DNA of 64,000 nt from a virus. A program made the translations under genes and the position numbers. Under the pieces are notes generated by a model that ran no database searches, was not told the DNA's origin, and worked only from the letters and a program-made list of their open reading frames with translations. Below, one piece after another: positions 1-64,000 of this stretch. The stretch's first letter is position 1. Each line of letters begins with the position of its first letter. Location of the stretch: the IMG/VR virus record IMGVR_UViG_3300042914_002334, positions 1-64,000 of that record. One strand, 5' to 3'.

Positions 1-774
1 GAATCCACTATTATCTATAAATCTATCGTGCTGACACATCAATATAGATGTAGTTGGCATGTCTCTGGTTGAACTTGTTTGATAATCTGATGTATACCAT
101 GATAACGGTCTTAATGGTTCACCAGATGGTATAAAAGTTTTACTAAAATTGTTTCTTACTGAAGAATAATACAGTGGCTCAACTGCATAAGACACAACTC
201 TTAAATTTGATACCAACACATTATTTAAATTTCTACCAACAACAAATTTGTCTGCTGTAAAATATGCAATTATTCCAACTATCGCACTGCTATCTATTAA
301 CGTCCCGCCTTGATAGAGCCATATATTAGTACCATTGGTTGAAAATGCAACATGTGTCCAAACATCTGGGGCACATTTAATTTTTGATGCCGATAAAGTT
401 ATAGTCGTGGTTGTGGTTTTAACTTTTGCTTGTATATATCCGTCGATCAAATACACCTGATATTGAAAGTCACTTTGACTTGATTGTTCTTGACCAAATA
501 ATATCTGACTAAATCCAGTAGTCGAAACTGAGCCAGCACTTGGTCTTATCCAACATTCAGCCGTCAAAATAGGACTATTATCGCTTGAGATATTTGTATG
601 AAAAGTAGTGACATTTAATTCCGAAGACGTTCCCATAACATCGTCGATAAAAAATCGTATGCTATTGGTTGTTTGTGGAATAATTAAATTGCCGCTTTCA
701 GTGAATACATCCACGCCAGCAGTAGCGGCAGTCGTTTGACTGCCTACTCCGGATGCCATTAAAATTCCAGTCAT
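1..774 (-). CDS. LamG-like adhesin/fibre protein, N-terminal part (cut by left edge)
   Basis: An open frame of 258 codons runs without a stop from ATG at 774 to base 1 and continues beyond the window. The start is supported by AAAGGA about 8 nt upstream and a CATAAATA promoter at 793-800. The N-terminus is MTGILMASGVGSQTTAA. Further in are ILTAECWIRP, VWTHVAFSTNGTNIW and VSNLRVV, which match the conserved strands of LamG/concanavalin-like units in the neighbouring 11434-18108 gene (there IECWV, WYHLAVTR and ISNLRVV). The last visible residues, DRFIDNSGF, match that gene's inter-repeat FIDNS segment. It is therefore probably a second LamG-type surface protein of the virion, perhaps carbohydrate-binding. 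An alternative start is Met6 (759). The role is inferred from fold resemblance only. Confidence 0.7.
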   Translation of the reverse strand, partial: MTGILMASGVGSQTTAATAGVDVFTESGNLIIPQTTNSIRFFIDDVMGTSSELNVTTFHTNISSDNSPILTAECWIRPSAGSVSTTGFSQILFGQEQSSQSDFQYQVYLIDGYIQAKVKTTTTTITLSASKIKCAPDVWTHVAFSTNGTNIWLYQGGTLIDSSAIVGIIAYFTADKFVVGRNLNNVLVSNLRVVSYAVEPLYYSSVRNNFSKTFIPSGEPLRPLSWYTSDYQTSSTRDMPTTSILMCQHDRFIDNSGF

Positions 775-792
775 TCAAAATGTCCTTTTAAC

Positions 793-800
793 TATTTATG
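793..800 (-). promoter_or_regulatory. Late-type promoter element CATAAATA
   Basis: Minus-strand CATAAATA 18 nt before the ATG at 774, with the ribosome site AAAGGA in between. It matches the T4 late element TATAAATA at 7 of 8 positions. It lies just after the stop codon of the 3,518-residue fibre gene. Confidence 0.55.
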
Positions 801-806
801 GCTCGT

Positions 807-3800
807 TTAAGTTATACTTCCTGTTAAAATTGCTTCTGTAGCACTGTTAAACCATAATAGTGCAGTTCCTCTTGCAGCAAGAACTAAATTGCCAGTGGTT
901 GTTGTGCCGTCTTTTCTTAAAGTAAGTCCGGAACCCTGAGTTAGTGTTATTGGCGACGCACTATCGTTATAGAAACTAAATGCATCTCCTGCTGCATACA
1001 CATTTGCTGGAATTGTTATTCCCGCAGTCAATGCAACTCTCTTGCCTTTTGCGTTTGCATCAAATGTAGTAGTTCTTGGTAAAACAAGATATCCAATATC
1101 TAATGCAGAAGCACCTGACCCTATCTGTGGAACATTAGTGAAAGAAACTTTATTTGTAGAAGTATTAAATGTAAAGGTATTGCTTGCTGCAAGTGTTCCA
1201 GTAGACGATCTATATTGTATTTCTCCGGCAGCACTGCCTCCGGCACTAACAGTTGGAGTTGACCAAGCAGGAATTCCATTTACTAAAGTCAATACTTGAT
1301 TTGCACTACCGACAGGCAATCTAGATAGTGTATTGCTACTATTTCCTACTAATAAATCTCCATTACTATAACTGGATATTCCAGTTCCGCCCTTTCCAGT
1401 AGTTAGTGTTCCAGTTATATTATCTGGAGTAATAGAAATTGTCTGCCAACTTGCGGTCGAACCGTTGGTAGACAAATATCTTCCGTTGTTAGAAGTTTGT
1501 GTCGGCAATAATGCGTTTATCGCTGCACTGACAGTTGTCGCTCCGGTTCCTCCCTTGTCTACTGGCAATACTCCAGTAAAAGAACTCGCTCCAGTGGAAG
1601 GATTTCCCCAAGAGACATTTGTTCCGTCAGTGACTAATACTTTTCCGCTGTCACCAGATTGTGGAGCAAGTATTGCTCTTGCTGCCGCTGGCTGCGTTGA
1701 CGCCCCAGTTCCGCCCTTGTCTATACCTAGTGTGCCAGAAATATCAGCACTTGTAATTCCAGCAACACTGGTAAATGCATTTGATCCGTTACTCTTTACG
1801 AATCCGGCGGTCAAGAAATTAGCACCAGTTCCGCCGTTTGATACTTTTAGAACTCCACTTAATTCAAATGTTCCAGTGGTCGTTATTGGCCCTCCACTGA
1901 ATATCAGACCAGTTTGAAGTCCTGATACATTCACACTTGTAACCGCTGTTTTCCAAGAAGAGTTTGTTCCATCACTCATTAAGAAATTATTGACTGTGGC
2001 GCCACTTTGAGGTGGCAATATTGCTCTTGCCGCTGCTGCTTGTGTTGAGGCCCCAGTTCCACCGTTGGCTATAGGTAGTGTTCCGCTTATATCAGTTGAG
2101 ACATTTAATTTATCAAGAAGAACATTTGATCCGTCAAATCTCAGAACAGTATTAGCAAGCGCGCCTATCACTCCAGCAAGACTATTAAGACCCGCTTGTC
2201 TGCTTCCGCCTCCTGTTCCGCCGTTTTGATGTGGAATTATACCAGTTATTTGTGTAGTATCTACGATAACTTTATCCCACATAACGACATTTGAATTTGC
2301 GTCCCATTTGAGATATTTTCCGTTATCAGTTGATCCCGGAGTAAGTAGTGCTCTTGCGGCGGCTGCTGGGGTAGTTGCCCCAGTTCCACCCTTGTTTATT
2401 GCTAATGTTTGCGATAATGTTTCTGCCAGGCCCGCCGTTATTTTTTGCCATGTCCCCCAATTGCTAGTACTAGCCCCGCCCTCTTTGAATCTAATCGACA
2501 TTACTGGATTAGTAGCGTTTCTTGGTATTGCTATTTGAGCGGCATATATCTGATTAGAATTCCAACTATAATCACTACCCAAACTTAACATTAGTTGATA
2601 ACTTTGATCATATGGGCTTGGAACTCCAGTTGGGCCGTTAGAATTTCCCGCAACGTATGTTGCGCCCCATTCTCTTACCATATTAAAGTCAGTGACTGTA
2701 GTATGTGATCTCAAATTACCAAAGTTTGCTACATTTTGACTTGCTTGAATTGCAGTAGTTGCTTCTGTTCCTCCATTGGATACATTTAGAGTTCCAGCAA
2801 CTGTTATCTCCGTGTCATTCTTTGTAAACGTTAAACCAGTTGTTCCGCCGTTTATGGTCTGTATTCCTGCTTCCCACGCAGGAGGGAAATTAGGTCCTTT
2901 ATTCGTCAATACATAACCCGCGGGCCCTGCTAATCCGTTAAGTTCCCAAGAACCAGTAGAGGTTATCTTTAATCTATCAGTTAGATTCACACCACTAATA
3001 GTTCTAAGAGTTAAAGTTGAGCCTCCAACTTCAATAGGACTAAATGTGTCAGATGCACGATTTATCGCTCTTATGCTTGAAGAGGTTACACTTGGAACAA
3101 ATTCTATTCCCTCTGCCGAATTTCCTAAAGAAACGCTTAGTGGGGCCTTTGGAGTTGTTGTTCCTATTCCAACTGAACCCGCAACATTAAGATTAGTTAG
3201 TGTTCCTACTTTTGTTAGTGAACTGTTCACAACATTACTTGCAAGAGTTGTCCCAATAATATATTGAGCATCAACAGTGGCGTTTCTCCATTCTGGAGAT
3301 GCGGATGATCCGGAAGATATTAGAACTTGTCCAAGTATTCCAGTGCTTCCATTGATATTCCACGCGCCGTTTGGAACTATAGCGAGTCTATTTACGAGAG
3401 AGGTTCCTGGTCCACTCGTAGTTCTTATAATTACGCTTCCGCCTTGAGAGAAAGTTGAATTTCCACCGTCTAAGTATACCGAACCGCCTTGCGAACCAAC
3501 CCCAGTGGCAGAAGAACCTCCGATAAACACATTTCCTGGAGCGCCGTTAGCCTCTACTTGAGTTCCTGGCTTGAACGAAATTCCCATTGGAGCCAATACC
3601 GAATTGCCATTTCGTTGCCCATTTGGAGTCTTGAAATAGAATAAATCTTGTTTGTTTAGTCCGGAAATAGTTCCCAAAGATAGAGTGTCAATATTATTGA
3701 AAACCATATTTGTTGCCGGAGTCACTGCACCATTCCAGTTATACAACATTTCTCCGTTGTTTCCATTTATTGGTATGGTGTTCATCGACTGCCAAGTTAC

Positions 3801-6800
3801 ATTAGTGCCATCTGACTGTAGGAATCTTCCCTCTCTACCAGTCTGAGAAGGTAATACTTCATTGATTGAAGGCAAGTTGGACCAAGTAGGAGCACTATTG
3901 ATACCATTGGATTTTAGAAATTGCCCGGTATTACCCGTGCTCATAGTTTCTCCGATAGTAAACGCACCTTGTCTGTTTATTCCGAATCTGTGTGTATGAG
4001 ATACACTCGAATCGAGAACGCTGCCACTAATTAATTTGTGTCTTATTGCAAAACTACCACCGTTCGGAGAAGAAGAAATAACAGGCATATCAATATAAAC
4101 ACTTTGACCCGCTGCGCTCGAATTGAAGCCAGGCGTTCCTGATTCCAACATTAAATTTCCACCCGACTGCCCAAAAGTTCCCGCGCCCGCTTTTATAAGC
4201 AAATCTGTTTGCCCGTAATTACCAGAGGGACTGACGATTTCTTTTATTCCAAGCATAGTGACAATATCAGTGTTAGTTCCACTCTTTGCAGCGCCCAAAT
4301 TAGTTCTTGCCTGTTCTGGGGTTGACGCTCCTGTTCCTCCATTGTCAACTAAAACTGTCCCATTTAAACTTGCTACTGAAATAGTAGAAGAATAACTTAG
4401 TGCTGTTCCGTTGCTAAACAAGTATCCAGGAGATGTCGTTGACAATCCAGTTCCGCCCTTTGTTATTGGCAATACTCCGTTAAAAGATACCGTTATATCT
4501 CCGGTTTGTCCAGTTACCGAGATATTGTCTCCCGCTAACAACTTCGTTACTCCACTATTAGTAATGGTGTTTCCATCTACAATTATTCCAGATTCTCCAA
4601 TAAATATTCCAGGGCCAGTAAACTGCGTGAATTTTATTGGTTCTATTCCGACATTTACAATATCGGCAGTCATCACCCATTGAGTGCCAGTGAGATTTCC
4701 CTCGGTAACATACATGGCGGCGCCGCGAATGACTGTTGAATTTGAATTAAAATCTGTTGCTCGTGTTAATATCCAAGGAGTAGAGACAGAAGTTAATATA
4801 TAAATTCCGTTCTCTATAGTATTTGTCTGACTTCTTACTAAGACTCGATCATTTAGATTTAATAATATCCCGTTAACTTCTCCCGGAGATGACGGAAAAG
4901 ACAATGTTGCTCCGACACCATTTGTTCCATTATTGTATGTAGCAGATAAATTAGTTTGTGTCGCGGTCTTCACGGAATCGCGAACTACTAAACCACTTAC
5001 GTAACTATCAACATAAGATTTGTTTACTGCCTCAAGTGCTTGTGTTGGATTATAATTCAGTATCAGTGGTCCACTAATAGTGTCTCCTGATTTAGAAACT
5101 GCATTTAAGTTTGCACGTGCAGTAGCAGCATTATTTGCATTAGTTCCACCCTTTTCTACGGTCACTAAGCCATTAATGTTTTCTGAGTTTATTGTTATAG
5201 TTCCCTGAATGTCACTCAATGGTATTTTACTAACTGCGGTAATGGGGTTTTCTCCAGAACCAACCAAGTATCCAGTAAGTGATGTCGCTCCAGTTCCTCC
5301 TTTATTCACTGGAACAGTATTACTTAGTTTATCGCTCGTTATACTTGGTATGTCTTCTTCTGACAAGAAGGTGCTTGTTATTTCTGAACCGTCTGATTTT
5401 AAAAATCCAGGACCAAAACTTGTTTTCCCAGTTCCTCCGCCACTTATACCAAGTGTTCCCCATGTTGGTGCTTGCGAACTTGCATTACTAATTAAAGTTT
5501 GTCCCTGCGTTCCGATATTAGTGGTTGGCCCAAAACTAACTGCTCCAGTTCTAAGTATTTCAAAATTTTTAGTATATAATATTGAAGGATCAAAATCTAC
5601 CCAAGTTATGTTTGATTCGTTTATCGTGCCCTGTAATTTGCTTCCGCTTAGTGAACCCTCAGTAATTTCAACTACTGGAATTTTATCGTTAGTTATTGCA
5701 TCTTCAAAATCGGAAACAATTGTAAACATCCAAACCACAGGATGATTCTTAAGTGTCATGACATATACGCGATTTTGTGACTGATTATCTTGATTTTTAA
5801 ATAGAATTCTATCACCAACATTGATATCGATATTATCGAATAATGCTAAATCAGAGCCTGCTGATATTTGACGTGTGGTCGCATTTCCTCCAACAAATGT
5901 TATATTTGCAGTAGTAACAGTTCTGCAAGACTCCAACATTGCATATTGAGAATCGTTATATGTGTATATCTTTAATTCTTTTGTTTTTATACTGACATTT
6001 TTTTCATCTGCCGCAATTAGATTTAAATCAGTTGCAGAAATAATATCAAATTTGGCATCAGTTGCAGCACCAACATTCAATTCAGTGTTGTTATATAATA
6101 ATTTTCCAGCAGTAGAACTAACACCATTATCATTAAATAGTATTTGTTTGTTTTGTTGTGAATTTAATGACAGTTTGGTCGTTTTATAGAATCCGGCTTC
6201 GTCTATCTCTGAAACAGCAGAGTCTATTTTAATTCCGCCAAGTTCAGTGGAAGTTGCGGCTGATACATCAAGTGAGTCCCAACTTAGAGTTCCAGCCCCG
6301 TTTGTTGTCAAGAACTTACCAGATTGAGAATCTTGAGTTGGTAATAGTGCATTTATTTTAGAACTAATTACACCGTTAGCAATTGTTATGGTAGTGTTGT
6401 CAACCTTCACTCCGCCCAATACTATATCTGACGCTGTTGGAAGAGTATACTCGCTACCTCCTCCACCCGAACCACCCCCAGAATATTGAGGAATATTAAG
6501 AACACCGTCTACAAGAGTTGCTGGCCCGCTTGTGCCAGTAGTTGTTACCGAAATTGGCGCTTGATAATCTATCCCAGCAACTGCTGAAATAACTTCCCCA
6601 GTAGTTGAATTTCCTTTTAGTAATCCAGACGTAGTAGTGGATATAGTTATATCTACAACTCCATTGGAATTATTTACATCACCTTTGAATCCTTTTTGCT
6701 GATTTACTGCAATACTGCTAATTACAGGAGAATTCCAAGTTGGAATATCACCTACTACCGTAAGTATTTGTCCGGCGGCGCCAACTGGAATTTTACTTAA

Positions 6801-9800
6801 TGTAGTTTCGTCACTGGCATATAGTAAATCTCCTGTTGCGTATTCCGAATGACCTGTGCCTCCTTTTTCGGTAGATAACACTCCGTCAAAGCCAATCGTT
6901 ACATTACCAAATTCATCCTTAGCAGAAACAGTTATGTCGGAACCGCCTGTTATGTTTACTATACCAGTGTTTATGATGTTTCTGTCATTAATGTTTATTC
7001 CTGCACCAGACTGATAAGGAAGTGCGTAGTCGATATCGGCAACTGCTGAAATAACTTCCCCAGTAGTTGAATTTCCTTTTAGTAATCCAGACGTAGTAGT
7101 GGATATAGTTATATCTACAACTCCATTGGAATTATTTACTTCTCCCTTAAAGCCTTTTTGCTGATTTACTGCAATACTGCTAATTACAGGAGAATTCCAT
7201 GTTGGAGTATTACCGACTACGGTTAATATTTGTCCGGCGGCGCCAACTGGAATTTTACTTAATGTAGTTTCGTCACTGGCATATAGTAAATCTCCCGTTG
7301 CGTATTCCGAATGACCTGTGCCTCCTTTATTTGCTTGCAATACTCCGTCAAAGCCAATCGTTACATTACCAAATTCATCCTTAGCAGAAACAGTTATGTC
7401 GGAACCGCCAGAAATACTTAGTATTCCCGTGTTTATGATGTTTCTGTCATTAATGTTTATTCCTGCACCAGACTGATAAGGAAGTGCGTAGTCGATATCG
7501 ACAACAGCAGAAATTACTTCCCCAGTAGTTGAATTTCCTTTTAGTAATCCACCAACAGTTGTGGATATAGTTATATCTACAACTCCATTGGAATTATTTA
7601 CTTCTCCCTTAAAGCCTTTTTGCTGATTTACTGCAATGCTGCTAATTACAGGAGAATTCCATGTTGGAATATCACCTACTACCGTAAGTATTTGTCCGGC
7701 GGCGCCAACTGGAATTTTACTTAATGTAGTTTCGTCACTGGCATATAGTAAATCTCCCGTTGCGTATTCCGAATGACCTGTGCCTCCTTTATTTGCTTGC
7801 AATACTCCGTCAAAGCCAATCGTTACATTACCAAATTCATCCTTAGCAGATGCTGTTATGTTAGAGCCACCATTTATGTTTACGACACCTTTATTATTGA
7901 TTGAGCCGGACAATATTTCTATACCAAGACCCGCTGATAATTGTGAAGGTCCTCCGAACTGTAAATAGACTATTTCTGTAGTTCCAACAGTAATAGTTCC
8001 AGATGTGGCCATTACCCACTGTGTGCTATTCTGAGTTCCATTTTTTACAAAATACGCATCCCCAGCCCGCATAGTATTATTTCCAGCATCTGCGGCTCTT
8101 CTTAATACGAATGGGTTAATAGTTTCGAGAACATATACTCCATTTTGAATACTATTCGTTTGATTTTTTACAAGAACTCTTTCATTTTGCTGTAGACTAA
8201 CTCCGTCTATTAGTGGAAGAGCACCCAACCCAGTCAATGTTGCTCCGCCTACTTCCGCATTATTATATGTTGCACTTATGTTTCCAGTTGTCGCAACAAT
8301 AACTTCTGGCTTTACATTAAAACCAGACAATACATTATCAACATATTTCTTAGTTACGGCATGCAATTCACTTGTCGGCGCTCCGACGAGTGTTAGCGGA
8401 CCAGTCATAGTGTCACCTGCTTTATTGAGCGGAGTAAATCCAAGTAGATTTTGAACTGCCCCCTGCGGAGTAGTAGCACCAGTTCCGCCGCGCTCGACTG
8501 GCAGAATTCCTTCCACATGATTATTGAGACTTACTTTTCCATAAACAGGTCTGACGCCGACTCCATTAGACAACAAAACATTAAATGTCGCTGCTGGTGC
8601 TATAGTTTCGTATGTATTTCCAGCTGATCCAACCAGTAATTCGCCAACACCTATGCCTTGTAATCCAGTTCCGCCTCTTACTACGGGAACAGTATTAAGA
8701 CCAAGACCTATCGCTATCTTTCCAGAAGAAGTTATAGGAGAAGTAGTTACTGATAAATCAGTGCTTGATATTTCTACTTGGTTTACTTTTCCGGTATTAG
8801 TATCAAAATATTGCTTAGTGACAGCGTGAAAAGGTTCTGTTGGATTTACACTAAGCGTTAAAGAACCAGTCATAGTGTCACCTGCTTTATTGAGCGGAGT
8901 AAATCCAAGTAGATTTTCAACTGCCCCCTGCGGAGTAGTAGCACCAGTTCCGCCGCGCTCGACTGGCAGAATTCCTTCCACATGATTATTGAGACTTACT
9001 TTTCCATAAACAGGTCTGACGCCGACTCCTTTAGACAACAACACGTTAAATTCTGCGACAGGTGCTATAGTTCCATATGTAACAATTGCCGCCGGCGGCC
9101 CCCCAACCAGTAATTCGCCAGGAAAAATGCCTTGTAATCCAGTTCCGCCTCTTACTACGGGAACAGTATTAAGATCAAGACTTATCGCTATCTTTCCAGA
9201 AGAAGTTATAGGAGAAGTAGTTACTGATAAATCAGTGCTTGATATTTCTACTTCGTTTACTTTTCCGCTATTTTGCTCAAAATATTGCTCAACATATTTC
9301 TTAGTTGCGGCATGCAATTCACTTGTCGGCGCTCCGACGAGTGTTAGCGGACCAGTCATCGTATCGCCAGATTTATTTACCGGAGTAAATCCAAATAGAT
9401 TTTCAACTGCCCCCTGCGGAGTAGTAGCACCAGTTCCGCCGCGTTCTACTGGCAGAACACCTGCCACATGATTATTGAGATTGACTTTTCCGTAAACAGG
9501 TCTTGCATCGACTCCATTAGACAACAACACGTTAAATGTCGCTGCTGGTGCTATAGTTCCGTATGTATTTCCCGCTGATCCAACCAGTAATTCGCCAACA
9601 CCTATCTGTTGAACCCCAGTTCCGCCCTTGTTTACGGGAACAGTATTAAGACCAAGACCTATCGCTATCTTTCCAGAAGAAGTTATAGGAGAAGTAGTTA
9701 CTGATAAATCAGTGCTTGATATTTCTACTTCAGTTACTGTTCCAGAACCTCCGCCTCCGAAACCGCCATCTCCAGTGGCACTAAGAACTCCATCAGAATT

Positions 9801-11363
9801 TATACTTAGACCACTTCCTACTTTTATCATTCCGAGCCCTTGAGAAGACGCAATTTGAACATTAAGTCCAAATGTTCCGTCTTCATATAAAATGGTCATC
9901 GGCCCCGGTTTTATTCCTCCTAAAGTCTGCGCTGTTGCTGGACTCAAATTGATAGTTCCAGTTGGGGAAATCGTCACACCAATACCAGGCATTACTCCGC
10001 CGAGCGTGTCATTTGAGGAAACGGGCAAAACATACTCTTCTGGAGCAGCAACCCAAGATACACTTGTTCCGTCAGTAGTCAGTAATTTATTTTCATTTCC
10101 AGTTTGATCCGGTAAAATGCTATTTACATTCGCACTTACAGTTCCGTCTTCAGTAATAGTAATAGTTGAACCGTCTGGTTTAACTGCTCCTATACCCTCA
10201 GTGGTCGCTATAGTGCTTGGGTTCGGACTCCAACTTACTGTAGTCCCATCAGTGACTAAAAATTGTCCAGCCTTATCAGTTTGATCTGGATATGTGCTTG
10301 CCCAATTCGCAGTGTTTCCATTTGTTACTAAAACCAGTCCATCTTTACCAGTTTGATCTGGAAGAACATCGTTTAATTCGACTGATGCCCACTCCACTGT
10401 AAAAATTGGTGTAGATGTGGATGTTGCTTTTAAGAATTTACTTGTATTAACTGGTAGTTCTGGTAACACTTTATATAAATCGACCGATATTTGTCCGTCT
10501 ACATTTTTTATAGTAGAACCATCTGCTCTCTTTATATTTGCAGAAATAAATCCAGTACTATCAATAGTCAATCCGCTATTTGCGGCTACCTTTACGCCGC
10601 CCAGCACTGTTGATGTTGCTATAGGCGAAGAAACCCAAATTGGAGGACCATCTGATCCTTGAGAAACTAAAATATTACCAGCAGAACCGACTAATGACTG
10701 GTCTCCTCCAAGTGCCCACGCTCCTGTGTTAGTAATACGAAACGTTTCTGCTTGAATTCGTCCTACTTTGAATATGATGTTACCAGCGGCTCCTTGACCG
10801 AAGCCGCCGCCACCCATAATAATAACATCGCCGGCGGGCGGGGTCGCGGTAGGAAGAGGATTAGCAAATGAATCTCCACCCTTTATCAAAATGGTAGTTC
10901 CAGTATAGGTGTTATCAAACGCATCGACACCCTCTATCTTAAAAGTATCAGATGTTCCACCCCCGACAAACAACACGTCCAAGTTGTTGTATGACATTTT
11001 TGGAGTAGCAGTCAATACATTGTTACTATTAAATTGCAGTTGGCCATCAACGCCACCAGCCTGAATTCCAGCGGCTATAACTGGACTCCAGTATGCAGTT
11101 GTTCCGTCAGTGGTTAAAAAGTTTCCGCTCGCACCAGTTTGTTCTGGTAGTCCGACACCACTCCCGCTGCCCCCGCCTCCAGTGTTTACGATCCATGATA
11201 CAGTAGAGCCATCAGTAGACAGTATTTGTCCACTTTTGCCAGATTGAGACGGTAACAATGCATTTATCGCAGCGCCGGGCGTAATTTGACCCGTTCCGCC
11301 CTGTGCAATCGGGACAACTCCGTTAGTGTTTATAACACCATTACCAGAAAAAATGATAGCCAT
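807..11363 (-). CDS. Giant repeat tail-fibre/adhesin protein (3,518 aa)
   Basis: This is the longest gene of the window. The chain is built of dozens of short phage-fibre repeats around a (K/R/N)GGTGAT core, typical of long tail fibres, alternating with LLPSQSG..LxTDGT..W segments. Embedded are two to three copies of the shared DRVLVKNQT..QNGIY module, three near-identical 154-residue units (DNA 6570-7900), three ~158-residue units (DNA 8290-9740), and a pyocin-knob-like stretch (FNMVREWGATYV...WGTWQKI). The C-terminal domain (ITIPANVYAAGDAFSFYN...LVLAARGTALLWF) resembles the terminal domain of many phage fibres. The start is ATG at 11363 with TTGGAG 8 nt upstream. It probably forms a trimeric fibre recognising the host surface. 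The function is inferred from repeat type and context; no enzymatic motif is seen. Confidence 0.85.
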   Translation of the reverse strand: MAIIFSGNGVINTNGVVPIAQGGTGQITPGAAINALLPSQSGKSGQILSTDGSTVSWIVNTGGGGSGSGVGLPEQTGASGNFLTTDGTTAYWSPVIAAGIQAGGVDGQLQFNSNNVLTATPKMSYNNLDVLFVGGGTSDTFKIEGVDAFDNTYTGTTILIKGGDSFANPLPTATPPAGDVIIMGGGGFGQGAAGNIIFKVGRIQAETFRITNTGAWALGGDQSLVGSAGNILVSQGSDGPPIWVSSPIATSTVLGGVKVAANSGLTIDSTGFISANIKRADGSTIKNVDGQISVDLYKVLPELPVNTSKFLKATSTSTPIFTVEWASVELNDVLPDQTGKDGLVLVTNGNTANWASTYPDQTDKAGQFLVTDGTTVSWSPNPSTIATTEGIGAVKPDGSTITITEDGTVSANVNSILPDQTGNENKLLTTDGTSVSWVAAPEEYVLPVSSNDTLGGVMPGIGVTISPTGTINLSPATAQTLGGIKPGPMTILYEDGTFGLNVQIASSQGLGMIKVGSGLSINSDGVLSATGDGGFGGGGSGTVTEVEISSTDLSVTTSPITSSGKIAIGLGLNTVPVNKGGTGVQQIGVGELLVGSAGNTYGTIAPAATFNVLLSNGVDARPVYGKVNLNNHVAGVLPVERGGTGATTPQGAVENLFGFTPVNKSGDTMTGPLTLVGAPTSELHAATKKYVEQYFEQNSGKVNEVEISSTDLSVTTSPITSSGKIAISLDLNTVPVVRGGTGLQGIFPGELLVGGPPAAIVTYGTIAPVAEFNVLLSKGVGVRPVYGKVSLNNHVEGILPVERGGTGATTPQGAVENLLGFTPLNKAGDTMTGSLTLSVNPTEPFHAVTKQYFDTNTGKVNQVEISSTDLSVTTSPITSSGKIAIGLGLNTVPVVRGGTGLQGIGVGELLVGSAGNTYETIAPAATFNVLLSNGVGVRPVYGKVSLNNHVEGILPVERGGTGATTPQGAVQNLLGFTPLNKAGDTMTGPLTLVGAPTSELHAVTKKYVDNVLSGFNVKPEVIVATTGNISATYNNAEVGGATLTGLGALPLIDGVSLQQNERVLVKNQTNSIQNGVYVLETINPFVLRRAADAGNNTMRAGDAYFVKNGTQNSTQWVMATSGTITVGTTEIVYLQFGGPSQLSAGLGIEILSGSINNKGVVNINGGSNITASAKDEFGNVTIGFDGVLQANKGGTGHSEYATGDLLYASDETTLSKIPVGAAGQILTVVGDIPTWNSPVISSIAVNQQKGFKGEVNNSNGVVDITISTTVGGLLKGNSTTGEVISAVVDIDYALPYQSGAGININDRNIINTGILSISGGSDITVSAKDEFGNVTIGFDGVLQANKGGTGHSEYATGDLLYASDETTLSKIPVGAAGQILTVVGNTPTWNSPVISSIAVNQQKGFKGEVNNSNGVVDITISTTTSGLLKGNSTTGEVISAVADIDYALPYQSGAGININDRNIINTGIVNITGGSDITVSAKDEFGNVTIGFDGVLSTEKGGTGHSEYATGDLLYASDETTLSKIPVGAAGQILTVVGDIPTWNSPVISSIAVNQQKGFKGDVNNSNGVVDITISTTTSGLLKGNSTTGEVISAVAGIDYQAPISVTTTGTSGPATLVDGVLNIPQYSGGGSGGGGSEYTLPTASDIVLGGVKVDNTTITIANGVISSKINALLPTQDSQSGKFLTTNGAGTLSWDSLDVSAATSTELGGIKIDSAVSEIDEAGFYKTTKLSLNSQQNKQILFNDNGVSSTAGKLLYNNTELNVGAATDAKFDIISATDLNLIAADEKNVSIKTKELKIYTYNDSQYAMLESCRTVTTANITFVGGNATTRQISAGSDLALFDNIDINVGDRILFKNQDNQSQNRVYVMTLKNHPVVWMFTIVSDFEDAITNDKIPVVEITEGSLSGSKLQGTINESNITWVDFDPSILYTKNFEILRTGAVSFGPTTNIGTQGQTLISNASSQAPTWGTLGISGGGTGKTSFGPGFLKSDGSEITSTFLSEEDIPSITSDKLSNTVPVNKGGTGATSLTGYLVGSGENPITAVSKIPLSDIQGTITINSENINGLVTVEKGGTNANNAATARANLNAVSKSGDTISGPLILNYNPTQALEAVNKSYVDSYVSGLVVRDSVKTATQTNLSATYNNGTNGVGATLSFPSSPGEVNGILLNLNDRVLVRSQTNTIENGIYILTSVSTPWILTRATDFNSNSTVIRGAAMYVTEGNLTGTQWVMTADIVNVGIEPIKFTQFTGPGIFIGESGIIVDGNTITNSGVTKLLAGDNISVTGQTGDITVSFNGVLPITKGGTGLSTTSPGYLFSNGTALSYSSTISVASLNGTVLVDNGGTGASTPEQARTNLGAAKSGTNTDIVTMLGIKEIVSPSGNYGQTDLLIKAGAGTFGQSGGNLMLESGTPGFNSSAAGQSVYIDMPVISSSPNGGSFAIRHKLISGSVLDSSVSHTHRFGINRQGAFTIGETMSTGNTGQFLKSNGINSAPTWSNLPSINEVLPSQTGREGRFLQSDGTNVTWQSMNTIPINGNNGEMLYNWNGAVTPATNMVFNNIDTLSLGTISGLNKQDLFYFKTPNGQRNGNSVLAPMGISFKPGTQVEANGAPGNVFIGGSSATGVGSQGGSVYLDGGNSTFSQGGSVIIRTTSGPGTSLVNRLAIVPNGAWNINGSTGILGQVLISSGSSASPEWRNATVDAQYIIGTTLASNVVNSSLTKVGTLTNLNVAGSVGIGTTTPKAPLSVSLGNSAEGIEFVPSVTSSSIRAINRASDTFSPIEVGGSTLTLRTISGVNLTDRLKITSTGSWELNGLAGPAGYVLTNKGPNFPPAWEAGIQTINGGTTGLTFTKNDTEITVAGTLNVSNGGTEATTAIQASQNVANFGNLRSHTTVTDFNMVREWGATYVAGNSNGPTGVPSPYDQSYQLMLSLGSDYSWNSNQIYAAQIAIPRNATNPVMSIRFKEGGASTSNWGTWQKITAGLAETLSQTLAINKGGTGATTPAAAARALLTPGSTDNGKYLKWDANSNVVMWDKVIVDTTQITGIIPHQNGGTGGGSRQAGLNSLAGVIGALANTVLRFDGSNVLLDKLNVSTDISGTLPIANGGTGASTQAAAARAILPPQSGATVNNFLMSDGTNSSWKTAVTSVNVSGLQTGLIFSGGPITTTGTFELSGVLKVSNGGTGANFLTAGFVKSNGSNAFTSVAGITSADISGTLGIDKGGTGASTQPAAARAILAPQSGDSGKVLVTDGTNVSWGNPSTGASSFTGVLPVDKGGTGATTVSAAINALLPTQTSNNGRYLSTNGSTASWQTISITPDNITGTLTTGKGGTGISSYSNGDLLVGNSSNTLSRLPVGSANQVLTLVNGIPAWSTPTVSAGGSAAGEIQYRSSTGTLAASNTFTFNTSTNKVSFTNVPQIGSGASALDIGYLVLPRTTTFDANAKGKRVALTAGITIPANVYAAGDAFSFYNDSASPITLTQGSGLTLRKDGTTTTGNLVLAARGTALLWFNSATEAILTGSIT
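6570..7900 (-). repeat. Three tandem copies of a 462-bp coding repeat
   Basis: The same landmark (plus-strand gtagttgaatttcctttt) begins at 6601, 7063 and 7525, a strict 462-bp period (154 codons). The copies are almost identical over long stretches. They encode the segment from SAKDEFGNVTIGFDGVL through KGGTGHSEYATGDLLYAS to GININDRNIINTG, three times inside the giant fibre. Confidence 0.9.
8290..9740 (-). repeat. Three tandem copies of a ~475-bp coding repeat
   Basis: The landmark gtgcttgatatttctac begins at 8761, 9235 and 9712 (spacing 474 and 477 bp). Each unit encodes VEISSTDLSVTTSPITSSGK, a GGTG repeat, GELLVG, NNHVxGxLPVERGGTGATTP and NKxGDTMTG in the giant fibre. Confidence 0.88.
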
Positions 11364-11386
11364 TTAAAACTCCAAACTAATAATAG

Positions 11387-11394
11387 TATTTATC
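11387..11394 (-). promoter_or_regulatory. Late-type promoter element GATAAATA
   Basis: Minus-strand GATAAATACTATTATTAG, with the element ending 23 nt before the giant fibre ATG (11363). The GATA of the element is also the end of the 3' arm of the upstream hairpin (11391-11422). Confidence 0.6.
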
Positions 11395-11422
11395 TCAATA
11401 TGCACTAAGGCATATTGAGATA
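11391..11422 (-). terminator. Hairpin after the LamG-array gene, overlapping the next promoter
   Basis: A perfect 13-bp stem (TATCTCAATATGC / GCATATTGAGATA) with a 6-base loop, 11 nt after the stop of the 11434-18108 gene. No U-tract follows on the minus strand; the sequence runs directly into AATACTATT of the next promoter. It acts as a 3' end either as an atypical terminator or as an RNA-stabilising stem. Confidence 0.6.
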
Positions 11423-11433
11423 TTTTATACTAA

Positions 11434-14400
11434 TTATGTTGGTGTAAAGTTGGTGGTATACTTGGCGTAACCTTTGTGTATTCTAAAGTCGTCAACGTAT
11501 CCACGATACAAGTAAGGGATGCTATAGTATCCACCAATTGCTATGTTTGTTCCTGTTATGTTTCCGTTAGCAGTTCTACTGTCAACTGAAGTGCCGTTGA
11601 CGTACAAAGTTACTACACCTGAACTACGAACTACGGCAATGTGTGTCCACGTATTTACAGATACTACTGAAGTTGTAGATCCAACCCATTCACCTGCAAT
11701 ACTTACACATAATGCACCTGTTAGTGCAGTCGAGGTTGTTGTTCCAGTTCTGGCAGTTCCCATTACGAGTGAAATGCCAGTGTTATAACTGGGAGCTAAA
11801 CCTCCAGCAGTAGTAGACGTTTGGAATGTTCCACGCTGCGCGGCTCCACTTACATCCTCACTATACTGCCAACATTCGATTGTAAAGTCGCCAGTTCCAA
11901 ACGCAAGATCAGGATTATTAGCGGCCATATAGTCACCAGTTCCATCAAAGTATATTGATGAGCCGCCACTTCTACTTTGTGTTGTACTGATGGCCGCATC
12001 ACCTACTGTCTCGAAGTTGAAATCACTAACAGCATCGTATACTGCTCCGTTGCGGAAGTTTAGTAATGCACTGGCGCTTGCTGATACTACAGGCGGGACA
12101 GCAGATGGCACAAAGTTAGACACATACTGACAACTACCGCGTAGCACACGAACTCCAGCAATACTACAATTTGTATATAGCGTCGATGCAGTGCGAGAAC
12201 CAACAACTAACGGATTTAGTGTTGCGCGATTTACCGCCGCACTGCTTGTTGCAGTAGAGGTTAACACTCCATTTGCAAAAGATCGTATAGTAGAATTTTG
12301 TCTTGTAACTGCAAGATGATACCAAACATTTGCTCTTGGTGACTGCAACACATTCATATCACTGACCAAGTCATATGTTGCTCCTCCAGAAGAACCTGCA
12401 TAGAATTCAATTCTGGAGTTTGTGCTATTCCAAAAAAATAGCCATCCTCTGGTCCCAGCGTTGTCAGTGCCTAAGAATCCAGTACCTGATCCAGGAATAG
12501 TATTAAACTTTATCCAGCACTCAATAGTAAAATCTTCACTAGTTTGCGGAGCGTATAAATCATTTCCTGGCAAAGTAATGTTGTCTCCGTTGCCGTCAAA
12601 ATATCCTGCACCACCTAATAACAATCCAGCTGTATTAGTTGTAGTGACAGTTCTGTTAGTGGCAAATGGATGTATGGGCTCCATTCGCGTGCCGCTGCTA
12701 TTGAATACATATAGATTGTTTCCACTGTTGTCTAACATATTCATGCACTGACATCCCAAGAAGCCAGTATTAGCACTTGCAACTAATGGGTATGTACTTG
12801 GTGTAAAGTTTGAAGTATAAACAGCAAGACCCTTAGTGATGCGAGCGTTACTGATGTATCCCTTGTAATAACTTACCCCGGAGGCTGGAATTGATCCTCC
12901 AGTTCCATAGTAATTTCCAAGTGTGTGGTTAATGTTGATATACCCACCAGTTGTTGAGTTAGTTACCGTTGATATGCTTGTGCCGTTTAGATACATAGTA
13001 AATGTATTTCCGTTACGAGTAACCGCAACGTGATTCCAAGTACCCATACTAACGACAGTACTTGGAGACATTATTGCAGCATTGGATGGACCCCAGAAGA
13101 ATTCTATTAAATTGGACGAAGTTAGGCGAATTATATATCCAATAACATTGTTATCTACCTGCGACCACTGTGCCATAACTGTTCTGTTAGTAGCACCTGG
13201 GCTCTCAGCATTAAACCAACATTCAATGGTAAAGTCTCCGCTTCTAATGTTAATAGCATTACTATGATTTATAGTCATAACACCGGTTGTTCCATCAAAG
13301 TATGTAGAGTATATTCTATTGAATGGCACAAACTGATTAGTAGTAGTTACACTGGTATTAGTAATAGCGTAATTATTTGCTACATCTACGATTGATTTAT
13401 CGTTGCAAGTTAGCAAGCTTGTTCTGGCAACAACAGGCAAATTATCTACGCTATTAGTGTATGGCGTTGGAGGAGATTGTAAAGTATACAAACAATCTTT
13501 TACGATTCTAAGATTATTGATGTAACCATTGAATCCGTAACCAGCTGTTCTATTAGATCCGATTAAACAAGAATATGCTGATCCTAAGTTGGAACTGATA
13601 GTAACGCGATCTACTAATGTGCCATTTACCCATATGTTAGCAGTGGTTGCTCCGGCTGGGCGTGTAATTGCTAAATGATGCCATTCATTCAAATTGAACA
13701 CATATGACGTTGTGGTTCTTTCTACGTTTACTGGGCCGTCGTAAAATAGTAGATTTAGAGAATTATTAATTCTAACCGTGATTGATTCTGCGAACGGCCC
13801 GGAACGTAAATCAAGTATTGTTCCTACTCCATTAGCGGGATTAGATGAAGGATATACCCAGCACTCAATAGTAAATGCTCCTGTGCCTAATCCAAACGCA
13901 GCATTAGATGCTATTGCCAAACTTGCTGAGCCGTTGAAGAAATAACTATGATAGTTGTCGTATGGATTCTGTGGCTGTCCAGTATTACTAGTATTGATAG
14001 ACACATTAGATGAAGTAACTGTCAAACGATTTGAACTTATGTCATTGAAATTATTGATGCCTGGTATTAGTAATGTTGTTCCAGATTCTGCTGTTAGATT
14101 AGTAGTTGGCGGAATAAAAGGCCCGTTGTAGCGAACGACATTTGAAATTCTAAAGTCGCGTAAATTTCCGTTTGTAAACCACACACTGGTGTCACGATTT
14201 CTTCCAATGTCAAGTGGGGTAGAATTAGGATTTGGTACGGTAGCATTAGTGAATGACCCAGCCGCCATTCCATTGAGATAATATCTCCAACTACTTCCGT
14301 CTCTGCAAATAGCAACATGTGTCCAACTATTTAATGGAACACCGAGAGTTGATGTGCCTACCGTAACGTTAGTATTCATCGTGATTCCAAATTGACCAGC

Positions 14401-17400
14401 AGTGTTTATTCCAGAAATATAAGAGTATCCAGTACTGGCGTCCCACTTAGAAAAAATTATCCCATTTGGACTTGTGTATGATCTTAGATAAACCCAGTAT
14501 TCAATCGTGAACACTGAACCCAATCTAACAGCACTATTATCGGCGATTGATAGAAATGAAGTACTGCCATTGAAGTTCATTGATCCTTTATTCAAGAACG
14601 GATCAAACATTGTTGTCTTGGCATCTCCAGATACAGTAATAGCAAAATTATTCGTGCTATTATCTATAAATCTTGGACCTTGACATGTTAATAAACTGGT
14701 ACCACTTACTGCTGTAAGTTGACTTGTAGATGGAGTAAACGCAGATGTATATAGTGCTGTTCCGTTTACTACACGCACATTAGATATGTAACCAACAAAG
14801 GGATACAAACTACCAGAATCCATACCAATTCTAAAATTGCTTGTCGGGTAACTTGCACTCTGTGTAATAGTACTACCTACTTGTACTCCATTAACAAAAA
14901 ATCTTAGCGAAGAGCCTGATCTGGTAGCTGCCAGGTGATACCACTGATTCATTACTATAGTGTTTGAATTTATAAAACTACCAGCATTTCCAGTGTACCA
15001 GAACTGAAAGTTAGTTCCATATTGATATAATCTAAATGGAGCGGAGGCACCATAATTATCTATACCAAAAATAAGTCTGTAACTTACAGCACTACTTGTT
15101 GGATATACCCAGCACTCGTATGTAAAATCTCCAGTGCCTGGCCCAGTTAAATTGGTAACTGTCAGCATATCGCCGGTACCGTCAAAGTATCCACTCCAAT
15201 TTGTTGTATTGCTTGTTGAGTTAGTGAATGGGTTATTAATTACTGGTCGTGCATCACCGTTAGCAGTAATACTAAATGCGTTAGTGCTATTGTCAATCAA
15301 AGTTGGACTTTGACATGTTAGTAAGCTAGTGTTAGCAACAGCCGTTAGCGGAGATGTTGATGGGGTAAAGTTAGCGGTGTAAACGGCAGTGCCTTTTACT
15401 ACGCGAAGATTTGAAATACAACCAGCATAGTGATCAGTTAAGTTTTTAGCTATAGTGATTACTTTTGAACCTCCTCCGTCAAGTGACGCCGCATTGGTTG
15501 CTGTACCATCAGAAACCCCGTTTAAATATAAAGTAAATGTGTTACTGTTACGAACTAAAGCTACATGATACCAAGTATTAGGAATTATGGTAGTAGACCC
15601 TGTAATTACTGAAGCAGAGGAATTTATGTTAAAAACCCAGAAATTAATCTTATTTACAATAGACGGAGTGGTATTGTTTAGTTGAATGCTCCAAAAGTTA
15701 GCCGCATACGCTACGTCACTTCCTATCAATATAGTTCTTGTTGTAGGCTGAGATGTACTGGCGTTAAACCAAAATTCTATAGTAAACGAGCTATTATCTA
15801 AGCTTAGAGCAACATTTGATGGCGTATTTAAAAAATCACCAGTACCATCAAAATACACACCGTAGCTAGAGGGAGTTGCAATTTGCGTTACTGGAGTATT
15901 AACGATAGTGTTAGTGAATGGGTTATTAATTACTGGTCGTGCATCACCGTTAGCAGTAATACTAAATGCGTTAGTACTGTTGTCAATCAAAGTTGGACTT
16001 TGACAAGTCAATAAACTGGTATTAGCAACAGCAGTTAATGCGGTTGTGAGTGGAGTAAAAGCAGCGGTATATAGTGCGGTTCCTTTTACTAATCTAAAAT
16101 TGCTTATATATCCTGCTGGGAATACACTTGTTCCATTGGCAGCATTAGCCCCAATTGTCAAGTTAGCACCGGAATCAACTACAGTTCCCGCGACTGTAGC
16201 AGTAGCTCCCTGTTGGCCATTTACGAATAGTCTCCATGTATTTCCACTGCGAGTAACTGCTATGTGGGTCCAAGTTTGCTGAATAACAGAAATACTGCTA
16301 TTTATGTTGACATTCCAATTGGTATTATCAACTGAAACTAATAAACGAGGAACACTTGCTCCTTCAAAACCAACTATTATTCCAAGAGAGCTTGCAATTG
16401 CTCGTTTACCAAAAATGTATCCAGTCCAAGGGGCGGGCGCTGCCAAATAAACCCATGCCTCAATAGTAAAATCAGAGCTTCCAACGACTATGGCTGCATT
16501 ACTTGCTACACTCAAATAATCTCCGGCACCATCAAAATAAACACTATGGCTAGCTGGTGTTACAGATTGCGTTGTGATTGCGGTTGGTGTAATTGTAGTA
16601 GTGCTGTTAGCAAACGGACTATTTGCTGTTACTCTTGAATCGCCGACAACAGTAATTGTAAAGTTATTTGAGCTATTGTCAGCAATTACACCACCTTGAC
16701 ATGTTAGTAAGCTAGTGTTAGCAACAGCAGTTAATGCGGTTGTTGAAGGAGTAAAAGCAGCGGTATATAGTGCGGTGTCTTTTACTATTCTGAAATTACT
16801 AATATAGGATGCGGCTATAGGAAAACTTCCGTCTGCTGCTGATGCACCAATGGAAAAAGAAGCAGTATTACTGGGTACCGTTCCACTTAATGTTGCTGTT
16901 ATTCCAACTACCCCATTAACAAATACTCTCCAAGTGCTTCCGCTTCTTGTAACTGCTACGTGATTCCAATTATTAATTATTGCATTTATTGAACTAGTTG
17001 AATTTATTCCCCAACTGCTTCCGTCTACTGTCGCCAGTAAAGTTACAGTTCCAGAAGTTGTCAGTGCTAAGCTAATTCCTCCGTATATCGAGAAGTTGGC
17101 TCTTTTAGTGAAAATCGCACCCGCAGCACTGAATGACACCGGGTATACCCAGCATTCTATTGTAAAGTCACTGGCATTCATGTTTAGTGCCGCATTATTC
17201 GCAATATTTAAATAATCACCAGTACCGTCAAAATAAACACTGCCAGTTGGTATGCTAGTAACTTCACTGCTACCAAACGGTTCAAATGAACTTGTGCGTG
17301 TATCTCCTACTTGAGTTATGGTATGAGCAAATGGACTGTTATCAATAAAATAAGAATTTTGACATGTTAGTAAACTGGTATTGGTGACGGCAGTTAATGC

Positions 17401-18108
17401 AGTTGTAGATGAAGTAAAGTTAGCGGTGTAAACGGCAGTTCCTTTTACAACGCGAAGATTGCTAATATATCCTGTCCAATACAATGGTGTACTAGCAGCA
17501 CCAATACTAACTCCGTTTTGCGACAAATTATATCCGTTAGGATTTCCTCCAGTAGTAAATGCAGTGTTGACTCCATTTATGAACATATACATAGTTCCAG
17601 AACTTCTGGAAACAGCTACATGATACCACACACCCGTGTTAAAAGTTGTTGTAGTTTGAACATTAAAGCCACCCGAAGCATGCGTTCCGAAAAATAAACC
17701 AGTTCCGTTAACCGCAAGAAACCATTTATTATTTGTTGAACTTCCTACTGCATCACTTTGACAGATTGGTTGAATTCCACTACCACCAGTTCTCATTATC
17801 CAAGCTTCAACTGTAAAATCTCCAGTATCGAATGCAAAAGCAGTATTAGCAGGAACGGTTAAGTAATCTCCAGTGCCATCAAAGAAACAACTCCAGTTTG
17901 TGCCGTATGGTCCAGCACTACCTTGTGTGCTATTACCATTAACAGTAATCGGACCATTGAATAATCTGGACTCATCAACAAATATGTTGTTTTTGCCCTT
18001 GTTATACCCGTTGCCGGACATCTTCATTATCAAATACTGCACAGCATCAGTTATTGCTGAAATTCCTGAACTAATTTTTCTCGCAGATACACTCCAAAAT
18101 CCAAACAT
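11434..18108 (-). CDS. LamG/concanavalin-like array protein (2,224 aa, ten units)
   Basis: A virion-type protein built almost entirely of about ten LamG-like (laminin-G/pentraxin, concanavalin-A fold) units of roughly 190-230 residues. Each begins with a YFDGTGDYL-type strand, followed by F(T)IE(C/A)W, W(Y/T)H(V/L)A(V)TR, FVNG and YISN(L/F)RVVKGTALYT, and ends with TSLLTCQ..FIDNS. Units are most similar in the middle of the protein; the first (TVEAWIMRTGG) and last (IECWQYSED) are recognisable but divergent. The N-terminal ~60 residues (MFGFWSVSARKISSGIS) lack LamG features and may anchor it to the particle. The start is ATG 18108 with AGGAATTATT before it. LamG units commonly bind glycans, so a multivalent host-surface binder is likely; this is inference. 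No signal peptide is seen, as expected for a virion protein. Confidence 0.85.
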   Translation of the reverse strand: MFGFWSVSARKISSGISAITDAVQYLIMKMSGNGYNKGKNNIFVDESRLFNGPITVNGNSTQGSAGPYGTNWSCFFDGTGDYLTVPANTAFAFDTGDFTVEAWIMRTGGSGIQPICQSDAVGSSTNNKWFLAVNGTGLFFGTHASGGFNVQTTTTFNTGVWYHVAVSRSSGTMYMFINGVNTAFTTGGNPNGYNLSQNGVSIGAASTPLYWTGYISNLRVVKGTAVYTANFTSSTTALTAVTNTSLLTCQNSYFIDNSPFAHTITQVGDTRTSSFEPFGSSEVTSIPTGSVYFDGTGDYLNIANNAALNMNASDFTIECWVYPVSFSAAGAIFTKRANFSIYGGISLALTTSGTVTLLATVDGSSWGINSTSSINAIINNWNHVAVTRSGSTWRVFVNGVVGITATLSGTVPSNTASFSIGASAADGSFPIAASYISNFRIVKDTALYTAAFTPSTTALTAVANTSLLTCQGGVIADNSSNNFTITVVGDSRVTANSPFANSTTTITPTAITTQSVTPASHSVYFDGAGDYLSVASNAAIVVGSSDFTIEAWVYLAAPAPWTGYIFGKRAIASSLGIIVGFEGASVPRLLVSVDNTNWNVNINSSISVIQQTWTHIAVTRSGNTWRLFVNGQQGATATVAGTVVDSGANLTIGANAANGTSVFPAGYISNFRLVKGTALYTAAFTPLTTALTAVANTSLLTCQSPTLIDNSTNAFSITANGDARPVINNPFTNTIVNTPVTQIATPSSYGVYFDGTGDFLNTPSNVALSLDNSSFTIEFWFNASTSQPTTRTILIGSDVAYAANFWSIQLNNTTPSIVNKINFWVFNINSSASVITGSTTIIPNTWYHVALVRNSNTFTLYLNGVSDGTATNAASLDGGGSKVITIAKNLTDHYAGCISNLRVVKGTAVYTANFTPSTSPLTAVANTSLLTCQSPTLIDNSTNAFSITANGDARPVINNPFTNSTSNTTNWSGYFDGTGDMLTVTNLTGPGTGDFTYECWVYPTSSAVSYRLIFGIDNYGASAPFRLYQYGTNFQFWYTGNAGSFINSNTIVMNQWYHLAATRSGSSLRFFVNGVQVGSTITQSASYPTSNFRIGMDSGSLYPFVGYISNVRVVNGTALYTSAFTPSTSQLTAVSGTSLLTCQGPRFIDNSTNNFAITVSGDAKTTMFDPFLNKGSMNFNGSTSFLSIADNSAVRLGSVFTIEYWVYLRSYTSPNGIIFSKWDASTGYSYISGINTAGQFGITMNTNVTVGTSTLGVPLNSWTHVAICRDGSSWRYYLNGMAAGSFTNATVPNPNSTPLDIGRNRDTSVWFTNGNLRDFRISNVVRYNGPFIPPTTNLTAESGTTLLIPGINNFNDISSNRLTVTSSNVSINTSNTGQPQNPYDNYHSYFFNGSASLAIASNAAFGLGTGAFTIECWVYPSSNPANGVGTILDLRSGPFAESITVRINNSLNLLFYDGPVNVERTTTSYVFNLNEWHHLAITRPAGATTANIWVNGTLVDRVTISSNLGSAYSCLIGSNRTAGYGFNGYINNLRIVKDCLYTLQSPPTPYTNSVDNLPVVARTSLLTCNDKSIVDVANNYAITNTSVTTTNQFVPFNRIYSTYFDGTTGVMTINHSNAINIRSGDFTIECWFNAESPGATNRTVMAQWSQVDNNVIGYIIRLTSSNLIEFFWGPSNAAIMSPSTVVSMGTWNHVAVTRNGNTFTMYLNGTSISTVTNSTTGGYININHTLGNYYGTGGSIPASGVSYYKGYISNARITKGLAVYTSNFTPSTYPLVASANTGFLGCQCMNMLDNSGNNLYVFNSSGTRMEPIHPFATNRTVTTTNTAGLLLGGAGYFDGNGDNITLPGNDLYAPQTSEDFTIECWIKFNTIPGSGTGFLGTDNAGTRGWLFFWNSTNSRIEFYAGSSGGATYDLVSDMNVLQSPRANVWYHLAVTRQNSTIRSFANGVLTSTATSSAAVNRATLNPLVVGSRTASTLYTNCSIAGVRVLRGSCQYVSNFVPSAVPPVVSASASALLNFRNGAVYDAVSDFNFETVGDAAISTTQSRSGGSSIYFDGTGDYMAANNPDLAFGTGDFTIECWQYSEDVSGAAQRGTFQTSTTAGGLAPSYNTGISLVMGTARTGTTTSTALTGALCVSIAGEWVGSTTSVVSVNTWTHIAVVRSSGVVTLYVNGTSVDSRTANGNITGTNIAIGGYYSIPYLYRGYVDDFRIHKGYAKYTTNFTPT
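15221..15975 (-). repeat. 65-bp exact direct repeat 690 bp apart
   Basis: The stretch starting ttagtgaatgggttattaat at 15221 recurs at 15911, identical over about 65 bases and similar beyond. The spacing is 690 bp (230 codons), one LamG unit. It encodes the inter-unit link (DNSTNAFSITANGDARPVIN). Confidence 0.85.
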
Positions 18109-18133
18109 AATAATTCCTAAATGCTAATAGTAA

Positions 18134-18141
18134 TATTTATC
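18134..18141 (-). promoter_or_regulatory. Late-type promoter element GATAAATA
   Basis: Minus-strand GATAAATATTACTATTAG, ending 25 nt before the LamG-array ATG (18108). The first three bases (GAT) belong to the 3' arm of the hairpin at 18139-18162. Confidence 0.6.
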
Positions 18142-18162
18142 AGGGCTGTTTACAGCCCTGAT
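18139..18162 (-). terminator. Hairpin after the 18167-20671 gene, overlapping the next promoter
   Basis: An 11-bp perfect stem (ATCAGGGCTGT / ACAGCCCTGAT) 4 nt after the stop codon. It is GC-rich but has no U-tract; AAATATTACT of the following late promoter comes straight after. Confidence 0.65.
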
Positions 18163-18166
18163 GTTA

Positions 18167-20671
18167 TTAGAAGTTCAAGCCTGCTGTGAACCCATACCAG
18201 TTAGTTCCACCATCGTGTGTTACCAAAGTAAGAATGTCGGTCTTGCTTCCAGTGGTAGTTAGTGTCGGAGCAGTTCCTCCAGACCATTTAACAGAACCTG
18301 GCCAAGCAATAGTTTTTGAACCCGCCGCGTCTTGATTGACAAACAATGTCATACTATAAACACGACCACTAGCGGGCACATTGCTTAGTGTTAAAGTAGT
18401 AATGCTGGCATTCATAGTAATGTTAAACACGTTGCTCAAACTACAATCAAGTGTAGTGCTTGCAGAAGCAGTCACATTAGTACGAGTTTCTGTGTAGTTA
18501 GTACCGAATGTCAATCCACCACTTAGTGTCAGCGAACTTAATGTGCCCACGCTGGTTAGTGAACTACTTACAACATTGCTTGCCAATGTAGTTCCAGTTA
18601 GTGAGTTGGCGTCGGCGTTAGAAGCAGCAGCAGCCCAAGTTGGAACTCCACCGCTGACTGTTAGAACTTGATTGGAACTACCAATTGCTAACTTGTTTAG
18701 AGTATTTGAACCACTTGCATATAACAAATCACCAGTTGTCCAACTACTTTGTGCAGTACCACCATATGTAGCATCAACAACAGTACCTTGCCAAATACCA
18801 GTACCGATTGTACCAACGCTGGTTAAACTAGAGCCAGTAACGCCAGAACCTAATGTTGTCGCATTTAGTACACTGGTACCGTTAATGTAAAATGCTTTGC
18901 CACTGGCTAGGTCTAAGTGTTCACTGCTTGTCCACGCATCAGTTGAATCGACCCAATTAAATGTCTTGTCTGTTGCACCCTTTAATGTAATACCACCGCC
19001 GTCTGCTGTTATATCTGTAGGAGTAGCCACATCGCCCAATACAATGTTTTTATCATCAACCACTAACGTGGTGCTGTTAATTGTAGTAGTAGTACCATTG
19101 ACCGTTAAGTTTCCAGTTACAGTTAAGTTAGTACCAACTGTGGCGCTTCCACTTGTGCTGATGTCTGCAAAATTAGCAGTTCCAGTGAACGTTGGACTGG
19201 CAGAACGAACAGTGCTTCCAGTTCCAGTTGATGTAGTGGTTCCAGTTCCACCGTTTGCTACTGCTAATGTTCCAGTTATGTCACTTGCAGAGACTGAAGT
19301 TGGCATATTCAACGCGGTTAGCGTTGGACCTGTAGTGCTGTTTGTACCAAATACAGAATAGTTTCCACCACGAACATATACAGAACCTGCCGGACCGTAA
19401 ACTGTATAGCCGGAACCAAGAGAAACGTTAAACGCACATCCAGTGGCGACAAACGTTGATGTTGATGAAACAGAAACTCCATTACCGTTTGCTTTAGTAG
19501 AATTAAACGCTGAATAGCCGACATTTATTGTGCTTGTTCCTGCCAATGTTAATACATTTGTAGATGTGGCTGTTGTTAATTGAATTACTCCAAGTGTACA
19601 AGTTGTGTTTGTAAACTTCCAAGCATCACCGGTACTTGCAGAATTGGAGTTAATGTTTGAAATAACTCCGTTGTTTACGTTAGTGATGTCTACGGCAGGT
19701 GCATTTCCGGCAGCCACTATTTCGCAGTATGGAACACGAAGTTTATTACCGCTGGCAGCAGTATTGTTTACTAATAGTGGTGATCCTGTTCCTGCTGTAT
19801 ACAATGAACAGTTGTTAACTTCTAAAGTAGTTGCGATTGTTCCAGATAGTACAACGGCGCTGTTATTGCTGCCTCCTGCAATGAATAAATTATTCAGCGT
19901 GACAGAGTTTTGAAATACTCCGCTATGATCAACTGCTCCATTAATTGTTACTGTTCCAGAAATTCTGGTTGCTTTTGATTTGCCTTCATATCCCCAAATA
20001 TTTGTTAAAAATCTTGTAATCGTGATGTCTTCAACGTAATTTCCTGGAGCCAACATAATCATAATTTGTTCACCAGAATTTGATCCTTGTGGGAAATTAG
20101 TGTTGATGTAACTTAATGCGGCGCCGATTGTTAAGAATGGTCTGGTAATACTGCCGTCTCCGGTGGTGTCATTCCCACCCTTTGACACATTAATAACTTG
20201 AGTTACTCCTAATGAAGACCAACTGGTTGTTGTTCCGTTTGTAGTCAGTACTTTTCCAGAATTGTTTGTTTGACTTGGAAAAGCATCTACTGAACCCCAA
20301 CTTACTACAGACCCATCTGTTGTAAGAAACTTACCACTGTTAGTGATCTGAGTAGGAACAAGTGCATTGATTGCATCGCTGACAGTTGTGGACCCAGTAC
20401 CGCCATTTGCTATGGCTAATGTTCCAGCAAGAGTAATTGTTCCGCTGGCAGTAACTGGACCTCCACTTGTAGTAAGTCCTGTAGTTCCTCCGCTTACTTC
20501 TACACTGGTAACAGTTCCGCTTGTTTGACCACCAACTACGATACCACCAGCGGTTGTTCCATCGCCAACATATAGTCGTTGCGTGTCAGTAGTAAAAATT
20601 AACTCACCCGTCGCCGGAGTGATGTTTGTTCTATTTGTGCTTAAGCCTCTTCTTAGCTGTAATGATGGCAT
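18167..20671 (-). CDS. Tail fibre with Mtd-like N-terminus and beta-helix domain (834 aa)
   Basis: The first ~50 residues (LQLRRGLSTNRTNITPATGEL..TTDTQRLYVGDGTTAGG) match the N-terminal domain type of major tropism determinant and many phage fibres, thought to attach the fibre to the particle. GGTG repeats follow. Residues ~155-420 (INVSKGGNDTTGDGSITRPFLTI...MLAPGNYVEDITI) look like a right-handed parallel beta-helix of the pectinesterase-like type. A TVNGTTTTINSTTLVVDDKNI module and a C-terminal beta domain ending GFTAGLNF close it. The start is ATG 20671 with AGGAGAAAAAG upstream. It lies 13 bp after the stop of the 20685 gene, so it is probably the second gene of that transcript. Host-receptor binding is inferred; no catalytic residues could be assigned. 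Confidence 0.85.
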   Translation of the reverse strand: MPSLQLRRGLSTNRTNITPATGELIFTTDTQRLYVGDGTTAGGIVVGGQTSGTVTSVEVSGGTTGLTTSGGPVTASGTITLAGTLAIANGGTGSTTVSDAINALVPTQITNSGKFLTTDGSVVSWGSVDAFPSQTNNSGKVLTTNGTTTSWSSLGVTQVINVSKGGNDTTGDGSITRPFLTIGAALSYINTNFPQGSNSGEQIMIMLAPGNYVEDITITRFLTNIWGYEGKSKATRISGTVTINGAVDHSGVFQNSVTLNNLFIAGGSNNSAVVLSGTIATTLEVNNCSLYTAGTGSPLLVNNTAASGNKLRVPYCEIVAAGNAPAVDITNVNNGVISNINSNSASTGDAWKFTNTTCTLGVIQLTTATSTNVLTLAGTSTINVGYSAFNSTKANGNGVSVSSTSTFVATGCAFNVSLGSGYTVYGPAGSVYVRGGNYSVFGTNSTTGPTLTALNMPTSVSASDITGTLAVANGGTGTTTSTGTGSTVRSASPTFTGTANFADISTSGSATVGTNLTVTGNLTVNGTTTTINSTTLVVDDKNIVLGDVATPTDITADGGGITLKGATDKTFNWVDSTDAWTSSEHLDLASGKAFYINGTSVLNATTLGSGVTGSSLTSVGTIGTGIWQGTVVDATYGGTAQSSWTTGDLLYASGSNTLNKLAIGSSNQVLTVSGGVPTWAAAASNADANSLTGTTLASNVVSSSLTSVGTLSSLTLSGGLTFGTNYTETRTNVTASASTTLDCSLSNVFNITMNASITTLTLSNVPASGRVYSMTLFVNQDAAGSKTIAWPGSVKWSGGTAPTLTTTGSKTDILTLVTHDGGTNWYGFTAGLNF

Positions 20672-20684
20672 CTTTTTCTCCTAA

Positions 20685-23600
20685 TTAAAATGAGCCCATA
20701 TCTAATGTGAACCCTGCTGGTTGATCGAAGGTTCCAAAATCTAATCCGCCAGCGGAAGAAATAGTAGCCCAACTTAACACTCCCGCGCCGTCCGTGGTTA
20801 AATATTTACTATTATTACCAGTCTGACTTGGCAATAAATTGTTAGCAGCGTCTGCTGCCGTTGTTGCACCGGTTCCGCCTTGTGCAATACTAAGTGCTGT
20901 TGTCAGTCCACTTATACTTGTAATGTCGCTATTGGCACCACTTGCCGCCGCACTTAGATTATTACGTGCAGTCGAGGCATCAGTTGCTCCAGTACCGCCG
21001 TTTGCTACTGGCAATGTTCCAGATACTTGTGTAGTCAAACTTACATCACTTAGTGTACCGCCTAATGTTAGATTTCCACTGGTAGTAACGGAACCAGTTA
21101 AAGTAATACCGTTTATGCTTCCTGTTCCTCCAACACTGGTAACAGTTCCATTGCTCGCTACATCCCAACTTAGTGTTCCACTACCGTCAGTCTTCAAGAA
21201 CTTTCCAGTGTGTGTTGCTTGATTTGGAAGTAAGTTAGTTATGGTGTTGACAGTTAAATCTACTGTTACAGAACCAGTACTGGCACTTACACTAACACTG
21301 TTGCTGCCGGCAGCGATTGAAGTAACGCCAGTGTTACTTATAGCGTTATTGATTATACTAATTCCAGTACCAGCACTATAAGTTCCAGGCCCACCAAACT
21401 GAGTGAATACTATGTTGCTGGTACCGATAGTAATGGTGCCAGTAGTGTTCATTACCCACTGTGTTCCACTCTGCGTACCCTCTTGAATATAGGTTGCATC
21501 TCCGGCTATTACTTCACCAGTGGCATCAAAATCACCCGCACGACTTAAAGTCCAAGGATTACTTGTTTGAGTTACGATATAGATGCCGTTTTGTTTGGCG
21601 TCAGTTTGATTTTTAACAAGAACGCGGTCGTTTACATTTAACGTTACGCCATCAATTGTTGAAAGTTCTTCAGAACCAATCAAAGTGGCTCCTACTCCAT
21701 TGCTACCATTGCCATAAGTCGCAGACAAATTAGATGTAGTAGTCACACGACATGCCAGATGTACATTTAATCCACTTGCAATATTGTCAACATACTGTTT
21801 TGTCGCAGCACCAAGTCCTGTACTTGGATCGGCATTCAATATTAGTGCGCCAGTCATTGTGTCGCCGGCAATATTTACTGCACCTAAATTACTACGTGCT
21901 CCAGCAGCATCAGTTGCTCCAGTTCCGCCGTTTGCTACTGCTAATGTTCCTGCAAGTGTAATTGTTCCACTACTGGTAATTGGTCCACCGCTTGTTGTTA
22001 GTCCCGTGGTTCCACCACTTAGTGCTACGCTTGTAACCGTGCCAGCGCCAGCAGAAATTGTGGTCCAGGTAGGAGCACTACTACTTCCATTACTCGTTAA
22101 TACTTGTCCGCTTGTTCCGTAATTTGCGCCACTTAAACCCCATGCTCCAGATGGTATTATTCGTAGTCGTTCAGTATTTACAATATTAAAATACAAACTA
22201 CCATTTCCACTTACGCCAGATCCACTTTTTAGTGTTACATCACCGCCAGTAGACGGAAGACCAACATCCGCAAGCGCCCCGGCCCCGCCTGTTATAGTTA
22301 CACTACCACCCTGTCTGTAGACACTGGCTCCGCCAGTTATATTGATTGATCCACCCTGCCCGGCTGCGGAGCCGGCGCCATTAGGGAAACTTCCTGCTGT
22401 TATACTAATACTTGAGTTTGAAGTTCCCGCTATTGTAAATGGACTTCCGGCTATTGTTAGTTGATTTGTTCCATTATACGTGAGACTGCTGCTACCAGTT
22501 AGTGATCCGGCGCTGTTATAAATTAGTTGCGTATTAGAACCTGCTGTTGTGGTTGGAGTCGCCCAAGTGGGAACACCACCGCTAACGGTTAATACTTGTC
22601 CAGTTGTTCCTATAGTGCGCTTAGTCAATGTGTTAGTAGCACTGGCATATAAAATATCTCCAGTAGCGTATGTAGTTTGACTGGTTCCGCCGTTTGCTAC
22701 TGCTAATGTTCCTGCAAGTGTAATTGTGCCGTTTGTGGTAATTGGTCCTCCACTTGTTGTTAGACCTGTAGTTCCTCCGCTAACTGCAATACTCGTTACG
22801 GTCCCAACTCCGCCAGCGGCCGCCCATTTGACTCCTTCTGTTGTAGTAGAATCGGCAGCAAGAACTTGTCCATCGGAACCAGCGGTCAATCTTACATTAT
22901 TAGTTCCGTTAAAGACGATAATGTCGCCTTTTGTTGTTAGCGGAGATAACCCATCAAAGGCTCCAGTTTTAGATGTAGCACCAGTTCCACCCTGTGCAAT
23001 ACTTAGTGCAGTGGTCAGACCACTTATACTTGTAATGTCGCTGTTAGCGCCGCTCTTTGCAGCACTTAGATTGCTACGTGCAGTGGCAGCATCAGTAGCA
23101 CCAGTTCCACCGTTTGCTACTGCTAATGTTCCAGCAAGAGTAATTGTTCCACTACTTGTGATTGGGCCGCCACTTGTAGTTAGTCCAGTTGTACCTCCAC
23201 TTAATGCTACACTGGTTACTGTTCCAAGTCCACTCAGTGTTTGCCAAGTAGGAGCACTACTGCTTCCACCACTCATCAACACTTGACCGTTTGTTCCATA
23301 GTTGGCGCCGCCAAGTCCCCACGCTCCAGCCGAAGTAATACGCAATCTTTCTGTTAGCGTTTCTCCAGTTGAGATAAAAACAGAACCTGATCTAAATGAC
23401 CCCGAACCGGCTTGTAGATATACATCGCCGCCGGCGCCATAATATGGTGCCCCTGGACCGCCCTTGATATAAACATTTCCTGGGTCTCCTCCTACTACCG
23501 AGGTATTTCCCGATTGTCCGGCAACTACGATAATATCAGAGCCTCCACTAGCAGTGTTGGCTCCGGGTGCACCAGCAATAGTAAATGTCCCTTCGCTTAA

Positions 23601-23999
23601 TCCAACTGTGAGAGTTGAACTGCTGTAACTCATTAATGATGTTGCATCAAATGCACCGCTGTTGTTAAACAGTAGTTGTCCCGATGATCCAGCAAGAGAA
23701 GAACGCCCAGTTCCACCCTGTGCTACACTTAATGCTGTTGTTAGACCAGTTAAACTTGTAATATCACTGTTTGCACCACTCTTTGCAGCACTTAGATTAC
23801 TACGTGCAGTCTCGGCATCACCTGCTCCAGTTCCACCGTTTGCAAGAGCCAGTGTTCCCTGAGTGATATTACTTGCGTTAGACGCAAAATTTTTAGTCGC
23901 AGCGTCTTGTGCGTTAGTTGGGTCAGCCAAGTCAGTAATTGGAGCATCAGATACACTAATACCCGTCGTAGTTGTAAATGGAACCTTAATACTACTCAT
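20685..23999 (-). CDS. Repeat tail-fibre protein (1,104 aa)
   Basis: A mosaic of GGTGA(T/D) repeats, VTSVALSGGTTGLTTSGGP(I)T(S)SGT segments, glycine-rich loops (GGSIITG type, residues ~130-220 and ~520-600) and one copy of the shared module containing NDRVLVKNQTDAKQNGIYIV and GTQWVMNTTGTITIGT. It ends in FTLDMGSF, one of the short acidic-aromatic tails shared by several fibre genes here. The start is ATG 23999 with GGAAAGAAAAT before it and its own AATAAATA promoter. It probably heads a two-gene transcript with the 18167-20671 fibre. No enzymatic motif is seen. It is likely a trimeric adhesin, by repeat type. Confidence 0.85.
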   Translation of the reverse strand: MSSIKVPFTTTTGISVSDAPITDLADPTNAQDAATKNFASNASNITQGTLALANGGTGAGDAETARSNLSAAKSGANSDITSLTGLTTALSVAQGGTGRSSLAGSSGQLLFNNSGAFDATSLMSYSSSTLTVGLSEGTFTIAGAPGANTASGGSDIIVVAGQSGNTSVVGGDPGNVYIKGGPGAPYYGAGGDVYLQAGSGSFRSGSVFISTGETLTERLRITSAGAWGLGGANYGTNGQVLMSGGSSSAPTWQTLSGLGTVTSVALSGGTTGLTTSGGPITSSGTITLAGTLAVANGGTGATDAATARSNLSAAKSGANSDITSISGLTTALSIAQGGTGATSKTGAFDGLSPLTTKGDIIVFNGTNNVRLTAGSDGQVLAADSTTTEGVKWAAAGGVGTVTSIAVSGGTTGLTTSGGPITTNGTITLAGTLAVANGGTSQTTYATGDILYASATNTLTKRTIGTTGQVLTVSGGVPTWATPTTTAGSNTQLIYNSAGSLTGSSSLTYNGTNQLTIAGSPFTIAGTSNSSISITAGSFPNGAGSAAGQGGSINITGGASVYRQGGSVTITGGAGALADVGLPSTGGDVTLKSGSGVSGNGSLYFNIVNTERLRIIPSGAWGLSGANYGTSGQVLTSNGSSSAPTWTTISAGAGTVTSVALSGGTTGLTTSGGPITSSGTITLAGTLAVANGGTGATDAAGARSNLGAVNIAGDTMTGALILNADPSTGLGAATKQYVDNIASGLNVHLACRVTTTSNLSATYGNGSNGVGATLIGSEELSTIDGVTLNVNDRVLVKNQTDAKQNGIYIVTQTSNPWTLSRAGDFDATGEVIAGDATYIQEGTQSGTQWVMNTTGTITIGTSNIVFTQFGGPGTYSAGTGISIINNAISNTGVTSIAAGSNSVSVSASTGSVTVDLTVNTITNLLPNQATHTGKFLKTDGSGTLSWDVASNGTVTSVGGTGSINGITLTGSVTTSGNLTLGGTLSDVSLTTQVSGTLPVANGGTGATDASTARNNLSAAASGANSDITSISGLTTALSIAQGGTGATTAADAANNLLPSQTGNNSKYLTTDGAGVLSWATISSAGGLDFGTFDQPAGFTLDMGSF

Positions 24000-24023
24000 A
24001 TTTTCTTTCCTTATCCAATATAG

Positions 24024-24031
24024 TATTTATT
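24024..24031 (-). promoter_or_regulatory. Late-type promoter element AATAAATA
   Basis: Minus-strand AATAAATACTATATTGG in the 41-bp gap between fibre genes, ending 24 nt before ATG 23999. Confidence 0.55.
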
Positions 24032-24040
24032 CCATTCTCG

Positions 24041-25747
24041 TCAAACATTTATACAGGTTCTAATGGCACGAATTGTGGTAACTGCATTTGTTGGAGTTAC
24101 TCTTAATTGAATTGTTCCATTAGTGTAATTTGCATTAAATGTTGCGAGTGCGGTGCCAGTGTTTATGTTAGCAAATTCAGTGTAATATGCCACGGAATCA
24201 TCATGTGTAATCAACATTTCACTTGTTTGATGAGAACTTCCACTACTTACTTGTATAACATACTTTACAGTTCTATAGGTCGTTCCACTAACACTATCTA
24301 TTACTTGATTGGCAGCATTTGTAGTAGTAATTAGAGTGATCGTTCCAATATTTCCTTGATTTACACTCAATACCGGAGCATAAAGTGTTCCTGTGTTTGG
24401 ATTATATTTTAGATTAGCGGTTGTGTTGAGTGCCTGTGCTGTAGTTGTATTGTTTTCAATAAACGGCAAATAAAAATTAGCATCAGTAGTTACTGCTCCG
24501 GTATTTTGAACCGTGTTTGCTGATCCAACTGATCCAGTGATATCGCCAGCACTAATTGTGCTGCTACTGATTAGTGCAGTTCCATTACTTTTTATGTATC
24601 CAGCACTGAAACTTGTTTGTCCAGTTCCGCCCTGTGCAATACTGAGTGCAGTTGTTAAACCGCTTAGACTTGTAATATCGCTATTGGCTCCACTCTTTGC
24701 TACACTTAAATTAGTTCTTGCATCGCTGGCAGTTGTTGCACCAGTGCCTCCACTCGCTATTGGTAGAGTTCCACTAAATGATACAGTAATACCTCCAGTT
24801 GAGGCAGAAACTCCTATATTTGTTCCACCAGTCAAACTCGTAACGCCAGTGTTATTTACAGTTGTTCCGTCGATTGAAATCGCGGTTCCTGCTACAAATG
24901 TTCCTGGACCTCCAAACTGTGACCAAACAATTGCAGAACTGCCAATTGTTATTGTTCCAGAAGTGGACATTACCCAGTGAGTTCCAGCAAGAGTTCCTTC
25001 TTGAATATAAACAGCATCACCTGCTACTATCTCGCCAGTTGGACTACCATCGAAGTCTGATGCACGGGTTAGAACCCAATTATCCACCGTAGTGGTAACT
25101 ACATATATACCATTTTGTGATGTAGTTGATTGTGATTTTACAAGAACTCTGTCATTGGTTGTTAAGGTAACACCGCTGATTTGTGGCAAACTTCCAGTTC
25201 CGGTTAGTGTTGCTCCAACACCGCTGGTTCCATTATCGTAAGTTGCAGTTAGACTTGAAGAAGTCGCAGTTCTACAAGCCAAATGTATGTTAAGTCCAGT
25301 TGCAACATTATCAACATATTGTTTTGTTGCTGCATGCAGTGAAGAACTTGGATTTGCACTAAGAGTAAGTGCTCCAGTCATAGTATCGCCTGCTTTATTT
25401 ACTGGGGTATAACCAACTATGTTTTGTAGAGCTTCTGCTTGTGTAGTTGCTCCAGTTCCGCCCTTGCTTATAGATACCGTGTTTAGTGATAAACTAATGC
25501 TTCCACTTGTGGTTACGGGACTACCAGATACAGTCAAGTCGCTACTGCTGATACCAACACTGGTAACAGTTCCGCTGCCTCCGCCACCCCCGCCAGCGGC
25601 ATTTAACTGTTGTATTGAGTTGTCTGAACGCTTGTAAAACAATTTACCATCAGCGTAATTTATGGCTAACTCGCCATAATCCAAATCTTGTGCGGTTGGA
25701 ACTTTGCCTTGCACAGACGATTTTTTAATCGTTATTTTATTTGCCAT
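24041..25747 (-). CDS. Repeat tail-fibre protein (568 aa)
   Basis: N-terminal attachment-type domain (ITIKKSSVQGKVP...LDYGELAINYADGKLFYKRSDN), closely like that of the 31506-34679 fibre. Then come a glycine linker, GGTGATT repeats, a GDTMTGALTLSANP segment, the shared module (NDRVLVKSQSTTSQNGIY...GTHWVMSTSGTITIGS) and a C-terminal beta-rich domain (residues ~440-568) with no recognised relative. I chose ATG 25747 (MANKITIKK), preceded by AGGTGACACA, over an in-frame codon 24 nt upstream that has no ribosome site. Single-gene unit with its own promoter at 25798-25805. Confidence 0.85.
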   Translation of the reverse strand: MANKITIKKSSVQGKVPTAQDLDYGELAINYADGKLFYKRSDNSIQQLNAAGGGGGGSGTVTSVGISSSDLTVSGSPVTTSGSISLSLNTVSISKGGTGATTQAEALQNIVGYTPVNKAGDTMTGALTLSANPSSSLHAATKQYVDNVATGLNIHLACRTATSSSLTATYDNGTSGVGATLTGTGSLPQISGVTLTTNDRVLVKSQSTTSQNGIYVVTTTVDNWVLTRASDFDGSPTGEIVAGDAVYIQEGTLAGTHWVMSTSGTITIGSSAIVWSQFGGPGTFVAGTAISIDGTTVNNTGVTSLTGGTNIGVSASTGGITVSFSGTLPIASGGTGATTASDARTNLSVAKSGANSDITSLSGLTTALSIAQGGTGQTSFSAGYIKSNGTALISSSTISAGDITGSVGSANTVQNTGAVTTDANFYLPFIENNTTTAQALNTTANLKYNPNTGTLYAPVLSVNQGNIGTITLITTTNAANQVIDSVSGTTYRTVKYVIQVSSGSSHQTSEMLITHDDSVAYYTEFANINTGTALATFNANYTNGTIQLRVTPTNAVTTIRAIRTCINV

Positions 25748-25797
25748 TGTGTCACCTAATAAGGATGTCAAAGAAATAATAATTTCTTTAGTATTTG

Positions 25798-25805
25798 TAT
25801 TTAGC
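25798..25805 (-). promoter_or_regulatory. Late-type promoter variant GCTAAATA
   Basis: Minus-strand GCTAAATACAAATAC, 50 nt before ATG 25747 and just after the terminator hairpin at 25817-25842. The same variant precedes the 37806-41477 gene. Confidence 0.4.
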
Positions 25806-25816
25806 AGAAATAAAAA

Positions 25817-25842
25817 AAAGAGAGAAATTAATTTCTCTCTTT
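25817..25842 (-). terminator. Intrinsic terminator, GAGAG family
   Basis: A perfect 26-bp palindrome (stem AAAGAGAGAAAT / ATTTCTCTCTTT, TA centre) followed on the minus strand by further T residues, 18 nt after the stop of the 25860-26990 gene. Confidence 0.8.
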
Positions 25843-25859
25843 AAATATTGTTTGATATT

Positions 25860-26990
25860 TTAAAATCCAGGGTTTGTTGGCAAGGATCTAATAGAAGGAA
25901 TTGTTCCTATATTTGTACTGGTAGTATAAGCAAGAGACGCAGTGGTAGGACTCTTAGTTACAATCCACTCATTATTATTAGAAAATGGATTCATTGACGC
26001 CGCATTAAATCCTGAAATAGGAGAACCACTGTTTAGTCTAGTATTGGGTCCGTATCTTAACGGAGCATTTCCAAAAGAACTAGACGCACTTCTAACTGCC
26101 GCAATTAATCCCTTGCCTTGAATATTAGTAATAGTATTACCTTGAACAGTAAAACGAACTTTATTTGTGTTCCAAGAAGAATTCATTGTAACAAAAGAAT
26201 CTGTTTCATTTGAGATATTATTGATAACAATCAAATCATAAAATGCCGTGTTTCCAGCAGGATTAGAAAAGTTTTCATTAAATATAAAGTGACGAGATTG
26301 TCCCTGTTGTAACTGATTGTATGCTATCATCAAAACTCCAGCAGTAGGACTGACATTCACTACATTAAAATTAGTTGCATTTAAATTATTTCTAAAATAA
26401 TTTTGATAGACAAAAGATGTTCTTAGCATACTCGTGTCGATTAATGATTGTATTTTAACACCGTGATACCCTCCACTATTATTAGTAGAACCGTGCATTT
26501 TATAAAAATAACAGTTGTATATTGTAAATCCTACACTGTTAGTAGTTATTCCAGCGTGATCAAATTCAATATTACAATCTCGCACAACTACGTCTGGTCT
26601 AGTAATACTAATAGCACCCACTGACCCGCCGGCAGAAGTTTGACGTATAGTCAATGACCCAAGCACAATATTGGGCGCGTCACAACGAAATAAAGTTCCG
26701 GAGCCTTGAATAATAACAGAACTACTTTCTCCCCAAATTTGTACTGACTTAGTTATTGGTACACTCATAAAAATATTCGTGTATGTGCCATTTTTGATAA
26801 CGAGTTTATGTCCGTCTTTTACTCTACTATCTGATAGCGCCGCAGTTAAAGTTGTAAAATCAGATCCAGAACCCGATGGTCCAACTCTCCAATTTGTTTT
26901 TGGAGGTGGAGGTGGTGCTGGAGGAGGCGCAGCCATTTTGACGGTTCCAGTAGTTTTAACGTTTTGAACTGTGATACGTTTAGTTGCCAT
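25860..26990 (-). CDS. Right-handed beta-helix surface protein (376 aa)
   Basis: A basic N-terminus (MATKRITVQNVKTTGTVKM), then a proline stretch (PPPAPPPPPP, ~22-31), then a pectate-lyase-like parallel beta-helix. Key segments are GSDFTTLTAALSD..VKDGHKLVIKNGTYTN (a typical entry to such helices), IQGSGTLFRC, VVRDCNIEF and VFTIYNCYFYK rungs, and NNISNETDSFV. It contains no GGTG fibre repeats, unlike its neighbours. The proline-rich linker suggests a tethered depolymerase or passive adhesin. No catalytic triad can be assigned from sequence. Start ATG 26990, ribosome site AAAAGGAAT, own promoter CATAAATA and own GAGAG terminator. Confidence 0.75.
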   Translation of the reverse strand: MATKRITVQNVKTTGTVKMAAPPPAPPPPPKTNWRVGPSGSGSDFTTLTAALSDSRVKDGHKLVIKNGTYTNIFMSVPITKSVQIWGESSSVIIQGSGTLFRCDAPNIVLGSLTIRQTSAGGSVGAISITRPDVVVRDCNIEFDHAGITTNSVGFTIYNCYFYKMHGSTNNSGGYHGVKIQSLIDTSMLRTSFVYQNYFRNNLNATNFNVVNVSPTAGVLMIAYNQLQQGQSRHFIFNENFSNPAGNTAFYDLIVINNISNETDSFVTMNSSWNTNKVRFTVQGNTITNIQGKGLIAAVRSASSSFGNAPLRYGPNTRLNSGSPISGFNAASMNPFSNNNEWIVTKSPTTASLAYTTSTNIGTIPSIRSLPTNPGF

Positions 26991-27007
26991 AATTTTATTC
27001 CTTTTAG

Positions 27008-27015
27008 TATTTATG
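27008..27015 (-). promoter_or_regulatory. Late-type promoter element CATAAATA
   Basis: Minus-strand CATAAATACTAAAAGG, ending 17 nt before ATG 26990 and 4 nt downstream of the preceding terminator. Confidence 0.6.
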
Positions 27016-27018
27016 TAA

Positions 27019-27047
27019 AAAAAGAGAGAAGATATTTCTCTCTTTTT
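27019..27047 (-). terminator. Intrinsic terminator, GAGAG family
   Basis: 12-bp stem (AAAAAGAGAGAA / TTCTCTCTTTTT), 5-base loop, with T residues following on the minus strand, 18 nt after the stop of the 27065-28933 gene. Confidence 0.85.
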
Positions 27048-27064
27048 ATTCAGATAATCAAATA

Positions 27065-28933
27065 TTAATACTCTCCGCCATCTATATCAGAGACGGCGGC
27101 AGTAATTGTTTGATCAACATAATACTTGTTTGTCAAATCATTATTAGCTAATCCAGTTGCATAGTCTGCGGCAACAGGACCAGCAATACTCATCTTGTTT
27201 GTTGTTTCTGAACCCTCTGGCGCTGCTAATGTCACTACAATGTCACCAGCCCCTGATTGTAAAGTAAGACCAGCAGTACCAATAATACTTAGTGTATCAC
27301 CGGGACCAGATTCTATCTGACTGGAACTACTGTTAGGTGCGTCAAATACAACATTATCAGTTTGAATTACCACACTTCCAGTTCCATTTGGAAGTAGTTT
27401 CAAGTCTGAATTTTCGCCTATGGTAGATATTGTTACGTCACCGTTAGCAGCAGTAGCAATCGTTGCTCCGCCAACAGTTAATGTATCAGTTGTTCCATTC
27501 CAAGCAAGTCCATCGACAGTAGAAACAGGATCAGTTCCATTTCCAAGTAGTATACTACCAGCAGTTAATGTTGATGCTCCAGTACCGCCTTTACTAACAG
27601 GTAGTGTTCCAGTTACTTTATCTGTTGTTAGATCAACAGCACCAGTAGCTAATTTAGCCGAAGTAATTGCTGCATCTTTAACTTGCAGTGCATCGCTACC
27701 ATTAACTTCAATAGTAGAATCATCTACTAAAACGTTAATTGTGTTGCCAGTATCCGATAATCCAGCACCCCATACATATGTTCCAGCACCACTAAATTGT
27801 ACCCACGTAACACTGTCAGTTCCAACACTAGATATAGTGGCCGTTTGTGTCCAACCCGTTGACTGCCAAGTTGATCCTTCTTTGACGTAAACTGCGGCAC
27901 CGTCAAATTCTGCTGGATCACTCATATCTTCTGCACGAACTGCTCCAGTTAATGAAACAATATAAATGCCATTTTGAGACGCGGTAGGTTGATTCTTAAC
28001 AAGAACACGATCACCAGATGCTAATGTTACACCGTCAACTGTATCTCCAGCCTTTAAGTCTGCCACTACCGTTATTGCCGCTGTAGTTGCGACTCTGACT
28101 GCATTTTTCCAAGACAGACCAGTTGTTAGTGCATCAACATATCCCTTAGTAACAGCGTGTGTAGAAGAAGACGGAGCACCAGTTATTGATACGCTATTGA
28201 ATGTGACATCAGCATCAGTTGCAACTGATTGTCCGATTGCAATTGCGCCGTCAGTAATCGTAACACCGGTTCCTTCTGTAAAAGCACCGCGAATATCAGC
28301 ATCTGTTACTTTAGTAAAGGTAAATATTCCAGTTGATGAACTGTAAGATATTGCTCCATAACCAGTTCCGCTATTAGCAGCACTTACGGCAGCCTGAGCG
28401 AGAGCGTTACTAAACCACTTGTTAGTTGCTCCTACTTCTTGAGAAATGTCATCTGTGTTTAGTGTTACACTGGAACCCAAATCAACTGACTTACCGTTAA
28501 TTGTAATACTCTTGTATGCCAACATAGTATTGGTAACAGTTCCAGTGTCGCCATTTCCAATTAAAGTTCCAGATGTTGATGGCAACGTGAAACTAGTTGT
28601 CCCGGCTGCTACTGGAGCTATTAAAGTAGCGGTTCCGCTTGTTGATCCAGAAAAAATGGCTGATGATAACCCGACGGCGCCAAGACCAGAAACATTCTTA
28701 GATGCGTCTATAATAACTGCTTTGCTCGCAGCAGCAGTACCAGCAGTTACATTGCTTAGTAGACCGGTGTAGTAGGCCCCGCCAGCTTCTACAATCTCTA
28801 CACTTGTTCCATTGGTGCTGCTACCAAAATATAACTTACCAGAACCAGATGAGTATGCTAACTCACCGAATGCTAAGCTTGTTGGTGCTGCTAAACCAGT
28901 AGAACGCTTGATTTTAATAGTTGATGATGACAC
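27065..28933 (-). CDS. Tail-fibre protein (622 aa, GTG start)
   Basis: The N-terminal domain TIKIKRSTGLAAPTSLAFGELAY..GKLYFGSSTNGT is nearly identical to that of the next gene upstream (29046-30935), so the two are paralogues. Middle: LNTDDISQEVGATNKWFSNA, SAGTGVTITDG-type segments, NVSITGAPSSSTHAVTKGYVD, then the shared module (GDRVLVKNQPTASQNGIY). The C-terminus is VVIQTDNVVFDAPNSSS...NKYYVDQTITAAVSDIDGGEY. The last residues belong to the DGG(T/E)Y tail family. Start GTG at 28933 with AGGAG 7-8 nt upstream; no nearby in-frame ATG fits. Self-contained unit with promoter and terminator. Confidence 0.85.
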   Translation of the reverse strand: MSSSTIKIKRSTGLAAPTSLAFGELAYSSGSGKLYFGSSTNGTSVEIVEAGGAYYTGLLSNVTAGTAAASKAVIIDASKNVSGLGAVGLSSAIFSGSTSGTATLIAPVAAGTTSFTLPSTSGTLIGNGDTGTVTNTMLAYKSITINGKSVDLGSSVTLNTDDISQEVGATNKWFSNALAQAAVSAANSGTGYGAISYSSSTGIFTFTKVTDADIRGAFTEGTGVTITDGAIAIGQSVATDADVTFNSVSITGAPSSSTHAVTKGYVDALTTGLSWKNAVRVATTAAITVVADLKAGDTVDGVTLASGDRVLVKNQPTASQNGIYIVSLTGAVRAEDMSDPAEFDGAAVYVKEGSTWQSTGWTQTATISSVGTDSVTWVQFSGAGTYVWGAGLSDTGNTINVLVDDSTIEVNGSDALQVKDAAITSAKLATGAVDLTTDKVTGTLPVSKGGTGASTLTAGSILLGNGTDPVSTVDGLAWNGTTDTLTVGGATIATAANGDVTISTIGENSDLKLLPNGTGSVVIQTDNVVFDAPNSSSSQIESGPGDTLSIIGTAGLTLQSGAGDIVVTLAAPEGSETTNKMSIAGPVAADYATGLANNDLTNKYYVDQTITAAVSDIDGGEY

Positions 28934-28971
28934 TTTTTTCTCCTAAGTTAGGTATGGTATATATCCTAAAG

Positions 28972-28979
28972 TATTTATC
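28972..28979 (-). promoter_or_regulatory. Late-type promoter element GATAAATA
   Basis: Minus-strand GATAAATACTTTAGG, 38 nt before GTG 28933, 8 nt after the preceding terminator. Confidence 0.6.
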
Positions 28980-28987
28980 CAAAATAA

Positions 28988-29015
28988 AAAAAAGAGAGTG
29001 ATAACTCTCTTTTTT
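28988..29015 (-). terminator. Intrinsic terminator, GAGAG family
   Basis: 12-bp stem (AAAAAAGAGAGT / ACTCTCTTTTTT), GATA-type loop, flanked by more A/T. It lies 30 nt after the stop of the 29046-30935 gene. Confidence 0.85.
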
Positions 29016-29045
29016 ATTAAATCAAACTAAGTTGATTAGATTTGA

Positions 29046-30935
29046 TTAGTATGTGCCGCCGTCAAGGTCAACATCTACAACACCGTCAGTGACAGTGAAG
29101 TGATTTGGATTGAATGCAGCAACACCCTTTGTTCCAGTTGTTGTAGCAACAGCAACACTTACGGTTACTGTGTTAGCAGTAACAGCAGTAGAGATTGCTC
29201 CACTTCCAGAAATTGCTAGAGATTCGCCTAGAGCAACAGCGTCAGAACCAGAACCACCAGTTAGAGTGATTGAGCTATTAGCCAACTTAGCGTTGGTAAC
29301 AGCACCGTCAGCGATCTTTGCTGTTGTTACAGCGTCACTAGCGATCTTGACTTCTGTTACAGCAGCAGAATCTAGTTCTGGTGTTCCAACACCACCTGCC
29401 TTGATTGCTACATGGCCACCAGCAACAGAGAAGTTAGTTGAATAGAAACTTGCAATACCCTTGTTAGTATCACTTGCGTCTTCGCCGCTTACTGTGATTG
29501 TTACGTCGCCGTTAGAGATTGTAACAGCGGTATCAATGCCTTCTCCGCCAGCTACTGTTAGTGTCTTGCCGTTAGCAAATGTTTCGCTTCCTGTGTCACC
29601 GGCAGCAGTGAAACTTGTAGAGATGCTTGCAGTGCTTACTGCGGTTACTAGACCCTTAGCGTTAACAGTTACAACTGGAACTGCTGAAGATGAACCATAT
29701 GTTCCAACGTTTGTGTTGACTGTAGCTAGCTCTAGAGCTAGATCAACTGCCGCTGAACCGTCAAAACTTACAGCGGAAGCAGAAGCATCACCACTAGCAC
29801 TGAAGTTACGTGCTGTCTGTAGTGCGGTTGCGGTGTCAGCGTTACCTGTTAGAGCACCAGTAACATTGCCATAAACTCTACCGACGGTTAGATCCTTGTT
29901 TAGGTTCCAACGATCATCTGCACTTGAGTATGTTAATGTCGCTGGAGTTTCTGGACCTTCAACTGTTAGACCAGCACCATTAGCAGCAGCAGCAGTAGTA
30001 GCGCCCTTGGAAACAACGATGTTCTTGTCGGCAACTTCTAGAGTTGTAGAGTTAACTGTTGTTGTAGTACCATTTACAGTTAAATTGCCAGTTACAGTCA
30101 ATGCGCCTGTAACAGTAGCTGCACCAGAAATGCTAATACTTTCAGCAGTAATGTCATTAGAGTTTAGTGTGCCATCAACGGTAACGTTGTTGAACGTTAC
30201 GTTAGAAGTTGTACCAACTGCTTGACCAATAGCAACTTGACCGTCGGTGATAGTAACACCAGTTCCAGCACTGAAGTGTGCGCGAACTTCGCTTGCGCTT
30301 GGGCCAGTATAAGTAATTACACCAGTAGCAGCGTTGTATGACATGCTGCCATCGCCGCCTGCGTCAGTTACACTGATTGAGTCGCGAGCACGAGTTTGAG
30401 TGAAATATAGATTAGTAGTACCTTCAGCAATGTCGTCTGTGTCTAGATTGTTCAACAATTGTGAATCACTAAATGAGAACTTACCAGTAGCACTATCGTA
30501 TGTTAGTGCATCACTGCTTCCAGCAGCAACTCCTACTGAATCACGAGCACGAGTCTGTGTGAAGTATAGATTTGCATTTAGTCCAGTTCCCTCAGCTAGA
30601 GAGTTGGTGTTATGATTACTGATATCAGAAACTGTACCAGTTACATTACCAGTTAATGCACCAACGAAACTTGATGCGGTAACTGTTCCCAGGTTACCAA
30701 TATTTCTGCTTGCATCAACGATAAGAGCCTTGCTTGCGCTTGCTGTACCAGCAGTTACATCTAGCAAGTCTGCTAAATATGCGCCACCGATTAATGTGAC
30801 GGAAGAAGTTGTTCCATCTGTGCTGCTACCAAAATATAGCTTACCAGAACCAGATGAGTATGCTAACTCACCGAATGCTAAGCTTGCTGGCACTGAAGAG
30901 CCAGTAGAACGCTTGATTTTAATTGTATTTGCCAC
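29046..30935 (-). CDS. Tail-fibre protein (629 aa, GTG start)
   Basis: Starts TIKIKRSTGSSVPASLAFGELAY..GKLYFGSST, the paralogous attachment-type domain. It then has two copies of the TDDIAEGTTNLYFTQTRARDS motif seen in structural proteins of marine T4-like phages, VTITDGQVAIGQ, LTVNGTTTTVNSTTLEVADKNIV (also in the 18167 fibre), repeated alanine/valine-rich beta segments, and a C-terminus ending VDVDLDGGTY. It lacks GGTG repeats and the DRVLVKNQT module. Start GTG 30935 with AGGAG about 10 nt upstream. Its base composition looks richer in G and C than the flanking fibres by eye. Likely a tail-fibre or baseplate-associated structural protein. Confidence 0.8.
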   Translation of the reverse strand: MANTIKIKRSTGSSVPASLAFGELAYSSGSGKLYFGSSTDGTTSSVTLIGGAYLADLLDVTAGTASASKALIVDASRNIGNLGTVTASSFVGALTGNVTGTVSDISNHNTNSLAEGTGLNANLYFTQTRARDSVGVAAGSSDALTYDSATGKFSFSDSQLLNNLDTDDIAEGTTNLYFTQTRARDSISVTDAGGDGSMSYNAATGVITYTGPSASEVRAHFSAGTGVTITDGQVAIGQAVGTTSNVTFNNVTVDGTLNSNDITAESISISGAATVTGALTVTGNLTVNGTTTTVNSTTLEVADKNIVVSKGATTAAAANGAGLTVEGPETPATLTYSSADDRWNLNKDLTVGRVYGNVTGALTGNADTATALQTARNFSASGDASASAVSFDGSAAVDLALELATVNTNVGTYGSSSAVPVVTVNAKGLVTAVSTASISTSFTAAGDTGSETFANGKTLTVAGGEGIDTAVTISNGDVTITVSGEDASDTNKGIASFYSTNFSVAGGHVAIKAGGVGTPELDSAAVTEVKIASDAVTTAKIADGAVTNAKLANSSITLTGGSGSDAVALGESLAISGSGAISTAVTANTVTVSVAVATTTGTKGVAAFNPNHFTVTDGVVDVDLDGGTY

Positions 30936-30973
30936 TTTGTTTTTCTCCTAGGTTAAAGTGTTTTGTGATAAAA

Positions 30974-30990
30974 AATTTCTATTAGAAATT
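30974..30990 (-). terminator. Stem-loop with T-tract between fibre units
   Basis: AATTTCT / AGAAATT stem with 3-base loop, followed on the minus strand by TTTT, nested in a larger inverted repeat (GTGATAAA 30965-30972 / TTTATCAC 31000-31007). It ends the 35666-31030 transcript. Here the next promoter lies upstream of the stem, so it is also the 5' end of the next mRNA. Confidence 0.6.
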
Positions 30991-30997
30991 CTATTTT

Positions 30998-31005
30998 TAT
31001 TTATC
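30998..31005 (-). promoter_or_regulatory. Late-type promoter element GATAAATA
   Basis: Minus-strand GTGATAAATAAAAATAG, 62 nt before GTG 30935. Predicted initiation falls at the base of the 30974-30990 stem-loop. Confidence 0.5.
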
Positions 31006-31029
31006 ACGATATATACTTTTTGAGTATTT

Positions 31030-31509
31030 TTATGTGTAATTTCCAGCATCTAAAGTAATACCAGTCAATGCTGTTCTTGCCACCCATTTTTGCGTGGCAA
31101 CATCATATTGCAATACTGATCCGTCTGTAATTGGTGCAGCGGCATCAACATTTCCAATATCCTCTAATTTATTTACAGTAGAATTCACTGTAAATAAAGT
31201 CCAGTTGTCTTCCGAATTAGGCATAGATCCAGTAGTCGTGTTTCGACTCTGACCATTTAACAAACTGTATTTGTAGTAACTGTCAGGATCGCGAGTCACG
31301 CTTCCAACGGTGTATCCATTTTTAAGATACACCAACATACCCTCGGTCAGTCGCTGACCAGTTATGTTTGTTAATCTGTCACCTGCATCACCGCTGATAC
31401 TTTGTAAAGTACCACGAACTTCAGTGTCCAATACTATTGGATGATCGCCAGTTGAACTCCAAGTTCCAGTCCACGTATTTCTTGTTAAGCCGTCGTAATT
31501 TGTGCTCAT
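31030..31509 (-). CDS. Small tail/fibre-associated protein (159 aa)
   Basis: Begins MSTNYDGLTRNTWTGTWSST. It contains IVLDTEVRGTLQSISGDAGDRLTNITGQRLTEGMLVYLKN, a compact beta-rich domain seen in other phage surface proteins, then KLEDIGNVDAAAPITDGSVLQYDVATQKWVARTAL (the DILAYDSATQKW-type motif also present in the 31506 gene) and ends GITLDAGNYT. The ATG at 31509 overlaps the upstream stop codon (ATGA), so translation is coupled to the 31506-34679 fibre. It may cap or adapt that fibre; this is inferred from coupling and the shared motif. Confidence 0.75.
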   Translation of the reverse strand: MSTNYDGLTRNTWTGTWSSTGDHPIVLDTEVRGTLQSISGDAGDRLTNITGQRLTEGMLVYLKNGYTVGSVTRDPDSYYKYSLLNGQSRNTTTGSMPNSEDNWTLFTVNSTVNKLEDIGNVDAAAPITDGSVLQYDVATQKWVARTALTGITLDAGNYT

Positions 31510-34500
31510 GATATACTCACATATGTTGTTCCAGGCTGCAAGGTTATGCCATACAGCGTGTATTGTTCAGCAACATATCCTGCTGGAGGGGTCGTTGGCT
31601 GCAAACTAACAGTGTTTCCAGATGTCACGCTTACATCCGATAACAACGATGAGGTTGGACCAGTTTTGAACGATGTTGGCTGACTTGCACTTGAGCGAAT
31701 GGCGAACCAAAATGCTCTTGGTGTGCTCTCAGAATTGGTTACGTTACCAGCAAATACTTTTACCGCATTTCCAAGTGCAGTAACTCCAGCAACAAAACTT
31801 GTTACAGTAACAATGTTTTCGACAGTCGGAGGACTACTTGTAGCAGCCGTAAATAACCACAAGCTTGGGTATGTAAATGTAGCACTGGCACTTGCAGTAG
31901 TTGAACTGAGGTTTGCAGTATATGAAGTTCCAGTTACACTTGCTGGGCGAGTAAATGTAGTAGAAACACTTACCGTTCTTGTAGTTGCTGTGTTATTTTT
32001 ATGTATAGGATCAGTAAATGTAAATGTTCCGCTTGCGGTAGCACTACTTGTAGTTCCGCCAACTGCGGTCACGCTATTAGCATAATTTGATGTGCTTGAC
32101 ATTCCAGTTACAGTAACTGTATATGCTACAGAGTTATAACTTTGTAGGAATGTGTTGCCAGTTAGACTTCCAAGTGTTGCGCTCAGTGTTGGCGTCGCCC
32201 AAGTAACTGATATATTAGCAGTTGACGTAGTATATTCAGCGGTGGTAGTTCCATTGTAGAAATTGAATGCTATGGTTCCTGCTGCACTTCCGCCTGCTAT
32301 AGTAGTGCTTGTTGATCTGATAAATGAATCGGCATCAGTTGTAAATGTCTGTGTCCAATCTACAGTTCCCGCTGGAGTAGCAGATTGACTTCCTGCGCTA
32401 AATGTATTCAATGCACTTATTGAACCATTTGTAGCAGTTATACTTCTAACGCTTGAGATATATTGATCGGTAATGTCATCTGGGTTTACTGCATTTACAG
32501 CAAACGATGTAATTGGTTGATCCCAACTTGGAGATGCTGGTGAAATCGTAGCACTGAGAGTTGGGGTAAAGGTAGCAAGCGTTAAACGAAGTTTGTTGTT
32601 AAAGAATTCTGCTACGCGAACTGGAGAAGTAGTCCCATTCTCTTTGTATCCAGTAAGAGTTCTGTATGTTCCACTTGTAGTCCAAATAAGAGGACTATTA
32701 TCAGTTTGTGTGGCAACATCTACCCAACTTAGTGTTCCTGCGCCATCTGTTCCTAGAACTTGACCGCTGGTTCCACCGCCAATACTTATGTTATTGACTC
32801 CCCCGAACGATACTTTGTTGCTTGTTGCCGTTACATTAGTTACGCCGCCCGGAGTTCCATTATTGTTGTATTGTAGTTGTCCGTTTGTGCCACCAACTAA
32901 TGATAGTGACACGGGCCCCCACTTCTGCGTGGCAGAATCATATGCAAGAATCTGTTTATCTTCTGGTGTGCCAACTACATCCAATAGAGCACTAAGTAAA
33001 CCAGATGTTGCTACCGTAGCAAATGTTGGTTTATTTTGTATATTGTTCCAAGTCAAATCTTCGCTAATTACGTAATTAGCATCGTTAGTGAATGTGCTTA
33101 GTCCAGGTGCTGTTCCAGTTATATTTTCCCAAGTTACACTTGATACTGTTATGTAATTCGAATCATTGGTAAATGTGCTTAGTCCAGGTGCTGTTCCAGT
33201 TATATTTTCCCAAGTTACATCTGTTAGTTTTATGTATCCAGTGATTGTGTTGTCGAATATTCCAACAGATGGCGCAGTGCCGGTAAGATTTTCCCAAGTA
33301 ACTGCATCTGATTTAATGTATCCAGCGGTGTTAGTAAAATCACTTAAATCAGTTGGTTTGTTTGTTAAATCATTATAATTACGACTTACACTAATTACGC
33401 CTTCTGTCGTGACATCTATATTAGCGCCTATCTTTACACCACCACGAACGGTAGAAGAGGCAACGGGAACAGGAATACTACTGGTCCAAGAAACATTCAA
33501 TCCATCAGTAATTAAGAACTTGTTCGACTGTCCCTCTTGTGCTGGCAATAAGTTATTGATTGCGGCAGTTGCATTAGTTGCTCCGGTTCCGCCGCTTTCT
33601 ACTGGTAGTGTTCCAGTGAATGATACTGTTATACCTCCAGTTTGTCCGCTAATTGCAATATTACTTCCAGCAGTAAGCGAGGTTACACCAGTGTTGTTTA
33701 TCGTGTTGTCAACGATGCTTATTCCGGTGCCAGCAGTATATACTCCAGCAGCACCAAACTGCGACCACTCGATATCACTCGTTCCAATTTCTATAGTTCC
33801 AGAAGTAACCATTATCCACTGAGTGCTCTTTTGTGTCACTCCGTTTTGTATGAATGTGAAATCGCCAGCACTTACTTCGTTTGCAAAACTGTTGTCAAAA
33901 TCACTTGCTCTAATTAGAGTCCATCCGGATGTGATTGATGCGAGTGTGTATATGCCATTTTGTTTTTCGTCTGTTTGATTTTTTACTAAAATTCTCTGAT
34001 TTAGTTGTATTGTGACACCATCTATTTGTGGGAATGCACCAGAGCCAGTAAGGGTTGCACCTATTCCAGAACTACCGTTGTTATAAGTTGCACTTAAATT
34101 AGTAGTAGTGGCAGCAACGCAAGCCAAATGAACATTTAATCCAGTGGCTACATTGTCAACATATTCTTTTGTTGCGGCTTCGTATGCGTTGATTGGGTTT
34201 GCATATAGAACCAATGGGCCAGTCATTGTATCGCCGCCGATATTTACTGGAGTAAACCCAAGTCCGCCAGTAATTTGACTTGTATTGATGTCAACCCATA
34301 CCGGACTTCCATCTAATGATGCCAATACTTTTCCGTTCGCTGATCCTTGTGATGGCAGCAAATTATTGATTGCTGACGCTGCGCTGGTTGCGCCGGTGCC
34401 TCCGTTAAATATGCCAAGTGTTCCGCCTACTGTAAATGTTCCAGTGGTCGTTATTGGACCGCCACTAAATGTTAGTCCAGTTGCTCCCGGGTCGATACTT

Positions 34501-34679
34501 ACTGATTTTACTGTTCCGTAATCTGGTTTTGCATTAAAGAAGTCAATTGCACCCAAATCAGTTTTGTAAAATAACTTCCCATCAGCGTAGTTGATAGCAA
34601 CTTCACCAAATGACAAATCGGTTGTTAAAGGCTGTTTACCACTAACACCCGAACTTTTTAATACAATCGTTGTTGTCAT
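31506..34679 (-). CDS. Tail-fibre protein with Ig-like C-terminal half (1,057 aa)
   Basis: N-terminal attachment-type domain TIVLKSSGVSGKQP..LSFGEVAINYADGKLFYKTDLG, sister to the 24041 fibre. Then GGTGAT repeats, the shared module (NQRILVKNQTDEKQNGIYTL...STQWIMVTSGTIEIG), and three to four tandem TWENITGTAPGLSTFTND repeats (DNA period 81 bp, 33040-33310). The C-terminal ~400 residues (from PTLSATISPASPSWDQPIT) are Thr/Ser-rich beta strands resembling tandem Ig-like domains. The start is ATG 34679 with AAAAGGAAAAATAA upstream, 13 bp after the preceding stop, so it is co-transcribed from the 35687 promoter. Probable host-binding fibre. Confidence 0.83.
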   Translation of the reverse strand: MTTTIVLKSSGVSGKQPLTTDLSFGEVAINYADGKLFYKTDLGAIDFFNAKPDYGTVKSVSIDPGATGLTFSGGPITTTGTFTVGGTLGIFNGGTGATSAASAINNLLPSQGSANGKVLASLDGSPVWVDINTSQITGGLGFTPVNIGGDTMTGPLVLYANPINAYEAATKEYVDNVATGLNVHLACVAATTTNLSATYNNGSSGIGATLTGSGAFPQIDGVTIQLNQRILVKNQTDEKQNGIYTLASITSGWTLIRASDFDNSFANEVSAGDFTFIQNGVTQKSTQWIMVTSGTIEIGTSDIEWSQFGAAGVYTAGTGISIVDNTINNTGVTSLTAGSNIAISGQTGGITVSFTGTLPVESGGTGATNATAAINNLLPAQEGQSNKFLITDGLNVSWTSSIPVPVASSTVRGGVKIGANIDVTTEGVISVSRNYNDLTNKPTDLSDFTNTAGYIKSDAVTWENLTGTAPSVGIFDNTITGYIKLTDVTWENITGTAPGLSTFTNDSNYITVSSVTWENITGTAPGLSTFTNDANYVISEDLTWNNIQNKPTFATVATSGLLSALLDVVGTPEDKQILAYDSATQKWGPVSLSLVGGTNGQLQYNNNGTPGGVTNVTATSNKVSFGGVNNISIGGGTSGQVLGTDGAGTLSWVDVATQTDNSPLIWTTSGTYRTLTGYKENGTTSPVRVAEFFNNKLRLTLATFTPTLSATISPASPSWDQPITSFAVNAVNPDDITDQYISSVRSITATNGSISALNTFSAGSQSATPAGTVDWTQTFTTDADSFIRSTSTTIAGGSAAGTIAFNFYNGTTTAEYTTSTANISVTWATPTLSATLGSLTGNTFLQSYNSVAYTVTVTGMSSTSNYANSVTAVGGTTSSATASGTFTFTDPIHKNNTATTRTVSVSTTFTRPASVTGTSYTANLSSTTASASATFTYPSLWLFTAATSSPPTVENIVTVTSFVAGVTALGNAVKVFAGNVTNSESTPRAFWFAIRSSASQPTSFKTGPTSSLLSDVSVTSGNTVSLQPTTPPAGYVAEQYTLYGITLQPGTTYVSIS
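33040..33310 (-). repeat. 81-bp tandem coding repeats
   Basis: aatgtgcttagtccaggtg recurs at 33091 and 33172 (81-bp period, ~50 bases identical), with diverged copies on either side. Encodes TWENITGTAPGLSTFTND units of 27 residues. Confidence 0.85.
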
Positions 34680-34691
34680 TTATTTTTCCTT

Positions 34692-35666
34692 TTAACCAAA
34701 TGTTCCGCCATTTATCGAACTTACCAAGTTGTCAACATAATATTTATTGACCAAATCTGCATCTGCTAACCCATTAGAATACTGCACTGGTGTTGGACCG
34801 ACAACCGTAACTTTATTGATCGCATCGCTTGCTAATATCATAGCAGTATCTCCTGACTGTGATATTAGATTTAATCTCGAATTTGTTGCTTGTATGTTTA
34901 ATTCTTCGCCTGCATTTGTTTGAAGCGTTGAACTGCCGGTGCCGCTAACTACTATTTTTCCAGTTCCATTAGGTAACAACACCAAATCAGAATCTTCTGC
35001 CCCGGCAGATATCGTGGCATTATTTCCGTTTATTACTACTGGTCTTGTTCCGCCGGCAGTTAGTGTATTTTGTGCTGGATCAAAAGTAAGATTTGAAGAT
35101 TGTCCTACAAATTCTGCTCCAGTTCCATACATTAGTTGATTCTGAACTAATGAAGTTACGCCAGTTCCACCCCGACTGACCTGAACTGTTTCGAGATTGA
35201 TAGTTACTTCTTGATCTGTAACTGTAATTGATAGACCGCCAGTTGCTGTAAAAGTAAGTGCTTGTCCTATTTTTTCCCAAGCACTACCATTGTAAAATTC
35301 TGCAAAGGGTGGAGTAGTCTGATTGTTTATGCGAACCATTCCAACCTGAGCATCTTCTGGTCTGTGTGCGTTGTTTCCAACAGGAATACTAAGTGCTTTG
35401 TTTCCGTTAAACTTTAATACACCCGATTGAAGCAAACTTATTTCAGTTCCATCGATGTCAAAAACGCCATCTGCGCGACTTATAGAAATGTTTCCAGTTT
35501 CAGCAGTTATTGAACTGCCTACGATATTCGCATATTCTGTATCAGTTACTTGTCTTGCACTGAACGTAGAAGTAACGGAATCATAAAATATGAATCCGCC
35601 CTCTTTTCCAAATTGAATCTCATCCGATATGCCAGATAAGCCATAATTTTTTGTATAAGTGGTCAT
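34692..35666 (-). CDS. Small tail-fibre-type structural protein (324 aa)
   Basis: N-terminus MTTYTKNYGLSGISDEIQFGKEGG..FYDSVTSTFSARQVTDTEY. The middle holds a VGMVRINNQTTPPFAEFYNGSAWEKIG motif typical of phage structural proteins, one VSRGGTGVTSL repeat, and a C-terminal block (LVLLPNGTGKIVVSG...NKYYVDNLVSSINGGTFG) paralogous to the end of the 27065 fibre (LKLLPNGTGSVVIQT...NKYYVDQTITAAVSDIDGGEY). It heads the 35666-31030 transcript. Start ATG 35666, AGGAAT before it, and an exact TATAAATA late promoter. Likely part of the fibre/baseplate-rim apparatus. Confidence 0.8.
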   Translation of the reverse strand: MTTYTKNYGLSGISDEIQFGKEGGFIFYDSVTSTFSARQVTDTEYANIVGSSITAETGNISISRADGVFDIDGTEISLLQSGVLKFNGNKALSIPVGNNAHRPEDAQVGMVRINNQTTPPFAEFYNGSAWEKIGQALTFTATGGLSITVTDQEVTINLETVQVSRGGTGVTSLVQNQLMYGTGAEFVGQSSNLTFDPAQNTLTAGGTRPVVINGNNATISAGAEDSDLVLLPNGTGKIVVSGTGSSTLQTNAGEELNIQATNSRLNLISQSGDTAMILASDAINKVTVVGPTPVQYSNGLADADLVNKYYVDNLVSSINGGTFG

Positions 35667-35686
35667 GTCTTATTCCTACCTAATAA

Positions 35687-35694
35687 TATTTATA
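35687..35694 (-). promoter_or_regulatory. Late promoter TATAAATA (exact T4 consensus)
   Basis: Minus-strand TATAAATATTATTAGG, 20 nt before ATG 35666, with AGGAAT between. The only perfect match to the T4 late octamer among the sites listed. Confidence 0.7.
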
Positions 35695-35705
35695 TCAAAG
35701 ATTTT

Positions 35706-37796
35706 TCAAACATATGTGATGATTATTTTTGCCGCGCCTTGAGTAACGCCGGCCATCGCTAAGTTTCCAGTAATTAGAATGTCTCCATTTACATTTGCTC
35801 CAGTAGTGCCACCAATTCCAAACTTAGTAGTCCCGTCAATTATATATTTTCCTACCATTTTTAAATCAAACAAATTGTTTGTTGCCAGACCGTCTGCGGA
35901 AACTACTTCAGGAGTTGAAGCAATTTCATATCCTAAACTCATTATTGGAGTTCCGTTAAATGCGGCTGTAACATCTATCAGTATAGACACAATACGAGTT
36001 CCAGTTGTCAATTGTCCGATACTAAACGTTTGAGGTGTGATGTTACTAATACTGTAAGAAAGTGTCTTACTGTCAACAGTCGCAGAACTTTCTCTTCCTA
36101 TGATTGACCAAGCAGAGCCGTTCCACAACCACATACTCCATTGATCTACATAGTTTCCACTTCCGTCGGCGCTGTCAATCACATACGCTTGATCGCCAAC
36201 GAGTGGTCTTAGAGCATCGCGAGCCGTAATATTTGCTACGACTGACGTGTTTCCATTTCTTAGACCCTGTTCGATAAACAAGCCAAGAGCATAGTGTCCG
36301 TTTTGTCCGCTTACTACACCGCAAGTTGTCAAGAATGAACCCTGCTTGTCAATGATAGTCATAGGACCACCATCGTCTCTGCTTAGTTTCAATACTTCGT
36401 TAGCCGTATTAGCAGCAACACTTAGCGCCAAACTTGATGTGCTATTTGGACCCGCAAATGGGTTGTTATCAGCGTCATTTATGCCATTTTGTATAGTTAT
36501 TGATCCGCCAACTTCATTTTTGACAACCAGATTTCCACTATCGTCAGCATATGCTATTATGTTTGGAATATTTGCTTCATTGATGTCTATCGCCATATCT
36601 CCGGCGGCACAGTATGTTAAATCTGCAAAATTGAGTGAGGCATATATATTTGTCTTGAATGACACTGTTACTCCGTTTATCACGGCGGTTGGATTTGGGC
36701 CTGACTGTGGAAGTTTTAGTGCCACGAATTCATATGCACTTCCTAATCCACCAATATTACTTGTAATAATAGTAGCAGCGTTTACTTTTGATGCGGTTAG
36801 TTTATGTTGAGAAGACCCCGCGTTGATTGCATTGATTGCAAAAGTTAAATCATACGTAGCAGATGACGTATTGTTTAATGTTACTTCAACGCCATTCAAT
36901 TGAATAACATCACCAGAATTACCAGTTGGATTTGACCCAGTTCCTATAGAATAGGTTGGGTTAGCGGCGGCAATTTTCATTAGAATTGGTCTTCTACTTT
37001 CATCGCTTGTAGTTAGACCTCCCAAACCATCAGTAGTAGGATAAATGTAATCTCCGACGTTGCCTGGAAGCCCTGGAATAAAATCTACTATTCCGTTTCC
37101 TGGTCTTAGTATGAATTGATTTGGTCCAGGACCTGCACTGACAACTGTTCCAATAAACTTAGACACATTGTCAGCGTCACTCTTTACAAATTGCCCGTCT
37201 TCTATACAAATAGCATCGCCCTGTTTGAAATTATTATCCTTTTTCTCCAATATATAGTTTGTAAGTGGATTCATATAGTTAAATCTGGCCATAACATTAG
37301 AGCCAAATGTAACGCTAATAGTCGGAGGAGAAGGATCAATCATTGGCACTCCTAATTCATTTATTTGAAAGAATACCACATCCCCAACAACGCCAAATAA
37401 TCCGTTTCCTGATGTACTTAAAAAGGTATTGTACCTTAATCTATCTTCAACGATTGCAACTACTTCAGAGTCATTTTTACTGACTATACTAACAACTTGA
37501 AGTACCTTTGCATCCTGTGCTCCTGCAACAAAATCTCCGACTTCTACATCATTACCATTATATTGAAACGGTATTCTTGTTAGATTACTACCGTGTTGCA
37601 TTGGTATTGGAACACTAAAAGTAACCTTCCATCTGTATGGCTTTGGATTTGTACCGAACGCATAGTATGGGTCGCCACTTGAATTTGAATATGGCCAATA
37701 CGCATCTGGAATAGATGCAGTGGCCAAGGCAGAAATTACTTTTGGAGGTTTATTAAGACCTATAAAACTGGTTTTCCAGACATTTATTCCACTCAT
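35706..37796 (-). CDS. Virion structural protein, unlike the repeat fibres (696 aa)
   Basis: No GGTG repeats. The N-terminal ~150 residues (MSGINVWKTSFIGLNKPPKVIS...WPYSNSSGDPYYAFGTNP) are unrecognised. Residues ~190-260 (GDAICIEDGQFVKSDADNVSKFIGTVVSAG) resemble a beta-barrel. Later come ITARDALRPLVGDQAYVIDSADGSG..VDQWSMWLWNGSAWSIIG, a common phage surface motif, and a C-terminal beta domain ending KIIITYV. It begins 9 nt after the stop of the 37806 gene, with AAGGAATAAAA directly before ATG 37796, so it is the second gene of that transcript. It probably links fibres to the particle or is a tail-surface protein; function not recognised. Confidence 0.75.
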   Translation of the reverse strand: MSGINVWKTSFIGLNKPPKVISALATASIPDAYWPYSNSSGDPYYAFGTNPKPYRWKVTFSVPIPMQHGSNLTRIPFQYNGNDVEVGDFVAGAQDAKVLQVVSIVSKNDSEVVAIVEDRLRYNTFLSTSGNGLFGVVGDVVFFQINELGVPMIDPSPPTISVTFGSNVMARFNYMNPLTNYILEKKDNNFKQGDAICIEDGQFVKSDADNVSKFIGTVVSAGPGPNQFILRPGNGIVDFIPGLPGNVGDYIYPTTDGLGGLTTSDESRRPILMKIAAANPTYSIGTGSNPTGNSGDVIQLNGVEVTLNNTSSATYDLTFAINAINAGSSQHKLTASKVNAATIITSNIGGLGSAYEFVALKLPQSGPNPTAVINGVTVSFKTNIYASLNFADLTYCAAGDMAIDINEANIPNIIAYADDSGNLVVKNEVGGSITIQNGINDADNNPFAGPNSTSSLALSVAANTANEVLKLSRDDGGPMTIIDKQGSFLTTCGVVSGQNGHYALGLFIEQGLRNGNTSVVANITARDALRPLVGDQAYVIDSADGSGNYVDQWSMWLWNGSAWSIIGRESSATVDSKTLSYSISNITPQTFSIGQLTTGTRIVSILIDVTAAFNGTPIMSLGYEIASTPEVVSADGLATNNLFDLKMVGKYIIDGTTKFGIGGTTGANVNGDILITGNLAMAGVTQGAAKIIITYV

Positions 37797-37805
37797 TTTT
37801 ATTCC

Positions 37806-40800
37806 TTAAGTAAACATAACAAACTCAATAACTGCACTTGTCGCCCCAGTTCCGTTTGTCCCTGTTGCCGATTTTGTAAGACTAAGCTTCATAGTATGTA
37901 TTCCAGGATTAAACGCCGAGAATGCAGTTCCGGATCCGTTTGTTCCTATAGTTCCCGAAACCAATAGTTTCGTACTAGTGCCTTCAGAAAATGATCTAAT
38001 GTTATATGCGCCCCCCGATTTTTGTATTCCATAATACAGTATTGATAATGGGGGCGAGCTATATCCAGTAAAGGTAAATGTTACTTCGCAGGCGGTCGAG
38101 GCTACAGTGGTATAGACCGCAGTTCCTGTTCCAGCAAGAATAGTTGGTGTCCCAGCCAAATTACCACTTCCATCGTAATAAATTTCTACAGCAAATCTTG
38201 AGAGATTTCCAGCACCTCCGCCACTCCCTCCGCCACCGCTATACTGAGGAATGTTCAGTGTTCCGTTTGAGAATGTTGCAGGGCCGCTACTTCCAGTTGT
38301 TGTCAGTGTTATAGGAGCTTGATAGTCAGTTCCAGCCGAAGCAGCAGAAACTCCAGTTCCATTACCCTTTAATAGTCCATTTACAGAAGTTGTAAGTGTT
38401 ATTGCTGGAGTAGTTGTGCTATTGGAAACTGTTCCGCCAAATCCATTAGCAGATGTAACGCTTACAGCAGTAACTGTTCCACTGCCACCACCTCCAGTAG
38501 CATCGGTGCTGTTGACCCAAGCAGTTCCGTTGTATTTTAGAACTTGTCCGTTTGATGGAGAAGTAATGGTTACTGTTCCCAAATCAGCCAGATTTATTGT
38601 CGCGGAACCTCCAAGTGAGGCAGAGCGACCGTTAAATGTAACGCTGCTATTTGTCAGGGCGCTGTTAGATATGCCAGATAATGTTCCGCCAAGCGTTAGA
38701 CTTCCACTTGATGTCACGGTTCCAGTTAGTGTTAGTCCATTTACCGTTCCAGTTCCACCGACACTTGTAACGGTTCCGCTTCCACCATCACCAGTTGCAT
38801 CCGTGCTATTTACCCAATTACTTCCATTGTATTTTAGAACTTGTCCGTTTGTTGGAGAAGTGATGGTGACTTGATTCAGATTATTAAGACCAAAAGTCGT
38901 AGAACTTCCAAGAGCAATAGTAGTGCTGTTTATGGTAATGCTATTGTTCGTTAGTGCAGTGTTTGGTATGTTACTTAATGAACCACCCAATGTAATATTT
39001 CCGCTGCCAGTGACCGTTCCAGTTAGTGTTAGTCCATTTACCGTTCCAGTTCCACCGACACTTGTTACCGTGCCGCTTCCACCACCGCCAGTAGCACTCA
39101 GTGTGCCATTACTGTAAGAAAGTCCAGAACCAACAGTAACAGTTGTGAATCCGGAACCATTTCCTGCAACTATACCGTTTAAGGTGGTTGATACTGCAAT
39201 ATTTCCACTCGAAGTTACGGGTGAATTAGATACTGTGAAACCAGTTGGCATAGATAAACCAACACTGGTCACTGTTCCGCTACCGCCACCAGTTACTGTT
39301 CCCCACTCTAAAGCAGTTCCGGCAGAATTTACACGCAATACCTGATTCGCAGTTCCAATATTTGTTAAACCAGTTCCGCCGGAGGTTGTTGGAACGGTAG
39401 ACTGTGTGAACCCAAGTGTTACCGCTCCGTTAACGGTGGTTGCACTTACTGCGCCGCTTCCAGTTACACTTAAAACTCCCTTATTACTAATAGTAGTTCC
39501 ATTGACCTCTATTCCAGTCCCTCCAGTATAGGTTCCTGGGCCGCCAAACTGCGTGAACTCTACATCAGTAGTTCCAGTGTTTATTGCTCCAGTAGTCGTC
39601 ATTATCCATTGTGTGGTGGCAAGAGTTCCTTCTCCAACGAAGAAGGCATCGCCGGCGTTCATGTTTAAAGAATTATTAAAATCAATTGCTCTGGTCAACT
39701 CAAAAGGATTTGATGCAGTCATCAAATATATTCCATTTTGTGATTTAGTTGTTTGATTTTTAACTAAAACGCGATCACCGACATTTACTGTCAATCCACT
39801 AATAGTGTCCAGCGGGCCGGATCCAGTTAGTTTTGCTCCGACTCCATTTGTTCCATTAGTGTAGGTGCCACTAATATTTGATTGAGTTGCTACACGAGCG
39901 GCTTCTTTTATAAACAAGCCAGATACTAAATTATCTACATACTGTTTTGTTGCTGCTTGTAATGATGCGGTAGGATTTGCATTTAATGTTAGTGGGCCAG
40001 ACATAGTATCGCCCGTTTTAGCAACGCCGCCCAGATCAGCAAGAGTTATTGTTCTTGATCCACCAAGCGCAACAGCAGTTCCGTTTATAGTAATGCTGCT
40101 GTTTGCTAATGCACTGTTTAGTATGTTACTTAATGAACCACCGAGTGTCAAGTTACCACTTGTGGTAATCGTTCCCGTTAGAGTTAGTCCATTTACTGTT
40201 CCAGTTCCACCGACACTTGTAACTGTGCCGCTTCCACCACCGCCACCACCGCCAGTAGCACTCAGTGTGCCATTACTGTAAGAAAGTCCAGAACCAACAG
40301 TAACAGTTGTGAATCCAGTTCCATTTCCAGCAACTATGCCGTTTAATGAAGTTGATACTGCTAAAGTGCCGGCCGCAGTTATTGGTGATCCTGTCACGGT
40401 AAACCCAGTTGGCATACTTAGACCAACGCTGGTAACTGTTCCGCCTGTTGATCCTCCACCTCCTCCAGTGCTTGATATTTCTATTGTCTGAGTGTCAAGA
40501 CGATTGATGACCATATTGGCGCCGGCTTTCAACTTGACACTACTAATATGTGTTCCATCAGTGTCGCTACCAGTCAAACGAATTATTGCTCCGTCTGCTG
40601 TGCTTTGAGCTGTTGCAGTATAAACTACGCTCGCGTATGAACTTATTACACCCATTGGGTTTATAAGTATGCTGGTTCCGTCTACTCTTACTCCGCCGAG
40701 TGCAGAGTTTTGACCTGTGCCGGCTGTTGGCAGCGTATAAACAGTTGACGCAAATTCAAGTGCTGTTCCAGCAGAATTTACTTTTAGATATGAATTTGGT

Positions 40801-41477
40801 GAGCCAACTATAGTTAAACCAGTTCCGCCGTGCTCTATGTTTAATACACCATCAAGAGTGAAGTTTCCAGAACTTGTTATTGGATTAGTGGTGCTTGAAC
40901 TAACAGTTAAACCAGTTACGCCAGTGTCAAATCCAACACTTGTTACCGTTCCAGTTCCAGATGTGTTGCCCCAATATACTTGCCCACCGCCTTTAGTAAG
41001 TAATACTTGTCCTGCTGTTCCGCCAGCAATTGACAATTTGGTTATATCTGGCATAGATATAGTTTCACTTACTGTCAAGTTAGCAACAGTTAGCGTATTA
41101 GTGTTCTTGTTATACGCAAAGGTATCATCGCCGCCAAGATCGCCATTGTCATTGAACTGAATTTGTCCGTTAGAACCTCCTGGTTCATCTACATTCAATA
41201 CTTGTTGAAAAGAACGCTGATCAACGCCAGTAATGTATATGTCTTTGTCTGTATTATAGATGCTAACAGTATCGACTGTGACATAATTAGTTTCAGTCGC
41301 GGTTAATCCAGCAATAATTACAGATTTATCTGCTGCTCCGCTCAGTGCGAGTGAACCGGTGTTTAGTCCGCCAAGAGACGATGCATTAATTACAGTTGGA
41401 TTCGCAGTAGAGGTCGTAACAGTAGAAAACGGATCGTCAACTGATACTATTGTTTGGGTTGGGGTAATAATTGCCAT
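37806..41477 (-). CDS. Repeat tail-fibre protein (1,223 aa)
   Basis: First gene of the fibre array. N-terminus MAIITPTQTIVSVDDPFSTVTTS, then NGQIQFNDNGDLGGDDTFAYN, followed by several near-identical blocks of GTVTSVG(L/G)...FTV(T/S)(G/N)SP(I/V)T, GNGTGFTTVTVGSGLSYSNGTLSATGGGG, NGLTLTGTVTSSG and NGQVLKYNG..WVNSTDATG. It has one shared module (GDRVLVKNQTTKSQNGIYLM...TTQWIMTTTGAI) and a C-terminal ~110-residue beta domain (FAVEIYYDGSGNLAG...SAVIEFVMFT) that likely forms the tip. Repeated G4 runs (GGGGSG) act as linkers. Start ATG 41477 with AAGGAAAAATATA. Host-recognition fibre by repeat type. Confidence 0.85.
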   Translation of the reverse strand: MAIITPTQTIVSVDDPFSTVTTSTANPTVINASSLGGLNTGSLALSGAADKSVIIAGLTATETNYVTVDTVSIYNTDKDIYITGVDQRSFQQVLNVDEPGGSNGQIQFNDNGDLGGDDTFAYNKNTNTLTVANLTVSETISMPDITKLSIAGGTAGQVLLTKGGGQVYWGNTSGTGTVTSVGFDTGVTGLTVSSSTTNPITSSGNFTLDGVLNIEHGGTGLTIVGSPNSYLKVNSAGTALEFASTVYTLPTAGTGQNSALGGVRVDGTSILINPMGVISSYASVVYTATAQSTADGAIIRLTGSDTDGTHISSVKLKAGANMVINRLDTQTIEISSTGGGGGSTGGTVTSVGLSMPTGFTVTGSPITAAGTLAVSTSLNGIVAGNGTGFTTVTVGSGLSYSNGTLSATGGGGGGGSGTVTSVGGTGTVNGLTLTGTITTSGNLTLGGSLSNILNSALANSSITINGTAVALGGSRTITLADLGGVAKTGDTMSGPLTLNANPTASLQAATKQYVDNLVSGLFIKEAARVATQSNISGTYTNGTNGVGAKLTGSGPLDTISGLTVNVGDRVLVKNQTTKSQNGIYLMTASNPFELTRAIDFNNSLNMNAGDAFFVGEGTLATTQWIMTTTGAINTGTTDVEFTQFGGPGTYTGGTGIEVNGTTISNKGVLSVTGSGAVSATTVNGAVTLGFTQSTVPTTSGGTGLTNIGTANQVLRVNSAGTALEWGTVTGGGSGTVTSVGLSMPTGFTVSNSPVTSSGNIAVSTTLNGIVAGNGSGFTTVTVGSGLSYSNGTLSATGGGGSGTVTSVGGTGTVNGLTLTGTVTGSGNITLGGSLSNIPNTALTNNSITINSTTIALGSSTTFGLNNLNQVTITSPTNGQVLKYNGSNWVNSTDATGDGGSGTVTSVGGTGTVNGLTLTGTVTSSGSLTLGGTLSGISNSALTNSSVTFNGRSASLGGSATINLADLGTVTITSPSNGQVLKYNGTAWVNSTDATGGGGSGTVTAVSVTSANGFGGTVSNSTTTPAITLTTSVNGLLKGNGTGVSAASAGTDYQAPITLTTTGSSGPATFSNGTLNIPQYSGGGGSGGGAGNLSRFAVEIYYDGSGNLAGTPTILAGTGTAVYTTVASTACEVTFTFTGYSSPPLSILYYGIQKSGGAYNIRSFSEGTSTKLLVSGTIGTNGSGTAFSAFNPGIHTMKLSLTKSATGTNGTGATSAVIEFVMFT

Positions 41478-41525
41478 TATATTTTTCCTTATTCAAGTCG
41501 CAATGCGACGAATTACTCATACATA

Positions 41526-41533
41526 TATTTAGC
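41526..41533 (-). promoter_or_regulatory. Late-type promoter variant GCTAAATA
   Basis: Minus-strand GCTAAATATATG, 48 nt before ATG 41477 and 38 nt after the terminator at 41571-41597. Confidence 0.4.
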
Positions 41534-41570
41534 AAAATCCCATATTTTTAATTATACCAATATGAAAAAA

Positions 41571-41597
41571 ACAAAACCGTCACGAGGACGGTTTTGT
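41571..41597 (-). terminator. Intrinsic terminator after the glycosyltransferase gene
   Basis: 11-bp stem ACAAAACCGTC / GACGGTTTTGT with 5-base loop, followed on the minus strand by a run of T. 18 nt after the stop codon at 41616. Confidence 0.88.
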
Positions 41598-41615
41598 AGT
41601 AGAAGTGCAGAATTT

Positions 41616-42506
41616 TTATTGCGTTGCTTCTGCGGAATCCTCAATCAACTTGATTTTCCCAGCATTCTTCATTGCTTCGAGATATGCCTGACCAAGACTG
41701 CTAATTAGAGCGTCTTGAACGCTTGCTGAGTAGGAGAAGTTTCCACGCTGAGATAGCATTACACGCTTGTCAACATAAATCTTCCCGCCCATTGAGCGCC
41801 AGTTATCGCAGAAATTCCAGTCGTCATTTACATACAACTCATTTTTGACACCAGACTCAAAGTAGGTTCTTAGAACTGGTTGTTCGGTGCCGACTTCGCC
41901 TTCGTTCTTGTATTGAACGACAGATGGATGCTTAGAAAGCGTATCAAATACTTCACGCTTTACTAACATAAATCCGCTACCAACACGAGAAACTTCGTGA
42001 AGACCGTCTTCACCCTCTTCTGCACCTTCAAAGGTGTTTACTACCCATCTGATTGGAATAGTTTTAGTAGGATACAAACCACCGATAACATCAACTTTTC
42101 TGTTGAGAAGAACCATTAAGTGCCAAGGCTCCCAAGCAATTTCACCGTCGATAAACATCAAGTGAGTGCTATCTGGTTGCTCAAGAAACTTAGATACCAA
42201 GGTGTTCTTTGCACGAGGCAATAGAATATCATTGGTTGAAGTTCCAATAGACCACTCTAAACCGAATTGACGAGCCGCATTAGAGAATTTGATAAAACTA
42301 ATGAACGCTGCTTCGGAGATAGTTCCATTGTTGCAAGGAACAACAATATGAATCTTAGTGGTTCGTAGATAGTCCATATCTACTTTTACAGCATCTTCGG
42401 ATTCTGATGCTACTTCTGGTGTAGCGGTTTCTGCCGCCGGGGTTTGTGCTACTTCCTGTGTGATTTCTACAGGTGCTTTTGACTTTTTGGTCTTTTTAGT
42501 TGCCAT
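41616..42506 (-). CDS. Glycosyltransferase-like protein (GT-A type, 296 aa)
   Basis: After a Lys/Ala/Thr/Glu-rich N-terminal tail (1-45) comes KIHIVVPCNNGTISEAAFISFIKF..AARQFGLEWSIGT..DILLPRAKNTLVSKFLEQPDSTHLMFIDGEIAWEPW. This is the nucleotide-sugar-binding layout of GT-A family glycosyltransferases, with FIDGE where most have a DxD motif. VIGGLYP, VSRVGSGFMLVKREVF and ELYVNDDWNFCDNWRSMGGKIYVDKR fit the acceptor half. Related proteins are common in T4-like phages of marine bacteria. It stands directly upstream of the fibre block, so it might glycosylate virion or host-surface components. Start ATG 42506 with AGAAAGGTAAAT; own terminator. Substrate unknown. The missing second Asp of DxD leaves catalytic activity uncertain. 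Confidence 0.7.
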   Translation of the reverse strand: MATKKTKKSKAPVEITQEVAQTPAAETATPEVASESEDAVKVDMDYLRTTKIHIVVPCNNGTISEAAFISFIKFSNAARQFGLEWSIGTSTNDILLPRAKNTLVSKFLEQPDSTHLMFIDGEIAWEPWHLMVLLNRKVDVIGGLYPTKTIPIRWVVNTFEGAEEGEDGLHEVSRVGSGFMLVKREVFDTLSKHPSVVQYKNEGEVGTEQPVLRTYFESGVKNELYVNDDWNFCDNWRSMGGKIYVDKRVMLSQRGNFSYSASVQDALISSLGQAYLEAMKNAGKIKLIEDSAEATQ

Positions 42507-42545
42507 ATTTACCTTTCTGTGAGTGTAATAAAGTTATGATAACAA

Positions 42546-42553
42546 TATTTAAC
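42546..42553 (-). promoter_or_regulatory. Possible late-type promoter GTTAAATA
   Basis: Minus-strand GTTAAATATTG, 39 nt before ATG 42506; two mismatches to the T4 octamer. Confidence 0.35.
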
Positions 42554-42572
42554 AGCAAAGTCAATGGCTAAT

Positions 42573-42752
42573 TTATTTTTCATCTAAATAATCAGCGTTT
42601 TTGGATACACTGGTCTTTTCTTGTTTGTTCTCTTTAAGAACACGAAGAGATTCCTTGATTGTCTTCATCAATTTTAGTTTTTGCTCCATGCTGGCAGATG
42701 CAAGCAAGCCTCTGCTTTCCTGTATTAGTGTAAGAACTTGTTTTCTCTCCAT
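42573..42752 (-). CDS. Small basic helical protein (59 aa)
   Basis: Reading the minus strand from ATG 42752 gives MERKQVLTLIQESRGLLAS, then SMEQKLKLMKTIKESLRVLKENKQ, ending NADYLDEK with TAA at 42573-42575. The ATG lies one base after the stop codon of the 116-residue gene (TAA-A-ATG), so translation is probably coupled. Predicted to be almost wholly alpha-helical and amphipathic, with Lys/Glu spacing compatible with a coiled coil. No known family recognised. It occupies an interval otherwise empty on both strands, which favours a real gene. Confidence 0.65.
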   Translation of the reverse strand: MERKQVLTLIQESRGLLASASMEQKLKLMKTIKESLRVLKENKQEKTSVSKNADYLDEK

Positions 42753-42753
42753 T

Positions 42754-43104
42754 TTAATAACTCACAGTAACAAAATTGATGTTTCCTTCGGCCCAGTCAG
42801 TGACTTTGGCTCTAAACAAAACAAAATTACCAGTAAAATTCAAGAATCCATTTTTTGAAGCGGATAAATCAAGTTGCTCTACATCAAACCAATCCGTTTC
42901 TGTTGGTTCTGAATATAGAGTTGCCTGTAAAAATACATTACCAACAAAAGAGTTAGAGAATGACCAAGCAAAAGTTTGCAGCGATCTTCCAGCCACATAG
43001 TAACTTGCTGCTTCTTGTGAATCACCAGTAAGTTGCATAAACTCTCCAGCTGGAGAAGTATGACTACTTGCCGATAACAAATTGATAGCAGTTGTTTGTG
43101 CCAT
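42754..43104 (-). CDS. Small structural-type protein (116 aa)
   Basis: Product begins MAQTTAINLLSASSHTSPAGEFMQLTGDSQEA and continues with SLQTFAWSFSNSFVGNVFLQATLY, TDWFDVEQLDLS and FVLFRAKVTDWAEGNINFVTVSY. This alternating hydrophobic pattern suggests a beta-sandwich of the kind found in small phage decoration or tail proteins. The ATG at 43104 overlaps the stop of the 55-residue gene (TAATG), and the 59-residue gene follows by one base, so the three form a tight cluster. Function not recognised. Confidence 0.7.
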   Translation of the reverse strand: MAQTTAINLLSASSHTSPAGEFMQLTGDSQEAASYYVAGRSLQTFAWSFSNSFVGNVFLQATLYSEPTETDWFDVEQLDLSASKNGFLNFTGNFVLFRAKVTDWAEGNINFVTVSY

Positions 43105-43271
43105 TATCCTCTCTCTACTTCGACTATTACATCATTGCCAAGCAATTCTTGAGCAACTTGCTCAATCGCTGCAATAGTTTCTTCGCTTACTAATTCAATA
43201 TCGCCCTGATCATTGGTTTTAGCTAACTTGCTCACTATGATCACTATCGATTGTTCGTAGATTTTCGCCAC
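43104..43271 (-). CDS. Small acidic protein (55 aa, GTG start)
   Basis: The frame from GTG 43271 reads MAKIYEQSIVIIVSKLAKTN, then QGDIELVSEETIAAIEQVAQELL, ending VIVEVERG, with TAA overlapping the next ATG (TAATG). The start is supported by GAGG 6 nt upstream and by an AATAAATA late element 24 nt upstream. Both lie inside the 3' end of the 271-residue gene, which it overlaps out of frame by 53 bp. Acidic helix followed by a strand; no family recognised. A shorter product from GTG 43235 is possible. Confidence 0.55.
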   Translation of the reverse strand: MAKIYEQSIVIIVSKLAKTNDQGDIELVSEETIAAIEQVAQELLGNDVIVEVERG

Positions 43272-44034
43272 AATTTACCTCATCTGTTTCTGTAGTATTT
43301 ATTCTTTTTTCAATTTTACAAAGTTTCAATACTATTCCTGGATACAACATATTTAGATATGTGGCGTGATAATCATTATTCATATCTATCGTCATACCAT
43401 ACCAAATTCCGTAAGTATTTCTATGTCTCATCCATCGAATAGCAGATAGATTGAGTTTTATATCATTATTTTTGTCAATCAAATATTCTCTCACACAAGT
43501 GAGATCGTTATTTTGTATACGTCGAGTCGCTGATCCAAAATACATTCTGTATTTGTATTTTGGATTTACTTGATAGATGACTCCCTTTTCGAAGTTATCT
43601 AATTTTGTAGAATACAGCAATTTTATACCGAGTTTTGGAGTTTTTATTTCGTCGTATAATGACACGAGTTTAGAAATCAACTCTTGAATCTTGTTTTTTG
43701 TTTCTTCGTGATGATATATCACGATGCTATTTGCCCCGCAAAACACAACTTTTATATCAATCTTAGCGGAAACAAGATCAAGAATGAATTTTTTGATTTC
43801 TACATTTATATCAGAATAATTACTCATTACTTCCAATACTGATTTCTTAGTATAAGATGAGTAACTTACGTAACAATCTTCATTCAGATATTCATTTAAA
43901 TTCTCGATGTTCTTTAGCCGGCGCAACAAGAATAAATTCTCGGTGCGAATATATATTTTGTATTTGTATTTGTCAAAGTAATAATTTGTTTTACTTTTTT
44001 CAAGTGCGTATTCAGTGTAGTGTGATAATTCCAT
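43219..44034 (-). CDS. Unknown protein coupled to ClpA (271 aa)
   Basis: The ATG at 44034 lies inside the last 23 bases of clpA, preceded by TAGGACAAG, so the two are translated together. Composition is rich in Tyr, Lys, Asn and Ile. Visible segments are YTEYALEKSKTNYYFDKYKYKIYIRTENLFLLRRL, VLEVMSNYSDINVEIKKFILDL, IKVVFCGANSIVIYHHEETKNKIQ and YRMYFGSATRRIQNNDLTCVREYLI. It looks like a soluble alpha/beta protein with no membrane segment and no recognised motif. Being the next gene after an unfoldase, it could be a dedicated adaptor or a substrate; this is a guess from position only. Its 3' end carries the promoter and start of the 55-residue gene. Confidence 0.7.
   Translation of the reverse strand: MELSHYTEYALEKSKTNYYFDKYKYKIYIRTENLFLLRRLKNIENLNEYLNEDCYVSYSSYTKKSVLEVMSNYSDINVEIKKFILDLVSAKIDIKVVFCGANSIVIYHHEETKNKIQELISKLVSLYDEIKTPKLGIKLLYSTKLDNFEKGVIYQVNPKYKYRMYFGSATRRIQNNDLTCVREYLIDKNNDIKLNLSAIRWMRHRNTYGIWYGMTIDMNNDYHATYLNMLYPGIVLKLCKIEKRINTTETDEVNCGENLRTIDSDHSEQVS
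43296..43303 (-). promoter_or_regulatory. Intragenic late-type promoter AATAAATA
   Basis: Minus-strand AATAAATACTACAG near the end of the 271-residue gene, 24 nt before GTG 43271, with the GAGG ribosome site in between. Confidence 0.5.
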
Positions 44035-46291
44035 CTTGTCCTACCATACCAGTTAGTTCTACGATCTTATTGATAACAACAAACTCGATTTTGTCGTTGA
44101 TTAGATTTGCAACAATATTTGCGTTCTTCAACTTTTCGAAGATAATCTTTTTACTCAACGGAACTCTAATCAGTTCATCAATTTTACGAGCAAGAGGTCT
44201 TGCACCCATCTTATCGTCATAACCGACCTTTGCAAGATGCTCAATTACATCTTCGCTTAGTGTCAATGTAATAGCATGCTGATTAGTCAATTGCTTTTTA
44301 AGATCATTTGCAAACTTGACAACGATCTTTTTGATTGCCAGTGTGTTCAACTTGTTGAACTTGCAAACCAAATCAATACGATTACGCAATTCAGGCTTAA
44401 AGAATTCCTTTAATGCTTTTTCATCAGAATCAGTTTTGCGTTGATCGCCGAAGCCAATATTGTTTCGCTCACTATCGGCTGCGCCCATATTGCTGGTCAT
44501 GATAACAATAGTATTTTTTGCATTTACTCTCTTACCATTTGTTCCAGTGATAGTTCCCTCGTCGAGTAACTGCAAAAACAAGTTATAAACATCCGGGTGT
44601 GCCTTTTCGACCTCATCGAACAACAAAATAGCATATGGGTTCTTACTCAAGTCGTTGATGATCTTGCCGCCGCCAAGATTGCTGTCTTCATATCCTACAT
44701 ATCCAGGAGGTGCGCCGATCAAGCCTGCAACGCTATGCTTTTCTTGATACTCACTCATATCATACTTGAGTAGTTTCATATCCAGATGTTCGCTTAACAG
44801 ACGAGCCAGTTCTGTTTTACCTGTTCCAGTGGGTCCAAGAAACAAGAAACTTGCCATGGGCTTCTTTTCATTTGCGATTCCAGCATAACTGACATAAATT
44901 CTATCAAGAACAGAGTCCACCACATGTTCCTGACCGTATAGTTTTTCCTTGATGTTGATATCGATGACTGTAATACGCTCGTTCTTGTCGTGATCCAACT
45001 TGTCTTCCGGAATGTTGGCCATCTTGCTAATTTGTTCTCTGATATCATCGGCCGTAATAAACGCACCAACATTATTTTCGACTCGTTGCTTTGCACACGC
45101 AGCATCAAGCAAATCTATGCTCTTGTCTGGATTCTTTTTGTCGTGAATGTATCTGCTGCCGTATTCGATTGCACTTTCGATTGCATCATCTTGAATGGTA
45201 ACGCTATGGAAAGTGTTCAACTTATCGCTCAAGCCATGCAGAATTTTCTTTGTAGTTTCAAGTGATGGCTCATCCACACTTACACGATAGAATCGACGCA
45301 TAAGAGCACGATCCTTTTCAAAACTATCGTAGTATTCTTCCCAAGTGGTGCTGGCTATGATTTTTAGAGTGCCCTTGGTGATCGCAGGCTTGATCATATT
45401 TGAGAAGTCAATGCTACTGGTAGAACTTCCGCCGGCGCCTCGCATAGTGTGTGCTTCGTCAATAAACAGAATGACATTCTTTTTAGTGTTTAGCGCATCA
45501 AGAACATTCTTGACCTTTTCTTCAAAGTCACCTCGATACTTACTCCCAGCAAGCAAACTGGCAATCTCAAGAGAGAACAACTCGTGTTCCTTTAAGAAAT
45601 CAGATACATCATCATTCACGATTTTGTGTGCAAGACCCTCTGCGATTGCGGTTTTACCAACACCGGGTTCTCCAACCATCAATACATTACTCTTGTATTT
45701 CTTGGCAAGAATATTTACGATGTCATAAATCTCGGTGTCGCGACCAATAACTGGATCAATCTTTCCGTCTCGTGCCAACTGAGTTAGATTCACGGTATGT
45801 TCAGCGAGAACTTCATCTGCTTGTTCTTCTGTCATTTTTGCAGACAACTTTGCATTCTTTGCACTCTTTTGCCAGTGAGCAATAAATTCGTTTCTGGTCA
45901 CACCCCACTTTAGCAAGAAGTAGTGAGCATGAGTATTGGTTTCAGCCATGATACTCAAATACAAGTCAACGATCTCGATCTGACGACGACCAGTGAATAA
46001 CACTTGCGTTACCGCACGATTGAACATTCGTTCCAAAGCAGTAGTTCTTTTTGGATGATAATCGTCAGTTACATTTTTTGCGGCCAAGTGTGTTTGTTGC
46101 TCAAGAAATGCAGTTAGATCAATAATCATTGCGTCTACATCAACGCCAAATGATTCAAGAGTTTTCTTAAAAGAGTTCTGCGATACCAAACTCAGCAAAG
46201 TATGCTCTAAGGTAACATATTTGTGTTTTAGTTTTTTGGAAAAAATTACTGCGTTTTCGATTATTTGCTCAATTTCTGGATTATTGATCAT
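44012..46291 (-). CDS. clpA: ClpA-type AAA+ protein unfoldase (759 aa)
   Basis: Full-length ClpA layout, almost the E. coli length (758). Clp-N repeat domain (1-145), D1 AAA+ with Walker A GEPGVGKT (207-214), Walker B FIDEAH (276-281) and arginine-finger region DRALMRRF (327-334). D2 has Walker A GPTGTGKT (486-493), pore motif GAPPGYVGYE, Walker B LLFDE (556-560) and RNRID. There is no ClpB-type coiled-coil middle domain, so it is an unfoldase for proteolysis rather than a disaggregase. An IGF tripeptide sits at 612-614, where ClpA has its ClpP-binding IGL loop, so docking to host ClpP is plausible. No clpP or clpS is in the window. Its start overlaps dnaJ by 11 nt and its end overlaps the 271-residue gene. 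Confidence 0.95.
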   Translation of the reverse strand: MINNPEIEQIIENAVIFSKKLKHKYVTLEHTLLSLVSQNSFKKTLESFGVDVDAMIIDLTAFLEQQTHLAAKNVTDDYHPKRTTALERMFNRAVTQVLFTGRRQIEIVDLYLSIMAETNTHAHYFLLKWGVTRNEFIAHWQKSAKNAKLSAKMTEEQADEVLAEHTVNLTQLARDGKIDPVIGRDTEIYDIVNILAKKYKSNVLMVGEPGVGKTAIAEGLAHKIVNDDVSDFLKEHELFSLEIASLLAGSKYRGDFEEKVKNVLDALNTKKNVILFIDEAHTMRGAGGSSTSSIDFSNMIKPAITKGTLKIIASTTWEEYYDSFEKDRALMRRFYRVSVDEPSLETTKKILHGLSDKLNTFHSVTIQDDAIESAIEYGSRYIHDKKNPDKSIDLLDAACAKQRVENNVGAFITADDIREQISKMANIPEDKLDHDKNERITVIDINIKEKLYGQEHVVDSVLDRIYVSYAGIANEKKPMASFLFLGPTGTGKTELARLLSEHLDMKLLKYDMSEYQEKHSVAGLIGAPPGYVGYEDSNLGGGKIINDLSKNPYAILLFDEVEKAHPDVYNLFLQLLDEGTITGTNGKRVNAKNTIVIMTSNMGAADSERNNIGFGDQRKTDSDEKALKEFFKPELRNRIDLVCKFNKLNTLAIKKIVVKFANDLKKQLTNQHAITLTLSEDVIEHLAKVGYDDKMGARPLARKIDELIRVPLSKKIIFEKLKNANIVANLINDKIEFVVINKIVELTGMVGQDGIITLH

Positions 46292-47057
46292 TATGATCCT
46301 TTCGTGTTTGATTTCGTTCGTTGTTTATTGCCAAAAGCAGTTCATCGCTTATATTATCAGGAATTTCTGCTTTAATCAAGATATATTGGTCACCTACTCG
46401 TGAATTATTTTTTAGTCCTCTGCCGGGAATTCTCAATTGATACTCTGGCTTAGTATTAGGTCTAATAGTAATTTCCAAATTGGTTCCATCCAAAGCAGTA
46501 AATTGTATTTTTGTTCCAATTATCAAATCGAATACATTGATAGGAACTACTGAGTGCAAATCCAGTCCGTGTCTGCGAAATTTTAGATGCTCGGTAATTA
46601 GAAATGTGATTTGTAAACTGGCATTAGGAATAACATTCTCATATCTGATTGCCTGCCCATGATCTATCCCTTTTGGAACATTTATTTCCACATACTTCAT
46701 TCCTTGTGGAGTGTTGATTTGTAGCGTTTTTACGCTATCGACCAATATATCTTCAAGCGACAAGTGAATTGCAAAATTATACATTTGCACATTCGTAAAA
46801 TTACGCATATTGAACATACTATTAAATATGTCATTTATGGAATCAAAACCTCCACCGAAGTGCTCGTGATGTGGGTTATCATAAGCAGATCGCTTTTCAG
46901 GATCGCTCAATGCGTCATATGCTGCTTGAATTTGTTGGAAAGTTTTTGTGTCGCCGCCACGATCAGGGTGATGTTTTGCCGCTAACTTTCTATATGCTTG
47001 TTTTATTTCCTCTTGAGAGGAGTTCTTGGATACTCCAAGAGTTGCGTAGTGATCCAT
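46281..47057 (-). CDS. dnaJ: DnaJ/CbpA-like co-chaperone (258 aa)
   Basis: J domain at 1-70 (DHYATLGVSKNSSQEEIKQAYRKLAAKHH) with the HPD motif (30-32) that stimulates DnaK ATPase, then a short Gly/Phe linker (HFGGGFDS). It has two C-terminal substrate-binding beta domains (VPKGIDHGQAIRYENVI, HGLDLHSVVPINVFDLIIGTKIQFTALDGT, RIPGRGLKN). The cysteine zinc-finger of class I DnaJ is absent, so this is class II/CbpA-like. I chose ATG 47057; the frame extends 11 codons further to a TTG that lies inside the palindromic promoter region. No dnaK is in the window, so it presumably recruits host DnaK. First gene of the dnaJ-clpA-271aa unit, under the sigma70-like promoter 47091-47119. Confidence 0.92.
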   Translation of the reverse strand: MDHYATLGVSKNSSQEEIKQAYRKLAAKHHPDRGGDTKTFQQIQAAYDALSDPEKRSAYDNPHHEHFGGGFDSINDIFNSMFNMRNFTNVQMYNFAIHLSLEDILVDSVKTLQINTPQGMKYVEINVPKGIDHGQAIRYENVIPNASLQITFLITEHLKFRRHGLDLHSVVPINVFDLIIGTKIQFTALDGTNLEITIRPNTKPEYQLRIPGRGLKNNSRVGDQYILIKAEIPDNISDELLLAINNERNQTRKDHNDQ

Positions 47058-47070
47058 TATTTTATTTTTG

Positions 47071-47089
47071 TGTTGAGTATTACTCAACA
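47071..47089. promoter_or_regulatory. Perfect palindrome, candidate operator of dnaJ-clpA
   Basis: TGTTGAGTATTACTCAACA: two perfect 9-bp arms around one base, covering the predicted transcription start of the dnaJ-clpA promoter. A further half-site TGTTGAG lies at 47103-47109, 32 bp away (about three helical turns). No T-tract on either strand, so it is not a terminator. Confidence 0.6.
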
Positions 47090-47090
47090 A

Positions 47091-47119
47091 AATATATCAC
47101 AATGTTGAGCAAAAATCAA
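47091..47119 (-). promoter_or_regulatory. Sigma70-like promoter of dnaJ-clpA
   Basis: Minus-strand TTGATT (47114-47119), 17-bp spacer, TATATT (47091-47096). The -35 overlaps the holin-like gene's stop codon. Initiation would fall near 47083, inside the palindrome. Confidence 0.55.
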
Positions 47120-47571
47120 TCTTTTCCGGCAATTTTTTCTTTTGTGCGGCCGTATGCAGTAATTCCTATACAAGCACCCATAGATATATGAAACAGCCCT
47201 GCGCCCTGCAAAGTCACGGGTTGCCATTGGCTGACTACACTTCCATTGCTTATTGCTTGTAGTATGGACCATAATACAGGAAATAACATAAAGTCGGTAA
47301 TACATGCTGCTATATAGACCCAGCCCAGCATGGGTCTCCATCTTTTGTTTACCCAATCTTTGTTATCGTTGTCTACCAATACTTCTGCATTTTGAGCAGC
47401 GTTGTCGCCGGCAGTAGTGAGATTCAATTGAGGTTGAGCGGCTCGGTGAGTGCTATCATAACTACTTGATTGAAATTGTGGCATTTCTGGATCAGCGACA
47501 AGCATTTCATATGCTACATCATTTGTGGCCACTGATGCATTACAGTTTCTTTTTGCTAATAGTGTAGTCAT
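47116..47571 (-). CDS. Holin-like membrane protein (151 aa)
   Basis: A hydrophilic N-terminal ~70 residues (Ala/Gln/Asp-rich) is followed by KDWVNKRWRPMLGWVYIAAC, opening a membrane segment (~81-104), and a second one (GLFHISMGACIGITAYG, ~124-140) before the basic end RTKEKIAGKD. The RWRPxLGW...GxxxGxTAYGRTKEK layout matches the 3TM-type phage/GTA holin family and related proteins in marine T4-like phages, which permeabilise the inner membrane at lysis. No endolysin gene is visible next to it. ATG 47571 is 1 bp from the stop of the 178-residue gene (TGATATG), so it is translated with the structural genes upstream. Confidence 0.65.
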   Translation of the reverse strand: MTTLLAKRNCNASVATNDVAYEMLVADPEMPQFQSSSYDSTHRAAQPQLNLTTAGDNAAQNAEVLVDNDNKDWVNKRWRPMLGWVYIAACITDFMLFPVLWSILQAISNGSVVSQWQPVTLQGAGLFHISMGACIGITAYGRTKEKIAGKD

Positions 47572-47572
47572 A

Positions 47573-48109
47573 TCAATTTATCCCCGCTTGTCGTTGTAAA
47601 TTCAAGATGTCCTCATCGGTTTCGTAAACCTTTGATGTTTTTATTCCAGCGATTTCTCTCCACTCGTTCAAATCTTTGTCATTTTCTTTTTTGTAATCTT
47701 GTGAAGTAAGAGAAATATTATTCGCTATGTTTTCTCTTGTTGCCGGAAATTTGTCGCTCTTAATTTTTAGAGTCCAGTCTTCGCCCTTTACGCCAGTTAA
47801 AGTATCAATATCGTCAAGTATTTCCATTATTTTTCTTGGTGAACTTGGTCTGCGATTTAATTCGGCAAAAACATAGTATTTACCACGCTCCACTTCACCT
47901 GGACTAATATCTGCGTCTATGATAAACTCATAGCCACGTTCAAGCCAAGTAACCAAATCTTCACCTGCTTCTTTTGCAGTGACCATAAAACTCAGCGTGA
48001 TGATTTCGCTGTCATCGCCAATTCTTGACTTGAACTCATCTATTCCGAGCGTTGTGATCAGAATGTCTTTTAAGTCAAGATGTTTTAGGCTTTCATTTAA
48101 TTGAATCAT
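47573..48109 (-). CDS. Conserved phage protein, probable virion component (178 aa)
   Basis: Starts MIQLNESLKHLDLKDILITTLGIDEFKSRIGDDSEIITLSF, continues with VTAKEAGEDLVTWLERGYEFIIDADISPGEVERGKYYVFAELNRRPSSPRKIMEILDDIDTLTG and ends ETDEDILNLQRQAGIN. The segment EWREIAGIKTS and the end QRQAGIN repeat an (E/R)xxAGI motif also present in the 102-residue plus-strand gene (RMKKMAGIEP). The ATG overlaps the upstream stop (ATGA). Similar proteins occur in T4-like marine phages as uncharacterised virion or assembly proteins; I recognise the type but not a function. Confidence 0.7.
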   Translation of the reverse strand: MIQLNESLKHLDLKDILITTLGIDEFKSRIGDDSEIITLSFMVTAKEAGEDLVTWLERGYEFIIDADISPGEVERGKYYVFAELNRRPSSPRKIMEILDDIDTLTGVKGEDWTLKIKSDKFPATRENIANNISLTSQDYKKENDKDLNEWREIAGIKTSKVYETDEDILNLQRQAGIN

Positions 48110-48741
48110 ATCGGTGGTAATCCAGCCAAATCAGGCGGTAATCCGCCCATAGGTCCTCCCATTGGACCGCCCATAGGGCCTCCCATTGGACCGCTCATAC
48201 CCTGTTGCCCCAGTTCTTGATCCTTTAATGACTCAGTATCATAATCCTTTTGATATGCGTCATCCAAGTCTCCAAGATCAATGGTTTGATCTGCGATATC
48301 TACACTACCTTCTCTTATATCTGACATCAACTGCTTTGGAACGCATATGTTGATGAGCCACACCGTTATAGAGATCATTTTTGGATAGTGTGATCCTGGT
48401 TTGAAATCGCTTGCGCTTTTTATTTCAATGGGTATTTTTATTTTTGTTTTCTTGAATGCCACTTTGCATCCAAGTGGTAGTAATCTTTTTGCTCCTCGTG
48501 GATCAGGCATCAGTGATTTTGGCCACATAAAAGTACAAGATACATCGTATCTGTTTACTACTGGACCATCCACTAATTCTCCGAGTTGCCAATTCTTAAA
48601 CGCATAGATGTCTGCTTCATCCAGAACTCTTTCGAAGTCAAGTAAAGTAGACATTGTTCCATCACTGGTGTATATGCCTTTGATATTATTGACAATTTCG
48701 CTCCAATCTGGAGAATCTAAAAAGGTATACTTCTTTGTCAT
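48106..48741 (-). CDS. Conserved structural-type protein with GPM-repeat tail (211 aa)
   Basis: I chose ATG 48741 (MTKKYTFLDSPDW); the frame extends further upstream but only through the promoter region. Body: GTMSTLLDFERVLDEADIYAFKNWQLGELVDGP, VSCTFMWPKSLMPDPRGAKRLLPLGCKVAFKK and FKPGSHYPKMISITVWLINICVPKQLM, of a type seen in T4-like marine phages. The C-terminus is a low-complexity run of four GGPM units ending DLAGLPPI (tandem 12-bp repeats at about 48125-48195). The start codon is 7 nt from a GATAAATA element and has no ribosome site, suggesting a leaderless mRNA. Function not known. Confidence 0.75.
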   Translation of the reverse strand: MTKKYTFLDSPDWSEIVNNIKGIYTSDGTMSTLLDFERVLDEADIYAFKNWQLGELVDGPVVNRYDVSCTFMWPKSLMPDPRGAKRLLPLGCKVAFKKTKIKIPIEIKSASDFKPGSHYPKMISITVWLINICVPKQLMSDIREGSVDIADQTIDLGDLDDAYQKDYDTESLKDQELGQQGMSGPMGGPMGGPMGGPMGGLPPDLAGLPPI

Positions 48742-48748
48742 GATAGAG

Positions 48749-48756
48749 TATTTATC
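48749..48756 (-). promoter_or_regulatory. Late-type promoter GATAAATA, leaderless arrangement
   Basis: Minus-strand GATAAATACTCTATC directly before ATG 48741 (7 nt). Forms an inverted pair with the plus-strand element at 48765. Confidence 0.6.
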
Positions 48757-48764
48757 AAACCTCT

Positions 48765-48772
48765 GATAAATA
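48765..48772 (+). promoter_or_regulatory. Late-type promoter GATAAATA (plus strand)
   Basis: GATAAATACTATTA, 25 nt before ATG 48798, with GTGAG as a weak ribosome site between. Confidence 0.6.
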
Positions 48773-48797
48773 CTATTAAACAATAGTGAGACAAATC

Positions 48798-49106
48798 ATG
48801 AAGGTCACCGAATTACTAAAACAATTATCTCAGATGATGTCTGATGTTGATACCACCGAAGTAGTTGAGCCAGAAGAGCCACAACCAGAAGTTGGCGTCT
48901 TTATGCCTCCATTACAAGCAGAATTGGAATTATTCAAAAAATCAAATAATTTGGATAATGTTTATGACAACGAATCTTGTGATGAGCCAGTTGATTACAA
49001 AGAAGAATCAGATGCGGCTCCAGAAGATGAACTTGATCGAATGAAAAAAATGGCTGGTATAGAACCAACCATTATAGTGAAAACTTCTAACACTCCAACT
49101 TTCTAA
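48798..49106 (+). CDS. Small acidic protein with FMPPLQ and AGI motifs (102 aa)
   Basis: MKVTELLKQLSQMMSDVDTTEVV, then a Pro/Glu stretch, VGVFMPPLQAELELFKKSNNLDNVY, an acidic segment (DNESCDEPVDYKEESDAAPEDELD) and RMKKMAGIEPTIIV. I prefer ATG 48798 over a GTG four codons upstream. Strongly acidic and probably mostly unstructured, like head-core or assembly proteins of T4-like phages. The FMPPLQ..ELxKK segment and the AGI motif suggest peptide-docking sites. It is followed 1 bp later by the plus-strand fibre gene, so both share the 48765 promoter. Confidence 0.7.
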   Translation: MKVTELLKQLSQMMSDVDTTEVVEPEEPQPEVGVFMPPLQAELELFKKSNNLDNVYDNESCDEPVDYKEESDAAPEDELDRMKKMAGIEPTIIVKTSNTPTF

Positions 49107-49107
49107 A

Positions 49108-50955
49108 ATGGGCACACTCCAAAGAATATTCAGTAGCAGAAGTGCTGCCGATGCTAATTCTTATATAGGGCGCGCTGGTCATATTTTTTACGAAGAAAGC
49201 GATACGCCCGGAGTTGCTCCAATTATAAAATATAGCGACGGTATCACACCTGGTGGTATTCCTATTTCTGGAAATTCAGGTGGCAGTGGTAGCGTGAACA
49301 GCATAGAAGTGAGCGGAGGAACTACAGGACTAACAACAGACGGCGGTCCAATAACCTCATCGGGAACGATAACATTAAATGGAGTCTTGAATGTCGCTGC
49401 CGGCGGGACTGGCGCAAACAATCCAGTAACCGCAAGAACTAACTTGGACGCAGCAAGAAGAGGCAATAACAACGACATAACAAGTTTGAGTGGGTTGACA
49501 ACTCCACTATCCGTCGAACAGGGCGGAACTGGAGCGAATTCATTGGCTGGATATCTCAGAGGAAACAATGCAGATTCATTTACTGCAACTACTACCATTC
49601 CATTCAGCGACATTACTGGAGTTGTTCCAGTTAGTCAGGGCGGAACTGGGCAAAGCACGCTTTCTGCTGGTGTTTTAGTAAGTGATGGAACTACAATCAG
49701 CACCACTAATTTTATATCTGGGTCCGTCATTGACGGAAACATAAGCGGAAACTCTCTAAATGTCACCGGCGTAGTAGAAATAAATCACGGGGGAACTGGT
49801 GGCAATACTCCAAGCAGTGCAAGAATCGCGCTTGGAGTAGCAAAGAGTGGAGCCAACGGGGACATAACAAGTTTAAGTGGACTTACTACTCCTCTTAGTA
49901 TTGATCAGGGCGGAACCGGCGCATCAACTTCCTCAGATGCACTATCGGCTTTACTACCAAGTCAGACCGGAAATACAAATAAAGTTTTGATAACAGACGG
50001 AACCAGTGCAAGTTGGGGTAGTTTTTCTCAGAGTAGAGCCGCAAGAGTGTTAGTAGTAGGAATAGACGCGGCAACCATACAAGAATGCATTGATCTTGCA
50101 AGTAATGTAAGCGCCGCTAATGCATATATAGTTCAAATTCCACCAGGAAGATATATAGAGAACTTGACTTTGCGCGGTGGTGTAATGATTCAAGGTATGG
50201 GTAATCAAGCAGACCCAACCAGTGTTGTTATTACTGGGTATCATACATTAAATGGGGCGGCACTGAATGCACTCAGCAACACAGTATCAGTTGCCAATAT
50301 AGTATTTGCGGCTGATACATCACTAAATCCTGTATTCAGTATTAGCGGAACAACGGCAACACAGTTTAATGTTCAAGGATGCTACATTCAGAATACTAAT
50401 ATCAATACCTCTGCACACGCATTTCAGATTGGCACTAATGTATCACTTTATCTTGACAATTGCAACATTCAAATGGTGGCTGGATCAGGAACTCAATTCA
50501 ATATGAGTGGTGGATCAATATATCTAAGAAATGTTAGATCAAATAGCGGTAGCAAAATCATCAACATGTCGGCGCCTGCATATGCAGAACTTACATACTC
50601 TACTTTAAGTTGTGCAGGAACATCCGAGGCAATTACCGTATATGGAAACGGGGCTGCTGAACCATTTCCACTAAGTGGATTAGTCAGTGCTGGGTGGACC
50701 TCAATACAAAATACAGCGTCAAATGGTAACGGAGTAAATCTTGCTGCAAGTGGAGCAAGCATGCTTGCGTATTCTTGTTCGTTTGATGTGTTGGCTGACG
50801 CTTCTAATTATGTAGTGACTGGGGTTGCGGGAACCAGTTTTGTTCAACTAAACAACAATTACGCTAATATTCCCGGTATATTGTCCAGAAACATAAAGAT
50901 TAAAAATACCGTCGCATTGCTAACCCACAGCAGTTCACTGAGTAGCAGTGCTTAA
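49108..50955 (+). CDS. Tail-fibre protein with beta-helix C-terminal half (615 aa)
   Basis: N-terminus MGTLQRIFSSRSAADANSYIGRAGHIFYEESDTPG..IKYSDGITPGGI, another version of the attachment-type domain. GGTG(A/G) repeats follow to ~310 (LNVAAGGTGANNP, PVSQGGTGQSTL). From ~315 (ARVLVVGIDAATIQECIDLA..VQIPPGRYIENLTLRGGVMIQGMGN) it is a pectinesterase-like right-handed beta-helix, related to the one in the 18167 fibre, and ends LTHSSSLSSSA. No catalytic aspartates of pectinesterase can be placed, so it is more likely a binding or structural helix. One of few fibre genes in the window on the plus strand. No clear ribosome site; coupled to the 102-residue gene 1 bp upstream. Confidence 0.83.
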   Translation: MGTLQRIFSSRSAADANSYIGRAGHIFYEESDTPGVAPIIKYSDGITPGGIPISGNSGGSGSVNSIEVSGGTTGLTTDGGPITSSGTITLNGVLNVAAGGTGANNPVTARTNLDAARRGNNNDITSLSGLTTPLSVEQGGTGANSLAGYLRGNNADSFTATTTIPFSDITGVVPVSQGGTGQSTLSAGVLVSDGTTISTTNFISGSVIDGNISGNSLNVTGVVEINHGGTGGNTPSSARIALGVAKSGANGDITSLSGLTTPLSIDQGGTGASTSSDALSALLPSQTGNTNKVLITDGTSASWGSFSQSRAARVLVVGIDAATIQECIDLASNVSAANAYIVQIPPGRYIENLTLRGGVMIQGMGNQADPTSVVITGYHTLNGAALNALSNTVSVANIVFAADTSLNPVFSISGTTATQFNVQGCYIQNTNINTSAHAFQIGTNVSLYLDNCNIQMVAGSGTQFNMSGGSIYLRNVRSNSGSKIINMSAPAYAELTYSTLSCAGTSEAITVYGNGAAEPFPLSGLVSAGWTSIQNTASNGNGVNLAASGASMLAYSCSFDVLADASNYVVTGVAGTSFVQLNNNYANIPGILSRNIKIKNTVALLTHSSSLSSSA

Positions 50956-50979
50956 TCAGCAATTCTACGCACAGAATAA

Positions 50980-50987
50980 TATTTATC
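50980..50987 (-). promoter_or_regulatory. Orphan late-type element pointing into the fibre's 3' end
   Basis: Minus-strand GATAAATATTATTCTG in the 131-bp gap after the plus-strand fibre. No minus-strand gene lies downstream for over 2 kb, so any transcript would be antisense to the fibre. Confidence 0.35.
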
Positions 50988-51033
50988 AAAATACTTGACG
51001 AAATAAGTGCATCAGTGTCACATATCACCTGAA

Positions 51034-51060
51034 CTTAAATACATTGTCATCGTCACAATG
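51034..51060 (+). promoter_or_regulatory. phoH upstream region: weak late-type element and small inverted repeat
   Basis: CTTAAATAC (51034-51042) is a weak late-type match. A 6-bp inverted repeat CATTGT/ACAATG (51042-51047, 51055-51060) lies 14 nt before the AGGAGA ribosome site. TTGACG at 50995-51000 lacks a good -10 at the right distance. None is convincing alone. Confidence 0.25.
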
Positions 51061-51086
51061 ACATTTAACAAAACAGGAGATATACC

Positions 51087-51869
51087 TTGGGAAGAAGACG
51101 AAACAACGCGATGCGTAAGGAACAAGAGCAATTCAGCATGATCAGCAATAAGCAGACAAAAGCATTTTATCAAAAGCATCAAACAAAACAGGAGTCAAAT
51201 ACTATTCCATTTAATGCAACAAAGATAAAGCGTCAAATTGATTTAATTCCAAAAACACGAAATCAAGAAGCATATATATTGGCCCTTACTAATCCCTCAA
51301 CAGATGTAGTAGTGGTTAGTGGGCCTGCCGGAACAGGTAAAACTTATCTGGCCATGTTGGCTGCAATCAAAGCACTAAAAAACAAAGAGTGTGAGCGTAT
51401 AATTCTTAGCAGACCTGCGGTTGGGGTCGATGATGAAAAACACGGATTCTTACCTGGTGACTTAAATCAAAAAATGGAGCCTTGGACTCGTCCACTTCTT
51501 GATGTGTTGCGTGAGTATTACTCAGTGAAAGAAATCGAGTATATGCTTGATGAACAAATCGTAGAAATCGCTCCACTTGCTTTTATGAGAGGTAGAACTT
51601 TTAAGAATAGTTGGATCATTTTAGATGAAAGTCAAAATGCCACACCAAGTCAAATGAAGATGATACTTACAAGAATTGGCGAAAACAGCAAGATAATAGT
51701 GACAGGCGATATTGAGCAAACAGATCGCAAACGCTTGGACAACGGTCTTCTTGATCTTGAAGATCGTCTTAAAAAGCACAATGTCCCTGGATTAGAGATT
51801 TGCAAATTCGATCTAAAGGATGTTCAGCGACACTCTATCATAGAACATGTGATAAAAATGTATAATTAA
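51087..51869 (+). CDS. phoH: PhoH-like ATPase (260 aa, TTG start)
   Basis: P-loop ATPase of the PhoH family, common in marine phages; biological role in phages unsettled (linked to phosphate stress or RNA metabolism). A basic N-terminal extension (MGRRRNNAMRKEQEQ) leads into IPKTRNQEAYILAL, Walker A SGPAGTGKT (78-86), ILSRPAVGVDDEKHGFLPGDLNQKMEPWTRPLLD, Walker B SWIILDESQNATPSQMKM and IVTGDIEQTD, all diagnostic. I chose TTG 51087 because AGGAGA sits 6 nt before it, whereas the ATG at 51111 has no ribosome site. Plus strand, single gene, closed by the palindromic terminator. Confidence 0.95.
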   Translation: MGRRRNNAMRKEQEQFSMISNKQTKAFYQKHQTKQESNTIPFNATKIKRQIDLIPKTRNQEAYILALTNPSTDVVVVSGPAGTGKTYLAMLAAIKALKNKECERIILSRPAVGVDDEKHGFLPGDLNQKMEPWTRPLLDVLREYYSVKEIEYMLDEQIVEIAPLAFMRGRTFKNSWIILDESQNATPSQMKMILTRIGENSKIIVTGDIEQTDRKRLDNGLLDLEDRLKKHNVPGLEICKFDLKDVQRHSIIEHVIKMYN

Positions 51870-51878
51870 ATTGTGACA

Positions 51879-51904
51879 AAAAAGCCTGCTTAAGCAGGCT
51901 TTTT
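51879..51904. terminator. Bidirectional intrinsic terminator between convergent genes
   Basis: A perfect palindrome: GCCTGCTT/AAGCAGGC core with five A residues on one side and five T on the other. It ends phoH (+), and its centre contains the TAA stop of the 90-residue minus-strand gene. Confidence 0.93.
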
Positions 51905-52162
51905 AGTTTCTTTGGTTTCGTTCAGTAGCAACAATTGTTCTATCAATTCTGGATATACTTTCTGATAGTAATCATTCATTTTCTCGAAACTGGTTGGCAT
52001 AACAGAGCCTCCTATTACACACTTGACCACTTTGCGCTCTTTGTAATCAAGAATTACATTACAAGTTGTCTCGTCATTTTTCTTTAGTCTCTTGCTAAAC
52101 CCAATCTGTTCGTCGATCTGATTGTTGGGTTTTTTATAGTATGTTACAAGTAAGTATCTCAT
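51890..52162 (-). CDS. Small conserved protein after clamp loader (90 aa)
   Basis: MRYLLVTYYKKPNNQIDEQIGFSKRLKKNDETTCNVILDYKERKVVKCVIGGSVMPTSFEKMNDYYQKVYPELIEQLL, ending in a Lys/Glu-rich tail. A compact alpha/beta protein of a kind found in T4-like marine phages. Its ATG overlaps the stop of the clamp-loader gene (ATGA), so it is expressed with replication proteins. T4 encodes the small clamp-loader subunit gp62 after gp44, but this protein is shorter than gp62 and I see no similarity to it. Its stop codon lies inside the terminator. Confidence 0.7.
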   Translation of the reverse strand: MRYLLVTYYKKPNNQIDEQIGFSKRLKKNDETTCNVILDYKERKVVKCVIGGSVMPTSFEKMNDYYQKVYPELIEQLLLLNETKETKKPA

Positions 52163-53091
52163 TGCGTCAACTCAATAATCGTAGCACTTACGCTTATCTC
52201 TGGAATTCCAACTAAACTTAAATTGGCCAATCCATTTCTAATCGTAATGATGGCGGCATCTTTTTTCTCTTGTGTTTTGCCCCACAAGTTCAAATTGGAA
52301 TACATCCATCGATATAGGTCTTCTACTCGCGTTGGATTCAAACTCAAAAATTGAAGTAGTTGTTCACGACCTTCTAAAACTTTACCAGCCTTGAATGAAT
52401 TAGTTATCTCTACCAACAGTGCGTCTTGATCGTTTACGGTATTCTGCGCGGCAAGCAATACTCCAGTGCTGCTATTTACTTGAAGTAAATTCAAACACTT
52501 TCTTAAGTCTGGGTAAGTTGCTGCGACATAATTGTCAAGAGTATCTAACTCAAACTCGATATTTTCTGTCATTAGAACCGTTGCTGCTCTGGCAGTGAAT
52601 TCGATTCTATCCGCTTTTGTAATGGTAAAAACAGGACAACGAGATTTTAACGCTGGAATAATTTTGTGTTCGTAATTACAAGTCAGAATAAATCTGACAC
52701 TACTGCTGTATACCTCAATATCTCCACGCAACATTGCTTGCCCGTTTGGAGTAAGATAGTCTGCCTCGTCAAGCAATACAATCTTGAACTTACCAAATGG
52801 TAATGTTTGAACAAAACTCAACACCTTGTCTCTGATAACTTCTACGCCGTTTTCTCTACTGGCGTTTATTTCGAGAACATCATAATCGTTCACACCCAAT
52901 TCAGCAATTAGAACTTTTGACAAGGTCGTCTTGCCAGTGCCAGGCTCTCCACTGAGTGTTATGTTTGGAATAGTGCCGTTTTTTATCCAATCTTTTACTT
53001 GCTGTTGAAGTCGTTCATCAACAAATACATAATCATTGATGTTGTTCGGGCGATACTTTTCCACCCACAATTTGTTTTTCATGTTCATCAT
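52159..53091 (-). CDS. 44: Clamp-loader ATPase subunit, T4 gp44/RFC-like (310 aa)
   Basis: AAA+ clamp loader that opens and loads the sliding clamp for the replicative polymerase. LWVEKYRPNNINDYV is the RFC box II start. Walker A GEPGTGKT (48-55), Walker B VLLDEAD (105-111), the sensor region FILTCNYEHKIIPAL and the SRC motif (150-152, KSRCPVF) that supplies the arginine finger are all present. Length is close to T4 gp44 (319). The C-terminal collar region is less conserved. Start ATG 53091 overlaps the upstream stop (ATGA). It sits in a block with a GroES-like gene and small genes. Confidence 0.93.
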   Translation of the reverse strand: MMNMKNKLWVEKYRPNNINDYVFVDERLQQQVKDWIKNGTIPNITLSGEPGTGKTTLSKVLIAELGVNDYDVLEINASRENGVEVIRDKVLSFVQTLPFGKFKIVLLDEADYLTPNGQAMLRGDIEVYSSSVRFILTCNYEHKIIPALKSRCPVFTITKADRIEFTARAATVLMTENIEFELDTLDNYVAATYPDLRKCLNLLQVNSSTGVLLAAQNTVNDQDALLVEITNSFKAGKVLEGREQLLQFLSLNPTRVEDLYRWMYSNLNLWGKTQEKKDAAIITIRNGLANLSLVGIPEISVSATIIELTQ

Positions 53092-53378
53092 GAACGAAGC
53101 GCCTGTATAGTAAGAATGTGTGCTATTTTTTGTCCAATATCTTCTTTGTCAGTGATTATATACAATTTCGTGACAGATTCGTCGGTCGTTCTGTTATAAG
53201 TGCTGAAGTGCAATACATAACCACCTTCTGCGTGATGTAGACAGAAGTTAAACGGGTTAGATGAACTAATTACATTCGGTTGTTCGCCTTCATATTCCAA
53301 AATTGGTCTTATTTTATGTTTCTTTGATTTTGTATTCCAATGAAATGAAGAGAATACATTTTTTATTGTGTTAAACAT
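53088..53378 (-). CDS. Small conserved hypothetical protein (96 aa)
   Basis: MFNTIKNVFSSFHWNTKSKKHKIRP, then ILEYEGEQPNVISSSNPFNFCLHHAEGGYVLHFSTYNRTTDESVTKLYIITDKEDIGQKIAHILTIQALRS. The second half looks like a small alpha/beta domain (HHAEGGYVLHFxxYNRxxDE) ending in a helix. Overlaps both neighbours by a few bases (TAATG with groES, ATGA with the clamp loader), so it is clearly part of that unit. Not recognised. Confidence 0.7.
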   Translation of the reverse strand: MFNTIKNVFSSFHWNTKSKKHKIRPILEYEGEQPNVISSSNPFNFCLHHAEGGYVLHFSTYNRTTDESVTKLYIITDKEDIGQKIAHILTIQALRS

Positions 53379-53737
53379 TATATTACCTTGTCACTGAGTG
53401 TGTCATCAATTACGGGCGTGTCACTAACTAACATGATGTCTTTTACATCAACACGACGAACGGTGTGAATACCAGTGTCGTCCTGAATTTGTATTCCTCT
53501 TGTCCAGCGACCGTGCTCTATCAAAATCCATTGTCCAATTTTTACGTCCCGCTGATCTGGGCCGATAGCATACACTTCTGCCCAACGAGGTCTGATGCCG
53601 CTGTTTTTGGCATCGTCGCTAACCAATACGATTCCAGAACTGGTGGTTCGTTCTTGAAAGTTCATATCTTTTACGATAACTGCATCACGCAGTGGTTTGA
53701 GACTTTTTATTTTGTTTGGTTCGTAACTGTGTTTCAT
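53378..53737 (-). CDS. groES: GroES/gp31-like co-chaperonin (119 aa)
   Basis: Contains the GroES framework: LKPLRDAVIVKDMNFQERTTSSGIVLVSDDA, then RPRWAEVYAIGPDQ.DVKIGQWILIEHGRWTRGI and a strand ending VKDIMLVSD. PLRDAVIV and GIVLVS correspond to the first strands of GroES, ERTTSSG lies at the start of the mobile loop that docks to GroEL, and AEVYAIGP matches the G(E)VxAVGxG strand. T4 gp31 is the functional analogue that lets host GroEL fold the major capsid protein. It is longer than bacterial GroES (~97), as phage versions can be. No groEL is in the window. Confidence 0.85.
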   Translation of the reverse strand: MKHSYEPNKIKSLKPLRDAVIVKDMNFQERTTSSGIVLVSDDAKNSGIRPRWAEVYAIGPDQRDVKIGQWILIEHGRWTRGIQIQDDTGIHTVRRVDVKDIMLVSDTPVIDDTLSDKVI

Positions 53738-53738
53738 A

Positions 53739-54128
53739 TTATTTTTTCACTGGTTGTTCATCAAATTCATTAAACTGATTCATTTCTTCGTGAGACAAGT
53801 CTGGTTGCGGAGTCTTTGTCTTTTTTGTCTTAGTTATCTTTGTTGTTTCAGCAACCACTGTCGGCTGAACTACTTTTTCAGCGGGAACTGGTACGCTTCC
53901 TGGTGCAGGCGCAGTTCCATTGCCACTGGCTCCTGGGTTAGCAGTAGTATTTGCGTAAATACGATTTACTCGTTTGGTAACATCACTGATTATTTGATCG
54001 TTGCTGTCAATAACATCTCCTCTGGCATTTACATTCATATTACCAATAGCACGAGTTTTTTCATTCTTTAGAATCAAACTTGCCATATCAAGTGATTTGC
54101 CCATTGCTGTTTTGTAATGTCTACTCAT
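53739..54128 (-). CDS. Conserved phage protein with variable Ala/Pro/Thr tail (129 aa)
   Basis: N-terminal half MSRHYKTAMGKSLDMASLILKNEKTRAIGNMNVNARGDVIDSNDQIISDVTKRVNRIY is compact and of a type I associate with T4-like marine phages. The rest is a Pro/Ala/Val/Thr-Lys-rich, probably unstructured tail (KITKTKKTKTPQ) ending EMNQFNEFDEQPVKK. ATG 54128 has AGGAGAAATAATA before it. It begins the groES-clamp loader unit and is 1 bp from the groES start. Function unknown. Confidence 0.7.
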   Translation of the reverse strand: MSRHYKTAMGKSLDMASLILKNEKTRAIGNMNVNARGDVIDSNDQIISDVTKRVNRIYANTTANPGASGNGTAPAPGSVPVPAEKVVQPTVVAETTKITKTKKTKTPQPDLSHEEMNQFNEFDEQPVKK

Positions 54129-54166
54129 TATTATTTCTCCTATTTTGTTGTGAATATATTTGCGGC

Positions 54167-54673
54167 TTATTTAAGAAAGTCGGAAATAGCCAGGTCAAAG
54201 TAGATACTATTTATACGATGTATTCCGATCAAGTATAAAACATAACTGGCAACACTACTTCCACGGCCTACTCCCCATACGATGTTGTTTTTTCTCATTA
54301 CATCTACCAGATATTTTAGATATTGAAGTAATGGAAATGCGTTTCTGTCGAGATATAGAAGTAGTTCCTTGCCGACTCTGTCACGCTCAACATCAGTAGT
54401 GCATTGATTTAGCAACCATTCTGCGATATCTAAGTTTTTATATTCTTCTGGCATATGCCAATTAGATTGACATCTTTCATCAAATTCTGACTCAGATAAT
54501 TGCTCTGAGTGATATCGTATCAGTTCGGGAATATTGTCAATATTTAATTCTTTAGATATGTTTGGAACGAAATCCATCAAGCACTTTTTTAGTTTAGAGT
54601 CGGAATTGACCATCAATTGGTTGATGATATCAGATTCACTAAGTATAATTTGTCCGTATGCGTCTATCTTCAT
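54167..54673 (-). CDS. Standalone DnaE palm-motif-like protein (168 aa)
   Basis: The last ~70 residues (YLKYLVDVMRKNNIVWGVGRGSSVASYVLYLIGIHRINSIYFDLAISDFLK) match the DNA polymerase III alpha (DnaE/PolC, family C) palm segment, G(P)GRGSAAGSLVAYALGIT.IDPLRYDLLFERFL. There the GRGS loop (here 135-139) contacts the nucleotide triphosphate. The chain stops just before the position of DnaE's catalytic PDxDxD aspartates, so no polymerase activity is expected. The N-terminal ~95 residues are unrecognised (IRYHSEQLSESEFDERCQSNWHMPEEY). ATG 54673 chosen; the longer frame would begin with TTG. No strong ribosome site. Possibly a nucleotide-binding or regulatory derivative. Confidence 0.7.
   Translation of the reverse strand: MKIDAYGQIILSESDIINQLMVNSDSKLKKCLMDFVPNISKELNIDNIPELIRYHSEQLSESEFDERCQSNWHMPEEYKNLDIAEWLLNQCTTDVERDRVGKELLLYLDRNAFPLLQYLKYLVDVMRKNNIVWGVGRGSSVASYVLYLIGIHRINSIYFDLAISDFLK
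54169..54198 (-). promoter_or_regulatory. Candidate sigma70-like promoter for the groES-clamp loader unit
   Basis: Minus-strand TTGACC (54193-54198), 18-bp spacer, TTAAAT (54169-54174), in the tail of the DnaE-like gene and about 40 bp upstream of ATG 54128. Confidence 0.35.
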
Positions 54674-54718
54674 AGAGATAGTATATAGAACAGATAACAA
54701 ATATTCAATTGATTTTGG

Positions 54719-54952
54719 TCAATTGATATCTATTTTAGACTTTAAGTTGTCCTGTTTTTTGTTGAACAGTTCGGCTTGTCTCTTGCTGTATTCCTGTTTG
54801 TAAGAATTCAATACCATAATCAATTGATTCATCATGGCTTGATTGTGCATGCGACTTGCAAATGAAACTTTATTGCCTAAATTGGTGATCGTGGTTTGTA
54901 ATTCTTCCAAACTTTTTTCTGAAAGATCGCCTACTAATGGATGTGTAATCAT
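54719..54952 (-). CDS. Small coiled-coil-type protein (77 aa)
   Basis: MITHPLVGDLSEKSLEELQTTITNLGNKVSFASRMHNQAMMNQLIMVLNSYKQEYSKRQAELFNKKQDNLKSKIDIN. Heptad-like spacing and charge suggest two amphipathic helices; small proteins of this kind recur in T4-like marine phages. It starts 2 bp after the stop of the tail-fibre chaperone gene, so it is part of the fibre transcript. Function not recognised. Confidence 0.65.
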   Translation of the reverse strand: MITHPLVGDLSEKSLEELQTTITNLGNKVSFASRMHNQAMMNQLIMVLNSYKQEYSKRQAELFNKKQDNLKSKIDIN

Positions 54953-54954
54953 AA

Positions 54955-55416
54955 TTAAAACGATATGCTACTAATTTCTATTGTTTGCGGTGATGGCAAT
55001 AAAGACGGTCTGGTAGGCCAGACAACCGACTCTGGAAATGTAGATTGATCAGTAATGTCCAATAATTGCTGTCTGTAATTTTGCAGTTCATTTTTTTGTT
55101 CATCAGTAAAAGATGCCCAACGCATTGGATTCATAACGAGATTATCTAATTCTACCAAATATCCATTTCTTATATTTCTAATGCGAGAGGCTTTTTCTTC
55201 GTTCGTCGGGTCAACAATAGGAATAGGTTCAAATGCCTCTATTTCTCCAAACTCGTTATTTACTATTCTATTGAATATTTCTTTTCCGTGTTCCTCGTTG
55301 TCATATTTATAAGCAACAAAAGGAACTTCTCCAAGTTGATCAAAGTTTACCAAGCAACTAATATATTCACCAGATGCGTCTAAGTATTTGGGATTTTTTA
55401 TCGTTGTATATTTCAT
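54955..55416 (-). CDS. Tail-fibre assembly chaperone-like protein (153 aa)
   Basis: The C-terminal half, RNIRNGYLVELDNLVMNPMRWASFTDEQKNELQNYRQQLLDITDQSTFPESVVWPTRP, matches the phage tail-fibre assembly chaperone pattern (R..R...L...D.......(T)..Q...YRQ.L.DIT.Q..FP..V.WP..P; Tfa/APC type), which helps fold and trimerise fibre tips. The N-terminal half (YLDASGEYISCLVNFDQLGEVPFVAYKYDNEEHG) is a beta domain often preceding it. It lies 14 bp downstream of the 1,361-residue fibre gene, the usual place for a fibre's dedicated chaperone. Start ATG 55416, weak AGAGAAT ribosome site. Confidence 0.82.
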   Translation of the reverse strand: MKYTTIKNPKYLDASGEYISCLVNFDQLGEVPFVAYKYDNEEHGKEIFNRIVNNEFGEIEAFEPIPIVDPTNEEKASRIRNIRNGYLVELDNLVMNPMRWASFTDEQKNELQNYRQQLLDITDQSTFPESVVWPTRPSLLPSPQTIEISSISF

Positions 55417-55430
55417 GTCTTATTCTCTAT

Positions 55431-58400
55431 TTAAGCTACTCTAATCGCCAAATATACAATGTATGGCATAATTACAACGCCGGAACTTGCTCCAGCAGAA
55501 ACAACAGTATTATTTACAAAATCAACCACTATGTCGGTGGTTCCTACCGCACCACTCATTATTTTCCATGTTCCGGATAGTTGATGTGTTGACTTTATAA
55601 ATGGTGAAGTAGTATTTTTTGGGTATACCGCAAACTGATTCTCACCAAGGGTAAGATTTAGCGTTGGGGATTCAAATAACACGCCGAAAGAAGTTATCGT
55701 GCCTCCGCGTGTCCATCCATTGGCAGCAGTAACGAGAGTATTAGTGGCTACTTGTTGTGATCCAACTATCATTGAGTAAGCACCTACTGACGTCGATTCA
55801 ATCTGAGATACTGGGGTGTATCCTCCGCTAACTGAACCGACATCATTATCAGTTAAAATTCTTGTCCAAGGTGACCAAGTAGTCTTGTCTTCTGTATCGT
55901 CATTAGTTCTAAAATACACACCAGTTGGAGTTCCACCATTGTCATCCCAATTGAATGCCAATTGCGAAGAGTATACTCGATTTAGACCATCAGACTGACC
56001 ACTTATTGTGATTCCAGAGAAATAATTTCCCGGGAAGTCAGAAGAAGAATAAGCAACAAATCCTCTTATATTGTATTCTGGGAAAAAACTCGGCGTTGGA
56101 CTCGGAGATGCCAATTGAAACAAATCAAATCCAGTAGTCGGACGCGCTGATATCCAATTTACTCCATTCCAAGCAATAATATGTCCTGGTTGTTTGTTTG
56201 TAGTGCTTACATTTAGTAATTCATCCAACGTGTCTCTTTGTCTGATAATATAATCGGTCTGACTTAATATGCTTGTCTGATTAGTTACCATTTTAGATGC
56301 CAACACTCTTTCAAACGAGTTAGGCAACGCGATGTCACTTACTCTTATACCAACTGAATTTCTTGATTCTGGATTCTTAACCAGATAAATGTAATTTGTA
56401 GCATTTGGATTTAACTGAACTGTTTGTGTTGGAACACTGGTGTAATATCCACCTATAAACAGCGGATAATCAACGGTGTATGCAACTAAACCGGTTGTGC
56501 TTTCTGTGCTCAAATAAATCTGATGTCTGGGCGCGGTAGCATTGAACCATTGATCCTCGGTCAATTCTGCGCCCACACCTCTTATATCTTTAGACGAAAT
56601 AAAAACCATTCCAACATAGGCTATTATAGAAGATGCACGATAGTATCCAAGCGTAGTGCTATAACCGAAAGTGCTTCCTGGCCATTGGAACACCGATTTG
56701 TAACCACCTTCTCCCGTTGATTGCGAAGAGAATCGTGTTACGTCGCCAGTGACTACCGCAGCAGAATTTACGTCATAAGATGCCCAGTAGAAAGTTCTTC
56801 CGCCAATAGTAGAAATTGAGAAATTAAATAGTATTCGTCCGTTATTACTCCATACTGGATGTCCAGAATCTAACGCAAGAAATATTTGATTTTCCTGATC
56901 GTTTCTGTTTTGTTTTCCAGCATCTATTTCTGTTTGTAATATATTTGCAGTAGTCAGTGACCAAGCAGAGTTTTGATATCTTGCCATATACACCAGACCA
57001 CTTGAATCTCTTACCGTTGCATATAGTATTGGAGTTGATGTATTTCCATTCCACAAAGTAATACCTACTACGGTTACTCCAGTTTTTCCATCAAGCGTTG
57101 CAGAAACCGCAGGAAACTGAACACCGGTGTCAGTATAAGTTCTTACGTTATTACTTGATGCAGTTATCGTGTATATGTTAAATCCAGGTCTTGACCAGTA
57201 ATATATTGGCGTTGTCCCAGACACAGTAATACCAAATGCGCCCGGAGTCTGATTATCTTTAATAAATTGTGGTGCACCATTAAATGAGTCTACTGTAGAG
57301 GTGGTCGGATCAAGTTTAAAGGTATCATTTGTTTGACCCAGCGCAACTGAACTAAATTCTGTGGTGCTGAATGACGCTTGAATCACTTTCTGACCATATC
57401 TTGTTGATTCACCAGCAAAAAGAATATTGTTGTCGATTATATGTGCAAACTGACTATATACACCCTTAGACCACATTGATCCGTCGGGAATGTATTCTAC
57501 GGCCTTTGTATATTTAGATTCGTTGTTGTTACCAAATGTCTTATATACATATGCATTGCTATAAGACAATCTGTAGATCGTTGCTGCAACAATTGTTGTC
57601 CCGGTGCTGCGAACAGAGTAGTATATATTGCCTTCGTATTCGTCAGTGACTAATGTTGAAACAATACCAGCGCCACCTATAGTGTCACTCATTCCACCAG
57701 TATCAGTGTTCCAAGTGCTGTCTTTTAGTAAGTTGTAGCGGAATGTTCCAGATTTTTGCGGTATCAAAGAAGAAACTGTTCCTGTGCCATTTTCTATCCA
57801 TGTTTTTGGAATAGCCCATGACAAATCCAATGCAACCGAGGCCCCGACATTGTTTCCGCTGTTGTTTTGATAAACATACCATATAGGGAATTGCTGGTGA
57901 AATGTTTGCGTAAATGGATTCCAAGTAAATGAAATATATCCATATGGAGCATAACTTAGTAAAGGGACACTCGATGGCGCTACTCTTCCCTGTCCTGTGG
58001 TATCGGAAGTGTTGAGCATTGCTGCACTATCATACAACACTTGCGTTCTTTGTTGAACTAATAGATTATTGTAGACCGTCAACACGACTTGAGAACTGTC
58101 CGATGCCACCGTAGAGGCTATTATTCTGTCGCCGCTTGAGGTTGGAACTAACGCAAAGTTTGTTCTTCCATTTGCATATTGAGTAACATCGTTTGCAAAA
58201 GTCCAGTCTGCTGGATTAGAAGAACCGTATGTTTTTGCAATTACAATTCGAGTTTGATTCTGTGGATAAGCAATAGTTGCAACTCTTAATGTGACAAAAT
58301 ATGTTCCAAGATTAAGTATGTCGCTGACTTTTTCGGTGGAAGACAAAAAGTTCGGTCTGACCAAGTTATTATCGTATACGAATGGTTTTGTAATGTCATA

Positions 58401-59516
58401 TCTATACGCTCTGGCGACTGATCTGTTTCCTGTAGGTGTATCTACTGAAAAATACAATACCTGTTTTGATTCGCGATCAATAAAGGTAAATGCCATAGAA
58501 GACCACGCGCCCTGAGAGAACGGGAAACTTCCATATATAGGAACAATATTGTCTTTTAGATATCCGGCATACGGAGAGAAGTTCAAATAGTCGCTTGTAT
58601 CTACATACTCTTTAGTTGCGCCGTCTGTTATTCCGTATCCTGCTATTGTTGTTGGCTTGCTTGATATGTCAGCGAAAGGAATAGTAGCAGATGCGGTAAA
58701 GGGCGCGGTTCCGGCACCTTTAACATATCCAGTAAGTGTTGATGCTCCAGTTCCGCCGTTTGTTACCGCTAATGTTCCACCAACAGTAAAAGTTCCGGAT
58801 GCTATTATTGGACCTCCGCTAAATGTCAGTCCGGTTGTACCCGGGTTTATTTGAATATAGGTAACGGTTCCGTTGTTTATCGTGCTTAGATTTGAATTTC
58901 CATCTATTTGTAGTCCATTACCAACTTTTATTCCACCCAATACTGTAGCAGATGCAACAGGGAACTCTCCATATTCCAAGTCAGTTCCTGCAACATTTAC
59001 TCTAAGATATGTTCCGGATGGACCAACTGAACTCTTTCCAGTTCCTCCATTGGCAATTGGCAATACTCCACTTACATCAGTTTCTAACGCAACTTTAGCA
59101 AGCGTGATGTTTGCTCCGTCACTACGAAGAACGGTATTTGGAGTTAGCGTGTTTGCTGCTAACGCATTTATTGCATCTTGTCTTGTTGATTTTCCAGTTC
59201 CACCCTTAGATATTGATAGAGGCGCAGATGATTCTCCAACAGAAAGAGTTCCAAACTCGTCAATTTCAAGTCCTGAACCGACTCTTATTACTCCAACGGC
59301 TGTCGTTGTCGCTATTGGAACTAATTCCCCAGAAATACTCTCGCTTGTAATAATTTCTGTGTTTCCGGGGGTTAGATTATTCTCAGTAGGTTCATTTCCT
59401 ATGTATAATTTTTTCTCGTCATACGCCCAACCCAATTCTCCAGAATCAAGTTGAGGGACTCCATCTGATGCGCTTCCTTTTCTGTTGATAATTTTACTTA
59501 TCTGAACTACTGCCAT
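55431..59516 (-). CDS. Long tail fibre with large central beta region (1,361 aa)
   Basis: N-terminal attachment-type domain VQISKIINRKGSASDGVP.LDSGELGWAYDEKKLYIGNEPT (1-55), then GGTGKST/GGTGAST repeats to ~300. The central region (~310-1090: SMAFTFIDRESKQVLYFSV, TYFVTLRVATIAYPQNQTRIVIAKTYG) has regular beta-strand repeats suggesting one or two beta-propellers. A pyocin-knob-like segment follows (YNIRGFVAYSSSDFPGNYFSGI..WSPWTRILT) and then a C-terminal beta domain (LNLTLGENQFAVYP...IVYLAIRVA). ATG 59516 is chosen over a codon four residues upstream because TTTGGAG sits 7-8 nt before it. The assembly chaperone follows directly. Probably the main host-recognition fibre, by chaperone pairing. 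Confidence 0.85.
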   Translation of the reverse strand: MAVVQISKIINRKGSASDGVPQLDSGELGWAYDEKKLYIGNEPTENNLTPGNTEIITSESISGELVPIATTTAVGVIRVGSGLEIDEFGTLSVGESSAPLSISKGGTGKSTRQDAINALAANTLTPNTVLRSDGANITLAKVALETDVSGVLPIANGGTGKSSVGPSGTYLRVNVAGTDLEYGEFPVASATVLGGIKVGNGLQIDGNSNLSTINNGTVTYIQINPGTTGLTFSGGPIIASGTFTVGGTLAVTNGGTGASTLTGYVKGAGTAPFTASATIPFADISSKPTTIAGYGITDGATKEYVDTSDYLNFSPYAGYLKDNIVPIYGSFPFSQGAWSSMAFTFIDRESKQVLYFSVDTPTGNRSVARAYRYDITKPFVYDNNLVRPNFLSSTEKVSDILNLGTYFVTLRVATIAYPQNQTRIVIAKTYGSSNPADWTFANDVTQYANGRTNFALVPTSSGDRIIASTVASDSSQVVLTVYNNLLVQQRTQVLYDSAAMLNTSDTTGQGRVAPSSVPLLSYAPYGYISFTWNPFTQTFHQQFPIWYVYQNNSGNNVGASVALDLSWAIPKTWIENGTGTVSSLIPQKSGTFRYNLLKDSTWNTDTGGMSDTIGGAGIVSTLVTDEYEGNIYYSVRSTGTTIVAATIYRLSYSNAYVYKTFGNNNESKYTKAVEYIPDGSMWSKGVYSQFAHIIDNNILFAGESTRYGQKVIQASFSTTEFSSVALGQTNDTFKLDPTTSTVDSFNGAPQFIKDNQTPGAFGITVSGTTPIYYWSRPGFNIYTITASSNNVRTYTDTGVQFPAVSATLDGKTGVTVVGITLWNGNTSTPILYATVRDSSGLVYMARYQNSAWSLTTANILQTEIDAGKQNRNDQENQIFLALDSGHPVWSNNGRILFNFSISTIGGRTFYWASYDVNSAAVVTGDVTRFSSQSTGEGGYKSVFQWPGSTFGYSTTLGYYRASSIIAYVGMVFISSKDIRGVGAELTEDQWFNATAPRHQIYLSTESTTGLVAYTVDYPLFIGGYYTSVPTQTVQLNPNATNYIYLVKNPESRNSVGIRVSDIALPNSFERVLASKMVTNQTSILSQTDYIIRQRDTLDELLNVSTTNKQPGHIIAWNGVNWISARPTTGFDLFQLASPSPTPSFFPEYNIRGFVAYSSSDFPGNYFSGITISGQSDGLNRVYSSQLAFNWDDNGGTPTGVYFRTNDDTEDKTTWSPWTRILTDNDVGSVSGGYTPVSQIESTSVGAYSMIVGSQQVATNTLVTAANGWTRGGTITSFGVLFESPTLNLTLGENQFAVYPKNTTSPFIKSTHQLSGTWKIMSGAVGTTDIVVDFVNNTVVSAGASSGVVIMPYIVYLAIRVA

Positions 59517-59553
59517 AAATTGCTCCAAATCTATTTAGATTGAACTGTTATCG

Positions 59554-59578
59554 CATCTACTATTTTAGATAGTAGATG
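59554..59578 (-). other. Stem-loop in the fibre leader
   Basis: 10-bp perfect stem CATCTACTAT/ATAGTAGATG with 5-base loop, no T-tract, lying between a late-type promoter (59590-59597) and the fibre ATG. A second palindrome AATCTATTTAGATT is at 59528-59541, just before the ribosome site. It could be a terminator for the nuclease gene or an mRNA-stabilising leader. Confidence 0.55.
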
Positions 59579-59589
59579 AACTATTATGT

Positions 59590-59597
59590 ATTTATTC
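59590..59597 (-). promoter_or_regulatory. Late-type promoter element AATAAATA
   Basis: Minus-strand AATAAATACATAATAG, 73 nt before ATG 59516. The leader contains two inverted repeats. Confidence 0.5.
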
Positions 59598-59615
59598 AGG
59601 CAGGAATAATTATCT

Positions 59616-60332
59616 CTATGCGTGTTTTAGATAGTATTGCTCTACTCTGCGCCACCACATATCACGATACTTAGAATATTCTGACCCTTCGAGAATAAAT
59701 TCTTGATACTCTGGGTCTTTGACAATTATTCCTCTATCATTTACCTCAGGCTTCACGCACATCATTACAACACCGCGATTTATGTTTGTATTATGTATCT
59801 CATTGTGAGCCTCGGCATAAGCACACAATTGAATAAAGTAGTCATCAATCCATTCTCGCTTTTTTGGCTTGTTTGTCTGCTTAAAGTCAATGATGCTTTC
59901 TTGATTTGTGTGAATACCTGCACAATCAGTTGTTCCAGCATATATCTTAGGGAAATATAAAGGAACTTCTATGCCCCAAAACTCATTGCAGTTTATCAAT
60001 CCGCTATTGATAACTACTCCTGCCATGTGCCAACTCGGTTGATGAAATGGATTTTTAGGCTTTTCATCAATCTGGCCGTTGCGTATGTAGGTTTCTAAGA
60101 AAGTGTGCATTTTGGTTCCACGATTAGCCGCTTCGGTTGTAATCTGCTGTGCCTTTTCTACCCCAACTCTCTTTTTCCATTCGTTTAGAACTTTAACTTT
60201 TTCTGGAGGTTTAGTAGCATCAAGTATGGTAGTGACGCTTGGAAGATATTCACCGTTGGGATCAACATATCTTCTTTTGCCATCTATCTCTTTTTTGTTT
60301 AGTGGTTTGTAATTGAATTTTGGATTATACAT
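59616..60332 (-). CDS. PD-(D/E)XK exonuclease, MGME1/RecB-like (238 aa)
   Basis: Layout of the small MGME1/Cas4/RecB-type nucleases found in T4-like phages: PSVTTILDATKPPEKVKVLNEWKKRVGVEKAQQITTEAANRGTKMH (the RGTxMH element, 71-76), FWGIEVPLYFPKIYAGTTDCAG (metal-binding Asp at 137), IIDFKQ (147-152, the D/ExK pair) and YFIQLCAYAEAHNE. It probably degrades or processes DNA ends during replication, recombination or host DNA turnover. I use ATG 60332 (MYNPKFNYKP); a longer frame would start inside the promoter. There is no ribosome site before it, and predicted initiation falls about 2 nt upstream, so the mRNA may be leaderless. Confidence 0.88.
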   Translation of the reverse strand: MYNPKFNYKPLNKKEIDGKRRYVDPNGEYLPSVTTILDATKPPEKVKVLNEWKKRVGVEKAQQITTEAANRGTKMHTFLETYIRNGQIDEKPKNPFHQPSWHMAGVVINSGLINCNEFWGIEVPLYFPKIYAGTTDCAGIHTNQESIIDFKQTNKPKKREWIDDYFIQLCAYAEAHNEIHNTNINRGVVMMCVKPEVNDRGIIVKDPEYQEFILEGSEYSKYRDMWWRRVEQYYLKHA

Positions 60333-60340
60333 ATAAAAAC

Positions 60341-60370
60341 AGCATAACAAATTGTTATGCTGCGTGTCAA
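60341..60370 (-). promoter_or_regulatory. Sigma70-like promoter with embedded palindromic operator
   Basis: Minus-strand consensus TTGACA (60365-60370), 18-bp spacer, TATGCT (60341-60346). The spacer and -10 are covered by a perfect palindrome, AGCATAACAA and TTGTTATGCT around one base (60341-60361). The same palindrome followed by GTTTTT on the minus strand could also terminate the upstream 109-residue gene. Confidence 0.6.
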
Positions 60371-60381
60371 GTAATATGGTA

Positions 60382-60711
60382 TTATTTTTTTAGAGTGCTC
60401 TTTGCCATCTTATCAACTAAGTCGGCTTGTTTCTCACCATCTGGTTCTGATTCGACATCATCTGCGCCCTTAAAAACTATATTGTCTCCATCTACATTCG
60501 CAACAATATTGCTTAGTGGGGGATTCTTTATCATTTTAAGAAACAATTCTTTGTCTACATTTAGACCGCGCTCATTTAGAGCGTTGAGAACAACATCCAA
60601 GTTGATTCTGTTTTTGTAACCTGTATCTTCGGAACGATTTTGATATTGACCTACAACTCCCGTGAGAATGGTAGCGTCAACTGATTCAGGCTCAAATTCG
60701 TATAACTTCAT
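60382..60711 (-). CDS. Conserved phage protein (109 aa)
   Basis: MKLYEFEPESVDATILTGVVGQYQNRSEDTGYKNRINLDVVLNALNERGLNVDKELFLKMIKNPPLSNIVANVDGDNIVFKGADD, then an acidic tail ending LVDKMAKSTLKK. The helical DVVLNALNERGL..DKELFLKMIKNPPLSNII..V(D)GDxIVFKG block is of a type I associate with T4-like marine phages, without known function. The ATG overlaps the upstream stop (TAATG). Being in the late unit with the 238-residue protein, it is probably a virion or head-assembly factor. Confidence 0.7.
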   Translation of the reverse strand: MKLYEFEPESVDATILTGVVGQYQNRSEDTGYKNRINLDVVLNALNERGLNVDKELFLKMIKNPPLSNIVANVDGDNIVFKGADDVESEPDGEKQADLVDKMAKSTLKK

Positions 60712-61427
60712 TATCTGCGCTCGCGTCCGAGTCCGCTCATACGCTGCTTTGGTTCTTCTTCTGGTTCTTCTGGCAACTCTGGCATTTCTCCGCCCATTTC
60801 TGGTTCTTCCATGCCACCCATGTCGTCCATGCCTTCTGGGCCACCGATGTCACCCATGTCGCCCATTTCTCCAGTAGGCATTCCGCCATCACCAGTTACC
60901 GTATCCAACGCACCATTTAGTCCGTCTTTAGCGGTTTTTAGAGCCTCTTGCAAAGAAGACAATGCTTCTCCCGCAGCACTATTAAATTGCTCGGCTTCGT
61001 TTGCTCCAAATTCGCCAGAATTTTTCATACTTTCTACTACAGCATTCAATTCTTCTACATTCATCTTACTGACTTGTTCTATCATTTTTTGAATGTCGTC
61101 GATCATACTCTTTGCAGCAAGTATTACTTGTGATTTTTGAACTTCTTCGTTTTCTACAACGATTCGAGTTTGTGAGCGTAATTCTTGCAGATGCCCAGAA
61201 AGTGCTTGTTCCATCATTAGTAATTTCATATACGCAGGATTTTTGTGACTGCGATAATTACCAGTTGATGTTTTTGATTCTATAATCAAACCTCTAACTT
61301 TTGTTAGCATGCTTGAAGTTTTTTTGATGTTCATGTTGCTCAAAGATAAGTCGTAATCAAAAGATTCTTTTAGCACTTTAGATGCCAACTTGCTCTTTTT
61401 GTTTTCTTGAAGATCGGTTAAGTTCAT
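60711..61427 (-). CDS. Helical protein with acidic Gly/Met tail, possible head-core protein (238 aa)
   Basis: Residues 1-150 are strongly helical (LASKVLKESFDYDLSLSNMNIKKTSSMLTKVRGLIIESK, NPAYMKLLMMEQALSGHLQELRSQTRIVVENEEVQKSQVILAAKSMIDDIQKMIEQVSKMNVEELNAVVESMK). The tail is low-complexity and acidic (GEMGDMGDIGGPEGMDDMGGMEEPEMGGEMPELPEEPEEE) with a basic end MSGLGRERR. Helical bundle plus acidic tail resembles T4-like prohead-core/scaffold components, but I cannot assign it. ATG 61427 has GAGG upstream; the first 50 bp overlap the previous gene. Intragenic promoter at 61469. Confidence 0.72.
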   Translation of the reverse strand: MNLTDLQENKKSKLASKVLKESFDYDLSLSNMNIKKTSSMLTKVRGLIIESKTSTGNYRSHKNPAYMKLLMMEQALSGHLQELRSQTRIVVENEEVQKSQVILAAKSMIDDIQKMIEQVSKMNVEELNAVVESMKNSGEFGANEAEQFNSAAGEALSSLQEALKTAKDGLNGALDTVTGDGGMPTGEMGDMGDIGGPEGMDDMGGMEEPEMGGEMPELPEEPEEEPKQRMSGLGRERR

Positions 61428-61869
61428 TTTGAAATCCTCGTTCTTGGCATATTTTTGCCATTGTAATGTATTTATCTAATTCTCTCTGAAATGTATTTTG
61501 TCTTAAAATGTCTTGATCATGCTTGGTTGTATATATCATATACTCTTCAAGAGTGCCCTTTCTCATTTTGCTGTGAATCATTCTGTCTACGTTTATACTT
61601 TCCAATTTATGATCCAACTCTAATATTCTTCCGGCTTCATAAAACTTGTTATGTTTGTCCAGTATTGCCCATGCCGTGGCGTTTTTTACTCGATTGAACA
61701 AAAAAGTTTTTTCATCTCCATATCTGAATACTACCACATTATCTTTTTGCTTTGTCAAAACATACTTTTCAAACAACACATATGTGTTATTATTTTCTGG
61801 ATAAATCACACAATTTATCAAAGACGAATTTAGTAGCGTCTTAAAACTGGAAATAAGATTGTCATTCAT
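61378..61869 (-). CDS. Conserved phage protein (163 aa)
   Basis: MNDNLISSFKTLLNSSLINCVIYPENNNTYVLFEKYVLTKQKDNVVVFRYGDEKTFLFNRVKNATAWAILDKHNKFYEAGRILELDHKLESINVDRMIHSK, then YTTKHDQDILRQNTFQRELDKYITMAKICQERGFQNELNR. Alpha/beta first half, helical second half. I used ATG 61869, which overlaps the 3' end of the 148-residue gene by 8 nt; the frame could extend five codons. Expressed with neighbouring late genes. I recognise the type from T4-like marine phages but not a function. Confidence 0.7.
   Translation of the reverse strand: MNDNLISSFKTLLNSSLINCVIYPENNNTYVLFEKYVLTKQKDNVVVFRYGDEKTFLFNRVKNATAWAILDKHNKFYEAGRILELDHKLESINVDRMIHSKMRKGTLEEYMIYTTKHDQDILRQNTFQRELDKYITMAKICQERGFQNELNRSSRKQKEQVGI
61469..61476 (-). 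promoter_or_regulatory. Intragenic late-type promoter GATAAATA
   Basis: Minus-strand TTAGATAAATACATTAC, 41 nt before ATG 61427, within the coding region of the 163-residue gene. Confidence 0.5.
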
Positions 61870-62308
61870 TGTTGTCAACTTCAAAGTGTATATTTTTATA
61901 TTCTGCTGTGGTATTTAGACGAGATATTAAACTCTTACATTCTTCCAAGTTTGTTATCATTGGAACATCATTGCAGTCTAAAATCAAGTTTCCGAGTTCA
62001 TTTACTCCATCGTCAAATACTCCAGACTGATAAACCGTAAACGAAAAACTCCACATACTTTGATTGTCATAAATGTCTTTGTATTCTGACCCCCATTTCG
62101 TGTCATTCGCTGATATCTTTTGTTTTTTAGAATCAGTAATATTTTCTGGCTGACTTCTCAAACTTATTATTTGTATAACTGTTTCGTAATTGACTTGTTG
62201 ATTTCTTTGCTTGACATACTCTGCCGTGCTTTCCATAGTGTTTGGCTTTCTTCTGCCAATATTGGTTTTTGTTATGTCAAAAAGAGTGTAGCATCTTATT
62301 TTAATCAT
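61862..62308 (-). CDS. Conserved phage protein (148 aa), leaderless candidate
   Basis: MIKIRCYTLFDITKTNIGRRKPNTMESTAEYVKQRNQQVNYETVIQIISLRSQPENITDSKKQKI, then WGSEYKDIYDNQSMWSFSFTVYQSGVFDDGVNELGNLILDCNDVPMITNLEECKSLISRLNTTAEYKNIHFE. I start it at ATG 62308: MIKIRCYTLFDIT is the conserved beginning of this type in T4-like marine phages, and the upstream extension runs through a terminator and promoter. No ribosome site; the late element AGTAAATA ends 4 nt before the ATG. Likely involved in virion assembly; function not established. Confidence 0.75.
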   Translation of the reverse strand: MIKIRCYTLFDITKTNIGRRKPNTMESTAEYVKQRNQQVNYETVIQIISLRSQPENITDSKKQKISANDTKWGSEYKDIYDNQSMWSFSFTVYQSGVFDDGVNELGNLILDCNDVPMITNLEECKSLISRLNTTAEYKNIHFEVDNNE

Positions 62309-62312
62309 AGAG

Positions 62313-62320
62313 TATTTACT
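62313..62320 (-). promoter_or_regulatory. Late-type promoter AGTAAATA, leaderless arrangement
   Basis: Minus-strand CCAGTAAATACTCT abutting ATG 62308 (4 nt), 8 nt after the terminator 62329-62357. Confidence 0.5.
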
Positions 62321-62328
62321 GGATAATA

Positions 62329-62357
62329 AAAAACCCAGGAATAAATCCTGGGTTTTT
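62329..62357 (-). terminator. Intrinsic terminator
   Basis: 12-bp stem AAAAACCCAGGA / TCCTGGGTTTTT, 5-base loop, T-rich on the minus strand, 18 nt after the stop at 62376. Confidence 0.92.
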
Positions 62358-62375
62358 GTTTTCTTCAAACAGTAA

Positions 62376-62765
62376 TTATGCTAAGCCGCCCAATGTGACT
62401 GTTGCACCAGACAAGTCATATGTGTTGACTGTTCCAAGTGCGCGAACTGCTGTTTGCAATGCAGCGGCAGCATCGCCACCTGTTGGATACATAGCAACAC
62501 GATATGTGCCATCGTTGTTGAACTGATACATATGTAGTGTGCTCATTTGTGTCATTACACGCAATACAGCCTCGACTGCGCCGCCAGGACCGAATTGTGA
62601 CTGAACGCCAGTACCACCCAAATCGCCAACATAGAAGTCCAACTTTGGACCCTGTGGTTGAATTGGAATACCAGCGGAACCAGTTGTTGTTCCGTTTACA
62701 TATGCGCCTACATCATATACGGCTACGCCACTTGCATCACCGTTAGTTCTTGTAAAACCTGCCAT
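62376..62765 (-). CDS. Small, probably abundant virion protein (129 aa)
   Basis: MAGFTRTNGDASGVAVYDVGAYVNGTTTGSAGIPIQPQGPKLDFYVGDLGGTGVQSQFGPGGAVEAVLRVMTQMSTLHMYQFNNDGTYRVAMYPTGGDAAAALQTAVRALG..VNTYDLSGATVTLGGLA. Compact, Gly/Thr-rich, low in charge. A strong ribosome site (AAGGAG, 8 nt from the ATG), its own GATAAATA promoter and a strong terminator point to high, independent expression, as for decoration or tail proteins. Function not recognised. Confidence 0.75.
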   Translation of the reverse strand: MAGFTRTNGDASGVAVYDVGAYVNGTTTGSAGIPIQPQGPKLDFYVGDLGGTGVQSQFGPGGAVEAVLRVMTQMSTLHMYQFNNDGTYRVAMYPTGGDAAAALQTAVRALGTVNTYDLSGATVTLGGLA

Positions 62766-62808
62766 TTTTAAATCTCCTTAATGTTGTGAGGTTAGTTTCC
62801 TCTACAAT

Positions 62809-62816
62809 TATTTATC
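62809..62816 (-). promoter_or_regulatory. Late-type promoter element GATAAATA
   Basis: Minus-strand GTGATAAATAATTG, 43 nt before ATG 62765. The leader contains a small GAGG/CCTC stem-loop and then AAGGAG. Confidence 0.6.
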
Positions 62817-62844
62817 ACTTTGTCAAAAAAACAAGCAATTAGGA

Positions 62845-63624
62845 TTATATTTGGTGTTCTATTCCGTAATACTTATAGTATCCCGCGTTCAGATATTTGA
62901 TAGTATCAATATCAGAAACTTGAAGTGGCTTAGTGGCGTCGGTAACATCAATCCACTTATCCTCAGTGAAGTTGAACTCGAATGTTCTATTTTGAGTTAT
63001 CAGTGTCGGTTTGTCTGGAATCGGTTTGCCTACTCCAGAACCAGTTGTTGGAATAATGCTTCCGTTGGTTGTCTTGTATGCATTCCAGGATGCCTCTGTT
63101 GGCTCAGAGTTAAGTGCCTTTGCAGATGGAGGGGCCGGCGCTGGCTCAGGACTAGTTGCTCGTTCTTCATTGTATATTGCCCAATATTGATTAGCCAACA
63201 TGTCAGATAATTGACGAGTTAGTCTTTTAGTTGTTCTGTATTGACTACCAAATCGTGTTATAACAGAGTCTAATTCAGTTTCTTGTTCTGGACTGAGTGT
63301 TGCAACTACATTTGCTTCCTTTTTTAGCATATTCAGAATAAATGATTTTACTGCAAACTCTACCGTTCCAGCAGTAAACGCTTCTTTAAGAATTTTTGCT
63401 TCTAATATTGACTCAAAGTGATGATAGTCGGTGAATTCTGTTAGATTTGGTTTTGATCTTAAATATCTATCCAACTCAGCGAAGAACTTGTCATAAAACA
63501 TTTTCTCTGCCATTTCAGAATCTCTTCTTTGAAATGCCAATCGTTGCTGCATGCCACCTAATACGCCGCTGCGTTTAATGGCATCAACAAAACTGCCTTC
63601 ATTGAGAAATTCTTTGCTCTTCAT
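62845..63624 (-). CDS. Unknown phage protein, capsid-region type (259 aa)
   Basis: Helical N-terminal two thirds: MKSKEFLNEGSFVDAIKRSGVLGGMQQRLAFQRRDSEMAEKMFYDKFFAELDRYLRSKPN, FESILEAKILKEAFTAGTVEFAVKSFILNMLKKEANVVATLSPEQETELDSVI. Then a Pro/Ala linker (SPEPAPAPPSAK) and a small beta domain (KPTLITQNRTFEFNFTEDKWIDVTDATKPLQVSDIDTIKYLNAGYYKYYGIEHQI). It begins directly after the 80-residue gene (TAA-ATG). Could be a head-core or vertex-associated protein; no family recognised. Confidence 0.7.
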   Translation of the reverse strand: MKSKEFLNEGSFVDAIKRSGVLGGMQQRLAFQRRDSEMAEKMFYDKFFAELDRYLRSKPNLTEFTDYHHFESILEAKILKEAFTAGTVEFAVKSFILNMLKKEANVVATLSPEQETELDSVITRFGSQYRTTKRLTRQLSDMLANQYWAIYNEERATSPEPAPAPPSAKALNSEPTEASWNAYKTTNGSIIPTTGSGVGKPIPDKPTLITQNRTFEFNFTEDKWIDVTDATKPLQVSDIDTIKYLNAGYYKYYGIEHQI

Positions 63625-63867
63625 TTACTTCTCGTTTCGTTTTAGACTTCTTGTGAATTTTCCTTGATCGCGATTTTTTATAGCAATCAATAGTTTCTTT
63701 TCTAAGATGGCAGCCTGCTCCGAACCAAAGTTTCTTTCAATTACTTCCATTAAATGAATGGCACTTGAAATAACATTGATCGCACGATTTTCAATAATGT
63801 GCTTGGTGTCAACATTTCTGCTAATGGATTCTAATTCTTCCAGTAGACTGCGCGTTTTGTTCTTCAT
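63625..63867 (-). CDS. Small conserved helical protein (80 aa), leaderless candidate
   Basis: MKNKTRSLLEELESISRNVDTKHIIENRAINVISSAIHLMEVIERNFGSEQAAILEKKLLIAIKNRDQGKFTRSLKRNEK. Two to three amphipathic helices and a basic end; small proteins with an AIHLMExIxxNF...LExKLLxAIKNRD core occur near head genes of T4-like marine phages. ATG 63867 lies 5 nt after GATAAATA with no ribosome site, suggesting the mRNA begins at or near the start codon. Translated together with the 259-residue gene. Confidence 0.72.
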   Translation of the reverse strand: MKNKTRSLLEELESISRNVDTKHIIENRAINVISSAIHLMEVIERNFGSEQAAILEKKLLIAIKNRDQGKFTRSLKRNEK

Positions 63868-63872
63868 AATAA

Positions 63873-63880
63873 TATTTATC
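63873..63880 (-). promoter_or_regulatory. Late-type promoter GATAAATA, leaderless arrangement
   Basis: Minus-strand CGATAAATATTATT immediately before ATG 63867 (5 nt). Confidence 0.6.
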
Positions 63881-63899
63881 GATTTCAGGCTAAATCAGA

Positions 63900-64000
63900 T
63901 TATTGCTTTTTTAGATTGTTCAACATTGCTTTTAATTTTGAACCCTGAGCACTGGCAACGACAGTCTTTTCTGATTCTGTCTGCGTTATTTCTCCTGTGT
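63900..64000 (-). CDS. C-terminal end of a gene cut by the right edge
   Basis: The minus strand from 63998 reads TGEITQTESEKTVVASAQGS, then KLKAMLNNLKKQ and TAA at 63900-63902. It is the only frame open to the edge with a clear end just before the next promoter. 32 residues visible; Thr/Ser/Glu-rich then a basic helix. Too short to identify; next to head-region-type genes. Confidence 0.5.
   Translation of the reverse strand, partial: TGEITQTESEKTVVASAQGSKLKAMLNNLKKQ

Follow-up and report, generated by a model that had tools for sequence, protein, structure and literature searches.

How is a phage locus to be read in which fibre-like genes follow one another on a single strand for more than 41 kb: as the attachment proteins of one particle, as decorations of its head or tail, as a bank from which different sets are drawn, or as an error of assembly? 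The window analysed here (64,000 nucleotides, bases 1-64000 of the 141,002-base virus record IMGVR_UViG_3300042914_002334) opens with such a block, which probably serves as the virion adhesin module, expressed late in infection, of a large (‘jumbo’) myovirus of the T4 superfamily. In the mechanism proposed, several late promoters of the T4 type would drive late transcription of the array genes, and the fibre-shaped virion proteins would then be assembled onto one and the same particle.

The array and its phage

Positions 1-41477 hold 14 consecutive minus-strand open reading frames (ORFs), totalling 13,600 amino acids (aa) in the ORF listing and separated by gaps of -4 to 112 nt; they are numbered in the direction of transcription, from F01 (37806-41477) to F14 (1-774). 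A preliminary description of this DNA had reported fourteen consecutive same-strand fibre or adhesin genes with more than 13,000 residues, and the ORF listing and a composition screen agree with it; the two additional fibres that it placed at 49.1-50.9 and 55.4-59.5 kb are also real. The screen found 14 consecutive fibre-like ORFs here, and longest runs of 12, 7, 7 and 2 in the relatives G008, G005, G012 and G018. The same description took 1-41477 as a unit, which holds for the run of genes and fails for its completeness: the record stops at position 1, cutting the array within the incomplete gene at 1-774, and the array of a relative, G001, reaches 17 genes. The features are as follows.

37806..41477, minus: F01, 1223 aa, the array's first gene; core gene that also precedes F02 in the relatives L138-L142; contains GGTG repeats and the shared module
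35706..37796, minus: F02, 696 aa; core gene; homologous over its full length to PA5oct gp181 (a structural protein by ESI-MS/MS), 32% identity
34692..35666, minus: F03, 324 aa; N-terminus resembling PA5oct gp180/gp179; C-terminus INGGTFG; late-promoter motif 28 nt upstream
31506..34679, minus: F04, fibre of 1057 aa; G001 counterpart 70% identical; C-terminal half also in unrelated contigs
31030..31509, minus: F05, 159 aa; start overlapping the F04 stop (ATGA); travels with the F04 C-terminus
29046..30935, minus: F06, fibre of 629 aa; cyanophage-type structural protein domain; C-terminus DLDGGTY
28988..29015, minus: intrinsic-terminator-like hairpin in the F06/F07 gap
27065..28933, minus: F07, fibre of 622 aa; paralogue of F06 (N-terminal 44%); late-promoter motif GATAAATACTTT 46 nt upstream
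25860..26990, minus: F08, 376 aa; candidate parallel beta-helix; a LamG gene instead in G001; late-promoter motif CATAAATACTAA 25 nt upstream
25817..25842, minus: intrinsic-terminator-like hairpin in the F08/F09 gap
24041..25771, minus: F09, fibre of about 568-576 aa (start ATG 25747 or TTG 25771); shared module
20685..23999, minus: F10, GGTG-repeat fibre of 1104 aa; conserved ends; shaft exceeding that of the G001 counterpart by about 690 aa
18167..20671, minus: F11, 834 aa; N-terminal Mtd_N domain; tail-fibre-type C-terminus
11434..18108, minus: F12, 2224 aa; ten LamG (Laminin_G_3) domains
807..11363, minus: F13, GGTG-repeat fibre of 3518 aa; near-identical tandem repeats of 462 nt; G001 version 1975 aa
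1..774, minus: F14, 5' part (258 aa) of a LamG adhesin gene cut by the record end; G001 counterpart 2074 aa
49108..50955, plus: F15, fibre of 615 aa, outside the block
55431..59528, minus: F16, fibre of 1365 aa, outside the block
54955..55416, minus: tail-fibre assembly chaperone (Phage_tail_APC), adjoining F16
44012..46291, minus: ClpA-like ATPase, syntenic anchor upstream of the array
42754..43104, minus: homologue of PA5oct gp185 (ESI-MS/MS), upstream anchor

Some neighbouring genes have peculiarities of their own. PhoH (51087-51869) lies with F15 on the plus strand inside an otherwise minus-strand region, as it does in G001; a 177-aa ORF (54167-54700, minus strand), also found in G001, matches the DNA polymerase family phrog_11127 and may be one piece of a split polymerase, the PA5oct polymerase being split by a homing endonuclease; and the largest gene of the record, which codes for a virion structural protein of 3766 aa (phrog_10938; G000:C1:117707-129007, plus strand, equivalent to L015:707-12007), stands outside the fibre block.

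The portal (95332-97095), major head protein (90964-92160), head protease and terminase are all of T4-superfamily type. The ClpA-like and baseplate wedge proteins are nearest to those of Sinorhizobium phage Phosso and Agrobacterium phage Atu_ph07 (the wedge, at 32% identity to both, being near the Serratia BF and PBECO4/121Q groups as well), and the terminase is nearest to PA5oct and its relatives (53-54% identity); all of these are jumbo phages. On these similarities the phage is assigned to the RaK2/PA5oct/Atu_ph07 jumbo group of T4-superfamily myoviruses, and not to the ordinary T4-like phages. G001 (239,163 bases, ClpA 83% identical) is collinear with the present record between 41 and 89 kb. 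The first 138 kb of G001 are essentially without counterpart here, and the last 51 kb of the present record lie beyond the end of G001. Because the two incomplete records (141 kb and 239 kb) overlap and each extends past the other, a complete genome of about 280 kb or more is probable.

Protein content, virion evidence and expression

Repeat fibres, LamG arrays and beta-helices had been described in the block from its sequence. The repeats and the LamG domains are confirmed, with 21 GGTG motifs in F13 and eight in F10, and with ten Laminin_G_3 domains in F12 and one in F14, all of which pass the Pfam cut-off. The plural ‘beta-helices’ is unsupported, because F08 is the only candidate in the array and its model is poor (pLDDT 40, with weak Foldseek matches to PL6 lyases and pectin methylesterases at E about 0.02); as modelled, F08 is a possible beta-helix, and a search for its relatives among viral contigs found none. 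A battery of beta-helix depolymerases was likewise considered and rejected, Pfam and PHROGs showing no such domain in the array. The structure model of F02 (pLDDT 53, from an alignment of seven sequences) has no usable match in the PDB, where flagellin and jelly-roll coats come out on top, and both models are too weak to reveal trimers, tips or docking.

In PHROGs, most of the array products fall into tail-fibre or virion families. F06 and F07, paralogous to each other, are structural proteins of a cyanophage type, and F11 starts with Mtd_N and ends with a tail-fibre domain common to many phages. The motif (D/N)GGx(F/Y) stands at the C-terminus, or one or two residues short of it, in F03, F06 and F07 and in four proteins of the G001 array (174075, 175970, 177911 and 181584, the counterparts of F03, F05, F06 and F07); almost confined to array proteins, it might be a docking or folding tag. 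A module of about 230 aa is shared by six genes (F01, F04, F07, F09, F10 and F13, with two copies in F13), and it is here that a different function for the block suggests itself. Many of the products could be decorations of the capsid or tail sheath (whiskers or head fibres) which hold the particle near particles, mucus or cells, while one or two others bind the true receptor. The shared module indeed matches head-decoration PHROGs (phrog_2647) and a ‘capsid decoration protein’ of PSS2, LamG arrays are generic glycan or adhesion domains, and the related Atu_ph07 has hairy whiskers on its capsid and 131 virion proteins by mass spectrometry (PMC6102473). However, the labels given to the module by PHROGs and GenBank are mixed and include tail fibre as well, and at least F11 and F16 are better read as tail fibres, to judge from N-termini of Mtd_N and fibre type, C-termini of tail-fibre type and the assembly chaperone. 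As an account of the array, decoration is unlikely; for part of the genes it is compatible with a virion adhesin module.

The case that the array encodes virion adhesins draws on the cultured Pseudomonas jumbo phage PA5oct, for which mass-spectrometric identification (ESI-MS/MS) is noted in its GenBank record. The genes that begin at 48106, 47573, 46281, 44012 and 42754 are homologues of PA5oct gp189, gp188, gp187, gp186 and gp185, in that order, with the fibre block next; the PA5oct-type sequence of a ClpA-like gene, a gp185-like gene and an F02-type structural protein is thus present here. (The gp189 homologue, a virion protein encoded at 48106-48783, contains a 12/24-nt tandem repeat at 48143-48199 that codes for a Gly-Pro-Met-Gly-Gly tail.) In the block gp174-gp185 of PA5oct, ten of the 12 products carry an ESI-MS/MS note, the exceptions being gp183 and a cytidyltransferase; PA5oct is a distant relative, so this covers counterparts of some array genes, with F02 as the one clear full-length orthologue. 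A cluster of virion proteins identified by mass spectrometry also extends over this locus in Atu_ph07 (CDS 284-329; PMC6102473). Infection by PA5oct depends on no fewer than two receptors, LPS together with another, for example type IV pili (PMC6950013); this agrees with a particle that bears several adhesins but does not prove it. By analogy with PA5oct, then, and with the repeated late promoters described below, the earlier suggestion of a particle with many different adhesins gains support. All array products would occur together on each particle and would bind receptors or surface glycans, and the outcome would be recognition of several hosts or surfaces, that is, breadth of host recognition.

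The octamers most enriched upstream of ORFs (GATAAATA, ATAAATAC, TAAATACT and CATAAATA) are of the T4 late-promoter type. Of the 95 ORFs in this record, 18 have the motif [CGT]ATAAATA no more than 60 nt upstream (0.7 expected if it were uniformly distributed), as do 35 of 210 in G001 (1.9 expected). In the array it is found 25-46 nt before F03, F07, F08, F12, F13 and F14, with AATAAATACTAT before F10, and the same motif precedes the portal, baseplate wedge and other virion genes. About half of the 14 array genes have no such motif near their start, and therefore some must be transcribed by read-through from upstream units. Terminator-like hairpins occur in two gaps, F06/F07 and F08/F09; a scan for sigma-70 promoters gave no excess over shuffled sequences, and a search of the window against Rfam found nothing. 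The simplest reading of these signals is that the array comprises several late transcription units, all of which would be active at the same stage.

Separate promoters and hairpins would also permit independent expression, in which different infections used different sets of the genes and the adhesin set was switchable; the preliminary description had allowed for a bank of this kind. Such a bank is very improbable. The promoters are of one late type that is common to ordinary virion genes, and the idea is unsupported because no reverse transcriptase, recombinase or long inverted repeat was found: the search for switching enzymes, which covered incomplete records (about half of the phage genome lying outside the present one), revealed neither a reverse transcriptase nor a recombinase of the serine or tyrosine class, whether here, in G001 or in four relatives, and the block contains no inverted repeats of at least 40 nt. 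Two specific devices were rejected on the same grounds, namely a diversity-generating retroelement, which the Mtd_N domain of F11 had brought to mind (no RVT_1 in this record or G001), and an invertible tail-fibre cassette or integrase switch (no resolvase-type or tyrosine recombinase, and no such inverted repeats).

Variation and probable growth of the array

In G001, the array occupies 138753-187830 (17 genes over 49 kb), with the order and strand found here; G002 is identical to G001 over 80 kb, although both are IMG/VR records and may not be independent samples. This correspondence bears on the suspicion that the array is an artefact of assembly, in which fibre genes of several phages have been fused. 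The genes are rich in repeats, those of 462 nt in F13 are nearly identical, and the contig ends within a LamG gene, all of which could invite such an error. Misassembly, named beforehand as the outcome that would overturn the preliminary view, is nevertheless largely ruled out; it is exceedingly unlikely because G001 carries the same array in the same order, with orthologues over 49 kb. The copy number of the F13 repeat alone remains in doubt.

The preliminary description had also proposed comparing the block across related metagenomic phages, and the comparison with G001 revealed gene replacement, extra genes and changes in length. G001 has a LamG gene in place of F08 and an additional LamG gene between its counterparts of F13 and F14. 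F13 is 3518 aa long here and 1975 aa there, F10 is 1104 versus 410 aa, F09 is 568 versus 329 aa, and F12 has ten LamG domains here and eight in G001. Whole-length identity to the G001 counterparts has a median of 0.43 in the array, versus 0.68 in the flanking genes (p=0.0003). Within the fibres, conservation is higher over the last 60 residues than in the middles (medians 0.72 and 0.41, p=0.007), and the first 60 residues (0.64) differ from the middles at a borderline p=0.054; F01, the tip of which is divergent, is the exception. The array thus differs mainly by stalk length, with tips better conserved than middles.

Exchange between phages is suggested by two sets of observations. Unrelated contigs carry the C-terminal half of F04 alongside the N-terminal part of F05 and retain the overlap of stop and start; in the short viral contigs L145-L148, which are unrelated to this phage, the F04 C-terminal half and an F05-like N-terminus are followed by two or three more fibre genes, an arrangement that reads as a mobile fibre cassette. 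F02 is 51-57% identical to its homologues in L138-L142 but 43% identical to that of G001, whereas the corresponding values for ClpA are 44% and 83%; F02 has likely been exchanged between phages, a conclusion taken from these identities, since an F02 tree, in which the outgroups are long, lacks the strength to prove it.

The distribution of arrays in the wider group is uneven. Five environmental phages (L138-L142, ClpA 43-45% identical) have only F01 and F02 between their gp185-like and holin-like genes; most phages with ClpA identities of 58-72% have no fibre gene within 10 kb after ClpA, and their fibres, where examined, lie elsewhere. G008 (524 kb) has its own run of 12 fibre-like genes (362645-399027), the N-termini of which are different. 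(Directly upstream of that run, at G008:C1:357815-361735, are four tandem glycine-rich proteins of about 310 aa that begin M(D/E)xTGGxTFxGG.) Because L138-L142 hold F01 and F02 alone and G008 has a run of its own, large arrays recur in the group and F03-F14 seem to be additions. F01 and F02 are likely the ancestral core of the locus; F03-F14 look like additions made after F02, the direction of change being read from gene content rather than from a rooted tree of the whole group. In the mechanism favoured here, F01 and F02 would accordingly be the founding core, F03 to F14 and beyond would have been added after F02, and the array would have been reworked as genes were replaced, modules were swapped between phages and internal shaft modules were gained or lost, with docking N-termini and tips tending to persist.

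A bolder form of this history, which is tentative and on balance doubtful, treats the locus as open-ended. A founder pair (F01-F02) would be followed by an insertion zone; docking ends and tips would be fixed, while shaft length was tuned by repeat modules, so that many tips stood at different distances from one particle. The structure might even be branched, the tip of one fibre docking the next, as the movement of F04 and F05 as a pair could indicate.

Known phages with many fibres

If all products do share one particle, they would form one of the largest adhesin repertoires so far described in phages. The preliminary description had considered a handful of fibre genes to be usual, a statement that overlooks the precedents of the Klebsiella jumbo phage phiKp24, with 14 putative tail fibres that are branched on the particle and a broad capsule range (PMC9700779), and RaK2, in which ten fibre proteins have been demonstrated in the adsorption complex (PMC10253068). 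Many-adhesin jumbo phages are therefore known; what is new is a LamG/GGTG-type, largely non-depolymerase set with changes of shaft length and conserved ends. The array is an environmental, mostly non-depolymerase addition to the few jumbo phages with many attachment proteins. Because the G001 array differs from it gene by gene, the growth of large fibre sets becomes testable, as a matter of fixed parts (docking ends and tips) versus free parts (shaft length, LamG number and replacement of whole genes).

Each of the known systems resembles the array in part. The block gp174-gp185 of PA5oct (Arenbergviridae, Wroclawvirus) shares its position after a ClpA-like gene, the upstream order, an F02 homologue and a LamG-like adhesin (gp175), but it is shorter (about 20 kb and 12 genes), has far fewer fibre genes, includes other adhesins (a kelch-like protein) and is of low identity (32% for F02). 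Atu_ph07 and Phosso also have an F02-type protein and fibres after a ClpA-like gene, but their fibre-like genes there number only some three to five. The F06 and F12 modules are commonest in the T4-like cyanophages of Synechococcus (as LamG and ‘structural protein’ fibres), which differ in genome type. A run of many different consecutive fibre genes, of the kind seen in RaK2 and phiKp24, is present in this record (14 genes) and in G001 (17 genes). The Klebsiella phages RaK2 and phiK64-1 (Alcyoneusvirus) are likewise jumbo myoviruses of the wider group, with a fibre-gene run at gp526-gp534; in RaK2, however, seven of the fibre proteins are beta-helix depolymerases, in contrast to at most one candidate here. 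By number of genes the array is of the same order as the fourteen putative fibres of phiKp24, all of which have predicted beta-helix depolymerase domains and the branching of which was seen by cryo-EM, whereas the array described here is known from its genes.
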